Assembly: GCA_016285835.1 (NCBI GenBank) | Contig: JAEERM010000001.1 | Location: 1-64,000 of the forward strand | DNA from: Fibrobacter sp. | GTDB taxonomy: Bacteria; Fibrobacterota; Fibrobacteria; Fibrobacterales; Fibrobacteraceae | DNA: 64,000 nt | Direction of reading: 5' to 3' | In this document: positions 1-64,000 of the stretch, piece by piece | Layout: the number at the start of each line of letters is the position of its first letter | How positions within the stretch are numbered: the stretch's first letter is position 1 | Position numbers and translations under genes: made by a program | The notes under the pieces: model-generated | What the model was told of the DNA's origin: nothing | Seen by the model: the letters and a program-made list of their open reading frames with translations, nothing else | Database searches by the model: none

Positions 1-162
1 GAATTCTTCTTCGTCGACGTCTTCTTCTTGGGAATCTTCTTCTTGAGAAATTTCATCCTTGTCGGAACTTTCTTCGGGGCTTGATACCGTCTGCGCACAT
101 GCCCAGAACAAGGATGCTAAATAACACGCCAAGCAGGTGCTGAAAATAGATTGGATTTTCAT
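1..162 (-). CDS. Putative lipoprotein with acidic N-terminal region (C-terminus outside window)
   Basis: The frame is open from an ATG at 162 to the window edge, so only the first 54 residues are visible. The N-terminus is a lipoprotein signal: a hydrophobic stretch ends in a lipobox LFWAC, predicting lipidation of the Cys. After it comes a very acidic stretch rich in Glu, Asp and Ser (for example SPEESSDKDEISQEED), as in flexible linkers that hold surface lipoproteins away from the membrane. A strong ribosome binding site (AGGAGG) lies 6 nt before the ATG, which decides the start. The function cannot be told from this part. Confidence 0.75.
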   Translation of the reverse strand, partial: MKIQSIFSTCLACYLASLFWACAQTVSSPEESSDKDEISQEEDSQEEDVDEEEF

Positions 163-273
163 GGGCCCTCCTGTAAGACATAATCTTTATGAATATACCC
201 TATTTTTTGCGAGTCGAAAAAAATTAGGTGCGTGAAATCACAGAAGGTTAAAATATGGTAAGAGTTTCCCAAA

Positions 274-666
274 TTACCAGAATAAATTTCTGTAAGATGT
301 TCCGAGTGCATCGGCAAGGCGGTGGGCCATCTTGCGACCGATGGGTTCCTTTCCGCGTTCCATGGCAGAAATTTGTTGTTTGGTAATGCCCGCCTTGTCG
401 GCGAGTGCTTGTTGGGTATAGCCGAAGGAGGTCCGTAGGAGTTTAAGACTTTCTGCGGGTGTTGTCTGAGCCTCGATTTCTTTGTTCCAATCTGATTTCG
501 AAATCTCTATGCTTTTTTCGTCATTGGATTCTTTGACTTCTTCCACGTTCGGGAATGCCGACTTTAGGAATATGACGAGGTAATCCGGGATGTTCTTTCC
601 TTCGAAAGTAAAGACCGTTCCGTTCTTTGCCTTGCTAGTAAGGCGCATTTTCACGGCTTCCAACAT
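274..666 (-). CDS. XRE-family helix-turn-helix regulator (antitoxin-like)
   Basis: This 130-residue protein has a C-terminal Cro/C1-type helix-turn-helix at about residues 73-126 (YTQQALADKAGITKQQISAMERG). The N-terminal 60 residues are a small separate domain, joined by a linker containing the W-N-K-E-I and TPAESLKLLR motifs typical of stand-alone regulators with an N-terminal beta-rich domain. It should bind DNA as a dimer. It lies 67 bp downstream of a 95-codon gene on the same strand, in the toxin-then-antitoxin order of HigBA loci. A palindrome upstream of the pair could be its operator. The antitoxin role is inferred from size, order and fold; an ordinary transcription factor is equally possible. 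Confidence 0.7.
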   Translation of the reverse strand: MLEAVKMRLTSKAKNGTVFTFEGKNIPDYLVIFLKSAFPNVEEVKESNDEKSIEISKSDWNKEIEAQTTPAESLKLLRTSFGYTQQALADKAGITKQQISAMERGKEPIGRKMAHRLADALGTSYRNLFW

Positions 667-733
667 ATGTGACCTCGAGTCTAATTCTACTCATAATATA
701 TAAAGATTTTTTCTTGTTGTCAAGATTTTTTCT

Positions 734-1021
734 TTACTTTTTCCGCACGATGACCAGGTGCCCGCTGGCGTCGGGGAATCTTCCGACTTTTTCGCCGGGG
801 GCGATTTTGTGGCAGTCTAGGGGTGTGCTTTCCCAAACGGTGCCGTCGTGGCTTGTTGCCCTGAATCCGAAACCGAAGTTTATTTCTTCGGCATCGACGC
901 ATTCTAGGTCATACAGTTTCTTGGCCGCCTGGGCCTCCATCCAGTCCATGAGTTCGGAAACGTGGCGTTCCCACAGGATTTCGTGGTTCTCTATGTGGAG
1001 CGTGCTTGGGGCATCGAGCAC
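734..1021 (-). CDS. Small hypothetical protein paired with XRE regulator
   Basis: This 95-residue protein starts at GTG (1019-1021), preceded by AAGGG about 8 nt upstream; no ATG lies near the start. The N-terminal half is probably helical (WERHVSELMDWMEAQAAKK). The C-terminal half is probably beta-rich (INFGFGFRATSHDGTVW, then a basic GHLVIVRKK end). I do not recognise a family, and it lacks the obvious motifs of RelE/HigB toxins. It is the first gene of a likely two-gene operon with the helix-turn-helix protein downstream. That arrangement makes an unrecognised toxin or a regulated partner protein plausible, but nothing in the sequence proves it. Confidence 0.55.
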   Translation of the reverse strand: MLDAPSTLHIENHEILWERHVSELMDWMEAQAAKKLYDLECVDAEEINFGFGFRATSHDGTVWESTPLDCHKIAPGEKVGRFPDASGHLVIVRKK

Positions 1022-1052
1022 TTGTATATACCCTTAATATAGAATCCTAAAA

Positions 1053-1067
1053 TGTCAAATTATGACA
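1053..1067. promoter_or_regulatory. Palindrome TGTCA-N5-TGACA, possible operator of the XRE operon
   Basis: A perfect 5-bp inverted repeat with a 5-bp AT spacer sits 31 bp upstream of the GTG of the 95-codon gene, next to a TATATT hexamer (minus strand, about 1038-1043). An XRE regulator that represses its own operon would be expected to bind here. The call is by position only. Confidence 0.4.
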
Positions 1068-1248
1068 ATTGTGGAATTTGCTGATCGCGGTGAAGCGTCG
1101 TTTTTTGTCGTTCCTGGAAAAGGGCCTGTATTACAAAAAGCATATATGTTTCGTACAGGCAGAATTAAGTAAGCGGATTATAGCAAAATGACGAAAATCC
1201 TTTTCTACCTTATCGACCATAAATTTTTTGTCTGAAAGGAGAGCGATT

Positions 1249-2670
1249 ATGAAATATCGCGTAAATGGGATTGCATCCCGTGTCTTGGCCTTGGCTGTTG
1301 TCCCGATGATGGCTTTTGCCGGTGGCCTCAACACAAACACCAACCAGTCCGTGCTTTTCCAGCGCAACGTGGCGCGCGATGCTAGCACCGATGTGGATGC
1401 CCCTTATGCGAACCCGTCGGGAACGGCATTCATGGATGATGGTCTTTATATCTCCATCAATAATCAGACATTTTGGCAGAATCGCAGCGTTACGGTCGAA
1501 AAGTCTCCGATTTTCAAAAATGGCGAAGAATTCAAGGGCGATGCATTCGTCCCGTTTTTGCCTAGCGCCCTTGTGACATGGCACAAAGGCAACTTTGCTC
1601 TTTCTGGCCATGTTGGCGTGATTGGCGGCGGTGGCAAGGTGAATTTTGACGACGGCATTCCGAGCTTTTACGCGTTGACATCTTCTGCGCTCAAGCAGAT
1701 GGAGGCTGGTTTAACAGAAAAGGGTCTTAAAACAGACGCGGGCTCCGTAGATGTTTCTCTCGAGGCGAGCTCCTACATTTTCGGAGCGACGCTCGGTGCG
1801 GCTTACGAGTTCAACAAGATGTTCTCTGTTTACGCGGGTGCCCGCTTCAACTACGCGATGAACAGCTACGATGGTTCTGTCGGAAATCTCCAACTGAATA
1901 CGACGGTACCTGGCGTGAATCCTGATGGCAAAATGATGCAAGCCTCTGTCCTTGCCGAAACTTTCGAGGCCTTGGCGGAGAAGGCTGAAACCAAAGAAGA
2001 GAAAGTGCAGTATGCGACTCTCGCGGAGACGTTCAAGACGATGGACGACAAGATGACCATGGATTTGGAACTGGACCAGACGGGTTGGGGAATTACTCCT
2101 ATCGTGGGTCTCGGTTTCCAGTACAAGCGCCTTACGGTCGGTGCAAAATTCGAGTACAAGACTTCCATCGAAATGGAAAACGATACCAAGAAGAACGATA
2201 CTCCGCTGGAACAGTTCAACGACGGCAAGAAGGATCACAACGACATCCCATCCCTGTTGGCGGTGGGCCTGAACTATGCCTTGCTTGATAATGTGCGCAT
2301 CGCCCTCGGTTATCATCACTGGTTCGACAGCAAGGCCGATTTCAGCGGCGATTTGGAAGACCATGTGGACGACACCAACGAGTTCCTCTACGGTGTCGAG
2401 GTGGATTTCCTCAAGCGCTTTACTTTGAGTGGCGGCGTGCAGGTGACTCGCTTTGGCATCAAGGACGATTATATCAGCGACATGAACATCAATATTTCCT
2501 CGACGAGTTTCGGGTGCGGTCTCGCTTACTGGGCGACGGACTGGATGCGCGTGAACCTGAGCTATTTCCACACGCTCTACCAGGATTACGACGAGAAGGT
2601 CGAATACGGTGTAGACGTGTATAAACGCGACAGCCGCGGATTCGGCGTCGGTCTTGATTTCAAACTTTAA
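1249..2670 (+). CDS. Outer-membrane transport protein, OmpP1/FadL family
   Basis: The 473-residue protein begins at ATG 1249, chosen because GAAAGGAGAG precedes it; the frame extends upstream to a TTG without such support. A signal peptide of 24 residues ends in MMAFA. The mature N-terminus has the FadL pattern of a short plug followed by an Asn-Pro motif (DAPYANPSGTAFMDDGLYIS). The rest is repeated amphipathic strands such as RVNLSYFHTLYQDYDEK, and it ends in a strand (GFGVGLDFKL) that fits a barrel insertion signal. FadL proteins pass hydrophobic molecules such as fatty acids across the outer membrane. A charged helical insert (about residues 235-280) is longer than usual. The substrate is unknown. 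Confidence 0.75.
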   Translation: MKYRVNGIASRVLALAVVPMMAFAGGLNTNTNQSVLFQRNVARDASTDVDAPYANPSGTAFMDDGLYISINNQTFWQNRSVTVEKSPIFKNGEEFKGDAFVPFLPSALVTWHKGNFALSGHVGVIGGGGKVNFDDGIPSFYALTSSALKQMEAGLTEKGLKTDAGSVDVSLEASSYIFGATLGAAYEFNKMFSVYAGARFNYAMNSYDGSVGNLQLNTTVPGVNPDGKMMQASVLAETFEALAEKAETKEEKVQYATLAETFKTMDDKMTMDLELDQTGWGITPIVGLGFQYKRLTVGAKFEYKTSIEMENDTKKNDTPLEQFNDGKKDHNDIPSLLAVGLNYALLDNVRIALGYHHWFDSKADFSGDLEDHVDDTNEFLYGVEVDFLKRFTLSGGVQVTRFGIKDDYISDMNINISSTSFGCGLAYWATDWMRVNLSYFHTLYQDYDEKVEYGVDVYKRDSRGFGVGLDFKL

Positions 2671-2676
2671 CGGCTT

Positions 2677-3270
2677 TTAGTCGTTGCCTTTTGTCTTGAG
2701 GCTTTCGATGGCGTGCTTTGCCCACGCCACGACATCGCTTCCCATCTTCTTGCTGGCAATTGTCACCAGGAAGATGTTGTTCTGGTTGGTGATGAGAGCT
2801 GCGCTACATTCGTCGTAGCCGTCCTTGCTCCAGTACACGTAGCCGTAACGTTTTGCGGCATCGTATTCCTTGGCTTGCATTTCCATTTTGCGGGAGCCGG
2901 ATTTGTAAACGAAGTCAAGATAAGTCATGATGCGCACGGAGTCCGGTGCCGTGATGGGAACAGCGTATTCCTTGTCTTTGGACATGACGGAGAAGGGAAC
3001 TCCGCGGAATGTGACCTTCTTGTCGACCGGTTCTTTTTGCTCGATCGTGATGGAAGAGATATTGAATTCTTTGGAGTAGACGTCGTAATGGTATTGGATG
3101 GGCTTGCTGCTCAGAATGGCGAGGTCGATTTCGGCTGGTTCAGGAAGGTCCGTGGTCACGTACTTTACGCTGGACACAGTATGCGTGTTGATGTTGATAC
3201 CCTTCGGAGTGGAACAGCCGGACATGAGTATGGCGCCGGTAAGGAGTAAAAGAGCAGCCGCTTTTTTCAT
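2677..3270 (-). CDS. Putative lipoprotein, unknown function
   Basis: The protein has 197 residues from ATG 3270, preceded by TGGAGG; four upstream in-frame codons are ignored for that reason. The lipobox LMSGC puts the lipidated Cys at position 19. The mature part looks like a mixed alpha/beta domain with no motif I recognise; a Cys at about residue 155 may be unpaired. It is convergent with the FadL-like gene, its stop lying 7 bp past that gene's stop, so the two transcripts probably meet here. Confidence 0.7.
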   Translation of the reverse strand: MKKAAALLLLTGAILMSGCSTPKGININTHTVSSVKYVTTDLPEPAEIDLAILSSKPIQYHYDVYSKEFNISSITIEQKEPVDKKVTFRGVPFSVMSKDKEYAVPITAPDSVRIMTYLDFVYKSGSRKMEMQAKEYDAAKRYGYVYWSKDGYDECSAALITNQNNIFLVTIASKKMGSDVVAWAKHAIESLKTKGND

Positions 3271-3354
3271 GAATTCCTCCAAATGAAGTCGCTTGTCCTA
3301 ATAATATACAAAGGAAACTAGGTAAATGAGTTTCCCTGCCTATGTTAAATTATT

Positions 3355-3900
3355 TTAAATGACCTTTTCTTGGACGAATCGCCACTGTCCCGGCTGGAGC
3401 CCCTCAAGGGAAATGTTGCCTATTTTTATGCGAATGAGGCGCAAAGTGGGGAAGCCGACCGCTGCGGTCATGTGGCGGACCTGGCGGTTCTTGCCCTCGG
3501 TGAGTGTCAGGCGGACCCAACTGGTGGGGATGTTGGCGCGGAATCGGACGGGTGGGGTGCGCGGCCATAGATTTTCGGGCTCTGTCGCAATTTCTGCTAT
3601 GCAGGGCTTGGTGTGGTAGCCCTTGATATCGACTCCTGTGGCGAGCTTTTTTACAGCTTCTTCGGTGATTTGACCATCAACTTGCGCGAGGTATGTGCGC
3701 GGGTGCCCAAATTTGGGGTCGAGCAGTTTTTTGATAAGCGGCCCGTTGTCCGTGAGGAGCAAAGCCCCTTCGCTATCGTGGTCGAGCCGCCCTGCGGCAT
3801 AGACCCCTGCGGGGAAACCGAACTCGTCGAGGGCCTTGTGGCCCGATTCTGGCGTGAATTGGCTCAATACGCCAAAGGGCTTGTTGAATAGAATGACCAT
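3355..3900 (-). CDS. rluE: 23S rRNA pseudouridine synthase, RluE/RsuA family without S4 domain
   Basis: This 181-residue enzyme has the RsuA-family signature GRLDHDSEGALLLTDNG with the catalytic Asp at about residue 40, followed by the conserved RTYLAQVDG and LTEGKNRQVRHMTAAVGFPTLRL blocks in order. It lacks the N-terminal S4 RNA-binding domain, as RluE does; E. coli RluE modifies U2457 of 23S rRNA. The assignment to RluE rather than another S4-less member is inferred. The ATG at 3900 has no ribosome binding site. Instead a TATATT hexamer ends 7 nt upstream, suggesting a leaderless mRNA. The frame continues upstream of the ATG only by overlapping the neighbouring gene's coding sequence. Confidence 0.85.
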   Translation of the reverse strand: MVILFNKPFGVLSQFTPESGHKALDEFGFPAGVYAAGRLDHDSEGALLLTDNGPLIKKLLDPKFGHPRTYLAQVDGQITEEAVKKLATGVDIKGYHTKPCIAEIATEPENLWPRTPPVRFRANIPTSWVRLTLTEGKNRQVRHMTAAVGFPTLRLIRIKIGNISLEGLQPGQWRFVQEKVI

Positions 3901-3907
3901 CAAGTCA

Positions 3908-3913
3908 AATATA
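3908..3913 (-). promoter_or_regulatory. -10 element TATATT, 7 nt before the rluE ATG (leaderless)
   Basis: On the minus strand TATATT is followed by seven bases and then ATG. With normal -10 geometry transcription would start at or next to the A of the start codon. No clear -35 is visible. Confidence 0.5.
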
Positions 3914-3920
3914 GAATGAA

Positions 3921-3941
3921 GCCCGGGATTTTGGCCCGGGC
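3921..3941 (-). terminator. GC-rich hairpin downstream of the lysine-tailed barrel gene
   Basis: The inverted repeat GCCCGGG-N7-CCCGGGC starts about 10 bp beyond the stop of the minus-strand gene ending at 3951. On that strand it is followed by TTCATTCT, a weak T-tract, so termination may be partial. It also separates that gene from the rluE promoter. Confidence 0.6.
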
Positions 3942-3950
3942 GATTTCGCT

Positions 3951-4907
3951 TTAACGTTTTTTCGTAGTGCGCTTGGTTTTCTTGGGAGCTGCCTTTTTCG
4001 CCGGTGCCTTCTTGGCAGCCGGTTTCTTCGTGGTCCTCGTCGTCTTTTTCTTTTGCACCTGTTCTATCGGGATTATGGTCACGTCTTCTTCGGCTTCGTT
4101 GGAAACGGCCGGTTTCGGGGCCGGTTCGGGAGTCGGTTCCGGATAGCTGAGCGGGTCCGGTTCCTCGACTGGAGCGGGTGCGGGAGCTTCCGGTTCGGGC
4201 TGGGGCGCGCTTTCCTTGGTGTAGTCGATGATATCGTCGTCGGTATCCGATTCGAATTCGTAGGATTCCTCGAAGACCCTCTTGCGCTGGCTCTGTTCCT
4301 CGGTCCTGTAGATTCTGTCGCGGATGAGCTCGAAGCCGATGGAGAGCTGGACGCCGATGCGGTGAGAATTGACGCGGAATTTCAGCTCTTTGTCTACGAA
4401 CGATTTTTGCATAGAGCAATATTCGTAGTTGAATTCAAGACCGATGCTGTACGGGAAAATAACACCTACGCCCGGTTTGATGATGAAGTTGTACGGGCGT
4501 TCCCACCAGTTTCCATTGGTGGTAATGGGGGCAATGGAGCCGAGCCTAATTGCTAAATAAGGTGAAAAGAAGCGGTCCACCCTGATGTTGCCGAACGTGA
4601 CAACTCCCCAGAACGGAATGGAGGCGGGAACAAATTCTTCGTCTTCGTATTTTTGGGGTGTCCTATATGCTACACCGAAACCGTAGCGCATCGTTGCGAA
4701 TTCGGCAGAAAAGATCAATTCCGTGCCGCCTTCGAAGACTAAATCGGTCTCTGTTCTTCGCTCGGATAGGACTCCGTCTAAATTTTTGTTTACGGTAATC
4801 TTTAGCGGAGCGTAAGATGCTTGCACTAACGGACGCAACTCTAACGAGTGAACTGTGCATTGAAGCGAAAATAGTGCAAAAACAAACAAGAAAAACGTTC
4901 TTTTCAT
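3951..4907 (-). CDS. Outer-membrane barrel protein with Pro/Glu linker and histone-H1-like lysine-rich tail
   Basis: The protein has 318 residues from ATG 4907 (TGGAAA upstream); an in-frame ATG at 4928 is possible but gives a poorer signal peptide. Residues 1-22 are a signal peptide. Residues 25-200 alternate in the manner of an outer-membrane beta-barrel (for example RYGFGVAYRTP and FNYEYCSMQKSF). Residues 203-284 are acidic and proline-rich (PQPEPEAPAPAPVEEPDP). The last 32 residues are almost only Lys, Thr, Ala, Arg and Pro (KKPAAKKAPAKKAAPKKTK). The tail resembles histone-H1-like proteins and would be a polycation facing the periplasm or outside; it could bind peptidoglycan, LPS or DNA. 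I do not recognise the barrel family. Confidence 0.65.
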   Translation of the reverse strand: MKRTFFLFVFALFSLQCTVHSLELRPLVQASYAPLKITVNKNLDGVLSERRTETDLVFEGGTELIFSAEFATMRYGFGVAYRTPQKYEDEEFVPASIPFWGVVTFGNIRVDRFFSPYLAIRLGSIAPITTNGNWWERPYNFIIKPGVGVIFPYSIGLEFNYEYCSMQKSFVDKELKFRVNSHRIGVQLSIGFELIRDRIYRTEEQSQRKRVFEESYEFESDTDDDIIDYTKESAPQPEPEAPAPAPVEEPDPLSYPEPTPEPAPKPAVSNEAEEDVTIIPIEQVQKKKTTRTTKKPAAKKAPAKKAAPKKTKRTTKKR

Positions 4908-4954
4908 AGAATTTCCAAATGTGCACATCCCGAATCAAAGATAGATTAATAGTA

Positions 4955-4983
4955 TTGAAAAACAAGTACATTTTTTGTAAATT
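4955..4983 (+). promoter_or_regulatory. Sigma-70-like promoter of giant gene 1 (TTGAAA-17-TAAATT)
   Basis: A -35 TTGAAA and -10 TAAATT are separated by 17 bp, 35 bp before the TTG start. Giant gene 3 has a matching TTGAAA and TAAATT with a 16-bp spacer at 20198-20225, which supports both. Giant gene 2 has no such pair. Confidence 0.5.
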
Positions 4984-5017
4984 TGACTAAAAAGTTGCTT
5001 AGAAAAAAGGGGGTACC

Positions 5018-8000
5018 TTGGTTAGGATGACTTTCTCTCGCTTCTTCAAAAATTGTGCAATTATTTTTTTGCTTTCGGCCTTGATGCCGAATGTGTTCGC
5101 GCAAGAACACGGCAAGGTTTTCCCGATAACGACGACTCCGGCTTCGTATACTCTCACGGATAACTCGTTTGTTGATGGTAATGCATCCAGCGGTGTTAGG
5201 CTTGTCCTTGTAGCTCCCTCTACTGGGGTGTTTAGGGTGACGTTTACGACGCCTTCTGGCGCCGATTATTATGTGTACAAGTGTCCTAGTGATGCGTATA
5301 CCTCTTGTGGATCTTACATTTTCGAAGTATGGGGAACAGGGAGTAGTAAGAGTACGACCATATCTGCTGCAAATGGCGATTCTGTTTTCTATATGGTGGG
5401 GCAGTATAGTTCATCTTATAATTCGCTCCCTATTGAAGTCAGCTATGAGAAATTGGTTACTTATTCTGTGAAAATTCATGGAAGAGATACGTCTGTTTTG
5501 AGCGGAAATTCTATTTCGATTAATGCTGCCGGGTTGACGGGGCCGAAGGAGGTTTTCGTAAAATGGAAAATTAATTCGGGTACTGGTTCTTTTAGCAACG
5601 CTTCGTCGTCTTCCACTTATTTCACGCCAACATCCGATGCGGAAATCGACATAGAAACAAAGGCTGTTTCGCTTTATGCGCTTACGGATAAGTACAAATC
5701 TTATGTCTACAATACCAATGGCTACGAAAAGGTGTCTTCGGCTTATGCTGTGAGAACTTATTTCGCGGCTACGGATCCGAGCTATTACGTGTTGTTCGTG
5801 CAATCGGTACACGACAACGATATTTTATTGTTTAATTCGGACAGTTCTTATTCAAGTTATTCCACCAAAAGATGTTATTCTGGTGTTTGTAGGTATACCT
5901 TTTATTCTGCTGCCGGTGCGAAAAATTATTTTGAGTTATGCCCATATTATTCGTCATATTCAAGCGATACTGTAAGTGCGAGGGTCGAAAAAACGGTCAA
6001 GATCAATTCGGAAACTACAGGCTTGGGCTATGTCTATATAGGGTCGTCTTCGTTAAGTTATGATTCCACCCATGTGGTGGGGGACACGGTCAGTATTTCT
6101 GCGGAAGCCTCTTCGGGGTACAAGTTCGACCACTGGGAAAAAGTTTCCGGTAAATGCTCGATTCTCGATACGACCGCTGTGTCTACGAAGGTCGTCCTTA
6201 AAGGGGATTGCCGCGTGGAAGCCGTATTTGTCGAGGGAACGGTTTATAAAATCACGAATAAAGCAAAGAGTTATTCTACCGCCAATAATTACTATTCTCA
6301 GTCGCCATACAATGGTGTACGGTTCATGTTCGTAGCTCCGGACGATGGTGCGTATGCAATCAGTTTCAGAGGTGCCGATACTACAGAATTGTATTCATAC
6401 ACAAGGTACTCCAATTCCCTATTCTCTTCGTATGATTGGTCCGTGAGTAGCGTTTCTACGAAGATAGATTCTGTATTCATGTCCAAAAACGATACGCTGT
6501 TCTATCTTGTAAATACTTATTCTGTTGCCGACTCTCTCAACATATTCTCGGTAAAGTACACTTCGATAACGTCTTACAAGGTTACCTTGACGAGTGCGTC
6601 AAAGCAGTGCTCCACATCGGTTAAGTCCGACCGCGTTGTTGGAGGAGCCCGTGCTACATATCATGGCTATTCTAATTCCGGTTACAGGCCGAATGGCTTT
6701 AAAATCAAGAGCGGAAAGGGTACTTTTGTTGACAATCTTCCGAATTATGCAACGATTATCGTGAAATCGGACCTCGAATTGGAACTCCAGTGCGGTGGTG
6801 CAAACTTGATTGAAATTACCACGAAGGAAAAATACCGCACGCCGAACAAGGATTTCTATGAAGTCGATTCCACATCGGGAATGCGTTATGTGTATATTGC
6901 GCCGACATCTTCGGCCTATGCAATCCGAGCGAAAACTAAGGTGAGCGGATCTTCCTATTTCTCTGGTTATTTTTATACCTATGGAGCGGATTCGACTTTT
7001 TATTCATATTCGAACTACCTTATAGTTAGCAATTCGAATCCGACACAAACATTTATGGTGACTCCGACTAAGGGAGAAAGTATCTATTTCTCTATGACTC
7101 CATACGGAAGCTCGTACTATGATGATTCTGTTGCCGTGTATGCCATCAAGGCTGCTATCGTAAATGTCGCGGGCAATACAAAGGCCGATACCATCCCCAT
7201 AGGGGATTCCCTTGCTATAAGTGCAATAGATGCTGTTGATACGGGCTACAGTTTTGTCAATTGGAAAATATCATCGGGAAGTGGCAAGTTCCTGGATTCC
7301 TCCAAGATGTCGACAATCTTTATACCTTCGTCGGATTCAGTAAATGTTACTATAAAGCAAAAGAAGGGACAAATTTACCAGTTGACAGACAAGTTCTCCG
7401 GTTTCACAACCTATGCCAACGGAAACAAGGTCCCACTTTCTGGAGCTATCCCGTATTACTATGGCGTGCGCACCTTCTATACGGCGAAGGATACTGGGGC
7501 TTACGTGCTGGTTACAGAGTCGAAAAAACCTTGGTATTATTATGACGTTCAGAGTGATTCTACATTCAGCACCTATTACACTGCGGATTACACATCCACT
7601 TCATCATCGACGAGAAATACGCTTAGGTATACATTCTACGTATCGGCAGAAAATACTTCCAATTACTTCTTGTTGAAAGCCAATGGTGATGCCTACATGA
7701 AGGATTCCATCTGGGCCAAGGTTGTAAAGATTGCCAAGATAACCTCGGATACTGTGGGTGGCGGTTATGTTCGTATGGCGAATAGCTCCTACGACGACTA
7801 TGATTATTCCCATATTCCTGGGGATACGATTGCGCTTCAAGCGTGGGCGAATTCTGACCAAAGATTTGACCACTGGAAAATGGTTTCTGGAAAGTGTACC
7901 GTTCTTGATTCTACCGATAGGTTCACAAAACTCGTCATCACGGGCGATTGCAAGGTTAGGGCTTATTTCAGGGATGGAATTATCTATCCGGTTACGGCAA

Positions 8001-11000
8001 CCCCAACTTCGTACACGACGGCGAAGGATTACTATGTGGGCACTCCGTCGGTGGGGGTCTATTTATCGTTCCAGGCTCCGAGTGCGGGTACGTATGCCTT
8101 TGTGACCTCTTGGGCCAACTCTAACGGCAGCTTGGCTTATTACAGGTCTACCGATAGTACATTTGGTAGCTCCGCCACGTATAACTCTTTCACGGGGACG
8201 TATGCTGATACGTTGGTGATGGATGTCGGAGACAAGGTGTACTTCAAGGTGCAGACAAACTATGCCTCAGATTCTATAGTCCCCTTCTGGATCAGTTATG
8301 CGACGTCGAAGTCGATTCTTACGGTGTCGGCGGATTCGAATGGTACCGCATCTCCTTCGCAATACAACCCGGCGTGGATTGGGCCGAAATATGTCGTCAA
8401 TGCTTCGGCGTATACTGGCTACCGTTTTGATACTTGGGAACTTGTTTCTGGTACGGCCTCCATCGACGATAAGAGGGCCCGGTCGACCTTTGTCGCAATA
8501 AAGAAACAGGCTGAGGTCAGGGCTCACTTCAAAAAAGGGTCGGTGCTGTCGCTTTCGAAAAAGAAGAAGACTTTCAACTTCCAGACGCATTACTATAGCG
8601 ATGCATCGGGCTCTGCCGTTTACTTTACCTGGACTCCGCCTGATACTTCTTGGTACATGGTCGAGATTGAATCTGCGGATGGCCTGGCTGCGAATTGGTA
8701 CGAGTTCGGAACTGATACTTCGTTCCTCTCCTCTACGGGTTCTTATTCCGTGACTCCCAAGGCGGTGAGCGGTAACTCTGCCGTGTTCCTGTTCCGGCCG
8801 ACGGATGGGGATCCTCTATACTGGGCTTTGGTTGATTCCGCTAACAACATTCGGGACAAAGATTTCTCGATAAAGATATCTGATCCTTATGTATTGACCG
8901 TTTCTTCGGAACCCAAGGGCCGTGTTGTTCCCATGGGCGAAGTAGCCCTGTTCCCGGGTACAGATACAGTGGTCAGTGCTGTTTCGTACGGTGGCTATGT
9001 CTTTGACAAGTGGGTCAGGATTTCCGGAAAGGTGACGATTGACGATTCGACGAGTACAAAGACCCGTGTCAAGCCGAATACCACGACTTGCGAAATCCAG
9101 GCGACGTATTCCATCGATCTTTCTACAGAACCTGTCTTGAAAATAACGGATTTGGATTTGAGTGGTTTCCCCGGAATTTGCGCTGGCGTTACCGTGAAGG
9201 ACAAGAATACCGACAAGTCTATTGCCGGTCTTGATTCGTCCGATTTCGTTCTTTTCCAGGACAACAAGTCTCTCCCCATGCAGGTGACGTCTATACAAGG
9301 TGTCAGCGGTGTTTCTGTGGCCATTGTCGTGGATGAAAGTGGCTCCATGCGCAACACCCGTATACAACAGGCTCAGGAATCTATAAGGAAGTATATAGAC
9401 GAAATGTCTCCCTTCGACAGGACGGCGATTATCGGTTTCTCGGGTGGATCCGAGACGACGATTCATCAGGCGATGACTTCGGATAAGAACTTGCTGTACC
9501 AGGCGGTCGATAGGTTAAAGGCCGATGGTCTCACAAATATTTGTACCGGTACATATAGGGGCTTGGAACAGATTGTGGGTGAAACAAACCCGACGGCAGT
9601 CATTGTGTTCTCCGATGGTCTTGTTGAAGGTGGCGAAATATACTACAAGGACGATGTCGTCAATTATGCGAAGGGCTTGAATACGGTCGTTCATTCTATT
9701 GCCATTGGTACTGATATCAGGGATCCTCTTGAAGCAATGGCGAATGAAACCGGCGGAACTTATACCTTCGCTCCTACGGCAGATCAGTTGGCCGCTATCT
9801 ATATCTCGATTAGGAATTCGGTCCAGGCGAAGTATACCATTTGCTTCCAGAGCCCGGATACTATCATGAATGGTGACGAACATGAAGTGATTATCAAGAC
9901 GAAGTTCCTGAACAAGACGGCGACTGATACCGCTTATTGGGATGAACGCTTCATGCCTCCTGTAATCAAGCTGACCAAGAACACCAAGAAACTTATTGGT
10001 GTAAAGCAGAAAGAAGGCGATTCCCTCGAAATCAAGGTCTATGTTTCGTCCGTGGATTCCCTCGCCTCGGTGATTGTGTACACGCGCGTGTCGTCCCCGA
10101 ACGCATCCGCAACTTACACGGCCCACCCGATGACTCATGTCAAGGACAGCCTTTGGAGTTACGTGGTGCCTGGCTATAACGCCATTGCCCCAGGTATCGA
10201 TTTCTACGTTATTGCGACGAACGTCTCTGGCTTGGTTGGAAAGTCACCGCAGGTGCCGACTCCGTCCAACGAGCCCTATACGATTCCGATTGGTGGGGAT
10301 GCTCCTGAAATTGAATTCATGTCTGTGAGCTGCGTAGACACTATTGGTGGCAAGGGCGAATTGATGTTCACCATCACGGATGACGATGGTATCTCCAAGG
10401 CGAGAATCTATTACAGAAGTGTGGGCTCGGTGCTCTTCACCGACAAGAAGATTAGCCGTGTCGACAAGAAGAGCAACGACTGGAGCGTTTTGCTGCCCGC
10501 ATCTGCATTCGATTCGGATGAACTCGAGTTCTATGTACGCGCCATCGACAAGAAGGGCGTCTCCGCACGCTGGGAAAAGTTCAGCAATACCTTCGTTGAA
10601 GCTTGCCGCGACAGCAATGCCATAGCGGCCGAAGTCAAGGATTCCATCTGGATCCGTAACGGCGAGAAGGACACGCTGAAGATTACCCGCCTGACGGAAA
10701 AGATTTCGCTCTCCCTCATAACGGAAGACTTCACGAGCAGGCGTGACTCGGTCACGGCGAGCCTGTCGTGCCTTGTCTCCGGCGACGTGGAAAGCAATAT
10801 TATGTTGATGGAAGTTCGCAGTGGTTACTACGAGACCAAGGAACTTATAGAGAAGAACGAATACGGCGTCAAGAAGAACGACGGCAAGATTTCGTGCGCC
10901 GCGACCGACACGCTGGTGGCCACCTATAAGGATCCGCTCTACGGCACCATTGCACGAGATTCCGTCGCTATCGGAGACGATGTTCCGCTGGTCTATCAGT

Positions 11001-12472
11001 TCATGGACTCGAAGTGCAAGGAAGATTTGGATTCTGTCCGGACCTCGACCTCGGCGGATTACTGCTTGAAGATTCAGGCCCCGAGCCCGTCGCTGTACAT
11101 CGCCGACACCTTGAAGTTGCTGCTGTTCACCGACCAGGGCGACACCATCCGCGTGGAAGCTATCGAAACGGATGACTACTCCAAGGAATACGTGTACAAG
11201 GGCAGCTTCTACTTCGTGGAAGATTCTGCGTCCCTCAAGGATTCGCTCCTGGATGCCGTCCTCGATTTGGACACGACGTTCAACCGCGTCGTCATCCAGG
11301 GTGGCACGACTTCGGACAAGTCGAAGCTCAGGAAGCGCGACTCGCTGGTTGTCTACACGAACTACGTGGCGGCAGACTTTGCCGAAATATACGACCTCGA
11401 TTTGGACGGCAAGGCGGATTCCATCCGCATCCATTTCAAGAAGCCTCTGAAAAAGAAGGTAGCGAGCATCGATACCGTGTACTGGAATGCGGCACACGGC
11501 CCCTGGACCAATGTTGAGTCAAGCAAGATTCGCATTACTGAAGATTCCTCGTGGGCGGAAGCTAGAGTCCGTAAGCCGTTCAAGTACGGCCTGACGGCAA
11601 TAGATACGGCAGCGCCGCCTTACCTGCGCGTGACCAAGACCAAGTCGGAATTCTCGCAGAAGACGATGCTGAGGGACATGATTGGCGCCGTGCCGGTGAA
11701 GGCCGTGAAGCGCCCCGGTCAGATTTCGATGGAGGAATATCTGGACGCCTCGGAAGACGTGGCCCCGGACACCCTGGTAATCACGATGTCGGAAGGAATC
11801 ACGAATACGGGCAAGAAAAACGCGTGGAAGGATTTGTTCCGCTATTCTAAGACCTGCAAGGACACCGTGTATAGCCCTGTCCGCTCGAAGGTCGATCCGA
11901 TTGTCGATTCTGCTGGACTTGTTTGGAAGTTTGTGCTTGCGGACTATGCCATCATGAAGGACAACTGCATCACGACGAACCCGAAGGCGACCTTCGTTGA
12001 TGCCGAGGGTAACTCCATGGGCCGCGGTGGCGTAGAGGTCGAAGGCCGCGACGAGACGGTCTACCTCTACGAAGTCTCTGCTGTTGAGCCGGTGCATGGC
12101 TCCAGCAAGAAGCACAAGAAGCAGAAATGGATTCCGCAGGGTGGCGATTCCTGGGAAGAAGTGCCGGACAGCCTGACGGTTGTCAAGATTGTGTCTGTGG
12201 CGCCTTACGAGGCGGACATCTACATCTACGACAACCTTGCCAACGTTGTGACGAACATGAAGCAGAAGTTCGGCTACAATGGCGAAATGGATTCGAAGAT
12301 CCGCGGTAACGACAAGAACCGTGCAAAAATTGGCTACCTGAGCTGGAACCACCGTTCCAACAAGGAGAGAAAAGTCGGCACTGGCGTCTATATCTGGCGC
12401 ATCGACTTCAAGTTCAAGGACGGCCACACCGAATACAGAATCCTGAAAACGGGCTATATGAGAAGAGAATAG
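5018..12472 (+). CDS. Giant secreted vWA-domain protein, tandem copy 1
   Basis: This 2,484-residue protein has a signal peptide ending NVFA at residue 28, then seven modules starting near residues 29, 219, 409, 596, 785, 988 and 1175. Each module joins a beta-sandwich-like unit (GVRFMFVAPDDGAYAISF) to an InlB/Flg_new-like repeat (GYKFDHWEKVSGKC). A linker (LDSSDFVLFQDNKSL) leads into a vWA domain with its metal site D1439-x-S1441-x-S1443 and a later FSDG. The C-terminal third contains a Ca-loop-like D2126-x-D2128-x-D2130-G and ends in a beta-segment (GTGVYIWRIDFKF, then GYMRRE) resembling type IX sorting tails. It is probably a surface adhesin; the ligand is unknown. The TTG start fits AAAGGGGG just upstream and matches the non-ATG starts of copies 2 and 3. 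Confidence 0.8.
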   Translation: MVRMTFSRFFKNCAIIFLLSALMPNVFAQEHGKVFPITTTPASYTLTDNSFVDGNASSGVRLVLVAPSTGVFRVTFTTPSGADYYVYKCPSDAYTSCGSYIFEVWGTGSSKSTTISAANGDSVFYMVGQYSSSYNSLPIEVSYEKLVTYSVKIHGRDTSVLSGNSISINAAGLTGPKEVFVKWKINSGTGSFSNASSSSTYFTPTSDAEIDIETKAVSLYALTDKYKSYVYNTNGYEKVSSAYAVRTYFAATDPSYYVLFVQSVHDNDILLFNSDSSYSSYSTKRCYSGVCRYTFYSAAGAKNYFELCPYYSSYSSDTVSARVEKTVKINSETTGLGYVYIGSSSLSYDSTHVVGDTVSISAEASSGYKFDHWEKVSGKCSILDTTAVSTKVVLKGDCRVEAVFVEGTVYKITNKAKSYSTANNYYSQSPYNGVRFMFVAPDDGAYAISFRGADTTELYSYTRYSNSLFSSYDWSVSSVSTKIDSVFMSKNDTLFYLVNTYSVADSLNIFSVKYTSITSYKVTLTSASKQCSTSVKSDRVVGGARATYHGYSNSGYRPNGFKIKSGKGTFVDNLPNYATIIVKSDLELELQCGGANLIEITTKEKYRTPNKDFYEVDSTSGMRYVYIAPTSSAYAIRAKTKVSGSSYFSGYFYTYGADSTFYSYSNYLIVSNSNPTQTFMVTPTKGESIYFSMTPYGSSYYDDSVAVYAIKAAIVNVAGNTKADTIPIGDSLAISAIDAVDTGYSFVNWKISSGSGKFLDSSKMSTIFIPSSDSVNVTIKQKKGQIYQLTDKFSGFTTYANGNKVPLSGAIPYYYGVRTFYTAKDTGAYVLVTESKKPWYYYDVQSDSTFSTYYTADYTSTSSSTRNTLRYTFYVSAENTSNYFLLKANGDAYMKDSIWAKVVKIAKITSDTVGGGYVRMANSSYDDYDYSHIPGDTIALQAWANSDQRFDHWKMVSGKCTVLDSTDRFTKLVITGDCKVRAYFRDGIIYPVTATPTSYTTAKDYYVGTPSVGVYLSFQAPSAGTYAFVTSWANSNGSLAYYRSTDSTFGSSATYNSFTGTYADTLVMDVGDKVYFKVQTNYASDSIVPFWISYATSKSILTVSADSNGTASPSQYNPAWIGPKYVVNASAYTGYRFDTWELVSGTASIDDKRARSTFVAIKKQAEVRAHFKKGSVLSLSKKKKTFNFQTHYYSDASGSAVYFTWTPPDTSWYMVEIESADGLAANWYEFGTDTSFLSSTGSYSVTPKAVSGNSAVFLFRPTDGDPLYWALVDSANNIRDKDFSIKISDPYVLTVSSEPKGRVVPMGEVALFPGTDTVVSAVSYGGYVFDKWVRISGKVTIDDSTSTKTRVKPNTTTCEIQATYSIDLSTEPVLKITDLDLSGFPGICAGVTVKDKNTDKSIAGLDSSDFVLFQDNKSLPMQVTSIQGVSGVSVAIVVDESGSMRNTRIQQAQESIRKYIDEMSPFDRTAIIGFSGGSETTIHQAMTSDKNLLYQAVDRLKADGLTNICTGTYRGLEQIVGETNPTAVIVFSDGLVEGGEIYYKDDVVNYAKGLNTVVHSIAIGTDIRDPLEAMANETGGTYTFAPTADQLAAIYISIRNSVQAKYTICFQSPDTIMNGDEHEVIIKTKFLNKTATDTAYWDERFMPPVIKLTKNTKKLIGVKQKEGDSLEIKVYVSSVDSLASVIVYTRVSSPNASATYTAHPMTHVKDSLWSYVVPGYNAIAPGIDFYVIATNVSGLVGKSPQVPTPSNEPYTIPIGGDAPEIEFMSVSCVDTIGGKGELMFTITDDDGISKARIYYRSVGSVLFTDKKISRVDKKSNDWSVLLPASAFDSDELEFYVRAIDKKGVSARWEKFSNTFVEACRDSNAIAAEVKDSIWIRNGEKDTLKITRLTEKISLSLITEDFTSRRDSVTASLSCLVSGDVESNIMLMEVRSGYYETKELIEKNEYGVKKNDGKISCAATDTLVATYKDPLYGTIARDSVAIGDDVPLVYQFMDSKCKEDLDSVRTSTSADYCLKIQAPSPSLYIADTLKLLLFTDQGDTIRVEAIETDDYSKEYVYKGSFYFVEDSASLKDSLLDAVLDLDTTFNRVVIQGGTTSDKSKLRKRDSLVVYTNYVAADFAEIYDLDLDGKADSIRIHFKKPLKKKVASIDTVYWNAAHGPWTNVESSKIRITEDSSWAEARVRKPFKYGLTAIDTAAPPYLRVTKTKSEFSQKTMLRDMIGAVPVKAVKRPGQISMEEYLDASEDVAPDTLVITMSEGITNTGKKNAWKDLFRYSKTCKDTVYSPVRSKVDPIVDSAGLVWKFVLADYAIMKDNCITTNPKATFVDAEGNSMGRGGVEVEGRDETVYLYEVSAVEPVHGSSKKHKKQKWIPQGGDSWEEVPDSLTVVKIVSVAPYEADIYIYDNLANVVTNMKQKFGYNGEMDSKIRGNDKNRAKIGYLSWNHRSNKERKVGTGVYIWRIDFKFKDGHTEYRILKTGYMRRE

Positions 12473-12511
12473 TCGCTAATAGCCGTTTTTTAAGTAAAAT
12501 AAACACTTTGT

Positions 12512-12574
12512 AACATTTTTGAAATAAAGGGGCCAGAGGTAATCTGGCCTCTTTCTGTTTTGTATATTCCATCC
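12512..12574 (-). pseudogene. Decayed 3' end of a CBM9-like gene behind giant copy 1
   Basis: Read on the minus strand from about 12574, codons give WN-IQNRKRPDYLWPLYFKNV, which aligns with IQTERPDFHRPEFFQEI, the C-terminus of the intact CBM9-like protein at 27715-28263. Shared residues are IQ, RPD, P and F, with conservative Y/F and V/I changes. The stop codon is lost. It is weaker than the copy behind giant 2 and is probably older. Confidence 0.5.
12531..12560 (+). terminator. Rho-independent terminator of giant copy 1
   Basis: The stem GGCCAGA, loop GGTAA and TCTGGCC are followed by TCTTTCTGTTTT. It lies 58 bp after the stop and overlaps the CBM9 remnant on the other strand. Compared with copies 2 and 3, both stem arms have changed together so pairing is kept. 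Confidence 0.8.
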
Positions 12575-12600
12575 AACTTTCCCTAAAAAAATAGGACTTT

Positions 12601-15600
12601 GTGGTTAGGATGGAATATTCACGTCTACTTAAACACTGTACTTTAATTTTGTTTTTCGCTGCTCTGATGCACAGTGCTTTCGCTCAGCAGCATGGCGTTC
12701 TGCCGATAACGACGACTGAAACTTCCTACACGCTCGTAGACAACTCCTATACCGATGGCGACACGACAACGGGTGTCCGGCTGTCGTTTGAAGCCCCAAA
12801 GACGGGCCTTTTCAAGGTGACGTTTACTCCGGCTAACAGCTCTTACTATTTATATAAGTGCCCAGACAACACGTTTACTTCGTGCGGTTCCATTTTAAGG
12901 GTCCTTTCCGGTACGTCGGCTTGGACTGAATCTTTTTTTGCTGGCAATGGACAATCCGTTTATTATTTGATAAAAGAATATAATTCGACGTATTCTACGC
13001 TGCCTTTTTCTGTTGTTTATGAGGAACTGGCTTCTTACGTCGTGACGTTTAATGCCAAGGATACCGCAGTCGCTGTCGGCAATAAACTTGCTGTAACTGC
13101 CTCTGGCTTGCTTGGCCCGGACGAGGCTTTTATGGGGTGGAAGGTTGAACCGGATGACGCTGGAACTTTTGCCAATTCCCTTTTGATGACTACGACATTT
13201 ACCCCGGTTGCCGATGCCGAAATTTCCATCGACAAGAAAACAGTCCAGAGCTATCCGCTCACGAGTACTCCTTCAAGTTTTGTCTACGATGCTGATGGGT
13301 ACGAAAATGCCTCTTCGGGTTATGCGGTTCGCACTTATTTCAGTGCTACGGATTCCGGTGACTACGTCTTGATAGTTAAGAAAGCCAACTCGAACACCAT
13401 TTACAGGTATGGAACGGATGTTTCGTCATCGAACCCTGCTTCGCAGGGCTGTGGTACGATTGTTTGCAAAATACCCTTTGTATCCAATGCCGGAGAAACA
13501 AACTATTTCGAACTGGTTCAAACGGCCACGGCGTATATGAGTGATACGGTCACAGTGAGCGTCGAAAGGGCTGTCGGGGTTTATGCGGATACGGTGGGTT
13601 CCGGTATCGTCCGAGTGGGTGGAAACCTAAACTACAATCTCAGCTATGTTGCCGGGGATACGGTTCAAATTATCGCGACGGATAATGCGGGCTCGAAGTT
13701 CAGCCATTGGGAAAAAATTTCCGGTAATTGTAGCATTATTGATTCTACGAGTACAGTCACGAATGTGGCTATTAGTACGGAATGCCATGTGAGGGCCACG
13801 TTTGTCCCTGGAGTCATTTATTCGGTGACGACCAAAGAGAAAAATTATACGATGGCCAAAAATTACTACTCCCGGAATCCGAGCGAAGGCGTGCGTTTCA
13901 TGTTTATCGCTCCGAACGATGGCTCCTTTGCAGTTCGATTTGCGTTGAAGGATTCCGCAAAGTCCTTTATCGTCACTCAGTATCCGACATCTGCGTTCAA
14001 TAAGACTTCATGGACCGGTACATTTTTGGAAACCAAGACGGATTCGCTCTACTTGAGCAAGGGCGATACGGTATTCTACATTGTAAGGCCCACCGTCAAT
14101 GCGGATTCGGTCCTTGAGTTCTCTGCGGTTTATTCTAAGCTCAAGTCCTATACAGTGACTCTTACGAGTGCATCGCCACAGTGCTCTACATCGGTCAGCA
14201 GCGAAAGCGTGCCTGCGGGGCTAACCGTGACATACTTGGGCTATTCCGTTGCGGGATACAGGCCTGCTGGTTTCAAGATTACGAAAGGTAATGGGACGAT
14301 TACTCAAGACTATCCGAGTTCCATAACCCTCAAGGTCAATAGTGACCTCAAGCTTAAACTGCGGTGCGATTCCGCAAACTTGATTGACATTACCACGAAG
14401 GAAAAGTATTACTCGGCAAACAAGGACTTTTACGACATTGGTCCTTCTGCCGGGCTACGTTTCCGCTACGTTGCTCCGAATACGGCCCTTTATCTCATCC
14501 GTGCCAAGACCAAGCAGGCGAATGGTTCTTACTTTAATGGCTACTATTATAACTATGGATTGGATCCCCTCTTCACTACTTACAACTATGGCCTAGATTC
14601 TGTGCTGGCCAAGGCTCCGTATAGTTTGGGTCTTGGAAACAGAGATCAGATTCAAAACTATGTCGTGGATCCGGCAAAAAAAGGTGAAGAACACTTCTTC
14701 CGAATTACTCCGTCGAATGTCAACTACTTTGACGATTCGATTGCCGTGTTTGCGGTCCGTGCGTCTATCGTAAATGTCGAGGGGAAGACTAAACTCGATA
14801 CCATTGCCTATGGGGATTCTCTCCCTGTGACAACGACTATAGATACCGGCTATGCCTTTGTTTGTTGGAAACTGGATTATGGCAAGGGCAAGTTTAAGGA
14901 TTCCTCCTTGATTTCCACCATATTTGTCCCGTCGTCCGATTCGGCGAAGGTCGTTGTGAAAAGAAGGAAGGGAAAGGTTTATTCGCTGACGGATAAGTTC
15001 TCCGAATTCACGTACTTTGGAAACGGCACGCAGTTGACAGGGCGTTATGGAATCAGGGCCGTGCATACGGCGAAGAGCGCCGGTTTGTATATGCTCGTGA
15101 TGCAGTCGGCCAAGCCCTGGACCCATGTGGACTTCTCGGATGATTCAACCTTCACTGATGGCTCGCTTTCTTCTCATATCATTACATCTTATAAAGGGAA
15201 AAGTGAGGTGCGTGTCCTTTTTGATGTGGCTTCTGCGAATACTTCCCGCTATTACCTGTTCATGCCCTATGACAATATGTACTTGAAGGATTCTATCCAG
15301 GTCAAGGTCGTAAAGACTGCCAAGTTGCGGTCGGATACCTTGGGCGGAGGCTATGTCCGCGTGAACGGTAGCACTACGGCTGACTTCGACTCTACTCATA
15401 TTGCCGGGGATACGCTCACGATTGCTGCAACCGCGAATCCAGATCAGAGATTTGATCACTGGGAGAAAGCTTCCGGGAAATGCACCTTTATCGATTCCAC
15501 CCAGAGGACGACGCAGGTTGTCTTGGGCGGTGATTGCAAGGTCCGCGCCGTGTTCCGTTCGGGAACGTTCTTCCCGATTACCGCGACTCCGACGGCATAT

Positions 15601-18600
15601 ACGGCAGAAGAACATTATTACGTGGAAAACCCGACAAAGGGTGTTAGGTTCAAGTTCGTCGCTCCGGATACGGGTGCCTACGTCTTTGTCACGTCGTGGG
15701 CAAATATCAGGGACTTTTCCTATCGCCGGTCCTTCGATAGCACGTTTGCTTCTTCCCAAGTTTATCGAAGCTCGTCGGCTGTGATAGCGGATTCGATGTG
15801 GCTCGCAAAGGATTCCACCGTGTACGTTATGGTTGTTCCGGTTTATGCCGTAGATACTTCAAGAACGTTCTGGATAAGCTATGCGACGTCGAGGGCTTCT
15901 CTTACCTTGACAGCGGACACCAACGGTACCGTGTCGCCTGTTGTGTACGATCCGGCATGGATTGGGCCGAAATATCCAATCAAGGCTGTTGCCGATTCTG
16001 GCTACCGTTTCGATTCCTGGGATTTGATTTCTGGTTCGGCGACAATAGACGACAAGAACGCGCCTTTCACCATGGCTTCGGTAAAGAAACAGTCCGGGAT
16101 TATAGCCCATTTCAAGAAAGGCTCTATCCATTCGCTGTCGAAATCGAAAAAGACTTTCAACTACGTTACGCATTACTATAGCGATAGAACCGGCAATACG
16201 GTGTACTTTTCGTGGACCCCTCCTGATACGGCGTGGTACATGATTCATATTGAATCGGCGGATGGGATGTCTGCGAAATGGTATGAATTCGGAACAGATA
16301 CGTCGTTCCTTTCGGTGGGTGTTGATTCTGTTGTGCCTTCTCCGGTGCAGGGAACCTCTTCGATTTTCTTGTTCAGGGGTGAACCGAAAAAGAAACTCTA
16401 CTGGGCGCTGGTTGATTCCCTCAATACGGAAATTTTGGACAAGGATTTCACAATTCAGATTATAACCCCGTATGTGCTGACGGTGACTTCGGATGCGAAG
16501 GGCCGTGTCAACCCGATTGGCAATGTGGGTGTTTTCCCAGGTTTGGATACAGCGATAAGCGTCATTCCCTATGGTGGTTATGTCTTTGACAAGTGGGTCA
16601 AGGTTTCCGGCAAAATGACAATCAGCGATTCGACAAGCCAAAACATACGAGTCAAACCGATTACGTCCTCTTGCGAAATCATGGCGACCTATACGCTTGA
16701 TCTTTCGGCGGAGCCGGAAGTGAATATTACAAATCTGGATTTGGGCAGTTTCCCGGGAATATGCGTTGACGTAACTGTGAAGGACAAGAATACGGACAGG
16801 TCTATCGCCGGTCTTGATTCTTCCGACTTCGTGCTGTTCCAAGACAAGAAGGGGCTGCCTCTCCAGGTGTCGTCCGTAGAGAACACCACAGGCGTCTCGG
16901 TGGCCATTGTCGTGGACGAGAGCGGTTCTATGGGCTGGGAATCGTATGGCCAGATTCGTATAAATCAGGCGAAGGAATCTATACGGCAGTTCATTTACGA
17001 AATGTCTCAGTACGACAGGGCGGCAGTTGTCGGTTTTGTCGGTGGCGGCTCGACGGTTATTCACCAGGCGATGACCTCGGACAAGAATTTGTTGCTTGCG
17101 GCGGTTGATCAGTTGCAAGCTAGCGGCGGTACAAATATTCGTGATGGTGCCTATCGCGGCTTGGAGCAGATTGTGGGCGAAACGAATCCGACCGCGGTCA
17201 TCGTGTTCTCGGATGGTGCCGACGGTGGCAACAATGTCACTTCGCAGGATGTCATCGATTATGCAAAGAGCCTGAATACAGTGGTCCACTCGGTTGCCGT
17301 GGGTGAAAATAACTTGGATCCACTCAAGACTATGTCGGATGCTACGGGCGGTTCTTATACCTTTGCTCCTTCGGCAGACCAGCTGGCGGCCATCTACATA
17401 TCGATCAGGAACAATATCCAGTCGAAGTACACCATCTGCTACGAATCTCCGGATACGACAATTGATGGGGACGAACACCAGGTCATCGTCAAGACGAAGT
17501 TCCTCAACAAGACGGCTTCCGATACGGCGTACTGGAACGAGGGCGCGATGCCTCCCGTGATTACGCTGACCAAGGACACCAAGAAACTGATTGGCGTGAA
17601 ACAGCGCGAGGGTGATTCCATCACCATTAGCGTATATGTGACATCCCAGGATTCCATTGCCTCGGTGACGCTCTATTCGCGCACATCCTCCCCGAATACC
17701 TCCGCGACTTATACGGCTCACCCGATGGTCCATGTGAAGGACAGCTTGTGGAAATTTGTGGTGACGGACTCGAATGTTGTATACCCAGGTCTCGATTTCT
17801 ACGTCATCGCAACGAACGCGTCCGGCATGGTCGGAAAGTCTCCCCAGGTTCCGACTCCTTCCAATGAACCGTACACGATTCCGATAGGCAACGAGGCCCC
17901 CAAGGTCAAGTATAAAGAAGTTGATTGTGTCGATACGCTTGAAGGGGAGGGTTTGTTCGTTTTCGAAATCAAGGATGCCGACGGTATTGCCAGTGCAAAA
18001 CTGTATTACAGGTCTGTTGGCTCGGTCGTCTTCAAAGAGAAGAAGATGTCCCGCGAATCCAAGAAGGGCAACGTCTGGAGCGTTTCTATCCAACCGTCGG
18101 TAATGAGGCCGGATGGAGTCGAGTTCTATGTACGCGCTATCGACAACAAGGGCGTGTCTGTCCGCTGGGAAACGTTCTCGAACAATTCCGTCCTTGCCTG
18201 TAGGGATACCAGCTTGGCTGCCGAGGACGTGCCGGACAGTATCTGGATAAAGAATGGCGAAAAGGATGACAAGGAAATTACACGTTTGACGGGCAAGATT
18301 AAGCTCGCTGTCATAACAGAAAATTTCTCGATGAATACGGATACGATTACCGCAAGCCTTGCTTGCCTTGTCTCCGGCGACGTGGAAAGCAACTTGAAAT
18401 TGGTGGAAGTGAGTAATGGTTACTATGAATCGAAAAAGGCCTTGGAGAAGAACGAATACGGCGTCAAGAAGAACGACGGGAAGATTTCGTGCGCTGCGGC
18501 CGATACGATGGTTGCCACCTACAAGGATCCGCTATACGGCTCCACTGTTCGCGATACGGTAATCTTCGCGGACGATGTCAAGACCGAATACAGGTTCATG

Positions 18601-20061
18601 GAGGTAAATTGCAAGACGGATTTGGACTCCGTGCAAACTTCGACCTCGGCGAAATTCTGCCTCAAGATTCAGGCGCCCAGCCCGTCTCTGTATGTCGCCG
18701 ATACGCTGAAGTTGACGTTGTTTACAGATCAGGGAGACTCAATTCGCGTGAATGTTGTCGAAACGGGTGTTTATTCCAAGCAGTATATTTACAAGGGAAA
18801 TTTCTACTTCGTGGAAGATTCCGCGTCTTTGGAAGATTCCCACTTGGATGCCGTACTTAACCTGGATACGACATACAACCGCGTGGTCATCCAGGGGGGT
18901 GTCAAGTCGGACAAGTCCAAGCTCAAGAAGCGTGACTCGCTCGTTGTCTATACGAAATATGCTCCCGCCGATATCGCCGAAATCTATGACAGGGATTTGG
19001 ACGGCAGGGCGGATTCTGTCCGCATCCACTTCAAGAAGGCGCTGAAGAAGAAAATTGCAAGCATCGATACGGTGTTCTGGAATGTCGCTCAGGGAGCCTG
19101 GACCGATGTCGATTCGAAGAAAATCCGCATTGTCGGGGATTCCACTTGGGTCGAGGCCCGCGTTCGCAAGGCGTTCAAGTACGGCTTGACTGCCCCGGAT
19201 ACCTCGGCGCCGCCATACCTGCGTGTGACCAAGGAAGAGTCCGAATTCTCGCAGAAGGCGTTGCTTGTTGACAGGGTGGGTGCTGTTCCGGTGAAGGCGG
19301 TAAAGCGCCCCGGCCAGATTTCGATGGAGGAATATCTGGACGCTTCGGAAGACGTGGCCCCAGATACCCTGGTTATCACGATGTCGGAATGTATCAAGAA
19401 TACGGGCAAGAAAACCGCGTGGAAGGACCTGTTCCGCTATTCGAAGACCTGCGAGGACACTGTTTACAGTCCAATCCGTTCAAAGTTCGATCCGATTGTC
19501 GATTCAACGGGAACGGTCTGGAAGTTTGTGCTTGCGGATTACGCCATCATGAAGGAAAACTGCATTACGACGAACCCGAAGGCGACCTTTGTCGACGCCG
19601 AGGGCAACTCCATGGGCCGCGGTGGCGTGGAGGTCGAAGGCCGCGACGAGACGGTCTACCTCTACGAAGTCGCAGCGCTCCAGCCGGTGCATGGTATTGG
19701 CAAGCAGGCGAAGTGGATTCCGCAGGGTGGCGATTCCTGGGAAGAAGTGCCGGACAGCTTGACGGTCATCAAGATTGCCTCTGTTGCCCCGTACGAGGCG
19801 AACATCTATATCTACGACAATTTGGCTAACGTTGTCACGAAAATGAAGCAGAAATTCGGCTATGAGGGCGAGATGGAATCAAAGATTCGCGGTAACGACA
19901 AGAATCGCGCAAAAATCGGCTACTTGAGCTGGAACCACCGCTCCGACAAGGATAGAAAGGTCGGCACCGGTGTCTATATCTGGCGCATCGACTTCAAGTT
20001 CAAGGATGGTCACACTGAATACAGAATCCTGAAGACAGGGTATATGAGAAGGGACGAATAA
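12601..20061 (+). CDS. Giant secreted vWA-domain protein, tandem copy 2
   Basis: This 2,486-residue paralogue of the preceding gene has the same order: signal peptide (ending SAFA near residue 28), seven double beta-modules to about residue 1367, pre-vWA linker, vWA domain with D1439-E-S-G-S (followed here by a six-residue-longer loop, MGWESYGQIRIN), Ca-loop-like DRDLDGRAD and the terminal GTGVYIWRIDFKF segment ending GYMRRDE. It starts at GTG 12601 with TAGGA just upstream, then V-R-M as in copy 1. It follows copy 1 by 128 bp containing a terminator. No promoter like those of copies 1 and 3 is visible, so it may depend on read-through or on a TATATT at 12563. It is the most diverged of the three in the C-terminal third. 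Confidence 0.8.
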   Translation: MVRMEYSRLLKHCTLILFFAALMHSAFAQQHGVLPITTTETSYTLVDNSYTDGDTTTGVRLSFEAPKTGLFKVTFTPANSSYYLYKCPDNTFTSCGSILRVLSGTSAWTESFFAGNGQSVYYLIKEYNSTYSTLPFSVVYEELASYVVTFNAKDTAVAVGNKLAVTASGLLGPDEAFMGWKVEPDDAGTFANSLLMTTTFTPVADAEISIDKKTVQSYPLTSTPSSFVYDADGYENASSGYAVRTYFSATDSGDYVLIVKKANSNTIYRYGTDVSSSNPASQGCGTIVCKIPFVSNAGETNYFELVQTATAYMSDTVTVSVERAVGVYADTVGSGIVRVGGNLNYNLSYVAGDTVQIIATDNAGSKFSHWEKISGNCSIIDSTSTVTNVAISTECHVRATFVPGVIYSVTTKEKNYTMAKNYYSRNPSEGVRFMFIAPNDGSFAVRFALKDSAKSFIVTQYPTSAFNKTSWTGTFLETKTDSLYLSKGDTVFYIVRPTVNADSVLEFSAVYSKLKSYTVTLTSASPQCSTSVSSESVPAGLTVTYLGYSVAGYRPAGFKITKGNGTITQDYPSSITLKVNSDLKLKLRCDSANLIDITTKEKYYSANKDFYDIGPSAGLRFRYVAPNTALYLIRAKTKQANGSYFNGYYYNYGLDPLFTTYNYGLDSVLAKAPYSLGLGNRDQIQNYVVDPAKKGEEHFFRITPSNVNYFDDSIAVFAVRASIVNVEGKTKLDTIAYGDSLPVTTTIDTGYAFVCWKLDYGKGKFKDSSLISTIFVPSSDSAKVVVKRRKGKVYSLTDKFSEFTYFGNGTQLTGRYGIRAVHTAKSAGLYMLVMQSAKPWTHVDFSDDSTFTDGSLSSHIITSYKGKSEVRVLFDVASANTSRYYLFMPYDNMYLKDSIQVKVVKTAKLRSDTLGGGYVRVNGSTTADFDSTHIAGDTLTIAATANPDQRFDHWEKASGKCTFIDSTQRTTQVVLGGDCKVRAVFRSGTFFPITATPTAYTAEEHYYVENPTKGVRFKFVAPDTGAYVFVTSWANIRDFSYRRSFDSTFASSQVYRSSSAVIADSMWLAKDSTVYVMVVPVYAVDTSRTFWISYATSRASLTLTADTNGTVSPVVYDPAWIGPKYPIKAVADSGYRFDSWDLISGSATIDDKNAPFTMASVKKQSGIIAHFKKGSIHSLSKSKKTFNYVTHYYSDRTGNTVYFSWTPPDTAWYMIHIESADGMSAKWYEFGTDTSFLSVGVDSVVPSPVQGTSSIFLFRGEPKKKLYWALVDSLNTEILDKDFTIQIITPYVLTVTSDAKGRVNPIGNVGVFPGLDTAISVIPYGGYVFDKWVKVSGKMTISDSTSQNIRVKPITSSCEIMATYTLDLSAEPEVNITNLDLGSFPGICVDVTVKDKNTDRSIAGLDSSDFVLFQDKKGLPLQVSSVENTTGVSVAIVVDESGSMGWESYGQIRINQAKESIRQFIYEMSQYDRAAVVGFVGGGSTVIHQAMTSDKNLLLAAVDQLQASGGTNIRDGAYRGLEQIVGETNPTAVIVFSDGADGGNNVTSQDVIDYAKSLNTVVHSVAVGENNLDPLKTMSDATGGSYTFAPSADQLAAIYISIRNNIQSKYTICYESPDTTIDGDEHQVIVKTKFLNKTASDTAYWNEGAMPPVITLTKDTKKLIGVKQREGDSITISVYVTSQDSIASVTLYSRTSSPNTSATYTAHPMVHVKDSLWKFVVTDSNVVYPGLDFYVIATNASGMVGKSPQVPTPSNEPYTIPIGNEAPKVKYKEVDCVDTLEGEGLFVFEIKDADGIASAKLYYRSVGSVVFKEKKMSRESKKGNVWSVSIQPSVMRPDGVEFYVRAIDNKGVSVRWETFSNNSVLACRDTSLAAEDVPDSIWIKNGEKDDKEITRLTGKIKLAVITENFSMNTDTITASLACLVSGDVESNLKLVEVSNGYYESKKALEKNEYGVKKNDGKISCAAADTMVATYKDPLYGSTVRDTVIFADDVKTEYRFMEVNCKTDLDSVQTSTSAKFCLKIQAPSPSLYVADTLKLTLFTDQGDSIRVNVVETGVYSKQYIYKGNFYFVEDSASLEDSHLDAVLNLDTTYNRVVIQGGVKSDKSKLKKRDSLVVYTKYAPADIAEIYDRDLDGRADSVRIHFKKALKKKIASIDTVFWNVAQGAWTDVDSKKIRIVGDSTWVEARVRKAFKYGLTAPDTSAPPYLRVTKEESEFSQKALLVDRVGAVPVKAVKRPGQISMEEYLDASEDVAPDTLVITMSECIKNTGKKTAWKDLFRYSKTCEDTVYSPIRSKFDPIVDSTGTVWKFVLADYAIMKENCITTNPKATFVDAEGNSMGRGGVEVEGRDETVYLYEVAALQPVHGIGKQAKWIPQGGDSWEEVPDSLTVIKIASVAPYEANIYIYDNLANVVTKMKQKFGYEGEMESKIRGNDKNRAKIGYLSWNHRSDKDRKVGTGVYIWRIDFKFKDGHTEYRILKTGYMRRDE

Positions 20062-20068
20062 GACTTTT

Positions 20069-20124
20069 CTAAAATTTCTGGAGAAATTCAGGCCGGTGAA
20101 AACCGGCCTTTTTTGTATCATAAA
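20069..20124 (-). pseudogene. Remnant of the 3' end of a CBM9-like gene behind giant copy 2
   Basis: On the minus strand the codons read IQ-KRP, then after a one-base deletion FHRPEFLQKF and a TAG stop. The intact gene at 27715 ends IQTERPD-FHRPEFFQEI and TAG. The stop is in the same place and 7 of the last 10 residues agree. The remnant lies at the same distance from the giant gene's stop as in copy 3, so it was duplicated together with the giant gene. It is too short to be functional. Confidence 0.7.
20091..20114 (+). terminator. Rho-independent terminator of giant copy 2
   Basis: GGCCGGT, loop GAAA, ACCGGCC and then six T. It lies 29 bp after the stop and is formed from the CBM9-derived sequence on the opposite strand. 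Confidence 0.9.
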
Positions 20125-20197
20125 AAGGGTTATCTCCAGAAATAAAAAAAGTTATCTAAATATTTACAAACCCGATGCCAAAGATAAATGCCAAGGG

Positions 20198-20225
20198 TTG
20201 AAAGCAAATTCAAATTTTTTAAATT
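20198..20225 (+). promoter_or_regulatory. Promoter-like sequence of giant copy 3 (TTGAAA-16-TAAATT)
   Basis: It matches the TTGAAA and TAAATT hexamers before giant copy 1, and the surrounding AT-rich sequence is also similar. It ends 33 bp before the GTG start. Confidence 0.45.
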
Positions 20226-20258
20226 TTGTGAAAAAACTAAATCATAGATGAGGTCCTC

Positions 20259-23200
20259 GTGGTTTGGATGAAATTTTCTCGTTTACTCAAACAGTTCACG
20301 TTCATTCTTTTTGCAACTGCTTTGATGCATGGCGCATTTGCCGCTGTGGAACATGGAAAAGTGTTCCCGATAACGACGACTCCGACTTCGTATTCGCTCG
20401 ATGATAATTCGTTTGTTGATGGCGATGCTTCTAGTGGCGTTCTGCTTGCCTTTGTGGCTCCCAAAACAGGGGCGTTTGATGTGACATTTGAATTGCCCTC
20501 GAGCGGCTATTACTATGTGGATAAGTGCCCTAGTAGCACATATACTTCTTGTTCTAACATGTTTCTTGTATATGGAGCAGGTATATATGCAAGTATGGAT
20601 ACAATCGTATCTGCTTCAAAGGGTGATTCCGTTTTTTTTATGGTGCGTCAGTATAGTTCAACTTATAATACTTACGCTATTAATGTTAGCTATGAGGAAG
20701 TTCCTTCCTTTGTCGTGACGTTCAACGGGAAAGACACTGCGGTTGTGAACGGTGGTTCTATCCTGGTAAATGCTTCGACGTTGTTGAAAGCAAACGAAGT
20801 CTTTGTGTCGTGGAAACTCGTTTCGGGGTCTGGAAATTTTACGAATGCCTCGGCAGTCTCTACCTACTTTACTCCCAAATCCAATGCAAAAATTGACGTT
20901 GAGAAAAAAACGGTCCAGGTGAAAACGCTCAGTAACAAGAATTCCTCTTTTGTCTATAATGTCGATGGTTACGAAAAAGGAACTTCGGGTTATGCTGTGC
21001 GAACGTCGTACAAGGCCTCGGATGCTGACAACTACGTCTTGATTGTCCAGTCAGATTATAGTAGTTATGTCTACCGTTATGGTTCCGATAGTACATTTTC
21101 CAGTAGCGTTACCGTACTGAACTGCTATTCCGTCTGCAAAGTGCCCTTTAAATCGGCAGCGGGGGCGAAGAACTATTTTGAACTGTTTCAGAATTCCAGT
21201 TATTATGTTGGTGAAACTGTAAATGTCCATGTCGAAAAAGCCGCCGAGATTCATGTGGATACAGTCGGATCTGGCTATGCCCGTGTGGGTGGAACTACGT
21301 ATAGTTTTGATTCCTCCCATGTGGCGGGTGATACGATAGACATTCAAGCAGTTGCCAACAGCGGATCCCGGTTTCAATATTGGGAAAAGGATTCAGGCAA
21401 GTGCAAGGTTCTGGATTCTACAAAAGCCATTTCAAAAGTGGTGTTAAATGGAGATTGCCACCTTAAGGCCGTGTTTGGCGCGGGAACCGTATATGCGATT
21501 ACGACCAAGGCGAAGGAATATACCACTGCCGATCATTACTTTGAAGTCTCGGCAGCCTATGGTGCACGCTTCATGTTTGTCGCCCCGAGTGATGGTGCCT
21601 ATGCGGTCGAATTTAAATCAAAAGATTCTACGGACAAACTATCTATTTTCCGTTATTCGACATCGGAATTTTATTATCAGGATTGGAATGAGGTAACCAA
21701 TTTAAAGGTGGATGCGTTTTACTTGAACAAGAACGATACGGTATTCTATCTTGTAAGGAACAGTTACTACTATGATTCACTTGACGTGTTCACCGTGAAG
21801 TATTCTTCGGTTGCGTCTTATGAGGTTACCTTGACGAGTGCATCGGCGCAGTGTTCCACAGCGGTAAAGAGCGATAATGTGGTCGAGGGGGCCAGAGTAA
21901 CGTTTTTGGGTTATTCCAATCCCGGCTACAGACCGGCAGGCTTTAAAGTCAAGAAGGGCTCGGCGACTTTTGTCAAAGACCTCCCGAATTCCGCCACGCT
22001 TACAGTGAACTCGGATGTCACTTTGGAACTCCAGTGCGAATCTTCAAACTTGATTGAAATTACCACGAAGGACACCTACCGCTCGCCGGATAACGATTTT
22101 TATGAAGGGAACGCTTCAGTGGGAATGCGTTACGTGTATGTGGCTCCGACAACATCTACATACGCTATTCGCGCAAAGACGAAGATGGCTGGGTCTTCCT
22201 ATTTTAATGGTTATTTTTACGACTATAAAGGTGATTCGACGTTTTCCTCTGCTCAGAGCTCCTACGTTATTTCTAACACTTACATGTCACGGACTGTTTT
22301 TGTGACCCCGTCTAGCAAGGGGGACAAATTTTATTTCAGCGTCATCCCTTCGGGTACGGAATACTATGATGATTCCGTTGCCGTGTATGCGATTAAGGTC
22401 TCTGTCGTGAGTGTCGAGGGTAAGACGAGTCCCGATATTGTTCCCGTGGGGGATGCTCTTTCGATTGATGCGACTTCTATTGTTAATGAGGGCGAAACTT
22501 TTGTCAGTTGGAAAATCGTTTCGGGCAGTGGCAAGTTTGAGGATTCCACCAAGATAGCTACGACCTTTACTCCCTCGTCGGATTCGGTGAGGATTGCCGT
22601 AAACAAGAAGAATGGGAAAATCTATCCGTTGACAGACAAGTTCTCTGGCTTCACGACCTATGCCAACGGGAGCAAAACTCCAACTTTTTATGGGGTGCGC
22701 ACTGTTTATAACGCAGCAACAGCGGGAACGTATGTGCTGGTATCGGAATCGACTATCCCCTGGTATGTCTTTATATATAATGATTCTACGTTTGCTTTTT
22801 ATAGCGATTACTCTTATAATACAAGTGCCAGTACGGCGTCTGCAAGAAATACAATTAGATATTCATTTACCGTATCGACAGCGGACACGTCCATATATTT
22901 CTTGCTGCGTCCATATTACACCGATGCAAATATGAAGGATTCCATTTGGGCCAAGGTTGTAAAGACGGCAAAGATATTCTCGGATACTGTCGGCGGTGGC
23001 TATGTCCGCATAGCGAATACCGGCAATCCTTATGATTCAACCCATATTGCCGGGGATACAGTTGCACTTTTTGCGCAGGCGAATACTGACCAAAAATTTG
23101 ATCGTTGGAAAATGGTTTCTGGGTCGTGTACAGTGCTTGATTCTACCGAGAGGAACACAAAGCTCGTCATCACGGGTGATTGTAGGGTAAGGGCTTATTT

Positions 23201-26200
23201 CAAGGATGGCGTTATTTATTCGATTACAGATACTCCAAAGTCGTACACAACGGCAAAAGATTACTATGTGAATGCTCCGTCGCAGGGTGTCTATTTCTCG
23301 TTCCAGGCACCGAGTGCGGGCACATACGCCATTGTGACCTCCTGGGCGGGGGCCTACAGCTACTTGACGTATTACAGGTTCCCCAACAGCACTTTTTCTA
23401 CTTATGATAGTTACGGAACATCCACTGGGACGCATGTAGATACGCTGACGATGGATGCCGGTGACAAGGTGTTTGTCAAGGTGCTGGCGTCCTATGCCGC
23501 AGATTCTTTAACCCCCTTCTGGATTAGTTATTCGACGGCAAAGTCGATTCTTACAGTGTCGGCGGATTCGAATGGTACTGCATCTCCTTCTCAATACAAC
23601 CCTGCATGGGTCGGAGCGAAATATGCAATCAATGCTAATGCGTTTGTCGGCTTCCGTTTCGATTCCTGGGAACTGATTTCCGGTACGGCATCGATTGACG
23701 ACAAGAGGGCCAAATCGACTTTGATTTCGATAAAGAAGCAATCTGAGGTTCGGGCCCACTTCAAAAAGGGATCGGTGATGCCGATTTCGAAAACAAAGAA
23801 GACGTTCAACTACCAGACGCATTATTATAGTGATGCTTCGGGCTCTGCCGTGTACTTTACCTGGACACCTCCCGATACATCTTGGTACATCATCCAGATT
23901 GAATCGACGGATGGAATGGCCGCAAAGTGGTACGATTTTGGAACAGACACAACGTTCTTGTCCTCTACGGGGTATTATTCCCAAACTCCTGCCGTCGTGA
24001 GTGGAACGTCAACCCAATTCCTTTTCCGCGTGAAGGAACTAAAACAGCCGCTATACTGGGGCTTGATTGATGCCTCTAACAAAATTTCGGACAAGAACTT
24101 TACGATTCAGATTGTGAATGCGAACGTATTGACCGTGTCTTCGGAGGGGAAGGGCCATGTGAATCCAAGTGGTAGGATTGGGCTGTTCCCGGGCGTGGAT
24201 ACTCTGGTCCAGGCCGCTCCTTATGGTGGTTATGTATTTGATAAGTGGGTTGTTGTTTCGGGGAAAGTGAAAATCGAAGACCCAACGAGCGCAAAGACCC
24301 GTGTCAAGCCGAATTCTGCGAACTGCGAAATCAAGGCGACCTACAAACTTGACCTTGCGACGGAACCCGAATTGGAAATAAGGAGCCTGGATTTAGGCAG
24401 TTTCCCGGGAATTTGCGCCGATGTTGCTGTGTCGGACAAGAACACCGGTAATCCTATTGCCGGCCTCGATTCATCTGATTTTGTCCTTTACCAGGACGGC
24501 AAGGCGTTACCCTTCCAGGTGACATCCGTTAATGGAATGGGGGCTGTGTCCGTTGTGCTTGTCGTGGATGAAAGTGGTTCCATGATGGCCGGTAATCGAT
24601 TGCCTGGAGCCCGTCAATCGTTAATCGAATTTATTGAAGGCAAGTCTCCGAACGAGAGAATTGCCATTGTCGGCTTTGGTAACGATGTGGGTGTGCGCCA
24701 GGCAATGACTTCGGACAGGGAACCTTTGCTGGAAGCGGCGAGAAATATCTATGCATCTGGTAATACCTTCATTAATGAGGGTACACTTTTGGGCCTTGAC
24801 CAACTTGTAGACGAACCCTATAAGCGTGTCGCGATTATTTTCTCGGATGGTATTGGTGCCGGAAGTACACCTACGCCGACGGTTATCGATAGGGCTATCG
24901 AGGTGGGAGCGACGATTTACTCCATCGGTATCGAGGATGCTGGCCGAGATACTTATCCGCTCAAAGACTTGGCCGAGGCGACGGGTGGAACTTATACTTA
25001 TGCGCCTACATCCGATATGCTCGGTGGTATTTACTCGTCCATTCGTTCTGAAATTACGAGCAGCCAGTATACTATTTGCTACCAGAGTCCGGATACCATT
25101 ATGAATGGCGATACCCATGAGGTGGTCATCAAGACGAAGTTTATCAACAAGTCTACTTCCGATACGGCTTACTGGAGCGAGAACGATATGCCTCCTGTGG
25201 TCAAGTTGACCAATAACACCAAGAAGTTGGTGGGCTCTAAGCAGAAAGAAGGTGATTCCCTCGAAATCAAGGTCTATGTCTCGTCCGTGGATTCCATTGC
25301 CTCGGTGGTGGTGTACACGCGTGTGTCGTCCCCGAATGCCTCCGCGAGCTATACATCGCATAAGATGACCCATGTCAAGGACAGCCTCTGGAGCTACGTG
25401 GTGCCTGGCTACAACGCCCTCGCTCCGGGTATCGATTTCTACGTCGTTGCGACAAGTGCCTCCGGCTTGATTGGAAAGAATCCGCAGGTTCCGGTTCCGT
25501 CCAATGAACCCTACACGATTCCGATTGACAACTTAGCTCCGAAAATCGAATACATGACCGCGCAATGTGTGGATACTACTGGCGGCAAGGGCGAACTGAC
25601 ATTCACCATCACGGATGCCGACGGCATCTCCAGTGCAAAGCTCTATTACAAAAGGCCAAATGCGGTAGTCTTCTCGCAAAAGGAAATGTCCCGTACTAGC
25701 AAGAAGAGCGACGACTGGAGCGTTTCCTTGACCGCTTTTGAAATAGGGGAAGAACTCGAGTTCTACGTGCGCGCCATCGACAAGAAGGGCGTCTCCGCGC
25801 GTTGGGAAAAGTTCAGCAACACGTTTACTGGGGCTTGTTCCGATAGTGAACTCGTTATTGCCGATGTCAAGGATACCATCTGGATCCTGAATGGTGAAAA
25901 GGACACGCTGAAGATTACCCGCCTGACAGACAAGATTTCGCTTGCTCTCGTGACGGAAGACTTTACGAGCAAGAAGGACACGGTTACGGCGAGCTTGTCG
26001 TGCCTTGTCTCCGGCGACGTGGAAGACAAGATAAAACTGGTGGAAGTTCGCAGCGGCTACTACAAGACCAAGGATCCTATAGAGAAGAACGAATACGGCG
26101 TCAAGAAGAACGACGGCAAGATTTCGTGCGCTGCGTCTGACACGTTGGTGGCCACCTATAAGGATCCTCTTTATAATACGAAGACTCGTGATACCGTCGT

Positions 26201-27707
26201 TATCGAAGACGAAGTCCCGCTGGTCTACCAGTTCATGGACTCGAAGTGCAAGGAAGATTTGGATTCTGTCCGGACCTCGACCTCGGCGGATTACTGCTTG
26301 AAGATTCAGGCCCCGAGCCCGTCGTTGTACGTCGTGGATACGCTGAAGTTGCTGCTGTTTACCGACCAGGGCGACACCATCCGCGTGGAAGCCATTGAGA
26401 CGGAAGACTACTCCAAGGAATACGTTTACAAGGGCAGCTTCTACTTCGTGGAAGATTCTGCGTCCCTCAAGGATTCGCTCCTGGATGCCGTCCTCGATTT
26501 GGATACGACGTTCAACCGCGTTGTCATTCAGGGTGGTGTTACTGCCGACAAGTCGAAGCTCAGGAAGCGCGACTCGCTGGTGGTTTACACGAATTACGTG
26601 GCGGCGGACTTTGCCGAAATATACGACCTCGACCTGGACGGCAGGGCGGATTCCATCCGCATCCATTTCAAGAAGCCTCTGAAAAAGAAGGTGGCGAGCA
26701 TTGATACCGTATACTGGAATGCGGCACATGGCCCCTGGACCAATGTTGAGTCAAGCAAGATTCGCATTACTGAAGATTCCTCGTGGGCGGAAGCTAGAGT
26801 CCGTAAGCCGTTCAAGTATGGCTTGACCGCGATAGACACGGCTGCGCCGCCTTACCTGCGCGTGACCAAGACCAAGTCGGAATTCTCGCAGAAGACGATG
26901 CTGAGGGACATGATCGGCGCCGTGCCGGCGAAAGCCGTGAAGCGTCCTGGCCAGATTTCGATGGAGGAATATCTGGACGCCTCGGAAGACGTGGCCCCGG
27001 ACACCCTGGTAATCACGATGTCGGAAGGCATTACGAACATCGGTAAAAAGACCGCATGGAAGGATCTGTTCCGCTATTCGAAGACTTGCAAGGATACCGT
27101 CTATAGCCCAATCCGTTCGAATTTCGAGCCGATTGTCGATTCAACAGGAACCGTCTGGAAATTCGTGCTGGCGGACTACGCCATCATGAAGGACAACTGC
27201 ATCATGACCAACCCCAAGGCCACCTATGTCGACAGCGAGGGCAACTCCATGGGCCGTGGTGGCGTGAAGGTCGAGGGCCGCGACGAGACGGTCTACCTCT
27301 ACGAAGTGTCTGCTGTTGAGGCTGTGCATGGTTCCAGCAAGAAACACAAGAAGCAGAAATGGATTCCGCAGGGTGGCGATTCCTGGGAAGAAGTGCCGGA
27401 CAGCCTGACGGTTGTCAAGATTGCGTCTGTCGCACCTTACGAGGCGAACATCTACATCTATGACAACCTCGCCAATGTGGTGGCGAATTTGAAACAGAAG
27501 TTTGGCTATGATGGCGAGATGGATTCGAAGATTCGCGGCAACGACAAGAACCGCGCAAAGATTGGCTACCTGAGCTGGAACCACCGTTCCAATAGGGACA
27601 GGAAGGTGGCTACCGGTGTCTATGTCTGGCGCATCGACTTCAAGTTCAAGGATGGCCACACCGAATACAGAATCCTGAAGACAGGATATCTCAGAAGGGA
27701 CGAATAA
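20259..27707 (+). CDS. Giant secreted vWA-domain protein, tandem copy 3
   Basis: This 2,482-residue protein starts at GTG 20259, with GATGAGG 6 nt upstream, and begins V-W-M where the others have V-R-M. It has the same signal peptide, seven beta-modules, vWA domain (D1437-E-S-G-S), Ca-loop-like DLDLDGRAD and terminal segment as copies 1 and 2. Its vWA domain is clearly different in the helices and loops (for example MMAGNRLPGARQSLIEF and NTFINEGTLLGLDQLVDEP), while its C-terminal third is almost identical to copy 1 at the DNA level. Its neighbour is the intact convergent CBM9-like gene, whose last codons contain its terminator. This is likely the ancestral position of the array. Confidence 0.8.
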   Translation: MVWMKFSRLLKQFTFILFATALMHGAFAAVEHGKVFPITTTPTSYSLDDNSFVDGDASSGVLLAFVAPKTGAFDVTFELPSSGYYYVDKCPSSTYTSCSNMFLVYGAGIYASMDTIVSASKGDSVFFMVRQYSSTYNTYAINVSYEEVPSFVVTFNGKDTAVVNGGSILVNASTLLKANEVFVSWKLVSGSGNFTNASAVSTYFTPKSNAKIDVEKKTVQVKTLSNKNSSFVYNVDGYEKGTSGYAVRTSYKASDADNYVLIVQSDYSSYVYRYGSDSTFSSSVTVLNCYSVCKVPFKSAAGAKNYFELFQNSSYYVGETVNVHVEKAAEIHVDTVGSGYARVGGTTYSFDSSHVAGDTIDIQAVANSGSRFQYWEKDSGKCKVLDSTKAISKVVLNGDCHLKAVFGAGTVYAITTKAKEYTTADHYFEVSAAYGARFMFVAPSDGAYAVEFKSKDSTDKLSIFRYSTSEFYYQDWNEVTNLKVDAFYLNKNDTVFYLVRNSYYYDSLDVFTVKYSSVASYEVTLTSASAQCSTAVKSDNVVEGARVTFLGYSNPGYRPAGFKVKKGSATFVKDLPNSATLTVNSDVTLELQCESSNLIEITTKDTYRSPDNDFYEGNASVGMRYVYVAPTTSTYAIRAKTKMAGSSYFNGYFYDYKGDSTFSSAQSSYVISNTYMSRTVFVTPSSKGDKFYFSVIPSGTEYYDDSVAVYAIKVSVVSVEGKTSPDIVPVGDALSIDATSIVNEGETFVSWKIVSGSGKFEDSTKIATTFTPSSDSVRIAVNKKNGKIYPLTDKFSGFTTYANGSKTPTFYGVRTVYNAATAGTYVLVSESTIPWYVFIYNDSTFAFYSDYSYNTSASTASARNTIRYSFTVSTADTSIYFLLRPYYTDANMKDSIWAKVVKTAKIFSDTVGGGYVRIANTGNPYDSTHIAGDTVALFAQANTDQKFDRWKMVSGSCTVLDSTERNTKLVITGDCRVRAYFKDGVIYSITDTPKSYTTAKDYYVNAPSQGVYFSFQAPSAGTYAIVTSWAGAYSYLTYYRFPNSTFSTYDSYGTSTGTHVDTLTMDAGDKVFVKVLASYAADSLTPFWISYSTAKSILTVSADSNGTASPSQYNPAWVGAKYAINANAFVGFRFDSWELISGTASIDDKRAKSTLISIKKQSEVRAHFKKGSVMPISKTKKTFNYQTHYYSDASGSAVYFTWTPPDTSWYIIQIESTDGMAAKWYDFGTDTTFLSSTGYYSQTPAVVSGTSTQFLFRVKELKQPLYWGLIDASNKISDKNFTIQIVNANVLTVSSEGKGHVNPSGRIGLFPGVDTLVQAAPYGGYVFDKWVVVSGKVKIEDPTSAKTRVKPNSANCEIKATYKLDLATEPELEIRSLDLGSFPGICADVAVSDKNTGNPIAGLDSSDFVLYQDGKALPFQVTSVNGMGAVSVVLVVDESGSMMAGNRLPGARQSLIEFIEGKSPNERIAIVGFGNDVGVRQAMTSDREPLLEAARNIYASGNTFINEGTLLGLDQLVDEPYKRVAIIFSDGIGAGSTPTPTVIDRAIEVGATIYSIGIEDAGRDTYPLKDLAEATGGTYTYAPTSDMLGGIYSSIRSEITSSQYTICYQSPDTIMNGDTHEVVIKTKFINKSTSDTAYWSENDMPPVVKLTNNTKKLVGSKQKEGDSLEIKVYVSSVDSIASVVVYTRVSSPNASASYTSHKMTHVKDSLWSYVVPGYNALAPGIDFYVVATSASGLIGKNPQVPVPSNEPYTIPIDNLAPKIEYMTAQCVDTTGGKGELTFTITDADGISSAKLYYKRPNAVVFSQKEMSRTSKKSDDWSVSLTAFEIGEELEFYVRAIDKKGVSARWEKFSNTFTGACSDSELVIADVKDTIWILNGEKDTLKITRLTDKISLALVTEDFTSKKDTVTASLSCLVSGDVEDKIKLVEVRSGYYKTKDPIEKNEYGVKKNDGKISCAASDTLVATYKDPLYNTKTRDTVVIEDEVPLVYQFMDSKCKEDLDSVRTSTSADYCLKIQAPSPSLYVVDTLKLLLFTDQGDTIRVEAIETEDYSKEYVYKGSFYFVEDSASLKDSLLDAVLDLDTTFNRVVIQGGVTADKSKLRKRDSLVVYTNYVAADFAEIYDLDLDGRADSIRIHFKKPLKKKVASIDTVYWNAAHGPWTNVESSKIRITEDSSWAEARVRKPFKYGLTAIDTAAPPYLRVTKTKSEFSQKTMLRDMIGAVPAKAVKRPGQISMEEYLDASEDVAPDTLVITMSEGITNIGKKTAWKDLFRYSKTCKDTVYSPIRSNFEPIVDSTGTVWKFVLADYAIMKDNCIMTNPKATYVDSEGNSMGRGGVKVEGRDETVYLYEVSAVEAVHGSSKKHKKQKWIPQGGDSWEEVPDSLTVVKIASVAPYEANIYIYDNLANVVANLKQKFGYDGEMDSKIRGNDKNRAKIGYLSWNHRSNRDRKVATGVYVWRIDFKFKDGHTEYRILKTGYLRRDE

Positions 27708-27714
27708 TTCTCTG

Positions 27715-28263
27715 CTAGATTTCTTGGAAAAATTCGGGCCGGTGAAAATCCGGCCTTTCCGTTTGTATGGGGAAGGCGCACAGGTAGTGTGGTTTTTTCG
27801 CCTTGTCGGCACACTTGTAGAGGTTCCCGCGCAGGCGGATTCCCTCGAAATTGGGGAGCCCAAATATTTCGGCCGGGATTTGAATAATCATTCCCCAACA
27901 GACAAGGTTCCCTACGACACTCGCAGTCTGTTTTGTTCGTGAAATTTTGCCAATAACATCGGGGGGGAGTGTTTGCCTGTGTTCACGGTCTTTGCCGTGC
28001 GCGGCGAGCATGAACCCGCGACTTGTTGTTTCGAAATTGAAATATTCGCCGGAACCGGCCGGGTCTTGAATAAACACTTCGACGCAGGAATCTTCCCAGC
28101 AACGTCCGTTGTCTTCGGTTACTTCGGCTCGGAAGCAGTCTATAGGTTCCTCGACGGTGAACTCCACTAGTAGGGCGTCTCTGCTGATAGATACATTAGC
28201 AAGCACGGTCGGCAAGACTGTTGCCGATTCAGTAGTCCAAGAGGGGTTCGGTTTCAGAATCAT
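27715..28263 (-). CDS. Carbohydrate-binding family 9-like (CBM9/DOMON-type) protein
   Basis: This 182-residue protein resembles stand-alone CBM9-like domain proteins. It has an N-terminal strand (ALLVEFTVEEPIDCFRAEVTEDNG), the WEDSCVEVFIQDP block, the EYFNFETTSRG block, and the family ending RGNLYKCADK, then ERPDFHRPEFFQEI. Members bind sugars or heme-like ligands at a beta-sandwich. Here no signal peptide is visible, so it may be cytoplasmic, which is odd for a polysaccharide binder. The stop lies 8 bp from the stop of giant copy 3. It is the last gene of a minus-strand run with 24-bp or smaller gaps to its upstream neighbours. Confidence 0.7.
   Translation of the reverse strand: MILKPNPSWTTESATVLPTVLANVSISRDALLVEFTVEEPIDCFRAEVTEDNGRCWEDSCVEVFIQDPAGSGEYFNFETTSRGFMLAAHGKDREHRQTLPPDVIGKISRTKQTASVVGNLVCWGMIIQIPAEIFGLPNFEGIRLRGNLYKCADKAKKPHYLCAFPIQTERPDFHRPEFFQEI
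27737..27763 (+). terminator. Terminator of giant copy 3 inside the CBM9-like coding sequence
   Basis: GGCCGG-N7-CCGGCC followed by TTTCCGTTTG, starting 30 bp after the giant's stop. The stem is formed by codons for the conserved RPDFHRP of the convergent gene, so this sequence is both coding (minus) and terminating (plus). Confidence 0.7.
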
Positions 28264-28287
28264 GTGTGGAATGTTTCCGGCGGGGTC

Positions 28288-28635
28288 CTATTTCGACAAG
28301 AAGTCCAGTGCCTCGCCAGCCAATTCGACGCAGCGGTTGCACGAGATAATCGCATTGGGGCGGATTTCCTTGCAATGGGTGAATCCCTTTGCCCCACGCC
28401 TAAAGAACGCTTCCAGAGCCTCTACATGGTCCGGCTGCATCATCATGGCTGCATACAGGGCACCGCAAGTGCCGTTGGGGGCGCGCCCGCCTCCGAAATT
28501 GCGGAACATTTCAGCAGATTCCACGGCTTCTTTTTCGGTTTTCCCGCTGGCGCGGGCAAATGCGTAAGCGACAGACATCGCGCAGTTGCCGCGATGCTCG
28601 GCGTGAAAATTTTTTGCTAGTTCCGCGATAGACAT
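28288..28635 (-). CDS. Small Cys-rich putative redox protein (C_GCAxxG_C_C-like)
   Basis: The 115-residue protein has Cys at about 18, 57, 88, 99 and 102. The segment NGTCGALYAAMMM resembles the GCAxxG-type motif of the C_GCAxxG_C_C family of putative redox-active proteins, and FTHCKEI plus ISCNRCVELAG supply the later cysteines. Members probably bind a metal or do thiol chemistry; their role is not established. The ATG at 28635 is 4 nt beyond the stop of the upstream gene, consistent with translational coupling; no good ribosome binding site is seen. Upstream in-frame codons belong to the neighbour's sequence. Confidence 0.65.
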   Translation of the reverse strand: MSIAELAKNFHAEHRGNCAMSVAYAFARASGKTEKEAVESAEMFRNFGGGRAPNGTCGALYAAMMMQPDHVEALEAFFRRGAKGFTHCKEIRPNAIISCNRCVELAGEALDFLSK

Positions 28636-28639
28636 GAGT

Positions 28640-29281
28640 TTAGAATTCCAGTGCCAACTGTCCACCAAAGTTGTTGTTGATGGGGTCAATCAACGGGTTT
28701 AACCGCAACTTCATGGAATATTGCCGCTTCATCTGGTATCTCATGAGAATATCGTTGTAGCGGTTTGCTCTACGGAGTTTGGAGCCGCCGACAATCTTGA
28801 GGGGTAGGCCGACGCTAAATACGGCCGCGCCACCAATCATAAGAAGGTAGCCCGATATGGCCGCTACTGCTCCATCATCTTCGCAACTATAGTCATCGGA
28901 GTAGCCATCGTCACATGTTTCTATTTGTGACATGCCGGCAATAAAAAGGATTAAGCCGACTCCGGCGCCGATTCCTCCGCCAATCATCATGCCATTGCCG
29001 ATTCTGCGGAATTTATTGCCGGACTGCGTGTAGTTGGCAATGATTGACTGGTAATACAATGTACTGTCGTATCCGAATGCCGGATTCGGCTGGTATGGCG
29101 CGGGTTGTGCTTGCATCGGATATTGTTGCGGCTGCTGAGTTGTCATGACGGGAATAGTTCCCTTTTCATGAATAATGCCAACCGTTTGCCCTTGCTCGTT
29201 TATGACGAAGGTTGTGTCCATCTCCTGGGCATGGGCCAAGAGTATTCCAAAAAACGCTAAAAAAAGAATAAATTGCTTCAT
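28640..29281 (-). CDS. Secreted or membrane protein with glycine-zipper segment, paralogue A
   Basis: This 213-residue protein has a signal peptide (MKQFILFLAFFGILLAHA), then a conserved block EMDTTFVINEQGQTVGIIHEKGT, a Gln/Pro-rich stretch (about 48-68), and a glycine-zipper membrane-like segment MIGGGIGAGVGLILFIAGM. A second apolar segment (ISGYLLMIGGAAVFSVGL) follows, then a charged tail with GSKLRRANRYNDIL and the end GGQLALEF. The final aromatic residue after alternating apolar residues looks like a barrel insertion signal, but the glycine zippers suggest helices. The family is unknown to me. It is paralogous to the next two upstream genes. AAAGG precedes the ATG by 9 nt, and the gap to the upstream stop is 11 bp. 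Confidence 0.65.
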   Translation of the reverse strand: MKQFILFLAFFGILLAHAQEMDTTFVINEQGQTVGIIHEKGTIPVMTTQQPQQYPMQAQPAPYQPNPAFGYDSTLYYQSIIANYTQSGNKFRRIGNGMMIGGGIGAGVGLILFIAGMSQIETCDDGYSDDYSCEDDGAVAAISGYLLMIGGAAVFSVGLPLKIVGGSKLRRANRYNDILMRYQMKRQYSMKLRLNPLIDPINNNFGGQLALEF

Positions 29282-29292
29282 GTGAATAACCT

Positions 29293-29943
29293 TTAGAATT
29301 CTAGTGCCAACTTTGCTCCCGCTTTGTTTTGCAGGAGGTTGATTACCGGATCAAGGTGTAGTCTCATGGAATATTGCCTTCTCGACTGGTAGTTTGCAAG
29401 AATATCGTTGTAGCGGTTTGCTCTACGGATTTTGGAACCGCCGACAATCTTGAGGATGATGCCGGTTGTCAATACGCCAATTCCTGCACCGAGTATTATG
29501 GAGCCTCCAACATCAAGGGCGTTTCCTTCGCACTCATAGTTATTAGCGGTTGTCTCTTCGCAGTTGTCTTCGCTCATTCCCGCTACAAACATGGCAAGGC
29601 CGACTACCGTACCGATACCGCCACCAATCATCATGCCGATGCCCGCTCCGTTAAGTTTGTTTCCAGAAGTCGTGTATCTGTCGATTAAGGATTGATAGTA
29701 TTCGGTGCTGTCAATGCTAAACGCAGAATTTGCTTGGGGGTCCATGGGTTGCGGTTGCATCGGCTGTGGCTGCATAGGCTGCGTGGGATACTGTTGCTGC
29801 TGAGGCATTATGGGGACTGTTCCCTTTTCGTGGATGATTCCGACCGTTTGTCCCTGTTCATTTACCACGAAGGTCGTGTCCATTTCCTGGGCATTGGCCA
29901 GGAGAACTCCAAAAAATACGATAGAAAGAATAATTTGTTTCAT
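29293..29943 (-). CDS. Secreted or membrane protein with glycine-zipper segment, paralogue B
   Basis: The 216-residue protein starts at ATG 29943 because the signal peptide MKQIILSIVFFGVLLANA begins there; it matches paralogue A almost residue for residue through EMDTTFVVNEQGQTVGIIHEKGT. The Gln/Pro/Met stretch is longer and repetitive (PMQPQPMQPQPMDPQ). The zipper GMMIGGGIGTVVGLAMFVAGM, the GSKIRRANRYNDIL block and the end AKLALEF are conserved. No Shine-Dalgarno sequence is visible before the ATG. It is probably a duplicate of paralogue A, with the acidic loop between the membrane segments diverging most. The function is unknown. Confidence 0.65.
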   Translation of the reverse strand: MKQIILSIVFFGVLLANAQEMDTTFVVNEQGQTVGIIHEKGTVPIMPQQQQYPTQPMQPQPMQPQPMDPQANSAFSIDSTEYYQSLIDRYTTSGNKLNGAGIGMMIGGGIGTVVGLAMFVAGMSEDNCEETTANNYECEGNALDVGGSIILGAGIGVLTTGIILKIVGGSKIRRANRYNDILANYQSRRQYSMRLHLDPVINLLQNKAGAKLALEF

Positions 29944-30001
29944 GTAAGAAAAATTAAGTTTTTTTCTTGAAAGTAGGGATGCCGAATATGGAAAAAATAA
30001 C

Positions 30002-30028
30002 ATAACAGTGAGAAAAGTTCGCTGTTAT
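30002..30028 (-). terminator. Hairpin with T-tract after paralogue C
   Basis: On the minus strand ATAACAG-N13-CTGTTAT is followed by GTTATTTTTT. It lies about 20 bp past the stop of the gene ending at 30048 and before paralogue B. The loop is long, so confidence is modest. Confidence 0.5.
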
Positions 30029-30047
30029 TGGGCGATAAGAATAAAAG

Positions 30048-30620
30048 TCAGAAATCGAGTAGCAGGTTCCCGCCGAATGCCTGGCGGATGGGATTGTAGG
30101 TCGGCAATATTTCTAGACTTACGGAGTTTTTTTGTTGACGGTAGATTTCTAGCTGTTTCTTGAAATATTCCGTGTTCCGGAGTTTTTTGTTGCCTGTAAT
30201 CCTAAATATAGCGCCCGCAACAAGGCAACCAACAGTTACACCAGCTTCTATAATAAAGAGAAAAGGTAAAGGATTTCCATCTACTGGTGGCTCGTAAATA
30301 GTGGAATCGTTGCGTTGTCGTTCTTTTTGTTCTTTTTGATATTCTTTGTCTGTGTGGACTATGTACATCATTGTGGCGGCACTTGCAGCTAACCCGATTC
30401 CACCGCCAATAAAAAAATTTGTAGAAATCGATTTCTTGCGAAGTCCTGATTGTGTATTTCGTTCGGCCTTGCTCATGTAATGAGCTTCAATAGAGTCTAG
30501 CTGCGTGTTATAGATATATTTTACATCGGGGCCGGTTGGCGAATAATAATAAGCAGGAGGTTCCTGGGCAAAAGCGGCCAAGGTCAAGAATAATGCAACG
30601 ATTATCGAACGCATCGTCAT
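30048..30620 (-). CDS. Secreted or membrane protein with glycine-zipper segment, paralogue C
   Basis: This 190-residue protein is a more distant relative of paralogues A and B. It has a signal peptide (MRSIIVALFLTLAAFA), a SIEAHYMSKAERNTQSG block equivalent to YQSIIANYTQSG, a zipper segment NFFIGGGIGLAASAATMMYIV, a second apolar segment (FLFIIEAGVTVGCLVAGAIF), ITGNKKLRNTEYFKKQLEIYRQQ in place of GSKLRRANRYNDILMRYQ, and the end GGNLLLDF. It lacks the NEQGQTVGIIHEKG block. Starts at 30620 or 30614 are both possible: GGAG is 9 nt from the first ATG, AGG 8 nt from the second. The function is unknown. Confidence 0.65.
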   Translation of the reverse strand: MTMRSIIVALFLTLAAFAQEPPAYYYSPTGPDVKYIYNTQLDSIEAHYMSKAERNTQSGLRKKSISTNFFIGGGIGLAASAATMMYIVHTDKEYQKEQKERQRNDSTIYEPPVDGNPLPFLFIIEAGVTVGCLVAGAIFRITGNKKLRNTEYFKKQLEIYRQQKNSVSLEILPTYNPIRQAFGGNLLLDF

Positions 30621-30623
30621 TAC

Positions 30624-30659
30624 CTAAAACTCCAATAACAGATTCCTGCCAAAGACTTT
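30624..30659 (-). pseudogene. Stub of a fourth glycine-zipper paralogue
   Basis: Immediately upstream of paralogue C the minus strand reads KVFGRNLLLEF and a TAG stop. Paralogue C ends QAFGGNLLLDF, and A ends NFGGQLALEF. Upstream of these codons the similarity is lost in AT-rich sequence. This is best read as the surviving 3' end of a deleted paralogue, whose last codons now supply the GGAG before paralogue C. Confidence 0.55.
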
Positions 30660-30770
30660 GTAACAAATCACGTCAAAAAAATAAATCAAAATTCGCAAAA
30701 GGGCTTTGCAACGATAAAAAAAAGTCCATATTGCGTTTTTTCGTAAAAGATGACCAAAATTTTTGCAAAA
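30660..30770. other. AT-rich gene-free stretch
   Basis: This is the first part of a 539-bp gap without genes (30621-31159). It has poly-A runs and no ORF with coding character, promoter or RNA gene that I can support. The rest of the gap holds the tandem repeat and a GC-rich hairpin (CCGTAC-AAAGC-GTACGG near 31099-31115) downstream of pgk. Confidence 0.5.
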
Positions 30771-31080
30771 AAAGAACCCCCGCGAACGGGAACTCCTATA
30801 AAATCCAGATTGAGATTGCTTCACCCCTACGGGGTTCGCAATGACAACGCTTTTTCAGTTACGAGTGAGAAAAAAAGAACTCTCGCAAGCACGAGAGTTC
30901 CTATAAAATTTCGGATGGAGATTGCTTCACCCCTATGGGGTTCGCAATGACAACGCCTTTTCAGTTGCGAGCGAGAAAAAAGAACTCCCGCGAACGGGAG
31001 TTCCTATAAAATTCTGGATGGAGATTGCTTCACCCCTACGGGGTTCGCAATGACAACATTTGTTCAGTTGCGAGCGAGAC
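30771..31080. repeat. Three tandem copies of a 103-105-bp double-hairpin repeat
   Basis: Copies start at 30771, 30874 and 30979. Each has a first hairpin (copy 3: GAACTCCCG-CGAA-CGGGAGTTC; copy 2: GAACTCTCG-N6-CGAGAGTTC, a compensatory change), then CCTATAAAAT, then a second imperfect palindrome from GAGATTGCTTC to TTCGCAATGAC around CCCC-TACG-GGG, then a TTCAGTTGCGAGCGAGA-type linker. Copy 1 has a damaged first stem. Another element with the second palindrome lies at 38536-38571. The repeat resembles REP/BIME-type intergenic elements. It lies downstream of pgk and could act as a terminator or mRNA stabiliser. Confidence 0.85.
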
Positions 31081-31159
31081 CAGGAACGAAGCCCGAAGCC
31101 GTACAAAGCGTACGGCGAGCGGATTCGTGACGCCGTATCGCGAAGCCTATAAGGAAAAA

Positions 31160-32416
31160 TTACTTGTCCGTGAGGACAGCGACGCCCGGGAGGGTCTTTC
31201 CTTCGAGCAGTTCGAGAGAGGCTCCACCACCCGTAGAAGTGTGGGTCACCTTCTTGTCGGCACCGTACTTCTTGGCAGCCGTAGCGGTATCGCCACCACC
31301 GATCACGGTGATTGCGCCAGCAGCGGTAGCTTCGACGATAGCGTCGGCCATAGCCTTGGTGGCCTTTTCGAAGGCTTCGAATTCGAACACGCCAGCAGGG
31401 CCGTTCCAAACGATGGTCTTTGCGGACTTGATAGCGTCAACGAAGAGCTTGGTGGACTGCGCACCCACATCGAGGCCCATCCAGCCAGCCGGAATGCCTT
31501 CGGCGTCAGAGACAGCCTTCGTGGCGGCGTCGGCAGCGAACTTATCGGCAGCGATGTAGTCCACCGGGAGGATGATTTCCTTGCCGGCAGCCTTGGCCTT
31601 GGCCATCAGATCCGGAACGAGCTTGGCGCCTTCTTCGTCAAACAGGGAAGAACCGATTTCGATGTTGTTCAAAACCTTCTTGAAGGTGAAAGCCATGCCA
31701 CCGCCGATGATGATCTTGTCGGCCTTGTCGAGGAGGTTGTTGATGAGCTGGATCTTGTCGGCGACCTTTGCACCGCCGAGGATGGCGAGGAACGGACGCG
31801 GAGGATTGTTGAGCACCTGGTCGAATGCCTTGAGTTCCTTGTTCATGAGGAAACCGGCAGCGCGCTGCGGAAGTTCAACACCAGTCATGGAAGAGTGGTC
31901 GCGGTGAGCGGTACCAAAAGCGTCGTTCACGTAGACGTCAGCGAGCTTGGTGAGGCTTGCGCGGAATGCCTTCACTGCTTCCTTGTCGGCCTTTTCCTTG
32001 GTTTCGGTGCCATCGGCGTTCTTGATCTTGCGCTTGCCTTCTTCTTCGATGTGGAAGCGGAGGTTTTCGAGGAGGATGATTTCACCCGGCTTGATAGCGG
32101 CACAGGCGGCTTCGACTTCCGGACCCACGCAGTCGGAGAGGAACTTCACCGGCTTCTTGATGAGTTCTTCGAGCTTCTTGGCAACCGGAGCGAGCGTGTA
32201 CTTCATGTTCTTTTCGCCATTCGGACGGCCCAGGTGAGAGGCGAGCACGACGGCTGCACCCTTGTCGAGAGCGTACTGGATGGTCGGGAGGGCGGCTTCG
32301 ATACGCTTGGTGTTGGTGATTTCGCCAGTCACCTTGTCCTGCGGAACGTTGAAGTCGACACGGATGAACACGCGCTTGCCGGCGAGTTCGAGATCTTCAA
32401 TAGAAAGCTTTGCCAT
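31160..32416 (-). CDS. pgk: Phosphoglycerate kinase
   Basis: This is the glycolytic enzyme that transfers phosphate from 1,3-bisphosphoglycerate to ADP in the cytoplasm. The 418-residue sequence has the PGK landmarks: [12 protein letters not shown] near the N-terminus, [36 protein letters not shown], the nucleotide-binding region [13 protein letters not shown] and the C-terminal [13 protein letters not shown] then [16 protein letters not shown]. It is slightly longer than usual for bacteria (about 390-400), mainly by a charged insert ([19 protein letters not shown]). GAAGG precedes the ATG. It is transcribed alone, divergent from the gene at 32631, with hairpin repeats downstream. Confidence 0.97.
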
Positions 32417-32567
32417 TGTAGCACCTTCTTTTGGGGTTTAGAGTTAAAATTTCCGCTCAAAATGTAGAATTTTTTACAAAGCCGGTTCGTAAAAAAAGTG
32501 CAATAACTCGTGTTGTAAATCATTTATTTTTTAAATAAGCCTATATTATATGTCAAATTTCGGAAAC

Positions 32568-32596
32568 TTGGAAATAATTGGCTTTTTTTTTATATA
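32568..32596 (+). promoter_or_regulatory. Promoter of the acidic membrane protein-folB operon (TTGGAA-17-TATATA)
   Basis: The hexamers are spaced 17 bp apart, 34 bp before the ATG at 32631, in a 214-bp divergent region shared with pgk. GGAG lies 7 nt before the ATG. Confidence 0.6.
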
Positions 32597-32630
32597 TTTC
32601 ACTTGAAATTTGAGCTTATTGGAGCAGAAG

Positions 32631-33692
32631 ATGAAACGTTTATCTTTTATAGTTCTTTGCGCAGCACTCACCGCCTTCGCCGGCCCCTTTGATATTGACG
32701 GGTTCGATGCTACAGATGTCGGTTCGCCTGACCAGTATATTACTGCTGAATTTGGTGGTCAGCTGAAGAAGGCTCCGGCCTCCGAGGTCGGGTCGTTGCA
32801 GTCCGGTCGCTTGGTTGTGCGTCAGAAGTTCGAAGACCCGTTCGGCGAGTCCGAAACGACATACCAGCTTTACCAGGGCCGTGCAGGCGACCTCTCGTCG
32901 CTCGTCCCGCTGACTGCCGAAGGTGCCGACTATAGCGACATCGTCAAGGCCAAGATTTATCAACGCAAGGGCATGGATGCCGAAGAAGACGCCGAAAAGG
33001 TTTATTTCGACGGCAAGTTCATCTATGTACCCGGCATGTCCAGCGCCATTGCCTACGTGAATAACGCTCCTGTGGAACTCAAGGGCGCCGAGGACGACGA
33101 ACCGGTGGCGGCAGCTCCGGCACCCGCGGTTGACGATGACGAGGAAGAAGAGGATGAAGCTCCGGTCGCTGCCAAGAAGCCCCGTGTCGAAGAAGACGAA
33201 GAAGAATGTGACGAGTACGATCCGGATTGCGAAGACGAAGAAGAATACGATGTCAAGGGCAACCTTGATCGTAGCAATAGGGAAGCTGATGCCCGCGACT
33301 ACGCTGCAAGCGATGCTTCTGAAAATGCCACTGACCGTTTCGGTATTGCCGACGAAGTCCGTTTCTGGTCTGCTGTAGCCCTTTCTGCGGTGGCCGTGGG
33401 TAGTGCTGTCATGGGCGTTTACCAGCACATGAAGGCCAACGAGGCTCGGGACGCTTACGACAGTCTCGGCACGTTGAACGACAAGATTATAAATGGTTGC
33501 GATGGTAACAAAAACTGCGAGGAAGCTGTAAGCAAGTATGGAGCGACTGCGGATGGATGGACAGTCGCCTGGTTGCAGGAACGCATGGATATTAACAAGA
33601 AGACGCAGGACTCCTATGCTACAGCCCGTAACATCTGGTTCGGTGTGACGGCTGTGTCTCTGACGGCTGCAATTGTCCTGTTCGTATGGTAA
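32631..33692 (+). CDS. Exported protein with acidic low-complexity middle and two membrane segments
   Basis: The protein has 353 residues from ATG 32631. The signal peptide is MKRLSFIVLCAALTAFA. Residues 20-150 form a folded-looking domain (for example VYFDGKFIYVPGMSSAIAYV). Residues about 153-207 are dominated by Asp and Glu, with two Cys in EECDEYDPDCED. Apolar segments lie at about 243-264 (FWSAVALSAVAVGSAVMGVY) and 333-353 (IWFGVTAVSLTAAIVLFVW); the two Cys in NGCDGNKNCEE between them could pair in the periplasm. The layout, with two membrane segments separated by a short acidic loop, recalls the glycine-zipper paralogues at 28.6-30.6 kb. The function is unknown. Its last 7 bases overlap folB. 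Confidence 0.65.
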   Translation: MKRLSFIVLCAALTAFAGPFDIDGFDATDVGSPDQYITAEFGGQLKKAPASEVGSLQSGRLVVRQKFEDPFGESETTYQLYQGRAGDLSSLVPLTAEGADYSDIVKAKIYQRKGMDAEEDAEKVYFDGKFIYVPGMSSAIAYVNNAPVELKGAEDDEPVAAAPAPAVDDDEEEEDEAPVAAKKPRVEEDEEECDEYDPDCEDEEEYDVKGNLDRSNREADARDYAASDASENATDRFGIADEVRFWSAVALSAVAVGSAVMGVYQHMKANEARDAYDSLGTLNDKIINGCDGNKNCEEAVSKYGATADGWTVAWLQERMDINKKTQDSYATARNIWFGVTAVSLTAAIVLFVW

Positions 33693-34051
33693 TCAATCCG
33701 GGTAAGATTTCACTCAAGGACCTTGAGTTCAACTGCATTATCGGGACCCTTCCTTTCGAAAGGGAAAACGAGCAGCCCATAGTTCTCAATGTTTCGATTA
33801 TGGTGGATTTTACCCAGGCCGCCCGCAACGAGGATTTGGCCCATTCAATAGATTATGCACAATTGGCGGAAGACCTTCAACGGTTTGTCCGCCTTTCTTG
33901 TTTCCAATTGGAAGAAACCTTGGTCGTCGAGACTGCCAAGTATATTCTACAACATTATCCCAAGGTTTTGGAAGCCGAAGTCCGCGTGTGTAAGCCCAAT
34001 GCAATTCCCGGTGCGGCTGGAGCCGAATCGAGTGTCGTTGTCAGGCGTTAG
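33686..34051 (+). CDS. folB: Dihydroneopterin aldolase
   Basis: The enzyme splits 7,8-dihydroneopterin to 6-hydroxymethyl-dihydropterin in folate synthesis. The 121-residue sequence fits FolB: LKDLEFNCIIGTLPFERENEQPIVLNV at the N-terminus, the SIDYAQLAEDL motif, the FQLEETLVVETAKYIL helix with the conserved Glu, and VRVCKPNAIPGAAGAESSVVV with the usual Lys-Pro. The start ATG overlaps the end of the preceding gene (ATGGTAA), so translation is probably coupled. No other folate genes are nearby. The stop is 1 bp from the convergent comM stop. Confidence 0.9.
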   Translation: MVINPGKISLKDLEFNCIIGTLPFERENEQPIVLNVSIMVDFTQAARNEDLAHSIDYAQLAEDLQRFVRLSCFQLEETLVVETAKYILQHYPKVLEAEVRVCKPNAIPGAAGAESSVVVRR

Positions 34052-34052
34052 T

Positions 34053-35579
34053 CTAGCTGTAGGTCTTGTACCTCAGCGCTTCCGATAAATCGCTAATTTC
34101 TATAGATTCGTTGTTCCGCAGGTCGGCAATTGTTCGTGCGACCTTTAGGAGCCTGTAGTAGCCACGTGCGCTCAGGTTCATTTTGTCGGCAGCGGAAACA
34201 GCAAAACGTTCTGTCGCAGATGTCATCATGGCGAAGCGTTGCGCGCATTCCGAAGACATCTCCGCATTGGCCTTGAATGGGGTTCCCGAGAACCGCTTGT
34301 GCTGGATGTTGCGTGCCGCACAGACACGTTTGCGTATAGTCGCCGACGATTCCCCTTCGGGCTTTCCGATGAAATTGCCTGCGTCTACTGGGGGAACGCT
34401 TACCTGGATGTCGATACGGTCGAGCAGTGGGCCTGAGATTCGTTCCTTGTAACGTTTGCGAGCTTCGGGCAGGCATGTGCATGCTCGCTTTGGGTCCATC
34501 GCAAAACCGCAGGGGCATGGATTCATCGCGGCTCCCATCATGAAGCGGGCGGGCCACACGACGGTCCCGCTGGCCCGGCTTACCGAGATAGCTCCGTCTT
34601 CCATGGGTTCGCGCAGGGCTTCGAGTACGCCTCGGTTGAATTCCGGCAACTCGTCCAGGAATAGAACTCCGTTATGGGCGAGGCTCGCTTCACCGGGAAG
34701 GAGCCTCGCCCCGCCGCCTACGAGTGATACCATTGATGCAGAATGATGCGGCGTGCGGAATGGCCGGGAGAGAATCGGCCTAAATGCTTCGGAATCTCCA
34801 GAACGTCTAGCGCAGGAGTGGATTCTTGTCGTTTCCAGGATTTCCTCGTCGGTCATTTCGGGAAGGATTCCCGGCAAGCATCGGGCGCACAGCGTCTTGC
34901 CTGCGCCCGGCGAACCGACCAACAAGAAATTGTGGGCGCCGGCGGCGGCCACTTCAAGTGCTCTTTTTACGTTGGACATCCCGACGACATTCTTGAAGTC
35001 CGGGATGGACGAGGAAGGCGGAGCGGCTTTTTGTGTCAACCCTTTAGCTACGTATATGGAACTTCCCGCCCCGCCTTCCAAGATTTCAATGCACTCGGAT
35101 AAAGTATCTACACTTATGTAACGCAGGCCTTCGACTAGCGAAGCCTCTGCGGAATTTGCTTTCGGTATGACGAGTATGTTTTCGTCCCCTCGTGGCAAGC
35201 TCATCGCTACCGAAAGCACACCCCTGACGGGTTTCAAAAGCCCGTCAAGAGATAGTTCTCCAACAAAGACATACCGTTCCAGTTTAGGAATTTCGATTTC
35301 GCCTGTGGATACAAGTAAACCAATCGCAAGAGGCAGGTCGAGTGCGGAACCTTCCTTGCGCAAGTCCGCGGGTGACAGGTTCACCGTTGTTCGGAAACCT
35401 GTCACCACCTTTCCTACGGAGCGGATGGCTGAAACGACCCGCTCGCGGGATTCCCTCACTGCGTTGTCCGGAAGCCCAACCAAGGTGAATCCCGGTAAAC
35501 CCTGTGAAGCGTCAACTTCGACACTAACCGGGACGGCCTTAATTCCAAACAGACAGTAAGAACGGATTCTGCGAAACAA
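34053..35579 (-). CDS. comM: YifB/ComM-family Mg-chelatase-like AAA+ ATPase
   Basis: The 508-residue protein has the family order: an N-terminal ChlI-like domain (LFGIKAVPVSVEVDASQGLPGFTLVGLPD), an AAA+ core with Walker A GSPGAGKT, Walker B LFLDELPEF and the sensor region REPMEDGAISVSR, then a Cys cluster (NPCPCGFAMDPKRACTC) and the C-terminal Mg-chelatase helical domain. ComM is a hexameric helicase that helps branch migration during natural transformation in Vibrio and Haemophilus. The start is TTG 35579: AGG sits upstream, and M-F-R-R-I-R-S aligns with family N-termini. It follows spoVG by 13 bp and is probably in its sigma-54 operon. Confidence 0.93.
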   Translation of the reverse strand: MFRRIRSYCLFGIKAVPVSVEVDASQGLPGFTLVGLPDNAVRESRERVVSAIRSVGKVVTGFRTTVNLSPADLRKEGSALDLPLAIGLLVSTGEIEIPKLERYVFVGELSLDGLLKPVRGVLSVAMSLPRGDENILVIPKANSAEASLVEGLRYISVDTLSECIEILEGGAGSSIYVAKGLTQKAAPPSSSIPDFKNVVGMSNVKRALEVAAAGAHNFLLVGSPGAGKTLCARCLPGILPEMTDEEILETTRIHSCARRSGDSEAFRPILSRPFRTPHHSASMVSLVGGGARLLPGEASLAHNGVLFLDELPEFNRGVLEALREPMEDGAISVSRASGTVVWPARFMMGAAMNPCPCGFAMDPKRACTCLPEARKRYKERISGPLLDRIDIQVSVPPVDAGNFIGKPEGESSATIRKRVCAARNIQHKRFSGTPFKANAEMSSECAQRFAMMTSATERFAVSAADKMNLSARGYYRLLKVARTIADLRNNESIEISDLSEALRYKTYS

Positions 35580-35592
35580 TTTTTACCTACGG

Positions 35593-35931
35593 CTAGTTCA
35601 TGCACTGTTGATAGCGTTCAAGGACGCAGTTTTCAATATGCTCACGGAGCTGGCGTGTAATCGGGGTGCAGACGTAGCGAGTTTCTTCTCCCTTAAAAAA
35701 CGGATCGCACGGGTAACTGACGAAATATCCGTTTATGCCGTCGATGACGCGAAGTCCGCGAATTTGAAATTGGTCGTTTAGGACAACCGAAGCCATTGCC
35801 TTGATTTTGCCAAGGGACATTCCTTCTTTGAAAGCGAAAATTTGCACGTTGGTCACCGCAAGACAATCGAATGATGCGGATTCTTTTTGAATCAGGGCGT
35901 CGTTGCTGTTTTCTGCCGTATTCTCAGACAT
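35593..35931 (-). CDS. spoVG: SpoVG-family nucleic-acid-binding regulator
   Basis: Residues about 22-110 match SpoVG from end to end: CLAVTNVQIFAFKEGMSLGKIKAMASVVLNDQF, then IRGLRVIDGINGYFVSYP, then VCTPITRQLREHIENCVLERY. The ALAS/RVIDG/FVAMP-type core is clear. SpoVG proteins are small DNA- and RNA-binding regulators, first known from Bacillus sporulation but also present in spirochaetes and other non-sporulating bacteria. An extra N-terminal 20 residues are polar and probably disordered. AAAGGAG precedes the ATG. The gene heads an operon with comM and has a perfect sigma-54 promoter, so its expression should need an enhancer-binding activator. Confidence 0.9.
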   Translation of the reverse strand: MSENTAENSNDALIQKESASFDCLAVTNVQIFAFKEGMSLGKIKAMASVVLNDQFQIRGLRVIDGINGYFVSYPCDPFFKGEETRYVCTPITRQLREHIENCVLERYQQCMN

Positions 35932-35969
35932 GGGTTCTCCTTTCTAATAGTTTCTTTCGCAATTATCTT

Positions 35970-35986
35970 TGCAAGAATCGTGCCAA
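35970..35986 (-). promoter_or_regulatory. Sigma-54 (RpoN) promoter of spoVG-comM
   Basis: The minus strand reads TTGGCACGATTCTTGCA, which matches the -24/-12 consensus TTGGCACG-N4-TTGCW at every defined base, with 10 bp between GG and GC. Predicted start of transcription is near 35959, giving a 28-nt leader that contains AAAGGAG. Confidence 0.85.
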
Positions 35987-36050
35987 TGTTAGAAGATGGC
36001 TAAATAAACCTAAAAACGCTGAAAACGGTTTCAGTGAAGTGCTCAAAAAA

Positions 36051-36084
36051 GTGATTAATCAGTGATTAATCGTTTTTTAATCAC
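36051..36084. promoter_or_regulatory. Three half-sites GTGATTAA/TTAATCAC, possible activator binding site
   Basis: GTGATTAA occurs at 36051-36058 and 36062-36069, and its exact inverse TTAATCAC at 36077-36084. The cluster is 92-125 bp upstream of the predicted sigma-54 start, the usual distance for enhancer-binding proteins. It also lies 75 bp before hisH. Confidence 0.55.
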
Positions 36085-36159
36085 CTGATCCGCGTGTGTG
36101 CGTGGGTGACTCTAGTCTTCAAAATGTTTCTATCTTTGGGCTAGCTAAGAGAGGTTTCT

Positions 36160-36783
36160 ATGTCCGCAAATCCTATAATCGTGGTCGACTATAATGCCGG
36201 TAACTTGACGTCCGTGATGAACGCGCTCTCGCATATTGGCGTGGATGCGAAGTCGAGTCGCGATGCCGACGAAATTGCGAAGGCGACTCGGTTGATTTTC
36301 CCGGGTGTGGGTGCTGCGGCATCGGCCATGGAAACTTTGACGAAGACCGGAATTGGCGAGGCCATCAAGACGGTGGTGAAAGCTGGGAACCCGGTGCTCG
36401 GTATTTGCATTGGCTGCCAGATTATCCTCGAAGAAAGCGAGGAGGACGGTGGCGTGAAGACGCTCGGGCTGATTCCGGGCAAGGCGGTACGCTTCAAGGA
36501 CGAACCGGGCCTCAAGATCCCGCACATGGGCTGGAACCAAGTGGAGTTCACCCGTGAACACCCGATTATGAAGGGCATCCGCAGCGGTTGCGACTTCTAT
36601 TATGTGCATTCCTACCACCCGCAGGTGCCTGCAGAATATGCTTTTGCCGAGACGACTTACGGCACGCAGACGTTCCAGGGAATCGTGGGTAAGGACAACT
36701 TAATTGCGACGCAGTTCCATCAGGAAAAGAGCGGCGACGTTGGACTCGCCATGCTCAAGAATTTCTGCGACTGGAATGTGTAG
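36160..36783 (+). CDS. hisH: Imidazole glycerol phosphate synthase, glutamine amidotransferase subunit
   Basis: HisH hydrolyses glutamine and passes ammonia to HisF for histidine and purine-linked AICAR synthesis. The 207-residue sequence has the class I amidotransferase triad: C83 in GICIGCQ, H187 and E189 in ATQFHQEKSG; PHMGWNQVEF and the YYVHSYHP segment are also typical. The residue after Gly in the nucleophile loop is Cys86 instead of the common Met. GAGAGG precedes the ATG by 6 nt and a TATCTT hexamer lies 24 nt upstream. HisF is not in the window, so the his genes are scattered. It is convergent with rph (3-bp gap). Confidence 0.95.
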   Translation: MSANPIIVVDYNAGNLTSVMNALSHIGVDAKSSRDADEIAKATRLIFPGVGAAASAMETLTKTGIGEAIKTVVKAGNPVLGICIGCQIILEESEEDGGVKTLGLIPGKAVRFKDEPGLKIPHMGWNQVEFTREHPIMKGIRSGCDFYYVHSYHPQVPAEYAFAETTYGTQTFQGIVGKDNLIATQFHQEKSGDVGLAMLKNFCDWNV

Positions 36784-36786
36784 GGG

Positions 36787-37512
36787 CTATGGCAGTTCGC
36801 CGCCAATCAGTTCCATCTGTTTTTTGAAGATGTCCTTGCATGCGTTCTCGCCCAGGTCGAGGAGCGTGTTGAGCATGTTGCGGTCGAAACTGGCGTGTTC
36901 GCCCGTGCCTTGCACTTCGATGAAGTTCTTGGCGTCCTGCATCACGACGTTCATGTCGACATCGGCAGCGGAATCTTCTACATAGCAAAGGTCGCAGAGT
37001 GGCTTGCCATCGACGACACCTACGGAAATGGCGGTGATGCCGTGCTTGAGGATTTGTTGCGTGATGCCGAGACGTTCCTTGATTTTCTTGAGCGCGATGG
37101 CGAGGGCGACAAAACCGCCGATGATGCTTGCGGTGCGGGTGCCGCCGTCAGCTTCGATGACGTCGCAATCGACGACGATTGCGTTCTCGCCGAGGGCGGC
37201 GAGATCGGCGGCACCGCGGAGGGAACGGCCCACCAGGCGCTGGATTTCTTGCGTGCGGCCACTGGCTCCCTTGCGTTCGCGTTCCACGCGCTTGCCCGTG
37301 CTCTGCGGGAGCAGGGAGTATTCGGCGGTAATCCATCCGGTGCCGCGGCCGGCGAGCCAGTCGGGGACCTTCGGGAGGAGGGTGGCGTTGCAGATGACGC
37401 GGGTGCGTCCCATCTCGATGAGCACGGAACCGTCGGCACTGGAGATGAAGCCGGTGGTCATCTTGAGGTTGCGGTATTCGTCAAATTTGCGGTCGGTACG
37501 TTCGTAAGCCAT
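36787..37512 (-). CDS. rph: Ribonuclease PH
   Basis: This phosphorolytic 3'-5' exoribonuclease trims tRNA precursors. The 241-residue sequence begins at ATG 37512 (GGAG upstream) and has the RPH landmarks: GSVLIEMGRTRVICNATL, GTGWITAEYSLLPQST, the REI-like QEIQRLVGRSLR helix, VVDCDVIEADGGTRTASI and VGVVDGKPLCDLCYVEDSAADVDMNVV with the catalytic Asp cluster. Length is normal. It is separated from pheA by 39 bp of AT-rich repeats of ATCAATTATCAATTA type; the two may be cotranscribed. Confidence 0.97.
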   Translation of the reverse strand: MAYERTDRKFDEYRNLKMTTGFISSADGSVLIEMGRTRVICNATLLPKVPDWLAGRGTGWITAEYSLLPQSTGKRVERERKGASGRTQEIQRLVGRSLRGAADLAALGENAIVVDCDVIEADGGTRTASIIGGFVALAIALKKIKERLGITQQILKHGITAISVGVVDGKPLCDLCYVEDSAADVDMNVVMQDAKNFIEVQGTGEHASFDRNMLNTLLDLGENACKDIFKKQMELIGGELP

Positions 37513-37551
37513 AATTGCTCCAATTATCAATCATCCATCATCAATTATCAA

Positions 37552-38403
37552 TTAATAACTCAACTTCTCCGTGTTGCCTTCGCGGAAGCTTCCGAGGCGG
37601 TACACGAAATCGCAGTAGCTCTGGAGTTCTTCCAGCGCTTCGACGACGGTGGCATCTTTCGGGTTGCCTTCGAAGGAAAGGTGGAAAATGTATTCCCACG
37701 GGCGGTCGGGATGCGGACGACTCTCGATGCGGGTGAGGTTCAGGTCGCGCTTGGCAAAGCAGCCGAGTGCGGCATGGAGTGCACCGGACCTGCCGGAATC
37801 GCTCAGCATGAAGAGCAGAGTCGTCTTGATTTTGCCCGTTTCGGGGAGGGGGTTCGCCACTTTTTGGATGGCATAAAACCGGGTGAAGTTCACCCCCGGC
37901 AAGTTCTCGATGCCCTCGGCCAGAATGTCGAGGCCATAGAACTTGCCGGCGTAGGCGCTCGCAATCGCGCCTACGGTTTTATCGCCACGTTTGGCGATTT
38001 CTTCGGCGCTGCCTGCGGTGTCGTAGAACGCCGTACTCTTGATGTTTGGGTTGCGCCCGAAAAAACGGCTGCATTGAGCAAGGCCCTGCGGGTGACTCAG
38101 CACTTCCTTGATGTCCTCGAGTTTTGTTCCGGGGAGAGCGCAAAGGCTATGCGAAATCTGCAACTTGACTTCGCCCACGATAGGGTGGCGCCACTTGTAC
38201 AACAAATCGTAGTTGTCGTAGATGGAACCCGCGGTGGAGTTTTCGATGGGAATGGCCCCGCCGTCCACGGCGCCGGTTTCGATGCCCTGGAAAATCTGCT
38301 CGAAGGTGTCCATCGGGATGACCTCGATGTCGTTTCCGAACAAGTGATAGGCGGCGCTTTCGCTGTAGGCCCCGCGACGGCCCTGAAATGCGATCTTCTT
38401 CAT
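37552..38403 (-). CDS. pheA: Prephenate dehydratase (monofunctional)
   Basis: The enzyme converts prephenate to phenylpyruvate in phenylalanine synthesis. The 283-residue sequence has the dehydratase domain (KIAFQGRRGAYSESAAYHLFG, then GAIPIENSTAGSIYDNYDLL, where the conserved NSxxG motif is clear, and the LSHPQGLAQC block). The TRFYAI motif precedes a C-terminal ACT domain with SGALHAALGCFAKRDLNLTRIESRPHP for phenylalanine feedback. There is no chorismate mutase domain. The ATG at 38403 has no ribosome binding site; TATCTT ends 7 nt upstream, predicting a leaderless message. Mosaic repeats begin just behind this promoter. Confidence 0.95.
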   Translation of the reverse strand: MKKIAFQGRRGAYSESAAYHLFGNDIEVIPMDTFEQIFQGIETGAVDGGAIPIENSTAGSIYDNYDLLYKWRHPIVGEVKLQISHSLCALPGTKLEDIKEVLSHPQGLAQCSRFFGRNPNIKSTAFYDTAGSAEEIAKRGDKTVGAIASAYAGKFYGLDILAEGIENLPGVNFTRFYAIQKVANPLPETGKIKTTLLFMLSDSGRSGALHAALGCFAKRDLNLTRIESRPHPDRPWEYIFHLSFEGNPKDATVVEALEELQSYCDFVYRLGSFREGNTEKLSY

Positions 38404-38410
38404 GATGGGA

Positions 38411-38416
38411 AAGATA
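38411..38416 (-). promoter_or_regulatory. -10 element TATCTT, 7 nt before the pheA ATG (leaderless)
   Basis: The minus strand reads TATCTT-TCCCATC-ATG. No Shine-Dalgarno sequence and no clear -35 are seen. Confidence 0.5.
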
Positions 38417-38900
38417 GAAAAAGAGGGGATAGGATCTAGGGACTAGAATCTAGGGATTTGTCATTCGCAGGCGCATGACTCGTCGGCTCAGCCATGCCGA
38501 AACGCAAGCGTTTTGGCGTGGCATTCGCCTTGGTTGTCATTGCGAAGGGCGAATAGCCCTGAAGCAATCTCTAGGCATGAGGTCGGCGCGTTGCGCCTTT
38601 GAGGTGTGAGGTCGGTCGCTACGCTCCCTTCGAGGTGCGAGGATGTAGAATGTGGTTAGTAAACAGTGGTTGGTGGTTAGGGGGTGAACTCCGAGTTTGA
38701 CCTTTTTACGGCTTACTAATCATCTGAAAACTCACTGCTCATAGCTCGAGCCCCGAGCCTCGAACCTCATACCTCATCGCTCATTACTCACTGCTCATAA
38801 CTCGTTGCTCGTACCTCGAACCTCGAGCCTGGAGCCCCGCGCCCCTGTATCATGTACGAGGGGGTGGGGTGTCGGAGAACATCTAGGGAACATTTTTTTT
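38417..38900. repeat. Mosaic of short intergenic repeat words upstream of pheA and the GH9 gene
   Basis: The stretch has no credible gene. It is built from words that recur at 53944-54171 and 58686-58890: CTAGAATCTAGGG, GTGGTTAGTAAACAGTGG (38652), GAGTTTGACCTTT, CTCACTGCTCAT, CCTCGAACCTCGAGCCT and a GAGGT-type word beside a hairpin. A block of about 55 bp from 38652 is nearly identical to the block from 58737. The origin is unknown. Confidence 0.75.
38536..38571 (-). repeat. Dispersed palindrome GAGATTGCTTC...GCAATGAC, single copy
   Basis: On the minus strand GAGATTGCTTC is followed by an inner AGGGCT/GCCCT stem and TTCGCAATGAC. The outer parts equal those of the second hairpin in the tandem repeat at 30771-31080, while the inner stem differs, as expected of a family held together by structure. 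Confidence 0.75.
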
Positions 38901-38917
38901 GATACGAAAAAGTTTTT

Positions 38918-38946
38918 TTGTACAGCTCGTTTGTTTTGACTATAAA
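38918..38946 (+). promoter_or_regulatory. Promoter of the GH9 gene (TTGTAC-17-TATAAA)
   Basis: A -35 TTGTAC and -10 TATAAA with a 17-bp spacer, 32 bp before the GTG start, just after the repeat mosaic. Confidence 0.6.
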
Positions 38947-38978
38947 TTTTAGCTGGGGATTAGTAGGAGAGTTGCCTT

Positions 38979-41900
38979 GTGTCTTTAAGAAAGGGACTTA
39001 TTGCTTTCGTACTTGCCGCTGTGACGGCAATGGCGGCAGATCAGGTTTTGCCGACTCCGTACGACCTGATTCGGCCTGTTTGGCCACTGACGTGGGATTC
39101 CACAATATTCAATACAAATTTTACAGCAGGGCCCAAACGGAATTCTTTGCCGGATATCAATACGCCTGCTGCATATTCTCCTAACAACATAATTCCCGAC
39201 TCTTTGAATCAGGCGTTCATTGATGCCATGTTGATTCAGATGTCGCCCATACGTGTAAACCAGGCCGGGTATCGTCCGCAAGACCCCCAAAAGTACGTAC
39301 TGTATGTCGGGTCGGCAACAGATTTTGAAGTCGTCAACGAGAAGGGCGAAGTCGTTGGAAACGGGAGTTTTTCGGAAACGCTTTCGAATTCCGTGTCTTC
39401 TTCCCTGACAATAAGGGCGTCTAACAATGCCCAGACAACAGACGGTGGTGATACCCGTTATACGACAACAAGGAAGGGACCCTCAGGAGCCTTGAAAAGG
39501 GGTTCGCTTCCCCATGGACTGCCCGAGAACGAAAGGTTGCGTATAAAGGTCGGAGATGAATATTCGTCCACTTTTATCATTAGCGACAGGGTTTATTCCA
39601 TGCTTCGCGATGCCGTGCTCAAGTTCTATGGAATCAACCGCAGCGGTAATTCCGAATCCTGGTTCCATCCGCCTAGCCATGTAAAAGACGGATCCCTCGC
39701 AAACGTGGATATGACCGGTGGCTGGTACGACTGCGGAGACCATCTTAAAGAAGCCCAGACAATTTCTTACAGCCTTGCTCAACTTGCAGTTACGGCGGCC
39801 GCCTTCGAAGACCGCGATCAGGACAATTATGCGTTTAATCAAAGCGAAATCAACAATACCGACGATGTCCCGGACATTCTCAGGGAAGCGAAGTTCGGTG
39901 CCGAATACGTTATAAAGGCATACGATGCCGCCAAGGGTGTTGTTTCGGCTATGCCAGTTTCTGTTGGAAATATCGGAAAAGATCACGGATGGTGGGGCTC
40001 TCCAGAATTCCAGGACAATGCACTTCACGATAGAGGCGGTCCTACAAGCAGAATTTTGAGAAGCGATGACCATCCTGCAGAGGATAGCGGTCTAGAACTT
40101 GGAAGCACCGCCTCAGGAAACTTTGCCGCAGGCCTAGCAATTGTCTCCAAAATTTGGAATAGATACGATTCCACATTTGCCAAGAAAAGCTTGACAGTGG
40201 CAAAGGCCCTTTATGATTACGGCAAGGCCAAGAAATCGCTTACGAACACGGCGGCATATAGTGGCGGCTCCGAATATAACGACGAAATGGGATTTGCGGC
40301 AATATGCCTTTTTTACGCTACCGCTGACAAAACGTATCTGAACGATGCCGTCGAAGAAAAGTCTCTGGCTGGTGGCCAGACCAAGAAAGATTTCGCAAGC
40401 GGCGACAAGAAAGGTGCGGGCATGTTCAATGGCGGATGGTTTGAGCACAAAAACCCTTCTTTCCTGAAGAACAATGCGGCTTCCGACTGGGCGAGCGTAT
40501 TCACGAGCGGTCTTTACGCCTTTTACAAATTGATTTTGGAAACAAAGGAAAAGGCTAGCGCTTATGGTCTTTCTGACGAACAGAGAATGATTTATATCGA
40601 AGATGTCGCTTTTACCATGGCGGCAAACCTCGCAGGAGTCATGACTGGTGAAAAAAGAATTATCGACCTTCCTGCAGGACAGGCCAGTTGGGTCGGTTCT
40701 TCGGTGTCGTACGATCCTGTTTGGGGGATTACAAGGTCTGTCAATCCCGAGCAATGGTGGACCAAATACGAAGCGGCCAACATTTTTGAACTTTTGGCCT
40801 ATTACGACGTGACCAAGGACCTGGAAAATGTCACCATGCCACAAACAGGAACCATACAGAATTGGAAGTCCGATGAGATATTGAATTTAGCTGTATCCCA
40901 TATGAACTATTTCCTTGGAATGAACCCCTGGGATGTATCCCTCGTTTATGGCGTCGGCGACAAGAACCATGCGCATCCGCATCACCGCGGTTCGAATCCT
41001 GAAGGCAAGAATGTCGCCGGTCTCGTATCTTCGTACAAGTACCGTCCTCCTGTTGGGGGCCTAGGCCCTGGTTTACCGCCATCGACGGAAAACGACCTTT
41101 CCGTTCATTTCAACAACTGGCAACTTACGGAAAACACTTGCATCGATGCCGTATCCAATCTCCTGCCGGCAACGGTCATTCTCGCAAAGTCCGAGAACCT
41201 GAACCGCGCACCCTCTATTATTGTGGAAAAGCGCCATGTAAGCATGGATTCGGCCATCTACGTCGTGAAGCTTGATATTGGCGGCAATGTGTACATATCG
41301 CTCGATACGACGGAATCAATCAAGAACCCGTCTGTCGTGGCTTCCGAAACAGGGAAAAAGCAACACGAGATTGTGCTACGGGACCTTCAGCCCGGTACGA
41401 CATATTATTTCTATGTAACTGCAGCAAATTCGAGAAGCGGGAACACGACGAAAAAATGGGCCGTAGATAGCACGATGACTCCGTTCTCGTTTACGACACT
41501 CGGTATGGTCGAAGACGCGAATATCCAAAACGTGACTGTCTGCAACGTGACCGCGGACTCCGCAGAAATCATGTGGTACACCCCTAATGGGGAATACGAG
41601 TCGAAAGTCTATTGGGATACCATTCCGCATACGGATACAAAGGATTACGCATTTAATACTGGAACAGGGAATGCCGATATTTCGGGAGGCCCGACCATGT
41701 TCCACTATGTAAAGATTGGCGGCCTCAAGGAAAGAACTACCTATTATTACGCAGTAGAAAGTAACGGTGCCTATACCAATGTCAATGAGAATAATCAGCC
41801 GTTAAAATTCAAGACTCCCGTGATGCAGTATAATTTTGAAGTCAGAATGTCCCAGTACGTTTGGGACCCCATGCCTGGCCTCGAAATCAATGTCTACAAT

Positions 41901-44900
41901 AACGAAGTTCGTCCGTTTGACAGTTTGACGATTCGTCTCTACATGCGCGCCACGGACGAAATTTATTACGATGTCGGCATTAGGCGCGATATCTGCCAGG
42001 CGTACAACGAATCGGCCTTCAACGATACGTGTTCCCAGGAAACGCAGAGGGAACTGGATGGCCTGTTCCGTCAGACGTTCCCCAAGAAAATAGACGATAC
42101 TTACGACCCGACCGATGGAACCTGGCAATGGTATTTCCCCATTCCGTTGGGCTCGACCATTATCAAGTCCACCAGCAGGCTCAGGATTGATGTCCTTTTT
42201 GACAGAAGGAGCGAGTGGGAACCTCACCTCGACCTGATGAACGATACGCCCAAAAAGAAATTCTATTGCAAGGATCACGGAGATACTTGGGAATCGCAGG
42301 CGGGTGACAAGTTGGCGCAGAATCCGGGGGACTGGAGCTGGCAACCGCATTCCAAGGCGAACGGGGACTATGCGGACTACGAAGGGCTACCTTGTGAGAA
42401 AAAGGACTTCGGCGATGACGACCTTGCGCCAATAAACCCTTACGTGTCGGTTTACCGCAAGGATGAATTCGTGTGGGGTTATAGCCCGTCCAAGGCGGAA
42501 ATGGCGACCAAGCGCGCCGATTACAAGTTGGATGTCGCTTTTGACGCACCGTTCAACGTGTCCAATGGCAGCCATGTGGAGGTGAATCAAGTCAGCAAGA
42601 CCATGTACGTGAAGGGCAACGCCCATATTACCGAGGGTGGCTTCATTACCCAGATTTGGGCAAATGGTGAGCGCATTCCGCTGGAATACAGTGTCGTCGA
42701 CAACGAATCCTACATGAGCTACAACGATACCGTCGTCGCCCATTACAACCTCGCTACCGACTTATGGGATTTGAATATCCCGGTTAAGATGAAAGTCGGA
42801 AGCAACAAGGTTGACATCACGGTATTTGCCGGGCCCGATCCCGAATGTGACGAATGTAGGGAGAACGGGGGCTGCGCTTTTGAAAACCGCAACTATTATG
42901 TCGAATTCAATCGCCCAAACATGACCGACGGTGTCCTTGCGGTAAAAGACGAAAACGGAAACGTTGTCGGCAATAACGGCGTGGTGGACCCGAGTTCAAA
43001 TCAGAAATTCTACATCTACCTGACCGATAAGGACAAGGCGAAGACAAAGAGCCCAATTACGGTCAACGTCATTAACGGCAAGAAACAAGATACCTTGAAA
43101 GTCAAGATGGAATCGATCGGGGAGGGCCTGTTCCGCAGTGTCGAATTGATTACCGCTGTGTCCACGTCGAAGGAAAAACGCGGGGCGAACGAGATTTCGT
43201 TCTTCCCTGGCGATACCATCTACGTCGAGTACCAAGACCCTGAAGACGAAGAAGATTATAGCAGGATAACCGCCTTCTACGCCGAATCCAACTACCCGAT
43301 GCCGAAGCAGGTGGTTGCGCAGGATAGCGATTGTGACAACGTGGCTGACAAACTGACGGTTGTGTTCAGCAACATTTTGGACGAGAACTATTCTTTCGAC
43401 AGTATCCGCGTCTTCTTGGAAGGAATGAACGATACCGTGACACTCTCCGTGCCGCAGCCGGTTTTGGGGCTCGACAAAGTCTCTATTCCACTTGACGGAA
43501 TCGGTGTGCCTGCCACGGCGGCGCCGAGCGGGACTGCGTCCGTATTTATCACGACCAGGGGTGAAACAGCTCGAGAGAATGTCAAGATTGTCGACGGCAT
43601 TGCACCACAACTTTTGAGCGTGACCATTCTCGAAAATCTTGCTCCTCGCACTCCCGAAGACACGCTGATGATTGCCTTTACCGAACCCGTGCTGCTTGCT
43701 TCTCCGGGATCATGGCCACTTACTATCGAGGGCGTTTCCGGTGACCGCATTTCGGTTTTGGGCCAGGCGACTCCTAGCAACGGTGGCAAGAACTGGTTGT
43801 TTGTGGTGACTGGGAACGATGGCGGTAGCTACATTCCCGTGGGAGGCATCGCAAGTATCAAGAGCGGCATGAACATCACGGATGAATCCTTCAACGAGCT
43901 CAATCCGGCATCGCCCTGCGCCCAGGGTGTAAAAATTGCGGAGACCCCGAAGCCTGTTCCCATCACGCTTGCAGAAATGCGCGATAACGAAGGCGACGGG
44001 TATGTCGATGAACTTTATCTGAAGTTCGAGAGAAAGCTTCGTCCCCAGGATATGCTCGATAGTTTTGTCGTGGAGTGGGGCATGAAGAACATCGTGAAGA
44101 GTTTTTTCCCGGCTGATTGGAAACACACGGTATCTGTTGCTGATAACCCCTCCTTGGCGAACGATTCGATATCCATCATCACGATTTCGTTCACGACTTC
44201 GAACGGCTTCCCGTATGGTACGACCAGTGGCTCGTATGACGGATACGGGCATGTGACTCCGCGGCTTGGGCCCGAAGGCGGATTCTTCGACAAGTTCTAC
44301 TACGTGGTTGACAAGTGCCCGCCCATTATAATGAGAGCGTCTAAGAAATCTTTGCGAGGCATCGAAATGCTTGAGGCTACGATGTCCGAACCGCTTACGA
44401 CCATTGATAACCCTGCTCTTGAATATGTCGAGAGGATGCGCGGCTCGCAGGATGGCGTCTACCTGAAACCTGAATTTGTACGGACGAATAACGAAGTGAA
44501 TGTGACTTACAGCTACTCGGAAGATGCCGAGGGCGCGGTTCGTGTGAGCGACTTTATCAGGCTTGTCCCGCTCGCCTCTCTTTCTCGTTACAAGGACAAT
44601 GCCGGCAACTTCCCTACAGGGCAGAATCCCTGGGTGCTTGTAGACGGAGCCTTCGAGAAGACGAACTTCCGCGTGACGCTTGCGAATAAAGTGACAAAAT
44701 TCCCGAACGAGGAACCGTACATGGGGACGCCTGTTTCGGATGACGAAGTGTTCCGTGCGACCATAATCAATATGGATGGGACGGAATCACTCATGAGTCT
44801 CGACGGCGGTAAACTCTCCGCAACGGGAATCGTTCTTAATACAGGAGTCTACAAGCATGCCGGACCGCAATTTATTGTGGAAATAACAATGCCTTCGGCG

Positions 44901-45287
44901 CTACAGACGGACGACCAAGGCAATCCGCTTTTTGATTTTGAAATCAAGTTCACGATGAACGTTTTCGACAACATTGGACAGTTCATTGCCAAACAGGATG
45001 TGCGCATAGATATGAAGGATATCGGTTACGATAAAATTTCGAATGATGGTGTGCTGCGTGTGAATATGGAATGGATGGCTCACAACGGAGCTCCCAAGAG
45101 TAATCGCGGACGAGCGATTGGCACGGGCGCATACATAGCGAAGTTCGACTTTGAATCAAAGGCCACTTATGTTTCGGCTGTCGAGACCGCCAAGGATAAC
45201 GGATCTGCGTATAAACAAGGCGATGTTATCAAGACTACGGATGATGCAATAAAGACCTTCGGTTTCAAGCGTTCGAGGCGAAAGTAA
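38979..45287 (+). CDS. Giant secreted family-9 glycoside hydrolase (cellulase-type)
   Basis: This 2,102-residue protein is likely an endoglucanase acting on cellulose outside the cell. It has a signal peptide to residue 19 (AMA). A CelD-type Ig domain starts at about 88 (IRVNQAGYRPQDPQKYVLYVG). The GH9 barrel covers about 205-735: GGWYDCGDH with D251 and D254 (nucleophile/base pair), HPHHRGS with H666-R670, and E718 in TENTCID as acid. Two FN3-like domains follow (about 745-950), then about 1,100 residues of beta-rich modules. These include Ca-loop-like DSDCDNVAD (1447) and DNEGDGYVD (1667), a GTGAYIAKFDF segment (2049) and a basic end KRSRRK. The start is GTG, with AGGAG 10 nt upstream. Its C-terminal scaffold resembles that of the three giant vWA proteins. 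Confidence 0.88.
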   Translation: MSLRKGLIAFVLAAVTAMAADQVLPTPYDLIRPVWPLTWDSTIFNTNFTAGPKRNSLPDINTPAAYSPNNIIPDSLNQAFIDAMLIQMSPIRVNQAGYRPQDPQKYVLYVGSATDFEVVNEKGEVVGNGSFSETLSNSVSSSLTIRASNNAQTTDGGDTRYTTTRKGPSGALKRGSLPHGLPENERLRIKVGDEYSSTFIISDRVYSMLRDAVLKFYGINRSGNSESWFHPPSHVKDGSLANVDMTGGWYDCGDHLKEAQTISYSLAQLAVTAAAFEDRDQDNYAFNQSEINNTDDVPDILREAKFGAEYVIKAYDAAKGVVSAMPVSVGNIGKDHGWWGSPEFQDNALHDRGGPTSRILRSDDHPAEDSGLELGSTASGNFAAGLAIVSKIWNRYDSTFAKKSLTVAKALYDYGKAKKSLTNTAAYSGGSEYNDEMGFAAICLFYATADKTYLNDAVEEKSLAGGQTKKDFASGDKKGAGMFNGGWFEHKNPSFLKNNAASDWASVFTSGLYAFYKLILETKEKASAYGLSDEQRMIYIEDVAFTMAANLAGVMTGEKRIIDLPAGQASWVGSSVSYDPVWGITRSVNPEQWWTKYEAANIFELLAYYDVTKDLENVTMPQTGTIQNWKSDEILNLAVSHMNYFLGMNPWDVSLVYGVGDKNHAHPHHRGSNPEGKNVAGLVSSYKYRPPVGGLGPGLPPSTENDLSVHFNNWQLTENTCIDAVSNLLPATVILAKSENLNRAPSIIVEKRHVSMDSAIYVVKLDIGGNVYISLDTTESIKNPSVVASETGKKQHEIVLRDLQPGTTYYFYVTAANSRSGNTTKKWAVDSTMTPFSFTTLGMVEDANIQNVTVCNVTADSAEIMWYTPNGEYESKVYWDTIPHTDTKDYAFNTGTGNADISGGPTMFHYVKIGGLKERTTYYYAVESNGAYTNVNENNQPLKFKTPVMQYNFEVRMSQYVWDPMPGLEINVYNNEVRPFDSLTIRLYMRATDEIYYDVGIRRDICQAYNESAFNDTCSQETQRELDGLFRQTFPKKIDDTYDPTDGTWQWYFPIPLGSTIIKSTSRLRIDVLFDRRSEWEPHLDLMNDTPKKKFYCKDHGDTWESQAGDKLAQNPGDWSWQPHSKANGDYADYEGLPCEKKDFGDDDLAPINPYVSVYRKDEFVWGYSPSKAEMATKRADYKLDVAFDAPFNVSNGSHVEVNQVSKTMYVKGNAHITEGGFITQIWANGERIPLEYSVVDNESYMSYNDTVVAHYNLATDLWDLNIPVKMKVGSNKVDITVFAGPDPECDECRENGGCAFENRNYYVEFNRPNMTDGVLAVKDENGNVVGNNGVVDPSSNQKFYIYLTDKDKAKTKSPITVNVINGKKQDTLKVKMESIGEGLFRSVELITAVSTSKEKRGANEISFFPGDTIYVEYQDPEDEEDYSRITAFYAESNYPMPKQVVAQDSDCDNVADKLTVVFSNILDENYSFDSIRVFLEGMNDTVTLSVPQPVLGLDKVSIPLDGIGVPATAAPSGTASVFITTRGETARENVKIVDGIAPQLLSVTILENLAPRTPEDTLMIAFTEPVLLASPGSWPLTIEGVSGDRISVLGQATPSNGGKNWLFVVTGNDGGSYIPVGGIASIKSGMNITDESFNELNPASPCAQGVKIAETPKPVPITLAEMRDNEGDGYVDELYLKFERKLRPQDMLDSFVVEWGMKNIVKSFFPADWKHTVSVADNPSLANDSISIITISFTTSNGFPYGTTSGSYDGYGHVTPRLGPEGGFFDKFYYVVDKCPPIIMRASKKSLRGIEMLEATMSEPLTTIDNPALEYVERMRGSQDGVYLKPEFVRTNNEVNVTYSYSEDAEGAVRVSDFIRLVPLASLSRYKDNAGNFPTGQNPWVLVDGAFEKTNFRVTLANKVTKFPNEEPYMGTPVSDDEVFRATIINMDGTESLMSLDGGKLSATGIVLNTGVYKHAGPQFIVEITMPSALQTDDQGNPLFDFEIKFTMNVFDNIGQFIAKQDVRIDMKDIGYDKISNDGVLRVNMEWMAHNGAPKSNRGRAIGTGAYIAKFDFESKATYVSAVETAKDNGSAYKQGDVIKTTDDAIKTFGFKRSRRK

Positions 45288-45323
45288 AGAGCTCCTCGAG
45301 CCACATGCCTTGAGCTAGGCTCC

Positions 45324-46004
45324 TCACCTAAACCTTCGCCCGCCTTGGTACTTGTGGCTCCAGTATTTGTCGCTCATCGGGGAAATGATGACTCCCTTGC
45401 TGGAACTGGCATGGATGAATCGTTCCCCTTTCAAGTAAATTCCTACGTGGTCAATTTTCCAGAAGCTGCCGAAGAACACGAGGTCACCTTCGCGCAAACT
45501 TCCGCGACTGACTTTTGAACCTCGGCTGTCTTTGTACATTCCGGACGAACTGTGGTCAAGCGCTATGTTGTAATAACCTTTGTACACTTGCATCACGAAT
45601 CCGGAGCAGTCAGTCTTTGTCTTGGTCGCCTGCCCGTACACATACTTGGCACCCATCCATTTTCGCGCATAATTTTCGAGGCTGCCGCGGGGCTCCGGCC
45701 TCTGTGCCGATCTTGCCGCTTCTTTCCGCGTCGCGGCTTGGCGCACCCGATTTACGGAGTTTTCGCGCTTGCCAGAATCTGCGCTCGATACGTTTTGGTC
45801 TTGTGCGTTTTCTGTTGAGGCTCCATTGGCAGGGGAGACTTGTTCCTGGGATTCTTCCTCTGCTGCGGTTTTGGTCGTAGGGATGGGCTTGTATCCACCA
45901 ATCTTCCTGTCGTAACCTGTGCGTACCGGCACGCCACAACCGACATTCCACAGGCATAGGCCTGCGAGAACAAGGAAGATGACAGATTTGGAAAAAGGCA
46001 CCAT
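45324..46004 (-). CDS. NlpC/P60 cell-wall endopeptidase lipoprotein
   Basis: This 226-residue lipoprotein has a lipobox WNVGC (Cys23) and is predicted to sit in the outer membrane. A disordered linker rich in Ala, Gln, Ser and Arg spans about 40-105. The NlpC/P60 domain has the catalytic Cys133 in TDCSGFVMQVY, His186 in DHVGIYL and His198 in FIHASS; REGDLVFFG is also typical. Such enzymes cut peptide stems of peptidoglycan, usually between D-Glu and diaminopimelate. The ATG at 46004 lacks a clear ribosome binding site; an in-frame TTG precedes it directly. It is convergent with the GH9 gene, 36 bp apart, with no obvious terminator between. Confidence 0.9.
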   Translation of the reverse strand: MVPFSKSVIFLVLAGLCLWNVGCGVPVRTGYDRKIGGYKPIPTTKTAAEEESQEQVSPANGASTENAQDQNVSSADSGKRENSVNRVRQAATRKEAARSAQRPEPRGSLENYARKWMGAKYVYGQATKTKTDCSGFVMQVYKGYYNIALDHSSSGMYKDSRGSKVSRGSLREGDLVFFGSFWKIDHVGIYLKGERFIHASSSKGVIISPMSDKYWSHKYQGGRRFR

Positions 46005-46039
46005 CAACTGGAAATGTAACTAAAGTACGGGAACGAGTT

Positions 46040-46438
46040 TTATTCTGCGTTTTGGGATGTCATCAGTTGGCACTCAGCCATGATTTGGTCGTAGAATTCA
46101 TCACGGTTCAAGTTGGTGAGAATTTCGTCTCTATCTTCGTTATGGTAGGAATTCGTGTGAATTTCGTGCCTGACGGTGGTTTCGTCGGTCCAGACATAAA
46201 CGTCAACAAATCCCCAGTGTTCGTCTGAAAGGTATTTCCATGTATTGTCTGTCTTGACAAAATTGCAGCCCGGCTCCACGCCGGTTTTGTTCTTGTTCCC
46301 GTTGTTCCCGCCATTATTATCGTCATTGTCCGGATTGGTGAGATCGAAGGAGGGCGTGTTGGTACTTGAACTGTCGTTATCGCAGGCCATCAGGCAAAAT
46401 GAAATTGCAAACGCCATTGTCCAAAAAATTTTTTTCAT
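46040..46438 (-). CDS. Small lipoprotein with Asn/Asp-rich linker
   Basis: The 132-residue protein has a lipobox LMAC (Cys19). The next 35 residues are a low-complexity linker of Asp, Asn, Gly and Ser (NPDNDDNNGGNNGNKNK). The C-terminal 80 residues look like a small alpha/beta domain with two Cys (PGCNF and AECQLM) that may pair. GGAG precedes the ATG. It sits 35 bp upstream of the NlpC/P60 lipoprotein on the same strand, so the two may be one operon. The function is not recognisable. Confidence 0.65.
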   Translation of the reverse strand: MKKIFWTMAFAISFCLMACDNDSSSTNTPSFDLTNPDNDDNNGGNNGNKNKTGVEPGCNFVKTDNTWKYLSDEHWGFVDVYVWTDETTVRHEIHTNSYHNEDRDEILTNLNRDEFYDQIMAECQLMTSQNAE

Positions 46439-46486
46439 GGGAACTCCTTTTTCATAAAATTTAATAAAACGTCAGGCTTGTTTGGC

Positions 46487-46492
46487 TATATT
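46487..46492 (+). promoter_or_regulatory. -10 element TATATT, 7 nt before the phosphatase ATG (leaderless)
   Basis: TATATT-TGCCCCC-ATG. The seven bases contain no Shine-Dalgarno sequence; the start of transcription would fall at the ATG. Confidence 0.5.
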
Positions 46493-46499
46493 TGCCCCC

Positions 46500-46979
46500 A
46501 TGGAAAAAGTGAAAATCCTGTTCGTGTGTCATGGCAACATTTGTCGCAGCCCCATGGCGGAATTCGTCATGAAACATAAGCTTGCCTCTGCTGGAATTGA
46601 AGGCTTTGAGGTGGCGAGCGCTGCGACGAGTACAGAGGAAATCGGGAATCCCGTGTACCCGCCGGCAAGGCGCATGCTGAATTCGCACGGCATTGACTGT
46701 AGTGGAAAACATGCCCGCCAGATGACTGCGCAGGATTACGAATACTATAACTACATCGTGCTCATGGACAGGAACAACCTGCGAAACCTGCGCTGGATTC
46801 TGCCTCGCGATATTTACGAAAAGGAATCGACTAAGCCCCGAAAGGTGTCGTTGCTCATGGATTGGGCCGGAAAATCGCGCGACGTTGCCGACCCTTGGTA
46901 TACTGGAGATTTCCAGACGACCTGGGACGATGTGAACGAAGGCTGCGATGCGATGATAGATAAATTAACAAGTCGCTGA
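46500..46979 (+). CDS. Low-molecular-weight protein tyrosine phosphatase
   Basis: The 159-residue protein has the active-site loop C10-HGNIC-R16 (C-x5-R) right at the N-terminus, followed by SPMAEFV, and the general-acid Asp131 in ADPWYTGDF. This is the full LMW-PTP pattern. In bacteria such enzymes often act with tyrosine kinases in capsule or exopolysaccharide control, or in arsenate reduction; the genes around it do not tell which. ATG 46500 is favoured because the fold begins immediately after it, although a TTG at 46482 is in frame. A leaderless message is predicted. The stop is 3 bp from the convergent lipoprotein stop. Confidence 0.92.
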   Translation: MEKVKILFVCHGNICRSPMAEFVMKHKLASAGIEGFEVASAATSTEEIGNPVYPPARRMLNSHGIDCSGKHARQMTAQDYEYYNYIVLMDRNNLRNLRWILPRDIYEKESTKPRKVSLLMDWAGKSRDVADPWYTGDFQTTWDDVNEGCDAMIDKLTSR

Positions 46980-46982
46980 TTA

Positions 46983-47435
46983 TTATTTTTGATAGATAGT
47001 AATGGATTCAAATATATCGCCTGCGGTCATGGTGATAATTGCCTTTCTCGGGAAAACTTCTTTGCCACAGTCTTCGGATAGGCATTCCACGGCTGCGTCC
47101 ACTTTAATGGCAATTTTGTTTGGCGAATCCTTTAGGACTTCGGCGCTCCACCAGCTTCCATTGATGAGTTTGTTGTCAATAATTTCTGCTTCAGAGGAAC
47201 TGGGAAGAATGCGGTTGCCATCGGAACACTCGCCGTTGCATGCGGAAGCGAACCACCATGAACTGTAATTCTTGACAGAAATAGTGTCGGAGCCGCCCGT
47301 GTGTTCGAAGTGAACTTCTTTTTTACTTAGTTTCATTTCTTCCCATTTCCCATCGGCCTCGGTGCTGGAGAGGTCGAGGGAACATGCCGTGAATAACAGG
47401 GAGAGGGATAAGAGGCCGAGATGGATTTTTTTCAT
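46983..47435 (-). CDS. Lipoprotein with BACON-like beta-domain
   Basis: This 150-residue protein starts at ATG 47435, behind CGGAGG; a long upstream extension of the frame is not supported. The lipobox LFTAC places the lipidated Cys at 18. The mature part starts with LSKKEVHFEHTGGSDTISV and continues NYSSWWFASA, which resembles the BACON-type or Ig-like modules of Bacteroidota surface proteins, and ends with ITMTAGDIFESITIYQK. Cys pairs in SACNGECSD and VECLSEDCG may form disulfides. The role is unknown; BACON domains are mostly structural or glycan-associated. Confidence 0.65.
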   Translation of the reverse strand: MKKIHLGLLSLSLLFTACSLDLSSTEADGKWEEMKLSKKEVHFEHTGGSDTISVKNYSSWWFASACNGECSDGNRILPSSSEAEIIDNKLINGSWWSAEVLKDSPNKIAIKVDAAVECLSEDCGKEVFPRKAIITMTAGDIFESITIYQK

Positions 47436-47471
47436 TTTTACAATCCTCCGATGAACTGTTAGGATTATCTT

Positions 47472-47511
47472 TTGCATTATGCAATATATCTTGTTTGGGT
47501 GCAAAAACAAA
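47472..47511 (-). promoter_or_regulatory. Promoter (TTTGTT-17-TATATT) with overlapping 13-bp palindrome
   Basis: On the minus strand -35 TTTGTT (47506-47511) and -10 TATATT (47483-47488) precede the BACON-like lipoprotein. The palindrome TTGCATTATGCAA (47472-47484) overlaps the end of the -10 and the start of transcription, a good place for a repressor. Confidence 0.45.
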
Positions 47512-47611
47512 TACCGCTTAATCCCTTTTTTTAGGGAAAAGTGCATTCTTTTGTTTGAAATTAAAAAAGGGCGTTTCATATAGGCCTTTTGCGGGTCTAT
47601 AGAACGTGTTG

Positions 47612-48583
47612 CTATATCAGAAAACCGTGCGGCTCGAATCCGAGCCCCTTCACGAGTTCGAAATCCTTGCAGCTGTTGACGCCTGCGGTGGTGAGCATGT
47701 CGTCGGTAATGGCCGCGTTGGCTCCGCTCTTGAATGCACGCTTACCGTCGTCACCCAACACGCCGCGTCCGCCCGCGAGTCGGATGAACGCCTTCGGATT
47801 GATGAATCTATAAATTGCCACGATGCGGCAGAACTCGTCGTTCGTGAGCTTGGGCAAGTTTTCGTACGGTGTGCCGGGAATCGCGTTCAGCACGTTGACC
47901 GGGGTGGACTTGACGCCGAGCTTGCGGAGGTCCAGGCACATGTCGATGCGGTCTTCCATGGTCTCGCCGAGGCCCATGATGCCTCCGCTGCAAATTTCGA
48001 GACCTGCGGCCAGCGCGTTTTGCAAGGCTCCAATCTTGTCGTCGTAGGTGTGCGTGGTGCACACGTCGGGGAAGTGCCTGCGATAAGTTTCCAGGTTGTT
48101 GTGGAAGCGGGTGAGGCCGGCTTCTTTCAGCTTGTCGAACTGTTCCCTGTTCAAAAGCCCTGCCGAAAGGCATACGGAAAGTTTCGTTTCTTTCTTGAGG
48201 CGGCGTATGGCTTCGCCAATCTGTTCTACATCGCGGTTCGAGAGCGTGCGGCCCGAGGTGACGATGGAGTAACGCGGGATGCCTGCGGCTTCTTTCTTCT
48301 TCGCGTCTTCGACGATTTCGTCGGCGCTGAGAAGCTTGTATTCGGGCGCGCCGGTGTGGTAGTAGCTGCTCTGGGCACAGTACTTGCAGTTTTCGGAGCA
48401 GCGACCGCTGCGGGCGTTCACGATGGAGCAGAAGTCAAAATTGTTGCCGTGGAACTTTTCGCGGATTTCGTTTGCTGCGGTGCAGAGTTCGCCGAGGTCT
48501 TCTCTTAAAAGCTGGATTGCCTCTTCGCGGTTGATTTCGTAACCGCCTAAAATTTTTTCTTTAAGATCTTGAACGAAGGACAT
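47612..48583 (-). CDS. bioB: Biotin synthase
   Basis: This radical-SAM enzyme inserts sulfur into dethiobiotin. The 323-residue sequence carries the CxxxCxxC cluster motif in RCSENCKYCAQS, the YKLLSADEIVEDAKKKEAAG region, HNLETYRRHFPDVCTTHTYDDK, GGIMGLGETMEDRIDM and the C-terminal IRLAGGRGVLGDDGK. ATG 48583 is chosen over an upstream in-frame ATG because AGGGAAAG precedes it and BioB proteins start near here. It lies just downstream of argF, with an argF terminator in between whose T-tract abuts its ribosome binding site. No other bio genes are in the window. Confidence 0.97.
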   Translation of the reverse strand: MSFVQDLKEKILGGYEINREEAIQLLREDLGELCTAANEIREKFHGNNFDFCSIVNARSGRCSENCKYCAQSSYYHTGAPEYKLLSADEIVEDAKKKEAAGIPRYSIVTSGRTLSNRDVEQIGEAIRRLKKETKLSVCLSAGLLNREQFDKLKEAGLTRFHNNLETYRRHFPDVCTTHTYDDKIGALQNALAAGLEICSGGIMGLGETMEDRIDMCLDLRKLGVKSTPVNVLNAIPGTPYENLPKLTNDEFCRIVAIYRFINPKAFIRLAGGRGVLGDDGKRAFKSGANAAITDDMLTTAGVNSCKDFELVKGLGFEPHGFLI

Positions 48584-48594
48584 TTTTCTTTCCC

Positions 48595-48626
48595 TAAAAA
48601 AGGAGATGCCCGCACAGGGCGGGCAT
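48595..48626 (-). terminator. Rho-independent terminator of argF
   Basis: On the minus strand ATGCCCGC-N5-GCGGGCAT, then CTCC and six T. It ends directly at the AGGGAAAG that serves bioB, so bioB translation depends on sequence at the termination point. Confidence 0.8.
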
Positions 48627-48649
48627 GACAAGTTTAATTTTTCCCGCTA

Positions 48650-49609
48650 TTAGGCGTTGAACGGGGGCATGACCTGCCACAAAACAGCCTTATGAGCGTG
48701 CAGGCGGTTTTCGGCCTCTTCGAAACTCATGTTCACGTCGAGGTTGTCCATCACGGAGTCCGTGATTTCTTCGCCGCGGTGTGCGGGCAGGCAGTGGCTC
48801 ACCTTGCAGTGTGCCGGAGCGAGCTTCAAGAGTTCGTCGTTAATCTGGAACGGCAAGAAGTGGCTCTGCTTTGTAGCCTTTTCGCCTTCCTGGCCCATGG
48901 AGACCCACACGTCGCTATAGAGGATATCGGCGTCCTTGACGGCTTCCTTCGGGTCGTTGAACACGCGGTACTCACAACCGTGCTTCTTGAGGCCTTCGGC
49001 GGCTTCTTCCACAACGCTCTTCGGCTGCTCGAAACCCTTGGGGCAGGCGAGCGTGAAGTTCATGCCCACCTTGGAGGCGAGCGCGAGGAAGGAGTTCGCG
49101 ACGTTGTTGCCGTCACCGATGAAGGCGACGGTCTTCGGCTTGCCATCGGCGTTCTTGAAACCACCGAGGTTTTCACAAATCATCTGCGCAAAGGCAATGG
49201 CTTGGCAGGGGTGGCAATCGTCGGTGAGGGCGTTCACTATAGGTACGCTACCGAATTCGGCGAGTTCTTCCACGAGCTGCTGCTTGAAGCAACGGACCAC
49301 GATGGCGTTCACCCAGCGGGAAAGGCAACGGGCCACGTCCTTCACGCTTTCGCGCTTGCCGAGTCCGATGGAATCCGGGGCGAGCAGCACGGCATGGCCG
49401 CCGAGCTGGTTCATGCCCACCTGGAACGTGGTGATGGTTCGCAGCGAGGGCTTCTCGAAGAACATGGCGATGTTCTGGCCGTGGAGACGGTCAGAAACTT
49501 TGCCGGCGTGGACCTCTTTCTTGAGGCGCGAGGCAATCTCGACGGTTTCGAGGATTTTTTCTTCGCTCCAGTCCATCAGGCGAAGGAAGTGCTTGTTGCG
49601 ATCGATCAT
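48650..49609 (-). CDS. argF: Ornithine carbamoyltransferase
   Basis: The enzyme joins carbamoyl phosphate and ornithine to citrulline in arginine synthesis. The 319-residue sequence has the carbamoyl-phosphate loop FEKPSLRTITTF, the VNALTDDCHPCQAIAF segment (the family's HPCQ), the IGDGNNVANSFLA segment, SDVWVSMGQE and the ornithine-binding HCLPAHRGEEI. Start ATG 49609 has GAGGAG upstream; the frame runs further upstream only through sequence antisense to cstA. It is a monocistronic unit between two terminators. An A/T-rich stretch with TATATT (minus strand, near 49714-49719) is a possible promoter. Confidence 0.96.
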   Translation of the reverse strand: MIDRNKHFLRLMDWSEEKILETVEIASRLKKEVHAGKVSDRLHGQNIAMFFEKPSLRTITTFQVGMNQLGGHAVLLAPDSIGLGKRESVKDVARCLSRWVNAIVVRCFKQQLVEELAEFGSVPIVNALTDDCHPCQAIAFAQMICENLGGFKNADGKPKTVAFIGDGNNVANSFLALASKVGMNFTLACPKGFEQPKSVVEEAAEGLKKHGCEYRVFNDPKEAVKDADILYSDVWVSMGQEGEKATKQSHFLPFQINDELLKLAPAHCKVSHCLPAHRGEEITDSVMDNLDVNMSFEEAENRLHAHKAVLWQVMPPFNA

Positions 49610-49746
49610 TTTTCTGCTCCTCGGGCAAGCCCTGTCAAAAAAACAAAAACGGCTGCCCGCTTGACGAACGGCCGGTACATTTCCTTTGGAAATTTCCAAG
49701 AGAAAGCATAAATATACTAAAAAAATCGGAAAATAACGTAAAAAAA

Positions 49747-49775
49747 CAAAAAAAACAGAGCGGTGTACGCTCTGT
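49747..49775 (-). terminator. Rho-independent terminator of cstA
   Basis: On the minus strand ACAGAGCG-TACAC-CGCTCTGT followed by eight T, 28 bp after the cstA stop. Confidence 0.9.
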
Positions 49776-49803
49776 TTATCAAAGTTCTTTGTCGAAAACT
49801 CGC

Positions 49804-51303
49804 TTATTCCCAGTGGTCCGGGTTGAAATCCGATTTTTGGGAGAGTTTCTTGCCACGCCGGCAGAGCAGCGTGACGAGGACGATGGCTGCCACGGCGGCG
49901 AGCACGATGGCGACGTTGTAGTTGAGGCCAAAGCCCACCGGAGCGCCCTTCAGGTTCTCGGGGCTTACCCACAGGATATAGTCGCTGGTGATGAAAGCCA
50001 TGAACAGGCACGGGATGAGCGCAACCCAGAAGTTCTTCTTTTTGCAGCGGAGGTAGACCACGGCGACGCAGAGGCTACACACGGCCATGAGCTGGTTGCT
50101 CCAGCTGAAGTAGTTCCAAAGGATGTTGAAGCCTTCGGGGTTCAGGTTGCTCCAGAAGATGATGACCGCGCAGAGCGTGAACATCGGGACCGTCAGAATC
50201 AGGCGGTTCTTGACGGAGGTCTGGTCCATACCGGTGAGTTCGGCAATCGTGAGGCGGAGACTGCGCAGGCTCGTGTCGCCACTGGTAATCGCGAGGATGA
50301 TGACGCCCACGACGACGAGGATGGAAATCGGTGCGAACGGGATAACAGTAGAGACAAGTTCACTCAGGACTTTCACGCCGCTTGCACCCGTGATGAGTTC
50401 GGGCATGTGATGGTAGATGAACATGCCGCCGGCGGCCCAGATCATGCCGATGAGGCCTTCGACGATCATCATGCCGTAGAAGGTCTGGCGGCCGGTGTGT
50501 TCGGTCTTTTCGGTGCGGGCGACGAGCGGGCTCTGCGTGCTGTGGAATCCGCTGATGATGCCGCAGGCAATCGTCACGAACAACATAGGAATGATGGGCT
50601 GGTGTGCCGGATGCTGCGTGAAGTTGGATGCAATGTCGCTGAAGCAGATTTCGTCGAGGGTGCCGAGCTGCGGAGCGATGCCAATCAAGATGCCGAGGGA
50701 GGCGAGAATCAGGAGGCCGCCGAACACGGGGTAGATGCGGCCGATAATCTTATCGATGGGGAAGAAAGTGCTCGCGAAGTAGTAGGCGAAAATGACGGCG
50801 ACCGCAATCCAGAACAAAGTCGGGGAGACGGCGGAACCGGCGAGAATCGGCGTGTTGATGAGAGCTGCCGGGGTGTTGGTGAACACGGCTCCCACGAGGA
50901 GGAGCGCCACGGAGATGAGCGCAATCACCACCTTGGACGGACCGTTACCCAGGAACTTGCGCGAAAGGGCGGGGACGTTCACGCCGTTGTTGCGCATGCT
51001 GATCATGCCCGAGAAGTAGTCGTGCACCGCACCACCGAACACGTTGCCGAGGGGGAGCAGGATGAATACGATGGCTCCGAATTTGATACCCAGGATGACC
51101 CCGATGACGGGACCGATACCAGCGATGTTCAGGAGCTGGATGAGTACGTTTTTCCAGTGCGGCAGGACCATGCGGTCCACTCCGTCCGGGTTTTGTACGG
51201 CGGGAGTGTTCCTGTTGTCGGGACCGAAAATTCGTTCTACGAACTTGCCGTATGTGAAGTAGCCACCGATGAGGATGGCGATACCAATTAGGAATGTAAT
51301 CAT
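49804..51303 (-). CDS. cstA: Carbon starvation protein CstA family (pyruvate/peptide transporter)
   Basis: This 499-residue integral membrane protein has a dozen or more apolar segments. CstA landmarks are HWKNVLIQLLNIAGIGPVIGVILGIKFG, then GNVFGGAVHDYFSGMISMRNNG, and SGFHSTQSPLVARTEKTEHTGRQTFYGMMIVEGLIGMIWA in the middle. E. coli CstA is about 700 residues; this is the shorter form common in other phyla, lacking the extended C-terminal part. E. coli relatives import pyruvate or peptides under starvation; the substrate here is inferred. GAAGG precedes the ATG. The gene follows the barrel gene at 51334-52329 by 30 bp and may be cotranscribed with it. Confidence 0.92.
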   Translation of the reverse strand: MITFLIGIAILIGGYFTYGKFVERIFGPDNRNTPAVQNPDGVDRMVLPHWKNVLIQLLNIAGIGPVIGVILGIKFGAIVFILLPLGNVFGGAVHDYFSGMISMRNNGVNVPALSRKFLGNGPSKVVIALISVALLLVGAVFTNTPAALINTPILAGSAVSPTLFWIAVAVIFAYYFASTFFPIDKIIGRIYPVFGGLLILASLGILIGIAPQLGTLDEICFSDIASNFTQHPAHQPIIPMLFVTIACGIISGFHSTQSPLVARTEKTEHTGRQTFYGMMIVEGLIGMIWAAGGMFIYHHMPELITGASGVKVLSELVSTVIPFAPISILVVVGVIILAITSGDTSLRSLRLTIAELTGMDQTSVKNRLILTVPMFTLCAVIIFWSNLNPEGFNILWNYFSWSNQLMAVCSLCVAVVYLRCKKKNFWVALIPCLFMAFITSDYILWVSPENLKGAPVGFGLNYNVAIVLAAVAAIVLVTLLCRRGKKLSQKSDFNPDHWE

Positions 51304-51333
51304 AGTATTGCCTTCTTTAACATTGTGTTAAAC

Positions 51334-52329
51334 TCACTGATTCGAACTATCCGAACTTTGCTTGAAATATAGTATGTTGGTGGTGAAGGCGGACTTGCCT
51401 ACGTAATCGTAGCCCAGGACGGGGTGGAAGGAACCGATCTGGAAGGCGACTTCCAGGCCGAAACGGAACCCGTTGTCCCCTTTGACCGTTATATTCGGGT
51501 GGATTTCTTCCATCGGATCTTCGGTGCTTATCAGTTTGCCGCTAGATTCCATGCTGGCGTACTGGTAGCCGAGCGTCATCAGGACTTCCACTGCCTTGAT
51601 GGGCCTGTAGCCGATGACCATGTTTAGAGTAAATGCATCGACATCCAGGTCAAGCTGTCCCTTGTAATCGTCCGGACGGTAGCCGATTCCACTGGTGTTG
51701 TAACCGAGCATGAGGCTCACGTCGAGAGGCTGTGCGGCCATGGGGAGCTTGTGCTGGAAAAAGTGACCGAAGCTGTACTGGAGGCCGAAACCGAACAGGT
51801 TGAACTTGCGGAGTTCACTGATGGAGGGGAGGAACATGCCGCGGAGAACCAGCCTTGCGTGGTAGTAACTGGCTGCCAACTGGACGTAGGGGTATGTGAA
51901 GAAACTGAGCCCGTTCAGGTTCTCGTTTCCGTTGACGACGGGGCATGCACCATATAGGTCGAGCGCTTCCGCCGAGCAGACATCCGTTGCAATCTTGTAC
52001 TCATTCTTCTTGTCGTTGTCGCCGAAGATGGTGGGGTGGCCGTCGCCGTATTTCCTGTCGTCATCCGTGATAGGGACGATGGCGAAGGGCAAACCCGCTT
52101 CAAAGGTGAATTCCTGGGGAACCCCTGCGCTGGAGACCCAGTTGCTGTTGAGAATGGTGCTCAGGTTCGTGATGATTGGCTTTACGTATCCGGGGCGGTT
52201 GCCGTAAAGCACGTTCGACTTGTCGAAGGCTGAGAGGGATTCGTAGGTGGATGCCCAACCATCTTCATCCATGGCGAAGGCGGCTGTGGCGAGGGTCAGG
52301 GCTAGAGCGATGAACGGTTTCGTTTTCAT
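51334..52329 (-). CDS. Outer-membrane beta-barrel protein (DUF6588-like)
   Basis: The 331-residue protein has a signal peptide (ALALTLATAAFA) and a strand-rich mature part: FTFEAGLPFAIVPI, then FFTYPYVQLAASYYHARLVLRGMF, LFGFGLQYSFGHFFQ, VSLMLGYNTSGIGY and FRFGLEVAFQIGSFHPVLGYDYVGK. The pattern, with a long N-terminal extension before the barrel, resembles DUF6588 proteins of Bacteroidota and relatives; that match is from memory. ATG 52329 has no ribosome binding site, and TATCTT ends 7 nt upstream, so the message may be leaderless. It lies upstream of cstA on the same strand. Confidence 0.65.
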   Translation of the reverse strand: MKTKPFIALALTLATAAFAMDEDGWASTYESLSAFDKSNVLYGNRPGYVKPIITNLSTILNSNWVSSAGVPQEFTFEAGLPFAIVPITDDDRKYGDGHPTIFGDNDKKNEYKIATDVCSAEALDLYGACPVVNGNENLNGLSFFTYPYVQLAASYYHARLVLRGMFLPSISELRKFNLFGFGLQYSFGHFFQHKLPMAAQPLDVSLMLGYNTSGIGYRPDDYKGQLDLDVDAFTLNMVIGYRPIKAVEVLMTLGYQYASMESSGKLISTEDPMEEIHPNITVKGDNGFRFGLEVAFQIGSFHPVLGYDYVGKSAFTTNILYFKQSSDSSNQ

Positions 52330-52336
52330 GGCGCCA

Positions 52337-52342
52337 AAGATA
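52337..52342 (-). promoter_or_regulatory. -10 element TATCTT, 7 nt before the barrel gene's ATG (leaderless)
   Basis: The minus strand reads TATCTT-TGGCGCC-ATG with no Shine-Dalgarno sequence. Confidence 0.5.
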
Positions 52343-52376
52343 GAATTTTACTTCCCAAAGGCTCCGTCGTTTTTCT

Positions 52377-53063
52377 TTAGAACTGGTAAAGAATGGCCAT
52401 CTCGATGACTGCGAATGTCTGCCATTGCTTATGCTTCAAATCTTTGGTGCCTGCATTTTCCGTATAGAGGTTGCTGAACCAGGATTCGTAAAATTTGATT
52501 GTTGGAACAAGAATGATGTGATCCGTCAAGAAATAACGGATATCGAAAATCATGGCAATCGAAGAACCCATCAGTTCGGAGTCGGTTTTTTCTTTTGATT
52601 CGTCTGCAGGAATAACGCTATTGTCGGTTTTGATGCTTGTATAGGCGTATCCGAGACCGATTCCCGGCTGGAAGAATTCGGGCCAGAATATGTTGTAGAT
52701 GAACTCGATGCCAAGTCGCCAAATGCGAATTTGCTCTTCGACGTTGTTTTCCGGGAATCCAGCCAGATTGTCGGTGAAATACCAGTAGTTGTAATTAAGG
52801 GCGAGTGAGAACTGCGCTATGTTTACACCCAGGATAAAGTCGGGCGATACGAAAAGGTTTGTCGAAGGCAGATGGACTGTTTCTTTTTCGCCATCTTCCG
52901 TTTTTGTATTCAAGGTGTAATTGCCAATGTCGCCGCGAGTTGCCACTGCGGAAAATCCTAAACCCGCATAGTAGGAACGTGGCCAATAGCCTTCATCTTC
53001 GTAAGCAAAGGCGTTTGCGGTGAAAAAAGAAAGGAACAAAAAGACGGCGATTAGTTTCTTCAT
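52377..53063 (-). CDS. Outer-membrane beta-barrel protein, unknown family
   Basis: This 228-residue protein has a signal peptide (LIAVFLFLSFFTANAFA) and alternating strands typical of an eight- to ten-stranded barrel: SYYAGLGFSAVATRG, FSLALNYNYWYFTDN, FQPGIGLGYAYTSI, SIAMIFDIRYFLTDHIILVPTI. It ends FAVIEMAILYQF, with a terminal Phe as in barrel insertion signals. A hexamer TATCTT lies about 25 bp upstream of the ATG, and no strong Shine-Dalgarno sequence is present. It is followed by another barrel gene 47 bp downstream on the same strand. Confidence 0.65.
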   Translation of the reverse strand: MKKLIAVFLFLSFFTANAFAYEDEGYWPRSYYAGLGFSAVATRGDIGNYTLNTKTEDGEKETVHLPSTNLFVSPDFILGVNIAQFSLALNYNYWYFTDNLAGFPENNVEEQIRIWRLGIEFIYNIFWPEFFQPGIGLGYAYTSIKTDNSVIPADESKEKTDSELMGSSIAMIFDIRYFLTDHIILVPTIKFYESWFSNLYTENAGTKDLKHKQWQTFAVIEMAILYQF

Positions 53064-53118
53064 TATGTTTGCTCTGTTTTTTTGATAAAGATACTAAAAT
53101 AAAATAAGATGAACCGCA

Positions 53119-53943
53119 CTATAATCTGTAGCCAGCCCATTCCGCCGAGATGGAGGGGCTCGCCTTGCGGATGTTGGCCTCTTCGGGGGTCTCGTTTGCA
53201 GGGGTGATTTCTCCGCGCATGATTTTTTCGCGGATATTGTCGAAGGTGATAATGTTTTTGCTAGCATCGCCTGCGACTTTGCATGGTGAAACTTCCGATT
53301 CCTTGGTCTTGTCCTTTACTGGCGTATATTCGCGGCGCGCCGGGATTTCGTAGAACTTGTCTTCTTCGGGGCACCACGCCGTAAGGCATTTCCCGTAGAC
53401 GCAGCCCGAGTCAAGCCCGATGAATCCGGGACGATGGACAAAACCTTTCTTGGCCCAATGCCCGAACACGACTGTCTTTGGCCAGGTGACTTGCTTGTAC
53501 CAAGGCTCGTCATTCCACTTGCGGATAGACAGCAGTACCTCGGGGCTCATGTCTTCTAGCCTTGTCTTGCCGGGTTCGAGGCCGGCATGCACGAGCAACG
53601 CGTGCGGGGTGTCGCGCCAGAGCGGCCAATCTTTCACGATGTCGCGGATGTATATCCAGTCTTCGAGCGGGAGCCGAGCAAAACGCTTCTTCTGCTTTTC
53701 GCTCCATTGGGAGGGGGGCGCCTCCATCGAACGGATGAGGTGTTCTTCGTGGTTCCCGCGCACGGTCAGGATGCCGTTATCGACGACGAACTTCAGTGCC
53801 CGCATCATGTCGGGGCCCTTATTTATAATGTCGCCGGTCTGGTAGAGCGTATCGGAGCCGCGGACAAAGCCAAACTTGTCTACGATTGCTTCCAGTTCGT
53901 CGGCGCAACCATGAACGTCACCTATGTATAATGTTCTATTCAT
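53119..53943 (-). CDS. Metallophosphoesterase, PrpE/ApaH-like phosphatase
   Basis: The 274-residue protein has the calcineurin-type metal motifs in order: GDVHG (8-12), GDIINKGP (37-44), GNHEEH (63-68), a His in VVFGHWAKKG and a final GLDSGCVYGKCLTAW. This order and spacing fit the bacterial serine/threonine phosphatase and symmetrical diadenosine tetraphosphatase branch. The last 60 residues are an extra tail with no known motif. AGGAAA lies 8 nt before the ATG. A repeat mosaic lies just upstream. The substrate cannot be told from sequence. Confidence 0.85.
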   Translation of the reverse strand: MNRTLYIGDVHGCADELEAIVDKFGFVRGSDTLYQTGDIINKGPDMMRALKFVVDNGILTVRGNHEEHLIRSMEAPPSQWSEKQKKRFARLPLEDWIYIRDIVKDWPLWRDTPHALLVHAGLEPGKTRLEDMSPEVLLSIRKWNDEPWYKQVTWPKTVVFGHWAKKGFVHRPGFIGLDSGCVYGKCLTAWCPEEDKFYEIPARREYTPVKDKTKESEVSPCKVAGDASKNIITFDNIREKIMRGEITPANETPEEANIRKASPSISAEWAGYRL

Positions 53944-54171
53944 ATTAGGTTTCCTGGCACGAGGAGAGAGACTAGAGAATAGAGGCTAGTGGCTAGTGGC
54001 TAGTGAATAAGTATCACGCACTTCGTGCGTCAATATAAGACGGCGAAGCCGTGATATTTCTCCCTAGCCCCTAGATTCTAGATCCTAATCCCTAACCACT
54101 GTCTACTTCCTACTTCCTACTTCCTACTTCCTACTATTTACCTCATACCTCAAAGCGAAGCGACCTCATAG
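53944..54171. repeat. Mosaic of short intergenic repeat words between phosphatase and rluB
   Basis: The stretch holds GGCTAGT repeats, a hairpin (CACGCACTTCGTGCGTCA), a second hairpin (ACGGCGAAGCCGT), CTAGATTCTAGATCC, CTAACCACTGT, five tandem CTACTTC-type units (about 54103-54134) and ACCTCATACCTCAAAGCGAAGCGACCTCAT. Most words are the reverse complement of words in the mosaics at 38417-38900 and 58686-58890. Confidence 0.75.
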
Positions 54172-54900
54172 CTACTTCATCCTCACCGCCTGTCTCAACT
54201 TGTTCATTTCGTCGGCGGTCAATTCCCTGTATTCGCCTGCGGGGAGTTCTCCCAACTGAATTTTGCAGTAGCTCACTCGCTTGAGGTCGCGGATTTCGTA
54301 GCCGACGGCTCGCATCATGCGGCGGATTTCACGGTTCTTGCCCTCGGTGAGCACGAGTTCGGCGAACCCGTTTTCGAGGTAGACATCGGTAGCGAAGGCG
54401 ATTTCTTCTTCTGCATCGGGGTCGTTTTCGTCGCGGATGTCAACGCCGTCAACCAGTTTCTGTGCGGCAGAATCGCTGAGGGGGCGTGTCGTCCAAACGT
54501 AGTAACTGCGCGGGATTTCGTAGCTGGGGTGGGTGAGCCTGTGCAACAGTTCGCCATCGTCGGTGAACAGCAACAACCCGCGGCTTTGCAGGTCGAGTCG
54601 GCCTACATATTTGAGGTGCTGGAATCCGGGAGGCAGGTAATCGTACACGGTGCGGCGGCCCTGCGGGTCGACCTTGGTGCAAACGCATCCGGGCGGTTTG
54701 TGGAACAGGATGGTCTTTGTTTTGGTGGGGAGCTTTGCCGGTTTCCCATCGACAACAACCTTGTCCTTGGTCTCGTCTACTTGGTGTCCGAGATCGGTGA
54801 TTGTCTCTCCGTTCACCTGTACAAGGCCGTCGGCAATCAATGTGTCGGCGGCGCGGCGGCTCGCGATGCCGCAAAGAGATATGTACTTATTTATTCTCAT
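54172..54900 (-). CDS. rluB: 23S rRNA pseudouridine synthase, RluB/RsuA family
   Basis: This 242-residue protein has an N-terminal S4 RNA-binding domain (MRINKYISLCGIASRRAADTLIADGLVQVNG), a linker, then the catalytic domain with YVGRLDLQSRGLLLFTDDG (catalytic Asp in RLD), the RSYYVWT segment and LTEGKNREIRRMMRAVGYEI. RluB of E. coli modifies U2605 of 23S rRNA; the choice of RluB over RluF or RsuA rests on general likeness. It is the last gene of a coupled run: its ATG overlaps the stop of the upstream ppx-like gene by 4 bp (ATGA), and GGAGG lies in that gene's end. Confidence 0.9.
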   Translation of the reverse strand: MRINKYISLCGIASRRAADTLIADGLVQVNGETITDLGHQVDETKDKVVVDGKPAKLPTKTKTILFHKPPGCVCTKVDPQGRRTVYDYLPPGFQHLKYVGRLDLQSRGLLLFTDDGELLHRLTHPSYEIPRSYYVWTTRPLSDSAAQKLVDGVDIRDENDPDAEEEIAFATDVYLENGFAELVLTEGKNREIRRMMRAVGYEIRDLKRVSYCKIQLGELPAGEYRELTADEMNKLRQAVRMK

Positions 54901-55892
54901 GTGGAGGAATCCTCCGGAGCGGATTCTTGCTTGTTTTTCATCCAGGGCGGAACGCGCTTGGGCTTCGGCTTTTCTTCCGGTTCCGGCTCCGGCGGGTAGA
55001 GCAGACCGAAGCGGAGGCCTGCCGTACTGATCTTGAAAGTCTCGACGCGGAGTTTTTCCAGGAGGGAACGCAACCAGAACAGTCCGCAGATGATGACTTC
55101 GTGCCTTCCGTTTTCAAGTCCCGGGAGCATCGCGCGGAGTTCTTTGGAGAGGTTCGTGATTCGCGTGGTGACGTTTTCGAGGTCGGTGATGCTCATTTCC
55201 AGGCCTTCGATGGCCTTGTAGTCAAACTTTTGCTTGTCGAGGAACACCATTGCAAGTGCCGTTCCCGTTCCGCCGATAAGGTAGACGGGTTTCTTGGTCA
55301 TTCCCTTGAAGCTGACTTCCTTGAAAGTTTCCTTGACGAACTTTTTGTATTCGGGGCCGGGGATGGGGCCCATTGCCTTGAACATCTTGAGTGCACCGAC
55401 GGGAATCGAAAGCGATGTCTCGCCGTTGCACAGTTCCGTGGATCCGCCACCGATGTCGATAGTGACGATGTCGGAGCCGTGCCATTCCTTGACGGAACGG
55501 AAGGTGAGTCGTCCTTCTTCTTCGCCGGAGATGATGCGGGGCTTCATCCAGATTGCTTTTTCCACCGCTTCGATGACTTCGTCGGGATTGCTGGCGCGGC
55601 GCATGGCCTCGGTCATGGCAACTGCCTTGAGGTCGGCACCGAGGGCATGCAGGTCCATGCGGAACTTCGTCATGATCTGCGTGAGTTCCTGAATTCTCGC
55701 ATCCGTGATGTGGCCGCACTCGTAAATGTCTTCGCCCAGGCGGCAGACTTCCACCTTTTGGAGTTTTGGCACGAGAATTTTTTTGTTCTCGGTTGCTTCG
55801 GCCTGCTCCGTGACCTTATCTTCGAATGCGGCAATCAGCAGGATGCAACTGTGGCTTCCGATGTCGATGGTGGCTTGGAGTTTGTTATCCAT
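54897..55892 (-). CDS. Ppx/GppA-family exopolyphosphatase or (p)ppGpp phosphohydrolase
   Basis: The 331-residue protein has the ASKHA-fold Ppx/GppA N-terminal domain: ATIDIGSHSCILLIA, LGEDIYECGHIT, ALGADLKAVAMTEAMRRASNPDE, the ISGEEEGRLTF motif, IVTIDIGGGSTEL and a second glycine loop YLIGGTGTALA. It lacks the C-terminal HD-type domain of long Ppx forms. It removes phosphate from polyphosphate or from pppGpp; which one is unclear. The ATG at 55892 (GCGAGGG upstream) overlaps the stop of the preceding gene by 8 bp; a GTG two codons upstream is possible. The C-terminus is Pro, Glu and Lys-rich (PPEPEPEEKPKPKRVPP). Confidence 0.88.
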   Translation of the reverse strand: MDNKLQATIDIGSHSCILLIAAFEDKVTEQAEATENKKILVPKLQKVEVCRLGEDIYECGHITDARIQELTQIMTKFRMDLHALGADLKAVAMTEAMRRASNPDEVIEAVEKAIWMKPRIISGEEEGRLTFRSVKEWHGSDIVTIDIGGGSTELCNGETSLSIPVGALKMFKAMGPIPGPEYKKFVKETFKEVSFKGMTKKPVYLIGGTGTALAMVFLDKQKFDYKAIEGLEMSITDLENVTTRITNLSKELRAMLPGLENGRHEVIICGLFWLRSLLEKLRVETFKISTAGLRFGLLYPPEPEPEEKPKPKRVPPWMKNKQESAPEDSST

Positions 55893-56268
55893 TTTCACCC
55901 TCGCTCAAATCCTTCGACTCTGTTTCATCGGATTTATCGGCGTCGTCGCGCTTCTCGTCAATCTTTTTCATCCCCGCCTTGATTTTCTCGGCGAGCTTTG
56001 CCGGGCTCGTGAGGAATTCTTTCGCACTGGCGATGGCTTCTTCGACCAACGAGGACGGGTAAGTTCTGTTCCATTCGGCAACCATCTTTGCCGTGGTGCT
56101 TCCGAGCGGTTTCTTCTCGCGGATTTCTTGGCCCATCTTGAGGGCGAGTAACAATCCGAGCTCGAACGCTCTCGGTTTCTCCTTGCCTTCGAGAAGTTTT
56201 TCTATTCGGGAAATGCGTTCCTCGTAGGGAATGTTCTGTTGCTTGGTCAAGTCTTCTTCTGAAATCAT
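55885..56268 (-). CDS. Hypothetical protein, probably helical with charged tail
   Basis: This 127-residue protein has a predicted helical N-terminal 95 residues (EERISRIEKLLEGKEKPRAFELGLLLALKMGQEI, then PSSLVEEAIASAKEFL) and a charged tail of Lys, Asp, Glu and Ser. It has no signal peptide and no family I recognise. Its stop overlaps the ppx-like ATG, so it heads a coupled three-gene operon with ppx and rluB. The ATG at 56268 lacks a ribosome binding site; TATCTT ends 7 nt upstream, predicting a leaderless operon message. Confidence 0.65.
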   Translation of the reverse strand: MISEEDLTKQQNIPYEERISRIEKLLEGKEKPRAFELGLLLALKMGQEIREKKPLGSTTAKMVAEWNRTYPSSLVEEAIASAKEFLTSPAKLAEKIKAGMKKIDEKRDDADKSDETESKDLSEGENG

Positions 56269-56275
56269 GACTATA

Positions 56276-56281
56276 AAGATA
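56276..56281 (-). promoter_or_regulatory. -10 element TATCTT, 7 nt before the operon's first ATG (leaderless)
   Basis: The minus strand reads TATCTT-TATAGTC-ATG with no Shine-Dalgarno sequence. It is directly preceded by the terminator of the H1-like gene. Confidence 0.5.
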
Positions 56282-56297
56282 GTATTTGCAGTCACGT

Positions 56298-56333
56298 CAA
56301 AAAAGAAAAGACCCCGCCGAAGCGGAGTCTTTC
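56298..56333 (-). terminator. Rho-independent terminator of the H1-like gene
   Basis: On the minus strand AAGACTCCGC-TTCG-GCGGGGTCTT is followed by TTCTTTTTTGA. The stem has one G-T pair and a stable TTCG tetraloop. It lies 20 bp past the stop. Confidence 0.85.
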
Positions 56334-56352
56334 CATAATAGCCTTGGAAGAA

Positions 56353-56679
56353 TTACTTCTTGGCAGCCGGCTTCTTAGCAGCAGCGGGCTTCTTAGCAGC
56401 AGCGGGCTTCTTGGCTGCAGACGGCTTCTTGGCAGCGGCCGGCTTCTTAGCAGCAGCCGGCTTCTTAGCAGCAGACGGCTTCTTGGCAGCAGCCGGCTTC
56501 TTAGCAGCGGACGGCTTCTTAGCAGCAGACGGCTTCTTGGCAGCAGCCGGCTTCTTAGCAGCAGACGGCTTCTTAGCAGCAGACGGCTTCTTAGCAGCAG
56601 ACGGCTTCTTGGCCGGCTTCTTAGCAGTAGCGGGCTTCTTAGCGGGTTTCTTGGCAGGTTTCTTTGTTGTTGTAGCCAT
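56353..56679 (-). CDS. Histone H1-like protein of AAKKP repeats
   Basis: This 108-residue protein is made almost only of Ala, Lys and Pro with a few Ser and Thr: about 16 tandem units of the type KKP-x-AA (x = S or A). It has no folded domain. Such eukaryote-H1-tail-like proteins (for example Hc1 and AlgR3/AlgP-type tails) bind DNA non-specifically and compact the nucleoid. The DNA is a 15- to 18-bp repeat that can expand or contract by slippage, so length may vary between strains. AAGGAAGA precedes the ATG by 4 nt. Its own promoter and terminator flank it. Confidence 0.8.
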   Translation of the reverse strand: MATTTKKPAKKPAKKPATAKKPAKKPSAAKKPSAAKKPSAAKKPAAAKKPSAAKKPSAAKKPAAAKKPSAAKKPAAAKKPAAAKKPSAAKKPAAAKKPAAAKKPAAKK

Positions 56680-56721
56680 TTTATCTTCCTTTTTTTTGAG
56701 GGTTTGTTGTTTGATGACTAT

Positions 56722-56750
56722 AAAATAACTTTATTTTCACAAATAATCAA
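56722..56750 (-). promoter_or_regulatory. Promoter of the H1-like gene (TTGATT-17-TATTTT)
   Basis: On the minus strand the -35 is at 56745-56750 and the -10 at 56722-56727 with a 17-bp spacer, 42 bp before the ATG. Upstream lie poly-A/T tracts (56751-56790) of the kind that act as UP elements or bend DNA. The 280-bp gap to panB holds nothing else but the panB terminator. Confidence 0.5.
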
Positions 56751-56871
56751 CATTTTTTTAAATTTTTTTCATTTTTTTTTTTAAAGGGTATTGACAAGTC
56801 ATTTTTTGCCATTCGAAAAATTTTATCTACCAGACACCCTGTTTTCTAGTTTGTATGTACTTTTGGTGGAT

Positions 56872-56899
56872 AAAAAAACATCGGCGTATATGCCGATGC
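56872..56899 (-). terminator. Rho-independent terminator of panB
   Basis: On the minus strand GCATCGGC-ATATA-CGCCGATG is followed by a run of seven T. It lies about 60 bp past the panB stop. Confidence 0.85.
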
Positions 56900-56959
56900 T
56901 TGATTGTAACTCAATGATGCTCAAAGAATTGTATATAAAGTGATGACGCTGGAATCCGC

Positions 56960-57706
56960 TTACTGCTTGGCTTTGACGCTGTCGATATATTTCTTGATTC
57001 CTTCGGTTCCGAGAGCAAACATGTCCACGAACTTCGTGGCGAACGGAGGGAGCTTGCGCTGGTGCATTCCGAGAGCGTCGTGCATCACGAGTACCTGACC
57101 GTCCGTAAATTTTCCGCCGCCGATACCGATGGTGACACTTTTTACTTCGCGGGTAATCTTCTTTCCGAGTTCTTCGGGGATGTGCTCGAGCACAGTTTCA
57201 AAGCAACCGAGACTGTCGACGAACTTTGCTGCATCTTCGATGGCGTGCGCTTCTTCTTCTGTCTTGCCTTTCTGTTTGAAGTTCTCTGCGGTTTGCGGGA
57301 GTAGCCCGAGGTGTGCGCACACGGGAATGTCTTTGCTGCGTAGGAATTCGATGACTCCTTCGGGTGTGCCTTCGAGCTTGATGCTTGCTGCACCTAAGTC
57401 CATGAAGCGCTTAGCGTTATCGTACGCCGTTTGCGGATCCTTGTCGCTCAGGTAGGGCATGTCGGCGACTATGTGCGTGTTGGGGGCGCCACGGCATACG
57501 GCCGCAACGAAGATGAGCATTTCGTTCATGCCGATTTCGCGCGTGCTCTTGTAACCGAGCATGGTGTTCGCGAGACTGTCGCCTACGAGAATCTGGTCAA
57601 CCCCGGCAGCTTCCGCCATTTGCGCAAATGCGAAATCGTAGGCGGTTATCATGGATATTTTTTCACCTTGTGACTTTTTTGCCTTGAGATCTTCTGGAGT
57701 TAACAT
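56960..57706 (-). CDS. panB: 3-methyl-2-oxobutanoate hydroxymethyltransferase
   Basis: PanB makes ketopantoate from alpha-ketoisovalerate and methylene-tetrahydrofolate, the first step to pantothenate and CoA. The 248-residue sequence has ITAYDFAFAQMAEAAGVDQILVGDSLANTMLGY (metal Asp and the GDS motif), HIVADMPYLS, SIKLEGTPE, VCAHLGLLPQ, and IGIGGGKFTDGQVLVMHDALG. It is slightly shorter than E. coli PanB (264). ATG 57706 is preceded by AAGAAGG; an upstream in-frame extension has no such signal and low-complexity codons. No other pan genes are present. Confidence 0.96.
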   Translation of the reverse strand: MLTPEDLKAKKSQGEKISMITAYDFAFAQMAEAAGVDQILVGDSLANTMLGYKSTREIGMNEMLIFVAAVCRGAPNTHIVADMPYLSDKDPQTAYDNAKRFMDLGAASIKLEGTPEGVIEFLRSKDIPVCAHLGLLPQTAENFKQKGKTEEEAHAIEDAAKFVDSLGCFETVLEHIPEELGKKITREVKSVTIGIGGGKFTDGQVLVMHDALGMHQRKLPPFATKFVDMFALGTEGIKKYIDSVKAKQ

Positions 57707-57887
57707 GAGAACCTTCTTTTTTGTTTTACAAAAATAGTAAAAAAATGCGGGAGGGGCCGACGCTTTCATTCTCACAACGTTTCAAAAATATCTTTTTGAC
57801 TAGAGTATATTCTCGCATTTACCTAGGGAATGCTGAGATGTTGTGATGCTTTGAATGATGATGACTATATATAATATAGTGGTATAA

Positions 57888-58685
57888 TTAGTTGCTGAAG
57901 AGTTTGCGGGTTTCGTTCAGGAACTGGAGCGACTTGATTTCCTTGAGGAAGCCGATGTGCTTGCGCAGATAGGAGAGAAGTGCGTTCTCAACGTATTGTG
58001 AATGCGTTATCTCGTTGTTGGTCAACAAGTTCCAAATTCCAAGCGAGGTCTCTTCGCGCATGTGTGCCATTCCCGAGCCGATGCAATCTTTGCAGATGAC
58101 GGCGCCTGTTTCGGGAATGAAGTCTGCTGGCGGTGCGTCTAGAATTTTTCCGCAGCGGCTGCATGTGGCGAGGTCAAGAGAGTATCCCCATGCGTCGCAG
58201 GTGTCGAGCAGCCATCGGGCGAAAATGTTTGATTTCGGGATTTGCGCCTGCGGTAAATCCGTAGATGCGTTGTAATCACCTTGATTGTCGTGGAGAGCGT
58301 TTGTTCCCGTTTGGTCGAGTTCCCCTGTCGCTTGCTCTAGTAACATGAATTCCGATTGCAACGGGACTCCTTGCGGAGCATAACGCAAGAGGATTTCTGC
58401 CATGACTTGCGCTTTTGCGAGGGCGAGCAGGTCTTCGCGAAGGTTTTTTCTCCATTCGATGAGTGTCGCTTCTTTGATGAACTGCAGTTCGGCATTCGGG
58501 TTCTGCCGGAAAACGACCTCGCTCAGAGCGAGTGGGTCGAGCGCCCCCTTGAAGGGGGATTCCTTCCGCTTGCCTCCTTTTACGATGAAGGAGACGATGC
58601 CGACTTCTTCCGTAAGGGCCTTGACGATCCAGCTCGAATCGCTGTAGGCGTAGCGGTGCAGGACAATAGCGCGGGACTTGATCAT
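57888..58685 (-). CDS. recO: DNA repair protein RecO
   Basis: RecO loads RecA on SSB-coated single-stranded DNA with RecR. The 265-residue protein has the N-terminal OB fold (RAIVLHRYAYSDSSWIVKALTEEVGIVSFIVKGGKR), the helical core, and a four-cysteine zinc site (CSRCGKIL, then ICKDCIGSG) typical of many RecO proteins. A polar insert (about 122-145) is unusual. The ATG at 58685 has neither a clear ribosome binding site nor a -10 at the leaderless distance; a repeat mosaic begins directly upstream and may have replaced the original control region. The 181-bp gap to panB downstream holds no gene. Confidence 0.9.
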   Translation of the reverse strand: MIKSRAIVLHRYAYSDSSWIVKALTEEVGIVSFIVKGGKRKESPFKGALDPLALSEVVFRQNPNAELQFIKEATLIEWRKNLREDLLALAKAQVMAEILLRYAPQGVPLQSEFMLLEQATGELDQTGTNALHDNQGDYNASTDLPQAQIPKSNIFARWLLDTCDAWGYSLDLATCSRCGKILDAPPADFIPETGAVICKDCIGSGMAHMREETSLGIWNLLTNNEITHSQYVENALLSYLRKHIGFLKEIKSLQFLNETRKLFSN

Positions 58686-58890
58686 AGATGAACTGTGAGG
58701 TCGGGGCTAAAGCCCCTTTGAGGTATGAGGTAAAGAGTGGTTAGTAAACAGTGGTTCGTGGTTAGGGGAGTGAACTACGAGTTTGACCTTTAACTGCTTA
58801 CTTGTCTTTTGAATCCTCGCAGCCCACTGCTCATTGCTCACTGCTCGCTCCTCGAACCTCGAGCCTCGAAGCGACCGTAGGGAGCGACCT
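58686..58890. repeat. Mosaic of short intergenic repeat words between recO and the HIT gene
   Basis: It holds GTGAGGTCGGGGCTAAAGCC (hairpin GGGGCTAAAGCCCC), GAGGTATGAGGT, GTGGTTAGTAAACAGTGG (58737), GTGAACTACGAGTTTGACC, CACTGCTCATTGCTCACTGC and CCTCGAACCTCGAGCCTCG, ending in a GCGACCGTAGGGAGCGACCT hairpin. It shares a block of about 55 bp with 38652-38706. Confidence 0.75.
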
Positions 58891-58892
58891 GA

Positions 58893-59249
58893 TTACTCCT
58901 TCGGGAACGGTGGCCAGCCCATGACTTGTCCGCCGACCACATGCAGGTGGATGTGGAATACGGTCTGTCCGGCGTCGGCCTTGCAGTTGAACACGAATCG
59001 CGCACCGCTTTCTTCGAGGCCGAGCTCCTTCGCGATAATCTGGGCGCGGTAGAGCATCTTGCCCACGAGCTCGCAGTCTTCGGGCTTCATGTCCATGATG
59101 GTCGAAATGTGGCGCTTGGGCACCACGAGGAAATGTACCGGTGCCTGGGGGGCGATATCGTAGAAGGCGAACACGTCGTCGTCTTCGTAGATTTTCTTGG
59201 AAGGGATTTCTCCCTTGATGATTTTGCAGAAAAGACAGTTTTCACTCAT
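58893..59249 (-). CDS. HIT-family nucleotide hydrolase (HinT-like)
   Basis: The 118-residue protein carries CLFCKIIKGEIPSKKIYEDD at the N-terminus and the histidine triad FHIHLHVVGG at the C-terminus, and ends WPPFP as HinT proteins do. HinT enzymes hydrolyse adenosine phosphoramidates. ATG 59249 has no ribosome binding site; TATTAT ends 7 nt upstream, so the message is predicted to be leaderless. The frame extends upstream to another ATG, but the fold starts here. Confidence 0.93.
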   Translation of the reverse strand: MSENCLFCKIIKGEIPSKKIYEDDDVFAFYDIAPQAPVHFLVVPKRHISTIMDMKPEDCELVGKMLYRAQIIAKELGLEESGARFVFNCKADAGQTVFHIHLHVVGGQVMGWPPFPKE

Positions 59250-59256
59250 AGTATAT

Positions 59257-59262
59257 ATAATA
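59257..59262 (-). promoter_or_regulatory. -10 element TATTAT, 7 nt before the HIT ATG (leaderless)
   Basis: The minus strand reads TATTAT-ATATACT-ATG with no Shine-Dalgarno sequence. Confidence 0.45.
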
Positions 59263-59305
59263 GTAGTAATTTTTTTATTGTGGTCTATGGTTGGGTTCTG
59301 TTGGA

Positions 59306-60274
59306 TTATTTCAACCAGCTCCGGAACTTTATCCAGACATGGAGCCAAATGCGGGCGATGGAATCGATGGCATCGGCGAATATCATTGCGCTATACTTGT
59401 CGAAGTCGCGTCCCCATTCGGTCTGTTCCTGGAATTCCTGCAAGGTCTGCGTGTTCTTGAAGTCTTCTTGGATGAGATAGTAGGAGAAGAGGTAGGAATA
59501 CTGCGAAACGGCGCTCATGAAATCCCATGTGTTGTTGTTCGTCCCGCCCCAGCCATGGGTGTATTTTCTTGTTGATATATCGTCTATCACTTGTATTACA
59601 AACGGGGTAAAAAAATCCTCCTTCGGATATCCATCGGAATCGTAGAAAAAGCGGTTGTTGTCCTTGTCAATCTTGTAGGATTTGCTTACCTGATCTTCCC
59701 ATTTTTTTTCTATTGTCCCGTGAATGCCTTTTTCTTCGGAGAACGAACGGGCGTCGCAATGCAGGGGCATGTGGCAGTCGGCAATGTAGTGGCTGAGAAT
59801 GAAGAACCGCATGGCGATGTGGTTGCCCGTGGTGGCGATGGGGCACCCCCTTTCTTCGTAGTGGAGCATCTTGAAGTTGTCGACGATGCTGTGGGACAGA
59901 GCTTCGCAACGGTCGGCGCAGTTGCCGCTTTCGATATTGTAGGGCTTGTTGAGCAATGGCGAATTTTTCGACATCAACTTATAGATGGAGTGCGTCACGG
60001 GCAACTTGCCGAACGATGTGTATGGCCCATTTTCGGTGGGGCGAAATTTCACGATGTGGCTGGAACTCATGTCTTTGAAGACTTCGTCGGGGTACCAGGC
60101 TCCCTGAATGACAAAATCGCGGTATTTTTTGAACCACTTGACCAACGCCTTGGCTTCTGAACGGATGCTTTCGTTGACACCGTTGATGACTGGCGAATCT
60201 TCGGGGGCGGTGGCTATGATTTCGAGACGTTTGATTGCCATGAAGGCAATCCATGCGTGCGAGTATTTTTTCAT
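59306..60274 (-). CDS. Zinc-dependent hydrolase of the S1/P1 nuclease-phospholipase C fold
   Basis: This 322-residue, mostly helical protein has metal-ligand motifs of the fold: an N-terminal HAW, W-Y-P-D (GAWYPDEVF), an internal H in ATTGNHIAMRFFILSHYIADCHMPLH (the H-x3-D-x-H-x2-H pattern of P1 nuclease and bacterial phospholipase C), and CDARS after it. The family cleaves phosphodiesters in nucleic acids or phospholipids with three zinc ions. In characterised members the zinc-binding Trp is the mature N-terminus after signal cleavage. Here the Met-Lys-Lys-Tyr-Ser start precedes HAW with no signal peptide, so it may be cytoplasmic or use a different N-terminus. AGGA lies 9 nt before the ATG. 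Confidence 0.65.
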   Translation of the reverse strand: MKKYSHAWIAFMAIKRLEIIATAPEDSPVINGVNESIRSEAKALVKWFKKYRDFVIQGAWYPDEVFKDMSSSHIVKFRPTENGPYTSFGKLPVTHSIYKLMSKNSPLLNKPYNIESGNCADRCEALSHSIVDNFKMLHYEERGCPIATTGNHIAMRFFILSHYIADCHMPLHCDARSFSEEKGIHGTIEKKWEDQVSKSYKIDKDNNRFFYDSDGYPKEDFFTPFVIQVIDDISTRKYTHGWGGTNNNTWDFMSAVSQYSYLFSYYLIQEDFKNTQTLQEFQEQTEWGRDFDKYSAMIFADAIDSIARIWLHVWIKFRSWLK

Positions 60275-60482
60275 GATAGGGAATCCTGGATGTTTGGAGC
60301 CTTAAATATAAAAAGCGTCCCGATATATAATAGGATGTGTTCGGCATGACCATGGTATTTGGGCCAATTTCTTTTTTTACAAAGTGCACATAAGTGCATT
60401 ATAGTCTAGTGGAGAGGAGTTCTGTCTCTTTTTCGAAGCTGTAGCTTTCGGTATGTTTTTTATAAGAATTCCCGAGCGTCCG

Positions 60483-60528
60483 TTGCCGAAGGTGGTAGAA
60501 AGTGGTATATTTATCACGTGTTGTGGTA
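60483..60528 (+). promoter_or_regulatory. dcw promoter with GTGGTA boxes, predicted MraZ operator
   Basis: -35 TTGCCG (60483) and -10 TATATT (60506-60511) are spaced 17 bp. GTGGTA occurs three times, at 60492, 60502 and 60523, with 10- and 21-bp steps, overlapping the spacer, the -10 and the start of transcription. MraZ represses its own cluster from tandem GTG-containing boxes at 10-bp steps in several bacteria. The remaining 60275-60482 upstream shows no gene. Confidence 0.7.
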
Positions 60529-60545
60529 AAATGTGTCAAACTAGT

Positions 60546-61022
60546 ATGAACTTTACGTCTTTCATAGGTCAAGCCCAAACGGCTATCGATGGAAAGGGGA
60601 GGTCTTCCTTCCCTAGGGAATTCCGTCGTCAGCTCACGGCTGCCGAAGGGAGCGAATTCGTGGTCACGCGTGGCCCGGACCGTACCCTCCGGTTGTTTAC
60701 CTTGCCCGAATACGAAAAGTTCATGGCGGACCTGGACTGCCGGTCCGACCGCCGTCAAGCCGACCTAGTTCGGAGAGGCCTATGCCCCGCATTCGTGGAG
60801 CTCGATGGCCAGAATCGCATTTTACTCCCAAAGATCTTGTTGGAGTACGCAGGCCTTAAGGGTGAAGTCCTTTATGTGCAAGCTAGCGGTAAGACTCTTG
60901 AACTATGGAACCCGGAACGCTTCAATGCTGAATACGGATTGCAGACAAATGAATCTGTTGCCGCGTTCGATGCTGCGTTCTATGGAGAAGGTTTGACGGA
61001 GGGTCCAAGTGCCGCAAAGTAG
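60546..61022 (+). CDS. mraZ: Transcriptional regulator MraZ
   Basis: This 158-residue protein has two AbrB/SpoVT-like half domains: FIGQAQTAIDGKGRSSFPREFRRQL (the DxKGR motif) with the following FVVTRGPDRTLRLFTLPEYE, and FVELDGQNRILLPKILLEYAGL (the DxxGRI equivalent) with LELWNPERF. MraZ binds DNA as a ring of subunits and controls the division and cell-wall cluster. ATG 60546 fits the family start; an in-frame ATG at 60531 is possible, and neither has a good ribosome binding site. The last 14 bases overlap rsmH. The C-terminal tail after residue 130 is longer than average. Confidence 0.93.
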   Translation: MNFTSFIGQAQTAIDGKGRSSFPREFRRQLTAAEGSEFVVTRGPDRTLRLFTLPEYEKFMADLDCRSDRRQADLVRRGLCPAFVELDGQNRILLPKILLEYAGLKGEVLYVQASGKTLELWNPERFNAEYGLQTNESVAAFDAAFYGEGLTEGPSAAK

Positions 61023-62025
61023 TTTATCCTCAAAAGCATTACGTATAAAAGAATTTTCTCCGGCGGCAGTGGCCGGGGCGACGGATGGCGTGTTCTACCA
61101 CGATCCGGTGATGCTCAAGGAATGCTTGGAAGGCCTTAATATAAAGGCGGACGGAACTTATGCCGATTGCACGCTGGGCGGTGGTGGACATTCTTACGCG
61201 ATTGCGACCCGCCTGAACGAACAGGGGACGCTCCACGCCTTTGACCGTGACGAAGAAGCGGTGGCTTTTGCAACCAAGCGCCTTGCTGGTGTAAAACCTA
61301 AGTTTATTGTGCATCCGGTGCGCTTTGGCGAACTCAAGAACGAAATCGCTCCCGATACTTTGGACGGAATCCTCTACGATTTGGGCATCAGCAGCCATCA
61401 GGTGGATGATTCCGCACGCGGATTTACGTTTGTCGGCGACAATCCGCTTGACTTGCGCATGGACCGCCGCGAGGGTGTCTCGGCGCAGGAATGGCTCAAG
61501 AACGTTGATGCAGATACGCTTGCCGCGGCCCTCCGCAAGAATGCGGACATGGATCGTGCTTTCAAATTGGCAACGCGGATCCTTGAAATGGTTGCCGCCG
61601 TTTTTGGCGAAGGCCGCGAAATTCTGCCTTCCGATATGAAATCTGTGGTGGAGTCCGTATTCCCCGACAAACGTCGCGAAGTGAATGGGCTTCTGGCCCG
61701 CGTGTTCCAGGCAATCCGCATGGAAGTCAACGGGGAACTCAAGGAAATCGAGGACAGCCTCCGCGCCGCGGTGGACTGCCTCAAGGTGGGTGGCCGCCTG
61801 GTGGTGATGAGCTACCACTCCGTAGAAGACCGGTGCGTCAAGGAGACCACCGCGGAGTTCGAAAGGGCATGTATATGCCCCGAACACATGCCTGTGTGCA
61901 TGTGCGGAGGCAACCACCAACGCCTGAAAAAAGTGAATCGCAAGCCGATTTTGCCCTCGGCCGAAGAAATTGAAAAGAATGGACGGGCTCGTTCTGCAAA
62001 ACTGAGAGTGTACGAAAGGGTATGA
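61009..62025 (+). CDS. rsmH: 16S rRNA (cytosine1402-N4)-methyltransferase
   Basis: RsmH methylates C1402 in the ribosomal P site. The 338-residue sequence has YHDPVMLKECLEGL, the SAM loop DCTLGGGGHSYAIA, HAFDRDEEAVAFA, ILYDLGISSHQVDDSARGFTF, PLDLRMDRR, then VFQAIRMEVNGEL and VMSYHSVEDRCVK. A Cys cluster (CICPEHMPVCMCGG) lies near the end. The GTG start at 61009 has GGAGGG 6 nt upstream inside mraZ. The first 20 residues are an extension before the family core. The stop overlaps ftsL (ATGA). Confidence 0.96.
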   Translation: MPQSSLSSKALRIKEFSPAAVAGATDGVFYHDPVMLKECLEGLNIKADGTYADCTLGGGGHSYAIATRLNEQGTLHAFDRDEEAVAFATKRLAGVKPKFIVHPVRFGELKNEIAPDTLDGILYDLGISSHQVDDSARGFTFVGDNPLDLRMDRREGVSAQEWLKNVDADTLAAALRKNADMDRAFKLATRILEMVAAVFGEGREILPSDMKSVVESVFPDKRREVNGLLARVFQAIRMEVNGELKEIEDSLRAAVDCLKVGGRLVVMSYHSVEDRCVKETTAEFERACICPEHMPVCMCGGNHQRLKKVNRKPILPSAEEIEKNGRARSAKLRVYERV

Positions 62026-62336
62026 GCAAGACGGACAAGATAAAGGCCATCGGGGCCTCCAACCGCTCGGTCACGCTGATTGTGGCCGGTGCCGTTGTCG
62101 TGCTCGCTCTGCTCTGCATGTTGCCGCTCTATATGCAGAACCGCATCAATAGTTTGTACGAGACCGCGCATGGGCTCCAGGTGGAAATTGCCTTCTTGAA
62201 GCACGACGCGCTGGCTCTAGAATTGAAAATTAACCAGCTTTCTTCGCTCGAAAAACTTTCAAAGTTTGCCGATTCCGTTGGCTTGGGCTTGAACGGCTTG
62301 CCGCAAAAGGTGATGCCGCTAGGAGGTGTTCAGTGA
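62022..62336 (+). CDS. ftsL: Cell division protein FtsL-like
   Basis: The 104-residue protein has a short cytoplasmic N-terminus, one membrane segment (VTLIVAGAVVVLALLCMLPLYM) and a periplasmic leucine-rich coiled coil (LQVEIAFLKHDALALELKINQLSSLEKL). Sequence likeness is low, as usual for FtsL, so the call rests on size, topology and its place between rsmH and the transpeptidase gene. FtsL joins FtsB and FtsQ to activate septal synthesis. It starts with a 4-bp overlap with rsmH and its TGA overlaps the next GTG. Confidence 0.8.
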   Translation: MSKTDKIKAIGASNRSVTLIVAGAVVVLALLCMLPLYMQNRINSLYETAHGLQVEIAFLKHDALALELKINQLSSLEKLSKFADSVGLGLNGLPQKVMPLGGVQ

Positions 62337-64000
62337 ACAACTTCTATATAGAACCGCTCGGAATCATCAAGTTTATTACGCTCGGCTGTGTTGGCGTGCT
62401 CCTTTGGCAGACTTTCAATATCCAGGTGGTGAACCAGGATGTGTACAAGGCGAAGACAAAGAGCATGGTGATGGACACGAAGAACGTGTATGCCGACCGT
62501 GGCCGCATTATGGACCGTAACGGTATCGTCTTTGCCGACAACTATCGCGATACGGCGAACAGGAACCTGGATTATAGCCGCATCTTCTTGCAGGGCAAGC
62601 TGGCCGCGCAAATTGTGGGGAAGGTGGGCTACAATGGTTCTGGCAGCATGGGCATGGAACGCCGCTTCGATTCCCGCTTGCGTGGTAACGGCGGTTTCCG
62701 CTTGAGTGTGAAAGACGCCCACCAGCGCGAAATTTACGGCCGTTCCGAAAAAGTGGCTGACGCCGAACCGGGCAAGAATTTGGTGCTGACGATTGACCGC
62801 AACATGCAGGAGATTGTCGAGAAGGCCTTGAAGGATGGCGTGATGGAATTCAATGCGACGAGCGCGAGCGCAGTCGTGGTGGATCCGTTCACCGGTGAAA
62901 TCCTTGCCATGGCAAGTTACCCGACTTTCGACCCGAACTCCAAAACACAAGGGGTCGGGCGCATGTCCAAGAACGATATCGTGAGCATGTCTTACGAACC
63001 GGGCTCCACGTTCAAAGTGATTACTGCTGCTGCCGCTCTAGAAAACGGAGTCGTGGACACGACCAAGGTTTACAAGGACGAAGGCCGCTGCTGGCGCTGG
63101 AATACGAGATCCGAGCAGATTTGCGATACGCACATTTACGGCGATATGAATATGGGAGAGGCGATGGTGCAGTCTTCCAACATCGTCTTTGCAAAGATTG
63201 CCTCCGAAGTGGGGGCCGAACGCCTATATAGAATGGCGCGTAATTTTGGGTTTGGCATGCGCACGTCCGAAGACTTCGAAGGCGAAGAATCCGGCAAGCT
63301 GCTGCAACCGTATGAACTCACGCGTGACGACCGTACGCTTAAAACGATGGGCTTTGGCCATGCCGTTTCCGTGACGCCTATCCAGATGGTGATGGCTTAT
63401 GCCGCGGTTGCCAACGGCGGCAAGCTCATGGAACCGATGATTGTGAAGGAATGGCGCGATGCCGATGGTAACCTGGTCGAAAAGAAGGAACCTGTCGAAG
63501 TCCGTCGCGTGATTTCGGAGAAGACGGCCGCGAAGATTCGCAAGATGTTGAACAACGTCGTGAACAGCGGTACGGCAAAGAGGGTGGCAAGCAAGAAATT
63601 GCCCGATATCCTTTTTGGTGGCAAGACGGGTACGGCAGAAAAGTTCAACCAAGAAACAGGCCGTTACGATCGCAATTCGCAGGTGGCTTCGTTCATCGGC
63701 CTTGCGCCGGTCGAAGATACGCGCTATGTGTGCTTGGTGCTCGTGGACGACCCGCAGGGCATGCACGTGGGTGGCCTTACGGCGGGTCCGATTTTCCGCC
63801 GCATCATGGAAGCCGTTTATTACCATCCGGAGCTTTCCCCGGCGTCCCACAATTTGCAGCATGTGAGACTTGACCACCGTTGCGATGTGGATTTTGTCGG
63901 CCTCTCTGCCCGCGATGCAAAAGAACTTGCCCGCAAGAAGGGCTGCCCTGTCGTTTTCAGTGGAGAAGGGAACCGTGTGGTATCGCAGCGCAGCGATATG
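62333..64000 (+). CDS. ftsI: Septal peptidoglycan transpeptidase (FtsI/PBP3), 3' end outside window
   Basis: 556 residues are visible and the frame is open at the window edge. The GTG start at 62333 has AGGAGG 6 nt upstream and overlaps the ftsL stop (GTGA). After a membrane segment (IIKFITLGCVGVLLWQTF) come the dimerisation domain (ADRGRIMDRNGIVFADN) and the transpeptidase domain with S225TFK, S281-S-N283 and K431TG. From about residue 515 a PASTA-like domain begins (VDFVGLSARDAKELARKKG), as in Spo-type or non-proteobacterial FtsI. It cross-links septal peptidoglycan in the periplasm. Confidence 0.95.
   Translation, partial: MNNFYIEPLGIIKFITLGCVGVLLWQTFNIQVVNQDVYKAKTKSMVMDTKNVYADRGRIMDRNGIVFADNYRDTANRNLDYSRIFLQGKLAAQIVGKVGYNGSGSMGMERRFDSRLRGNGGFRLSVKDAHQREIYGRSEKVADAEPGKNLVLTIDRNMQEIVEKALKDGVMEFNATSASAVVVDPFTGEILAMASYPTFDPNSKTQGVGRMSKNDIVSMSYEPGSTFKVITAAAALENGVVDTTKVYKDEGRCWRWNTRSEQICDTHIYGDMNMGEAMVQSSNIVFAKIASEVGAERLYRMARNFGFGMRTSEDFEGEESGKLLQPYELTRDDRTLKTMGFGHAVSVTPIQMVMAYAAVANGGKLMEPMIVKEWRDADGNLVEKKEPVEVRRVISEKTAAKIRKMLNNVVNSGTAKRVASKKLPDILFGGKTGTAEKFNQETGRYDRNSQVASFIGLAPVEDTRYVCLVLVDDPQGMHVGGLTAGPIFRRIMEAVYYHPELSPASHNLQHVRLDHRCDVDFVGLSARDAKELARKKGCPVVFSGEGNRVVSQRSDM

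Follow-up and report, generated by a model that had tools for sequence, protein, structure and literature searches.

What three adjacent giant genes in the genome of a rumen Fibrobacter encode, and why their products are almost equal in length, is the question raised by this locus. Among the cellulose degraders of herbivore guts, Fibrobacter takes a leading place and relies on contact with its substrate; its surface adhesins are poorly defined. The window analyzed here is a stretch of 64,000 nucleotides in contig C173 of assembly G000, which comprises 3.5 Mb in 212 contigs at 86% completeness. The three adjacent open reading frames described in the initial annotation are real and contain no internal stops. 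Their products are probably surface adhesins that are exported by the type IX secretion system (T9SS), tethered at the C-terminus, and diversified in the head by cassette recombination. The genes are as follows.

5018–12472, plus strand: giant vWA protein 1 (P0001), 2484 codons, likely start ATG at 5027
12601–20061, plus strand: giant vWA protein 2 (P0002), 2486 codons
20259–27707, plus strand: giant vWA protein 3 (P0003), 2482 codons

An ATG common to all three genes lies 3 codons inside the listed TTG or GTG starts and is the more natural start; with it, each protein becomes 3 residues shorter. The order of domains is the same in each protein: a signal peptide, seven modules, a pre-vWA domain (preV), the vWA domain, four Ig-like domains (I1–I4), C1, C2, and a tail. 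The signal peptides were seen on all three proteins, by eye only (..ALMPNVFA before QEH, and equivalents). The domains of protein 1 and the vWA domains of the other two are located as follows.

5018–5101, plus strand: signal peptide of protein 1, by eye, predicted cleavage after ..NVFA
5117–9118, plus strand: stalk of protein 1, seven M+F modules, residues 34–1367, from profiles and, for the last three modules, the AF2 model
9128–9310, plus strand: preV, pre-vWA Ig-like domain of protein 1, residues 1371–1431
9311–9835, plus strand: vWA of protein 1, residues 1432–1606, MIDAS residues D1439, S1441, S1443, T1506, and D1533
9956–11371, plus strand: Ig-like domains I1–I4 of protein 1, residues 1647–2118
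11372–12085, plus strand: C1–C2 domains of protein 1 with the DxDxDGxAD motif, residues 2119–2356
12164–12469, plus strand: terminal Ig-like tail of protein 1, residues 2383–2484, common to fibro-slime proteins
16894–17430, plus strand: vWA of protein 2
24546–25070, plus strand: vWA of protein 3

Each module of ~190 residues comprised a β-sandwich of ~110 residues (M) and a Flg_new_2/InlB-like repeat of ~75 residues (F). The seven-fold repetition was borne out by leave-one-out profiles, which recovered all 14 pieces; the module halves scored 19–64 bits each, and none of 500 self-shuffles reached its own score. Flg_new_2 (PF18998) exceeded the Pfam gathering score in all three proteins (74–100 bits, best E 7e-29), with 4–5 stretches per protein found by Pfam and seven by the family profile. 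The M β-sandwich of protein 1 had no significant match in Pfam, and the M module of one distant relative matched PPC at E 0.007, below the cut-off. C1, C2, and the tail (~100 residues) formed a C-terminal block of ~365 residues. A sequence search against solved structures returned nothing for the C-terminal half. AlphaFold, supplied with family alignments, gave confident models with a mean pLDDT of 85.8 from modules 5–7 through the vWA and 83.8 from I1 through the tail. Among the Ca-loop-like motifs proposed earlier, the DxDxDGxAD motif at about residue 2126 had key positions that were invariant in the family and represents a putative Ca site, judged by sequence.

The vWA domain was matched by Pfam in all three proteins (PF00092; 51.7, 47.2, and 44.3 bits in proteins 1, 2, and 3 against a gathering cut-off of 23.8; E about 1e-11 to 1e-13). 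Its metal site, DxSxS..T..D, was complete in the trio, as the initial annotation had read it for DxSxS, and all five residues were kept in 68 of 72 vWA domains of the family. All but one of the metal residues were lost in heads L103 (genome G069) and L113 (G052), and the threonine was replaced by glutamate in heads L101 and L102 (G056 and G096). The predicted fold matched BatB, ITIH1, Mfa5, ANTXR2, and integrin I domains with Z about 20–23 and rmsd 1.9–2.7.

Around this conserved site, the loops on the MIDAS face were more variable than those on the opposite face (2.01 vs. 1.29 bits of entropy; permutation p 0.003), a p-value that is indicative because the loop boundaries were placed by hand from the predicted secondary structure of the model. 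The difference held in subsets (p 0.003–0.006), including one confined to the G000 paralogues (p 0.004). The dN/dS of the vWA was raised but below 1 in the closest orthologue pair, in which classical positive selection (dN/dS > 1) was not seen. A literature search for von Willebrand adhesins evolving under diversifying selection found none. These loops bear on a structural role, in which the giants would be envelope or mechanosensing proteins and the vWA would make intramolecular or envelope contacts with no external ligand. The vWA lies mid-chain with Ig domains on either side, and vWA domains often act in protein complexes, but hypervariable MIDAS-face loops and the head replacement described below are unexpected of a conserved internal contact; such a role appears highly improbable.

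The trio belongs to a large, poorly described paralogous family. Strong vWA matches (E < 1e-12) occurred in 32 of 80 Fibrobacter genomes, and fragmented drafts, probably MAGs, were the source of many family sequences. G000 contained at least 15 vWA heads, mostly in tandem arrays, and several contigs of this assembly ended inside arrays of a short class. This class, of ~1580 residues with the order F-(M-F)x3, vWA, I1, I2, C1, C2, and tail, accounted for most of the G000 heads. A congeneric relative in Fibrobacter sp. isolate RGIG1550 (a MAG from goat abomasum) was 66% identical over the whole protein. Protein 2 was the orthologue of the second copy in G029 (~90% identical).

The near-equal length of the three proteins had been taken as a sign of selection on overall reach. 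This explanation failed at the level of the genus: relatives with intact C-termini ranged from 1232 to 3145 aa, a more than two-fold spread, and contained 0–9 M modules and 0–6 copies of I3. Close syntenic relatives of the trio measured 2480–2490 aa. The equal length of the trio therefore reflects recent common descent. The architecture had also been considered undescribed, and the literature search likewise found no account of the exact layout. The paralogous family, the swapping of heads, and the adjoining barrel gene had all been overlooked in the initial annotation.

The replacement of heads was seen when close orthologues were compared along their length. In G093 and G094, a 2375-aa gene was 97–100% identical at the nucleotide level along most of its length, and identity outside the gene was 94–97%. 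Identity fell from about codon 1170 to 1830; at codons of about 1200–1500 it was 46–77% (third positions 32–60%) and reached its minimum in the vWA (46–67%, third positions 32–50%). Near-saturated third positions within a near-identical gene exceed what in-place point mutation can produce, which indicated that the block was replaced. A mix-up of paralogues during assembly is unlikely, since no further strong family gene was detected in either genome. Between G056 and G033, identity was 35% (amino acid) in the vWA, 52% in the adjacent preV, and 63–97% in the remaining domains. The reverse direction was found between C165 of G000 and C28 of G038, in which a near-identical head block (codons about 390–950 including the vWA, 95–100% nucleotide identity) lay within more diverged genes (about 71–85% elsewhere). 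Heads appear to be exchanged by recombination, with the stalk, tail, and linked barrel conserved.

Across close pairs, which were non-independent, strongly diverged windows amounted to 10.1% in M modules, 9.2% in the vWA, and 0–5% in other domains; the share of the M modules came chiefly from the first M of the short class. This most N-terminal M module (residues about 100–215) formed a second hot spot of divergence.

Exchange was also recorded within the trio, at one stretch.

10952–11788, plus strand: recent gene conversion stretch, protein 1 vs. protein 3, residues about 1980–2260

Here the C-terminal stretches of proteins 1 and 3 were 97–100% identical in amino acids over much of their length, with low synonymous divergence, the product of recent gene conversion. 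The vWA of protein 2 was ~87% identical to that of its orthologue, against 98% for the adjacent domains of the same orthologue. In protein 3, the first two thirds of the vWA shared 34–41% identity with the heads of proteins 1 and 2, and the flanking domains mostly shared 65–85%. The nearest relative of this vWA was in G054 (49%), outside the syntenic group, and it was the only domain of protein 3 for which this was the case. A foreign origin was not proven by its placement in the tree, which was non-significant (AU p = 0.52); therefore, the vWA of protein 3 may represent either fast divergence or an unsampled donor.

Highly diverged head alleles inside near-identical genes, tandem arrays with gene conversion, and a second hot spot in an N-terminal module that is likely exposed as well would all be compatible with a surface layer under antigenic or receptor-escape variation, in which the head varies through exposure to phages, protozoa, or host antibodies and the arrays serve as a conversion reservoir. 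However, escape alone would not require the near-invariance of five metal residues, and we regard it as an unlikely cause. An adhesin, in turn, would be expected to keep its MIDAS, vary the loops around it, and have its head replaced by recombination; these observations strengthened the adhesin reading. The fibre-like surface adhesin inferred in the initial annotation thus survived in its main part (a secreted, fibre-like, modular protein with a vWA that looks functional and metal-dependent by sequence) and lost the part concerning selection on total reach. The position of the vWA, mid-chain and not at the tip, counts against it. On the whole, an adhesin function of the giant proteins is likely.

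How such proteins might reach the surface was considered from the tail. A likeness to a type IX sorting tail had been proposed earlier; the predicted fold resembles the C-terminal domains of PorZ and PorU, but the tail is not of the TIGR04183 kind. When two trio tails were searched with the type A model (TIGR04183), nothing matched up to E 10, and comparison of the tail profile with that of Fibrobacter TIGR04183 tails gave a probability of 12%, no better than the 9% of an M-module control. For type B, TIGR04131 was unmatched up to E 10, and CHU_C (E 0.05–0.06) fell under the cut-off. The PorU tail model matched the trio tails at a sub-threshold E of 0.007–0.014. Model residues 740–876 aligned over 92 residues with PorZ (Z 8.5, rmsd 3.1) and over 103 with PorU (Z 8.3, rmsd 3.1), values of Z that unrelated Ig folds equalled.

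The T9SS translocon protein SprA was found above its cut-off in G000 and was encoded in four relatives too. A PorU-like sortase in G000 reached E 2e-103, under its own cut-off. At G000:C136:10965-18223 there were two tandem PorU-like sortase genes of about 1380 aa each, and the three relatives searched had one. The search for GldL gave no match, and its controls were likewise unmatched. Use of T9SS has been proposed for the cellulases of F. succinogenes (PMC6851124). The tail profile also matched the C-termini of fibro-slime proteins (L166, L167, L168, and L170) at E 1e-10 to 1e-13, and this common tail suggests that major Fibrobacter surface proteins may form one sorting class.

Fibro-slime proteins have been reported as cellulose-binding surface adherence proteins (PMC3079729), and genes for GH9 and CBM9 proteins lay near the trio. 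Both points would suit an ordinary adhesin for cellulose or plant fibre, whose sequence differences arose by drift and whose heads were not exchanged adaptively. However, drift does not account for a block with third positions near saturation inside a gene that is otherwise 97–100% identical, and most genes downstream of the trio were present at only some family loci; this plainer reading is quite unlikely. The GH9 protein (window 38979–45287; 2102 aa) had CelD_N and fn3-type domains, and its C-terminal segment was of another kind. A tandem of three genes at 28640–30620 encoded small proteins, secreted or in the membrane, of which two were close paralogues; syntenic loci of relatives had 5–7 copies. 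Three copies of a 103-bp unit, with an inverted repeat visible within the unit, occurred at 30768–31079, and an 18-bp unit was repeated ~16 times at 56363–56643.

On the other side of the trio there was a gene of a different kind.

3951–4928, minus strand: partner gene, predicted outer-membrane β-barrel of 325 aa, divergent from the trio with a gap of about 90 bp

At 39 loci a homologue of this barrel adjoined a family gene, with the two never on the same strand and never more than 183 bp apart. Long-class genes mostly had the barrel gene at their 5′ end in divergent orientation, short-class genes mostly at their 3′ end in convergent orientation, and some single short-class genes had none beside them. 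Other neighbours conserved at long-class loci were sought, and most proved common only to close relatives. The groups of the barrel tree followed the flank tree of the giants, and the barrels of G093 and G094 were nearly identical despite the differing heads. The barrel protein of the window had an acidic, Pro-rich linker and a Lys-rich C-terminus, an extension found in about half of the long-class cases. OMP_b-brl gave weak matches in 4 of 38 barrel homologues, and TIGR03519, the model for PorP/SprF, was unmatched up to E 10 (G000 and G029). About 20 homologues (L126–L145) sat elsewhere without a giant, one of them adjoining an NPCBM-domain protein of ~860 aa.

In myxobacteria, TraA with the barrel protein TraB recognises matching partners on sister cells. 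By analogy, the giants could serve in kin recognition, their polymorphic heads binding matching partners on sister cells, and the conserved stalk and tail and the adjoining outer-membrane-barrel gene are in keeping with this. However, the 15 or more different heads in G000 weaken the notion of a single self label, and kin recognition is very unlikely.

We therefore return to adhesins with exchangeable heads, for which the following scheme may be proposed. Each giant protein would be exported by Sec and would probably cross the outer membrane via the type IX (SprA) translocon, with the C-terminal Ig-like tail as signal; the adjoining barrel would probably be devoted to shuttling or tethering the giant, in the way that PorP/SprF serves type B cargo. 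The M/F modules would make up an elongated rod, and a ligand would be bound by the vWA head via a divalent metal. Homologous recombination, both among paralogues and across species, would replace the head (the last F, preV, vWA, I1, and I2), and the stalk, tail, and barrel would remain together. With heads replaced on a constant stalk, tail, and barrel, we propose that the cell thereby varies what is bound. A further step is more tentative and seems to us somewhat less than an even chance: that the tandem arrays are a pool of vWA heads moved between paralogues and species onto a stalk-tail-barrel chassis, which would have a third kind of T9SS tail and its own non-PorP barrel. The swapped metal-binding heads offer a natural panel for asking what the cells bind, whether fibre type, microbes, protozoa, or host, and also whether phage or niche is behind the change of heads.

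Several known systems share parts of this architecture. The search of other Fibrobacterota proposed earlier recovered the core of the layout in giants of G125, G128, and G132, from another lineage of the phylum, which had the same M/F, vWA, and I1 core (E to 5e-197) but no barrel homologue in the stretches examined. The tail was absent in three of six giants of these genomes. At the C-termini of L171, L172, and L176 (G125, G132, and G128, respectively), a dockerin-like duplicated motif, recognised by eye and not reported as dockerin by Pfam at E 0.01, replaces the tail, and the ends of these distant relatives possibly represent a swapping of anchors. The acidobacterial vWFA proteins of TIGR03436 aligned with ~245 residues of the preV and vWA region of the trio, but this match covered neither the M/F stalk nor the C-terminal block. 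The trio scored 64.3, 74.5, and 70.0 bits, all under the curated cut-off of 81.25 bits, and was not assigned to TIGR03436.

The logic of a metal-site adhesin is shared with the vWA tip adhesins of pili, such as Mfa5 of Porphyromonas gingivalis and PilB of Streptococcus sanguinis (PMC7835359; PMC8179133), and Mfa5 resembled the trio vWA in fold (Z 22.3, rmsd 2.0). In Mfa5 and PilB, however, the vWA is at the tip of a pilus, whereas in the trio it is mid-chain in a single giant polypeptide; no pilin genes were recognised adjoining the trio. The fibro-slime surface proteins (TIGR02148) are, like the trio, large Fibrobacter proteins of a paralogous family with a homologous C-terminal tail of ~100 residues. 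Unlike the trio, those examined had no vWA or M/F module match, and the fibro-slime domain was absent from the trio among matches up to E 0.1.

The nearest parallel to the giants with their barrel lies in Flavobacterium, where type B cargo such as SprB requires a linked PorP/SprF shuttle (PMC12618676; PMC9143113). Both systems combine a giant surface adhesin and a C-terminal signal domain (in the trio a probable adhesin and a putative signal domain), a linked small-barrel gene, and an encoded SprA (PMC9143113; PMC12618676). They differ in that neither the trio tail nor its partner is matched by the respective model, TIGR04131 or TIGR03519, and in that PorP/SprF genes lie directly downstream on the same strand, whereas the barrel gene of the giants is on the opposite strand. 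The comparison suggests that the barrel beside the giants may follow the SprB–SprF logic by means of parts that are either unrelated or strongly diverged, which would make the giants and their barrel a candidate T9SS cargo-barrel pair outside the type A and type B classes.
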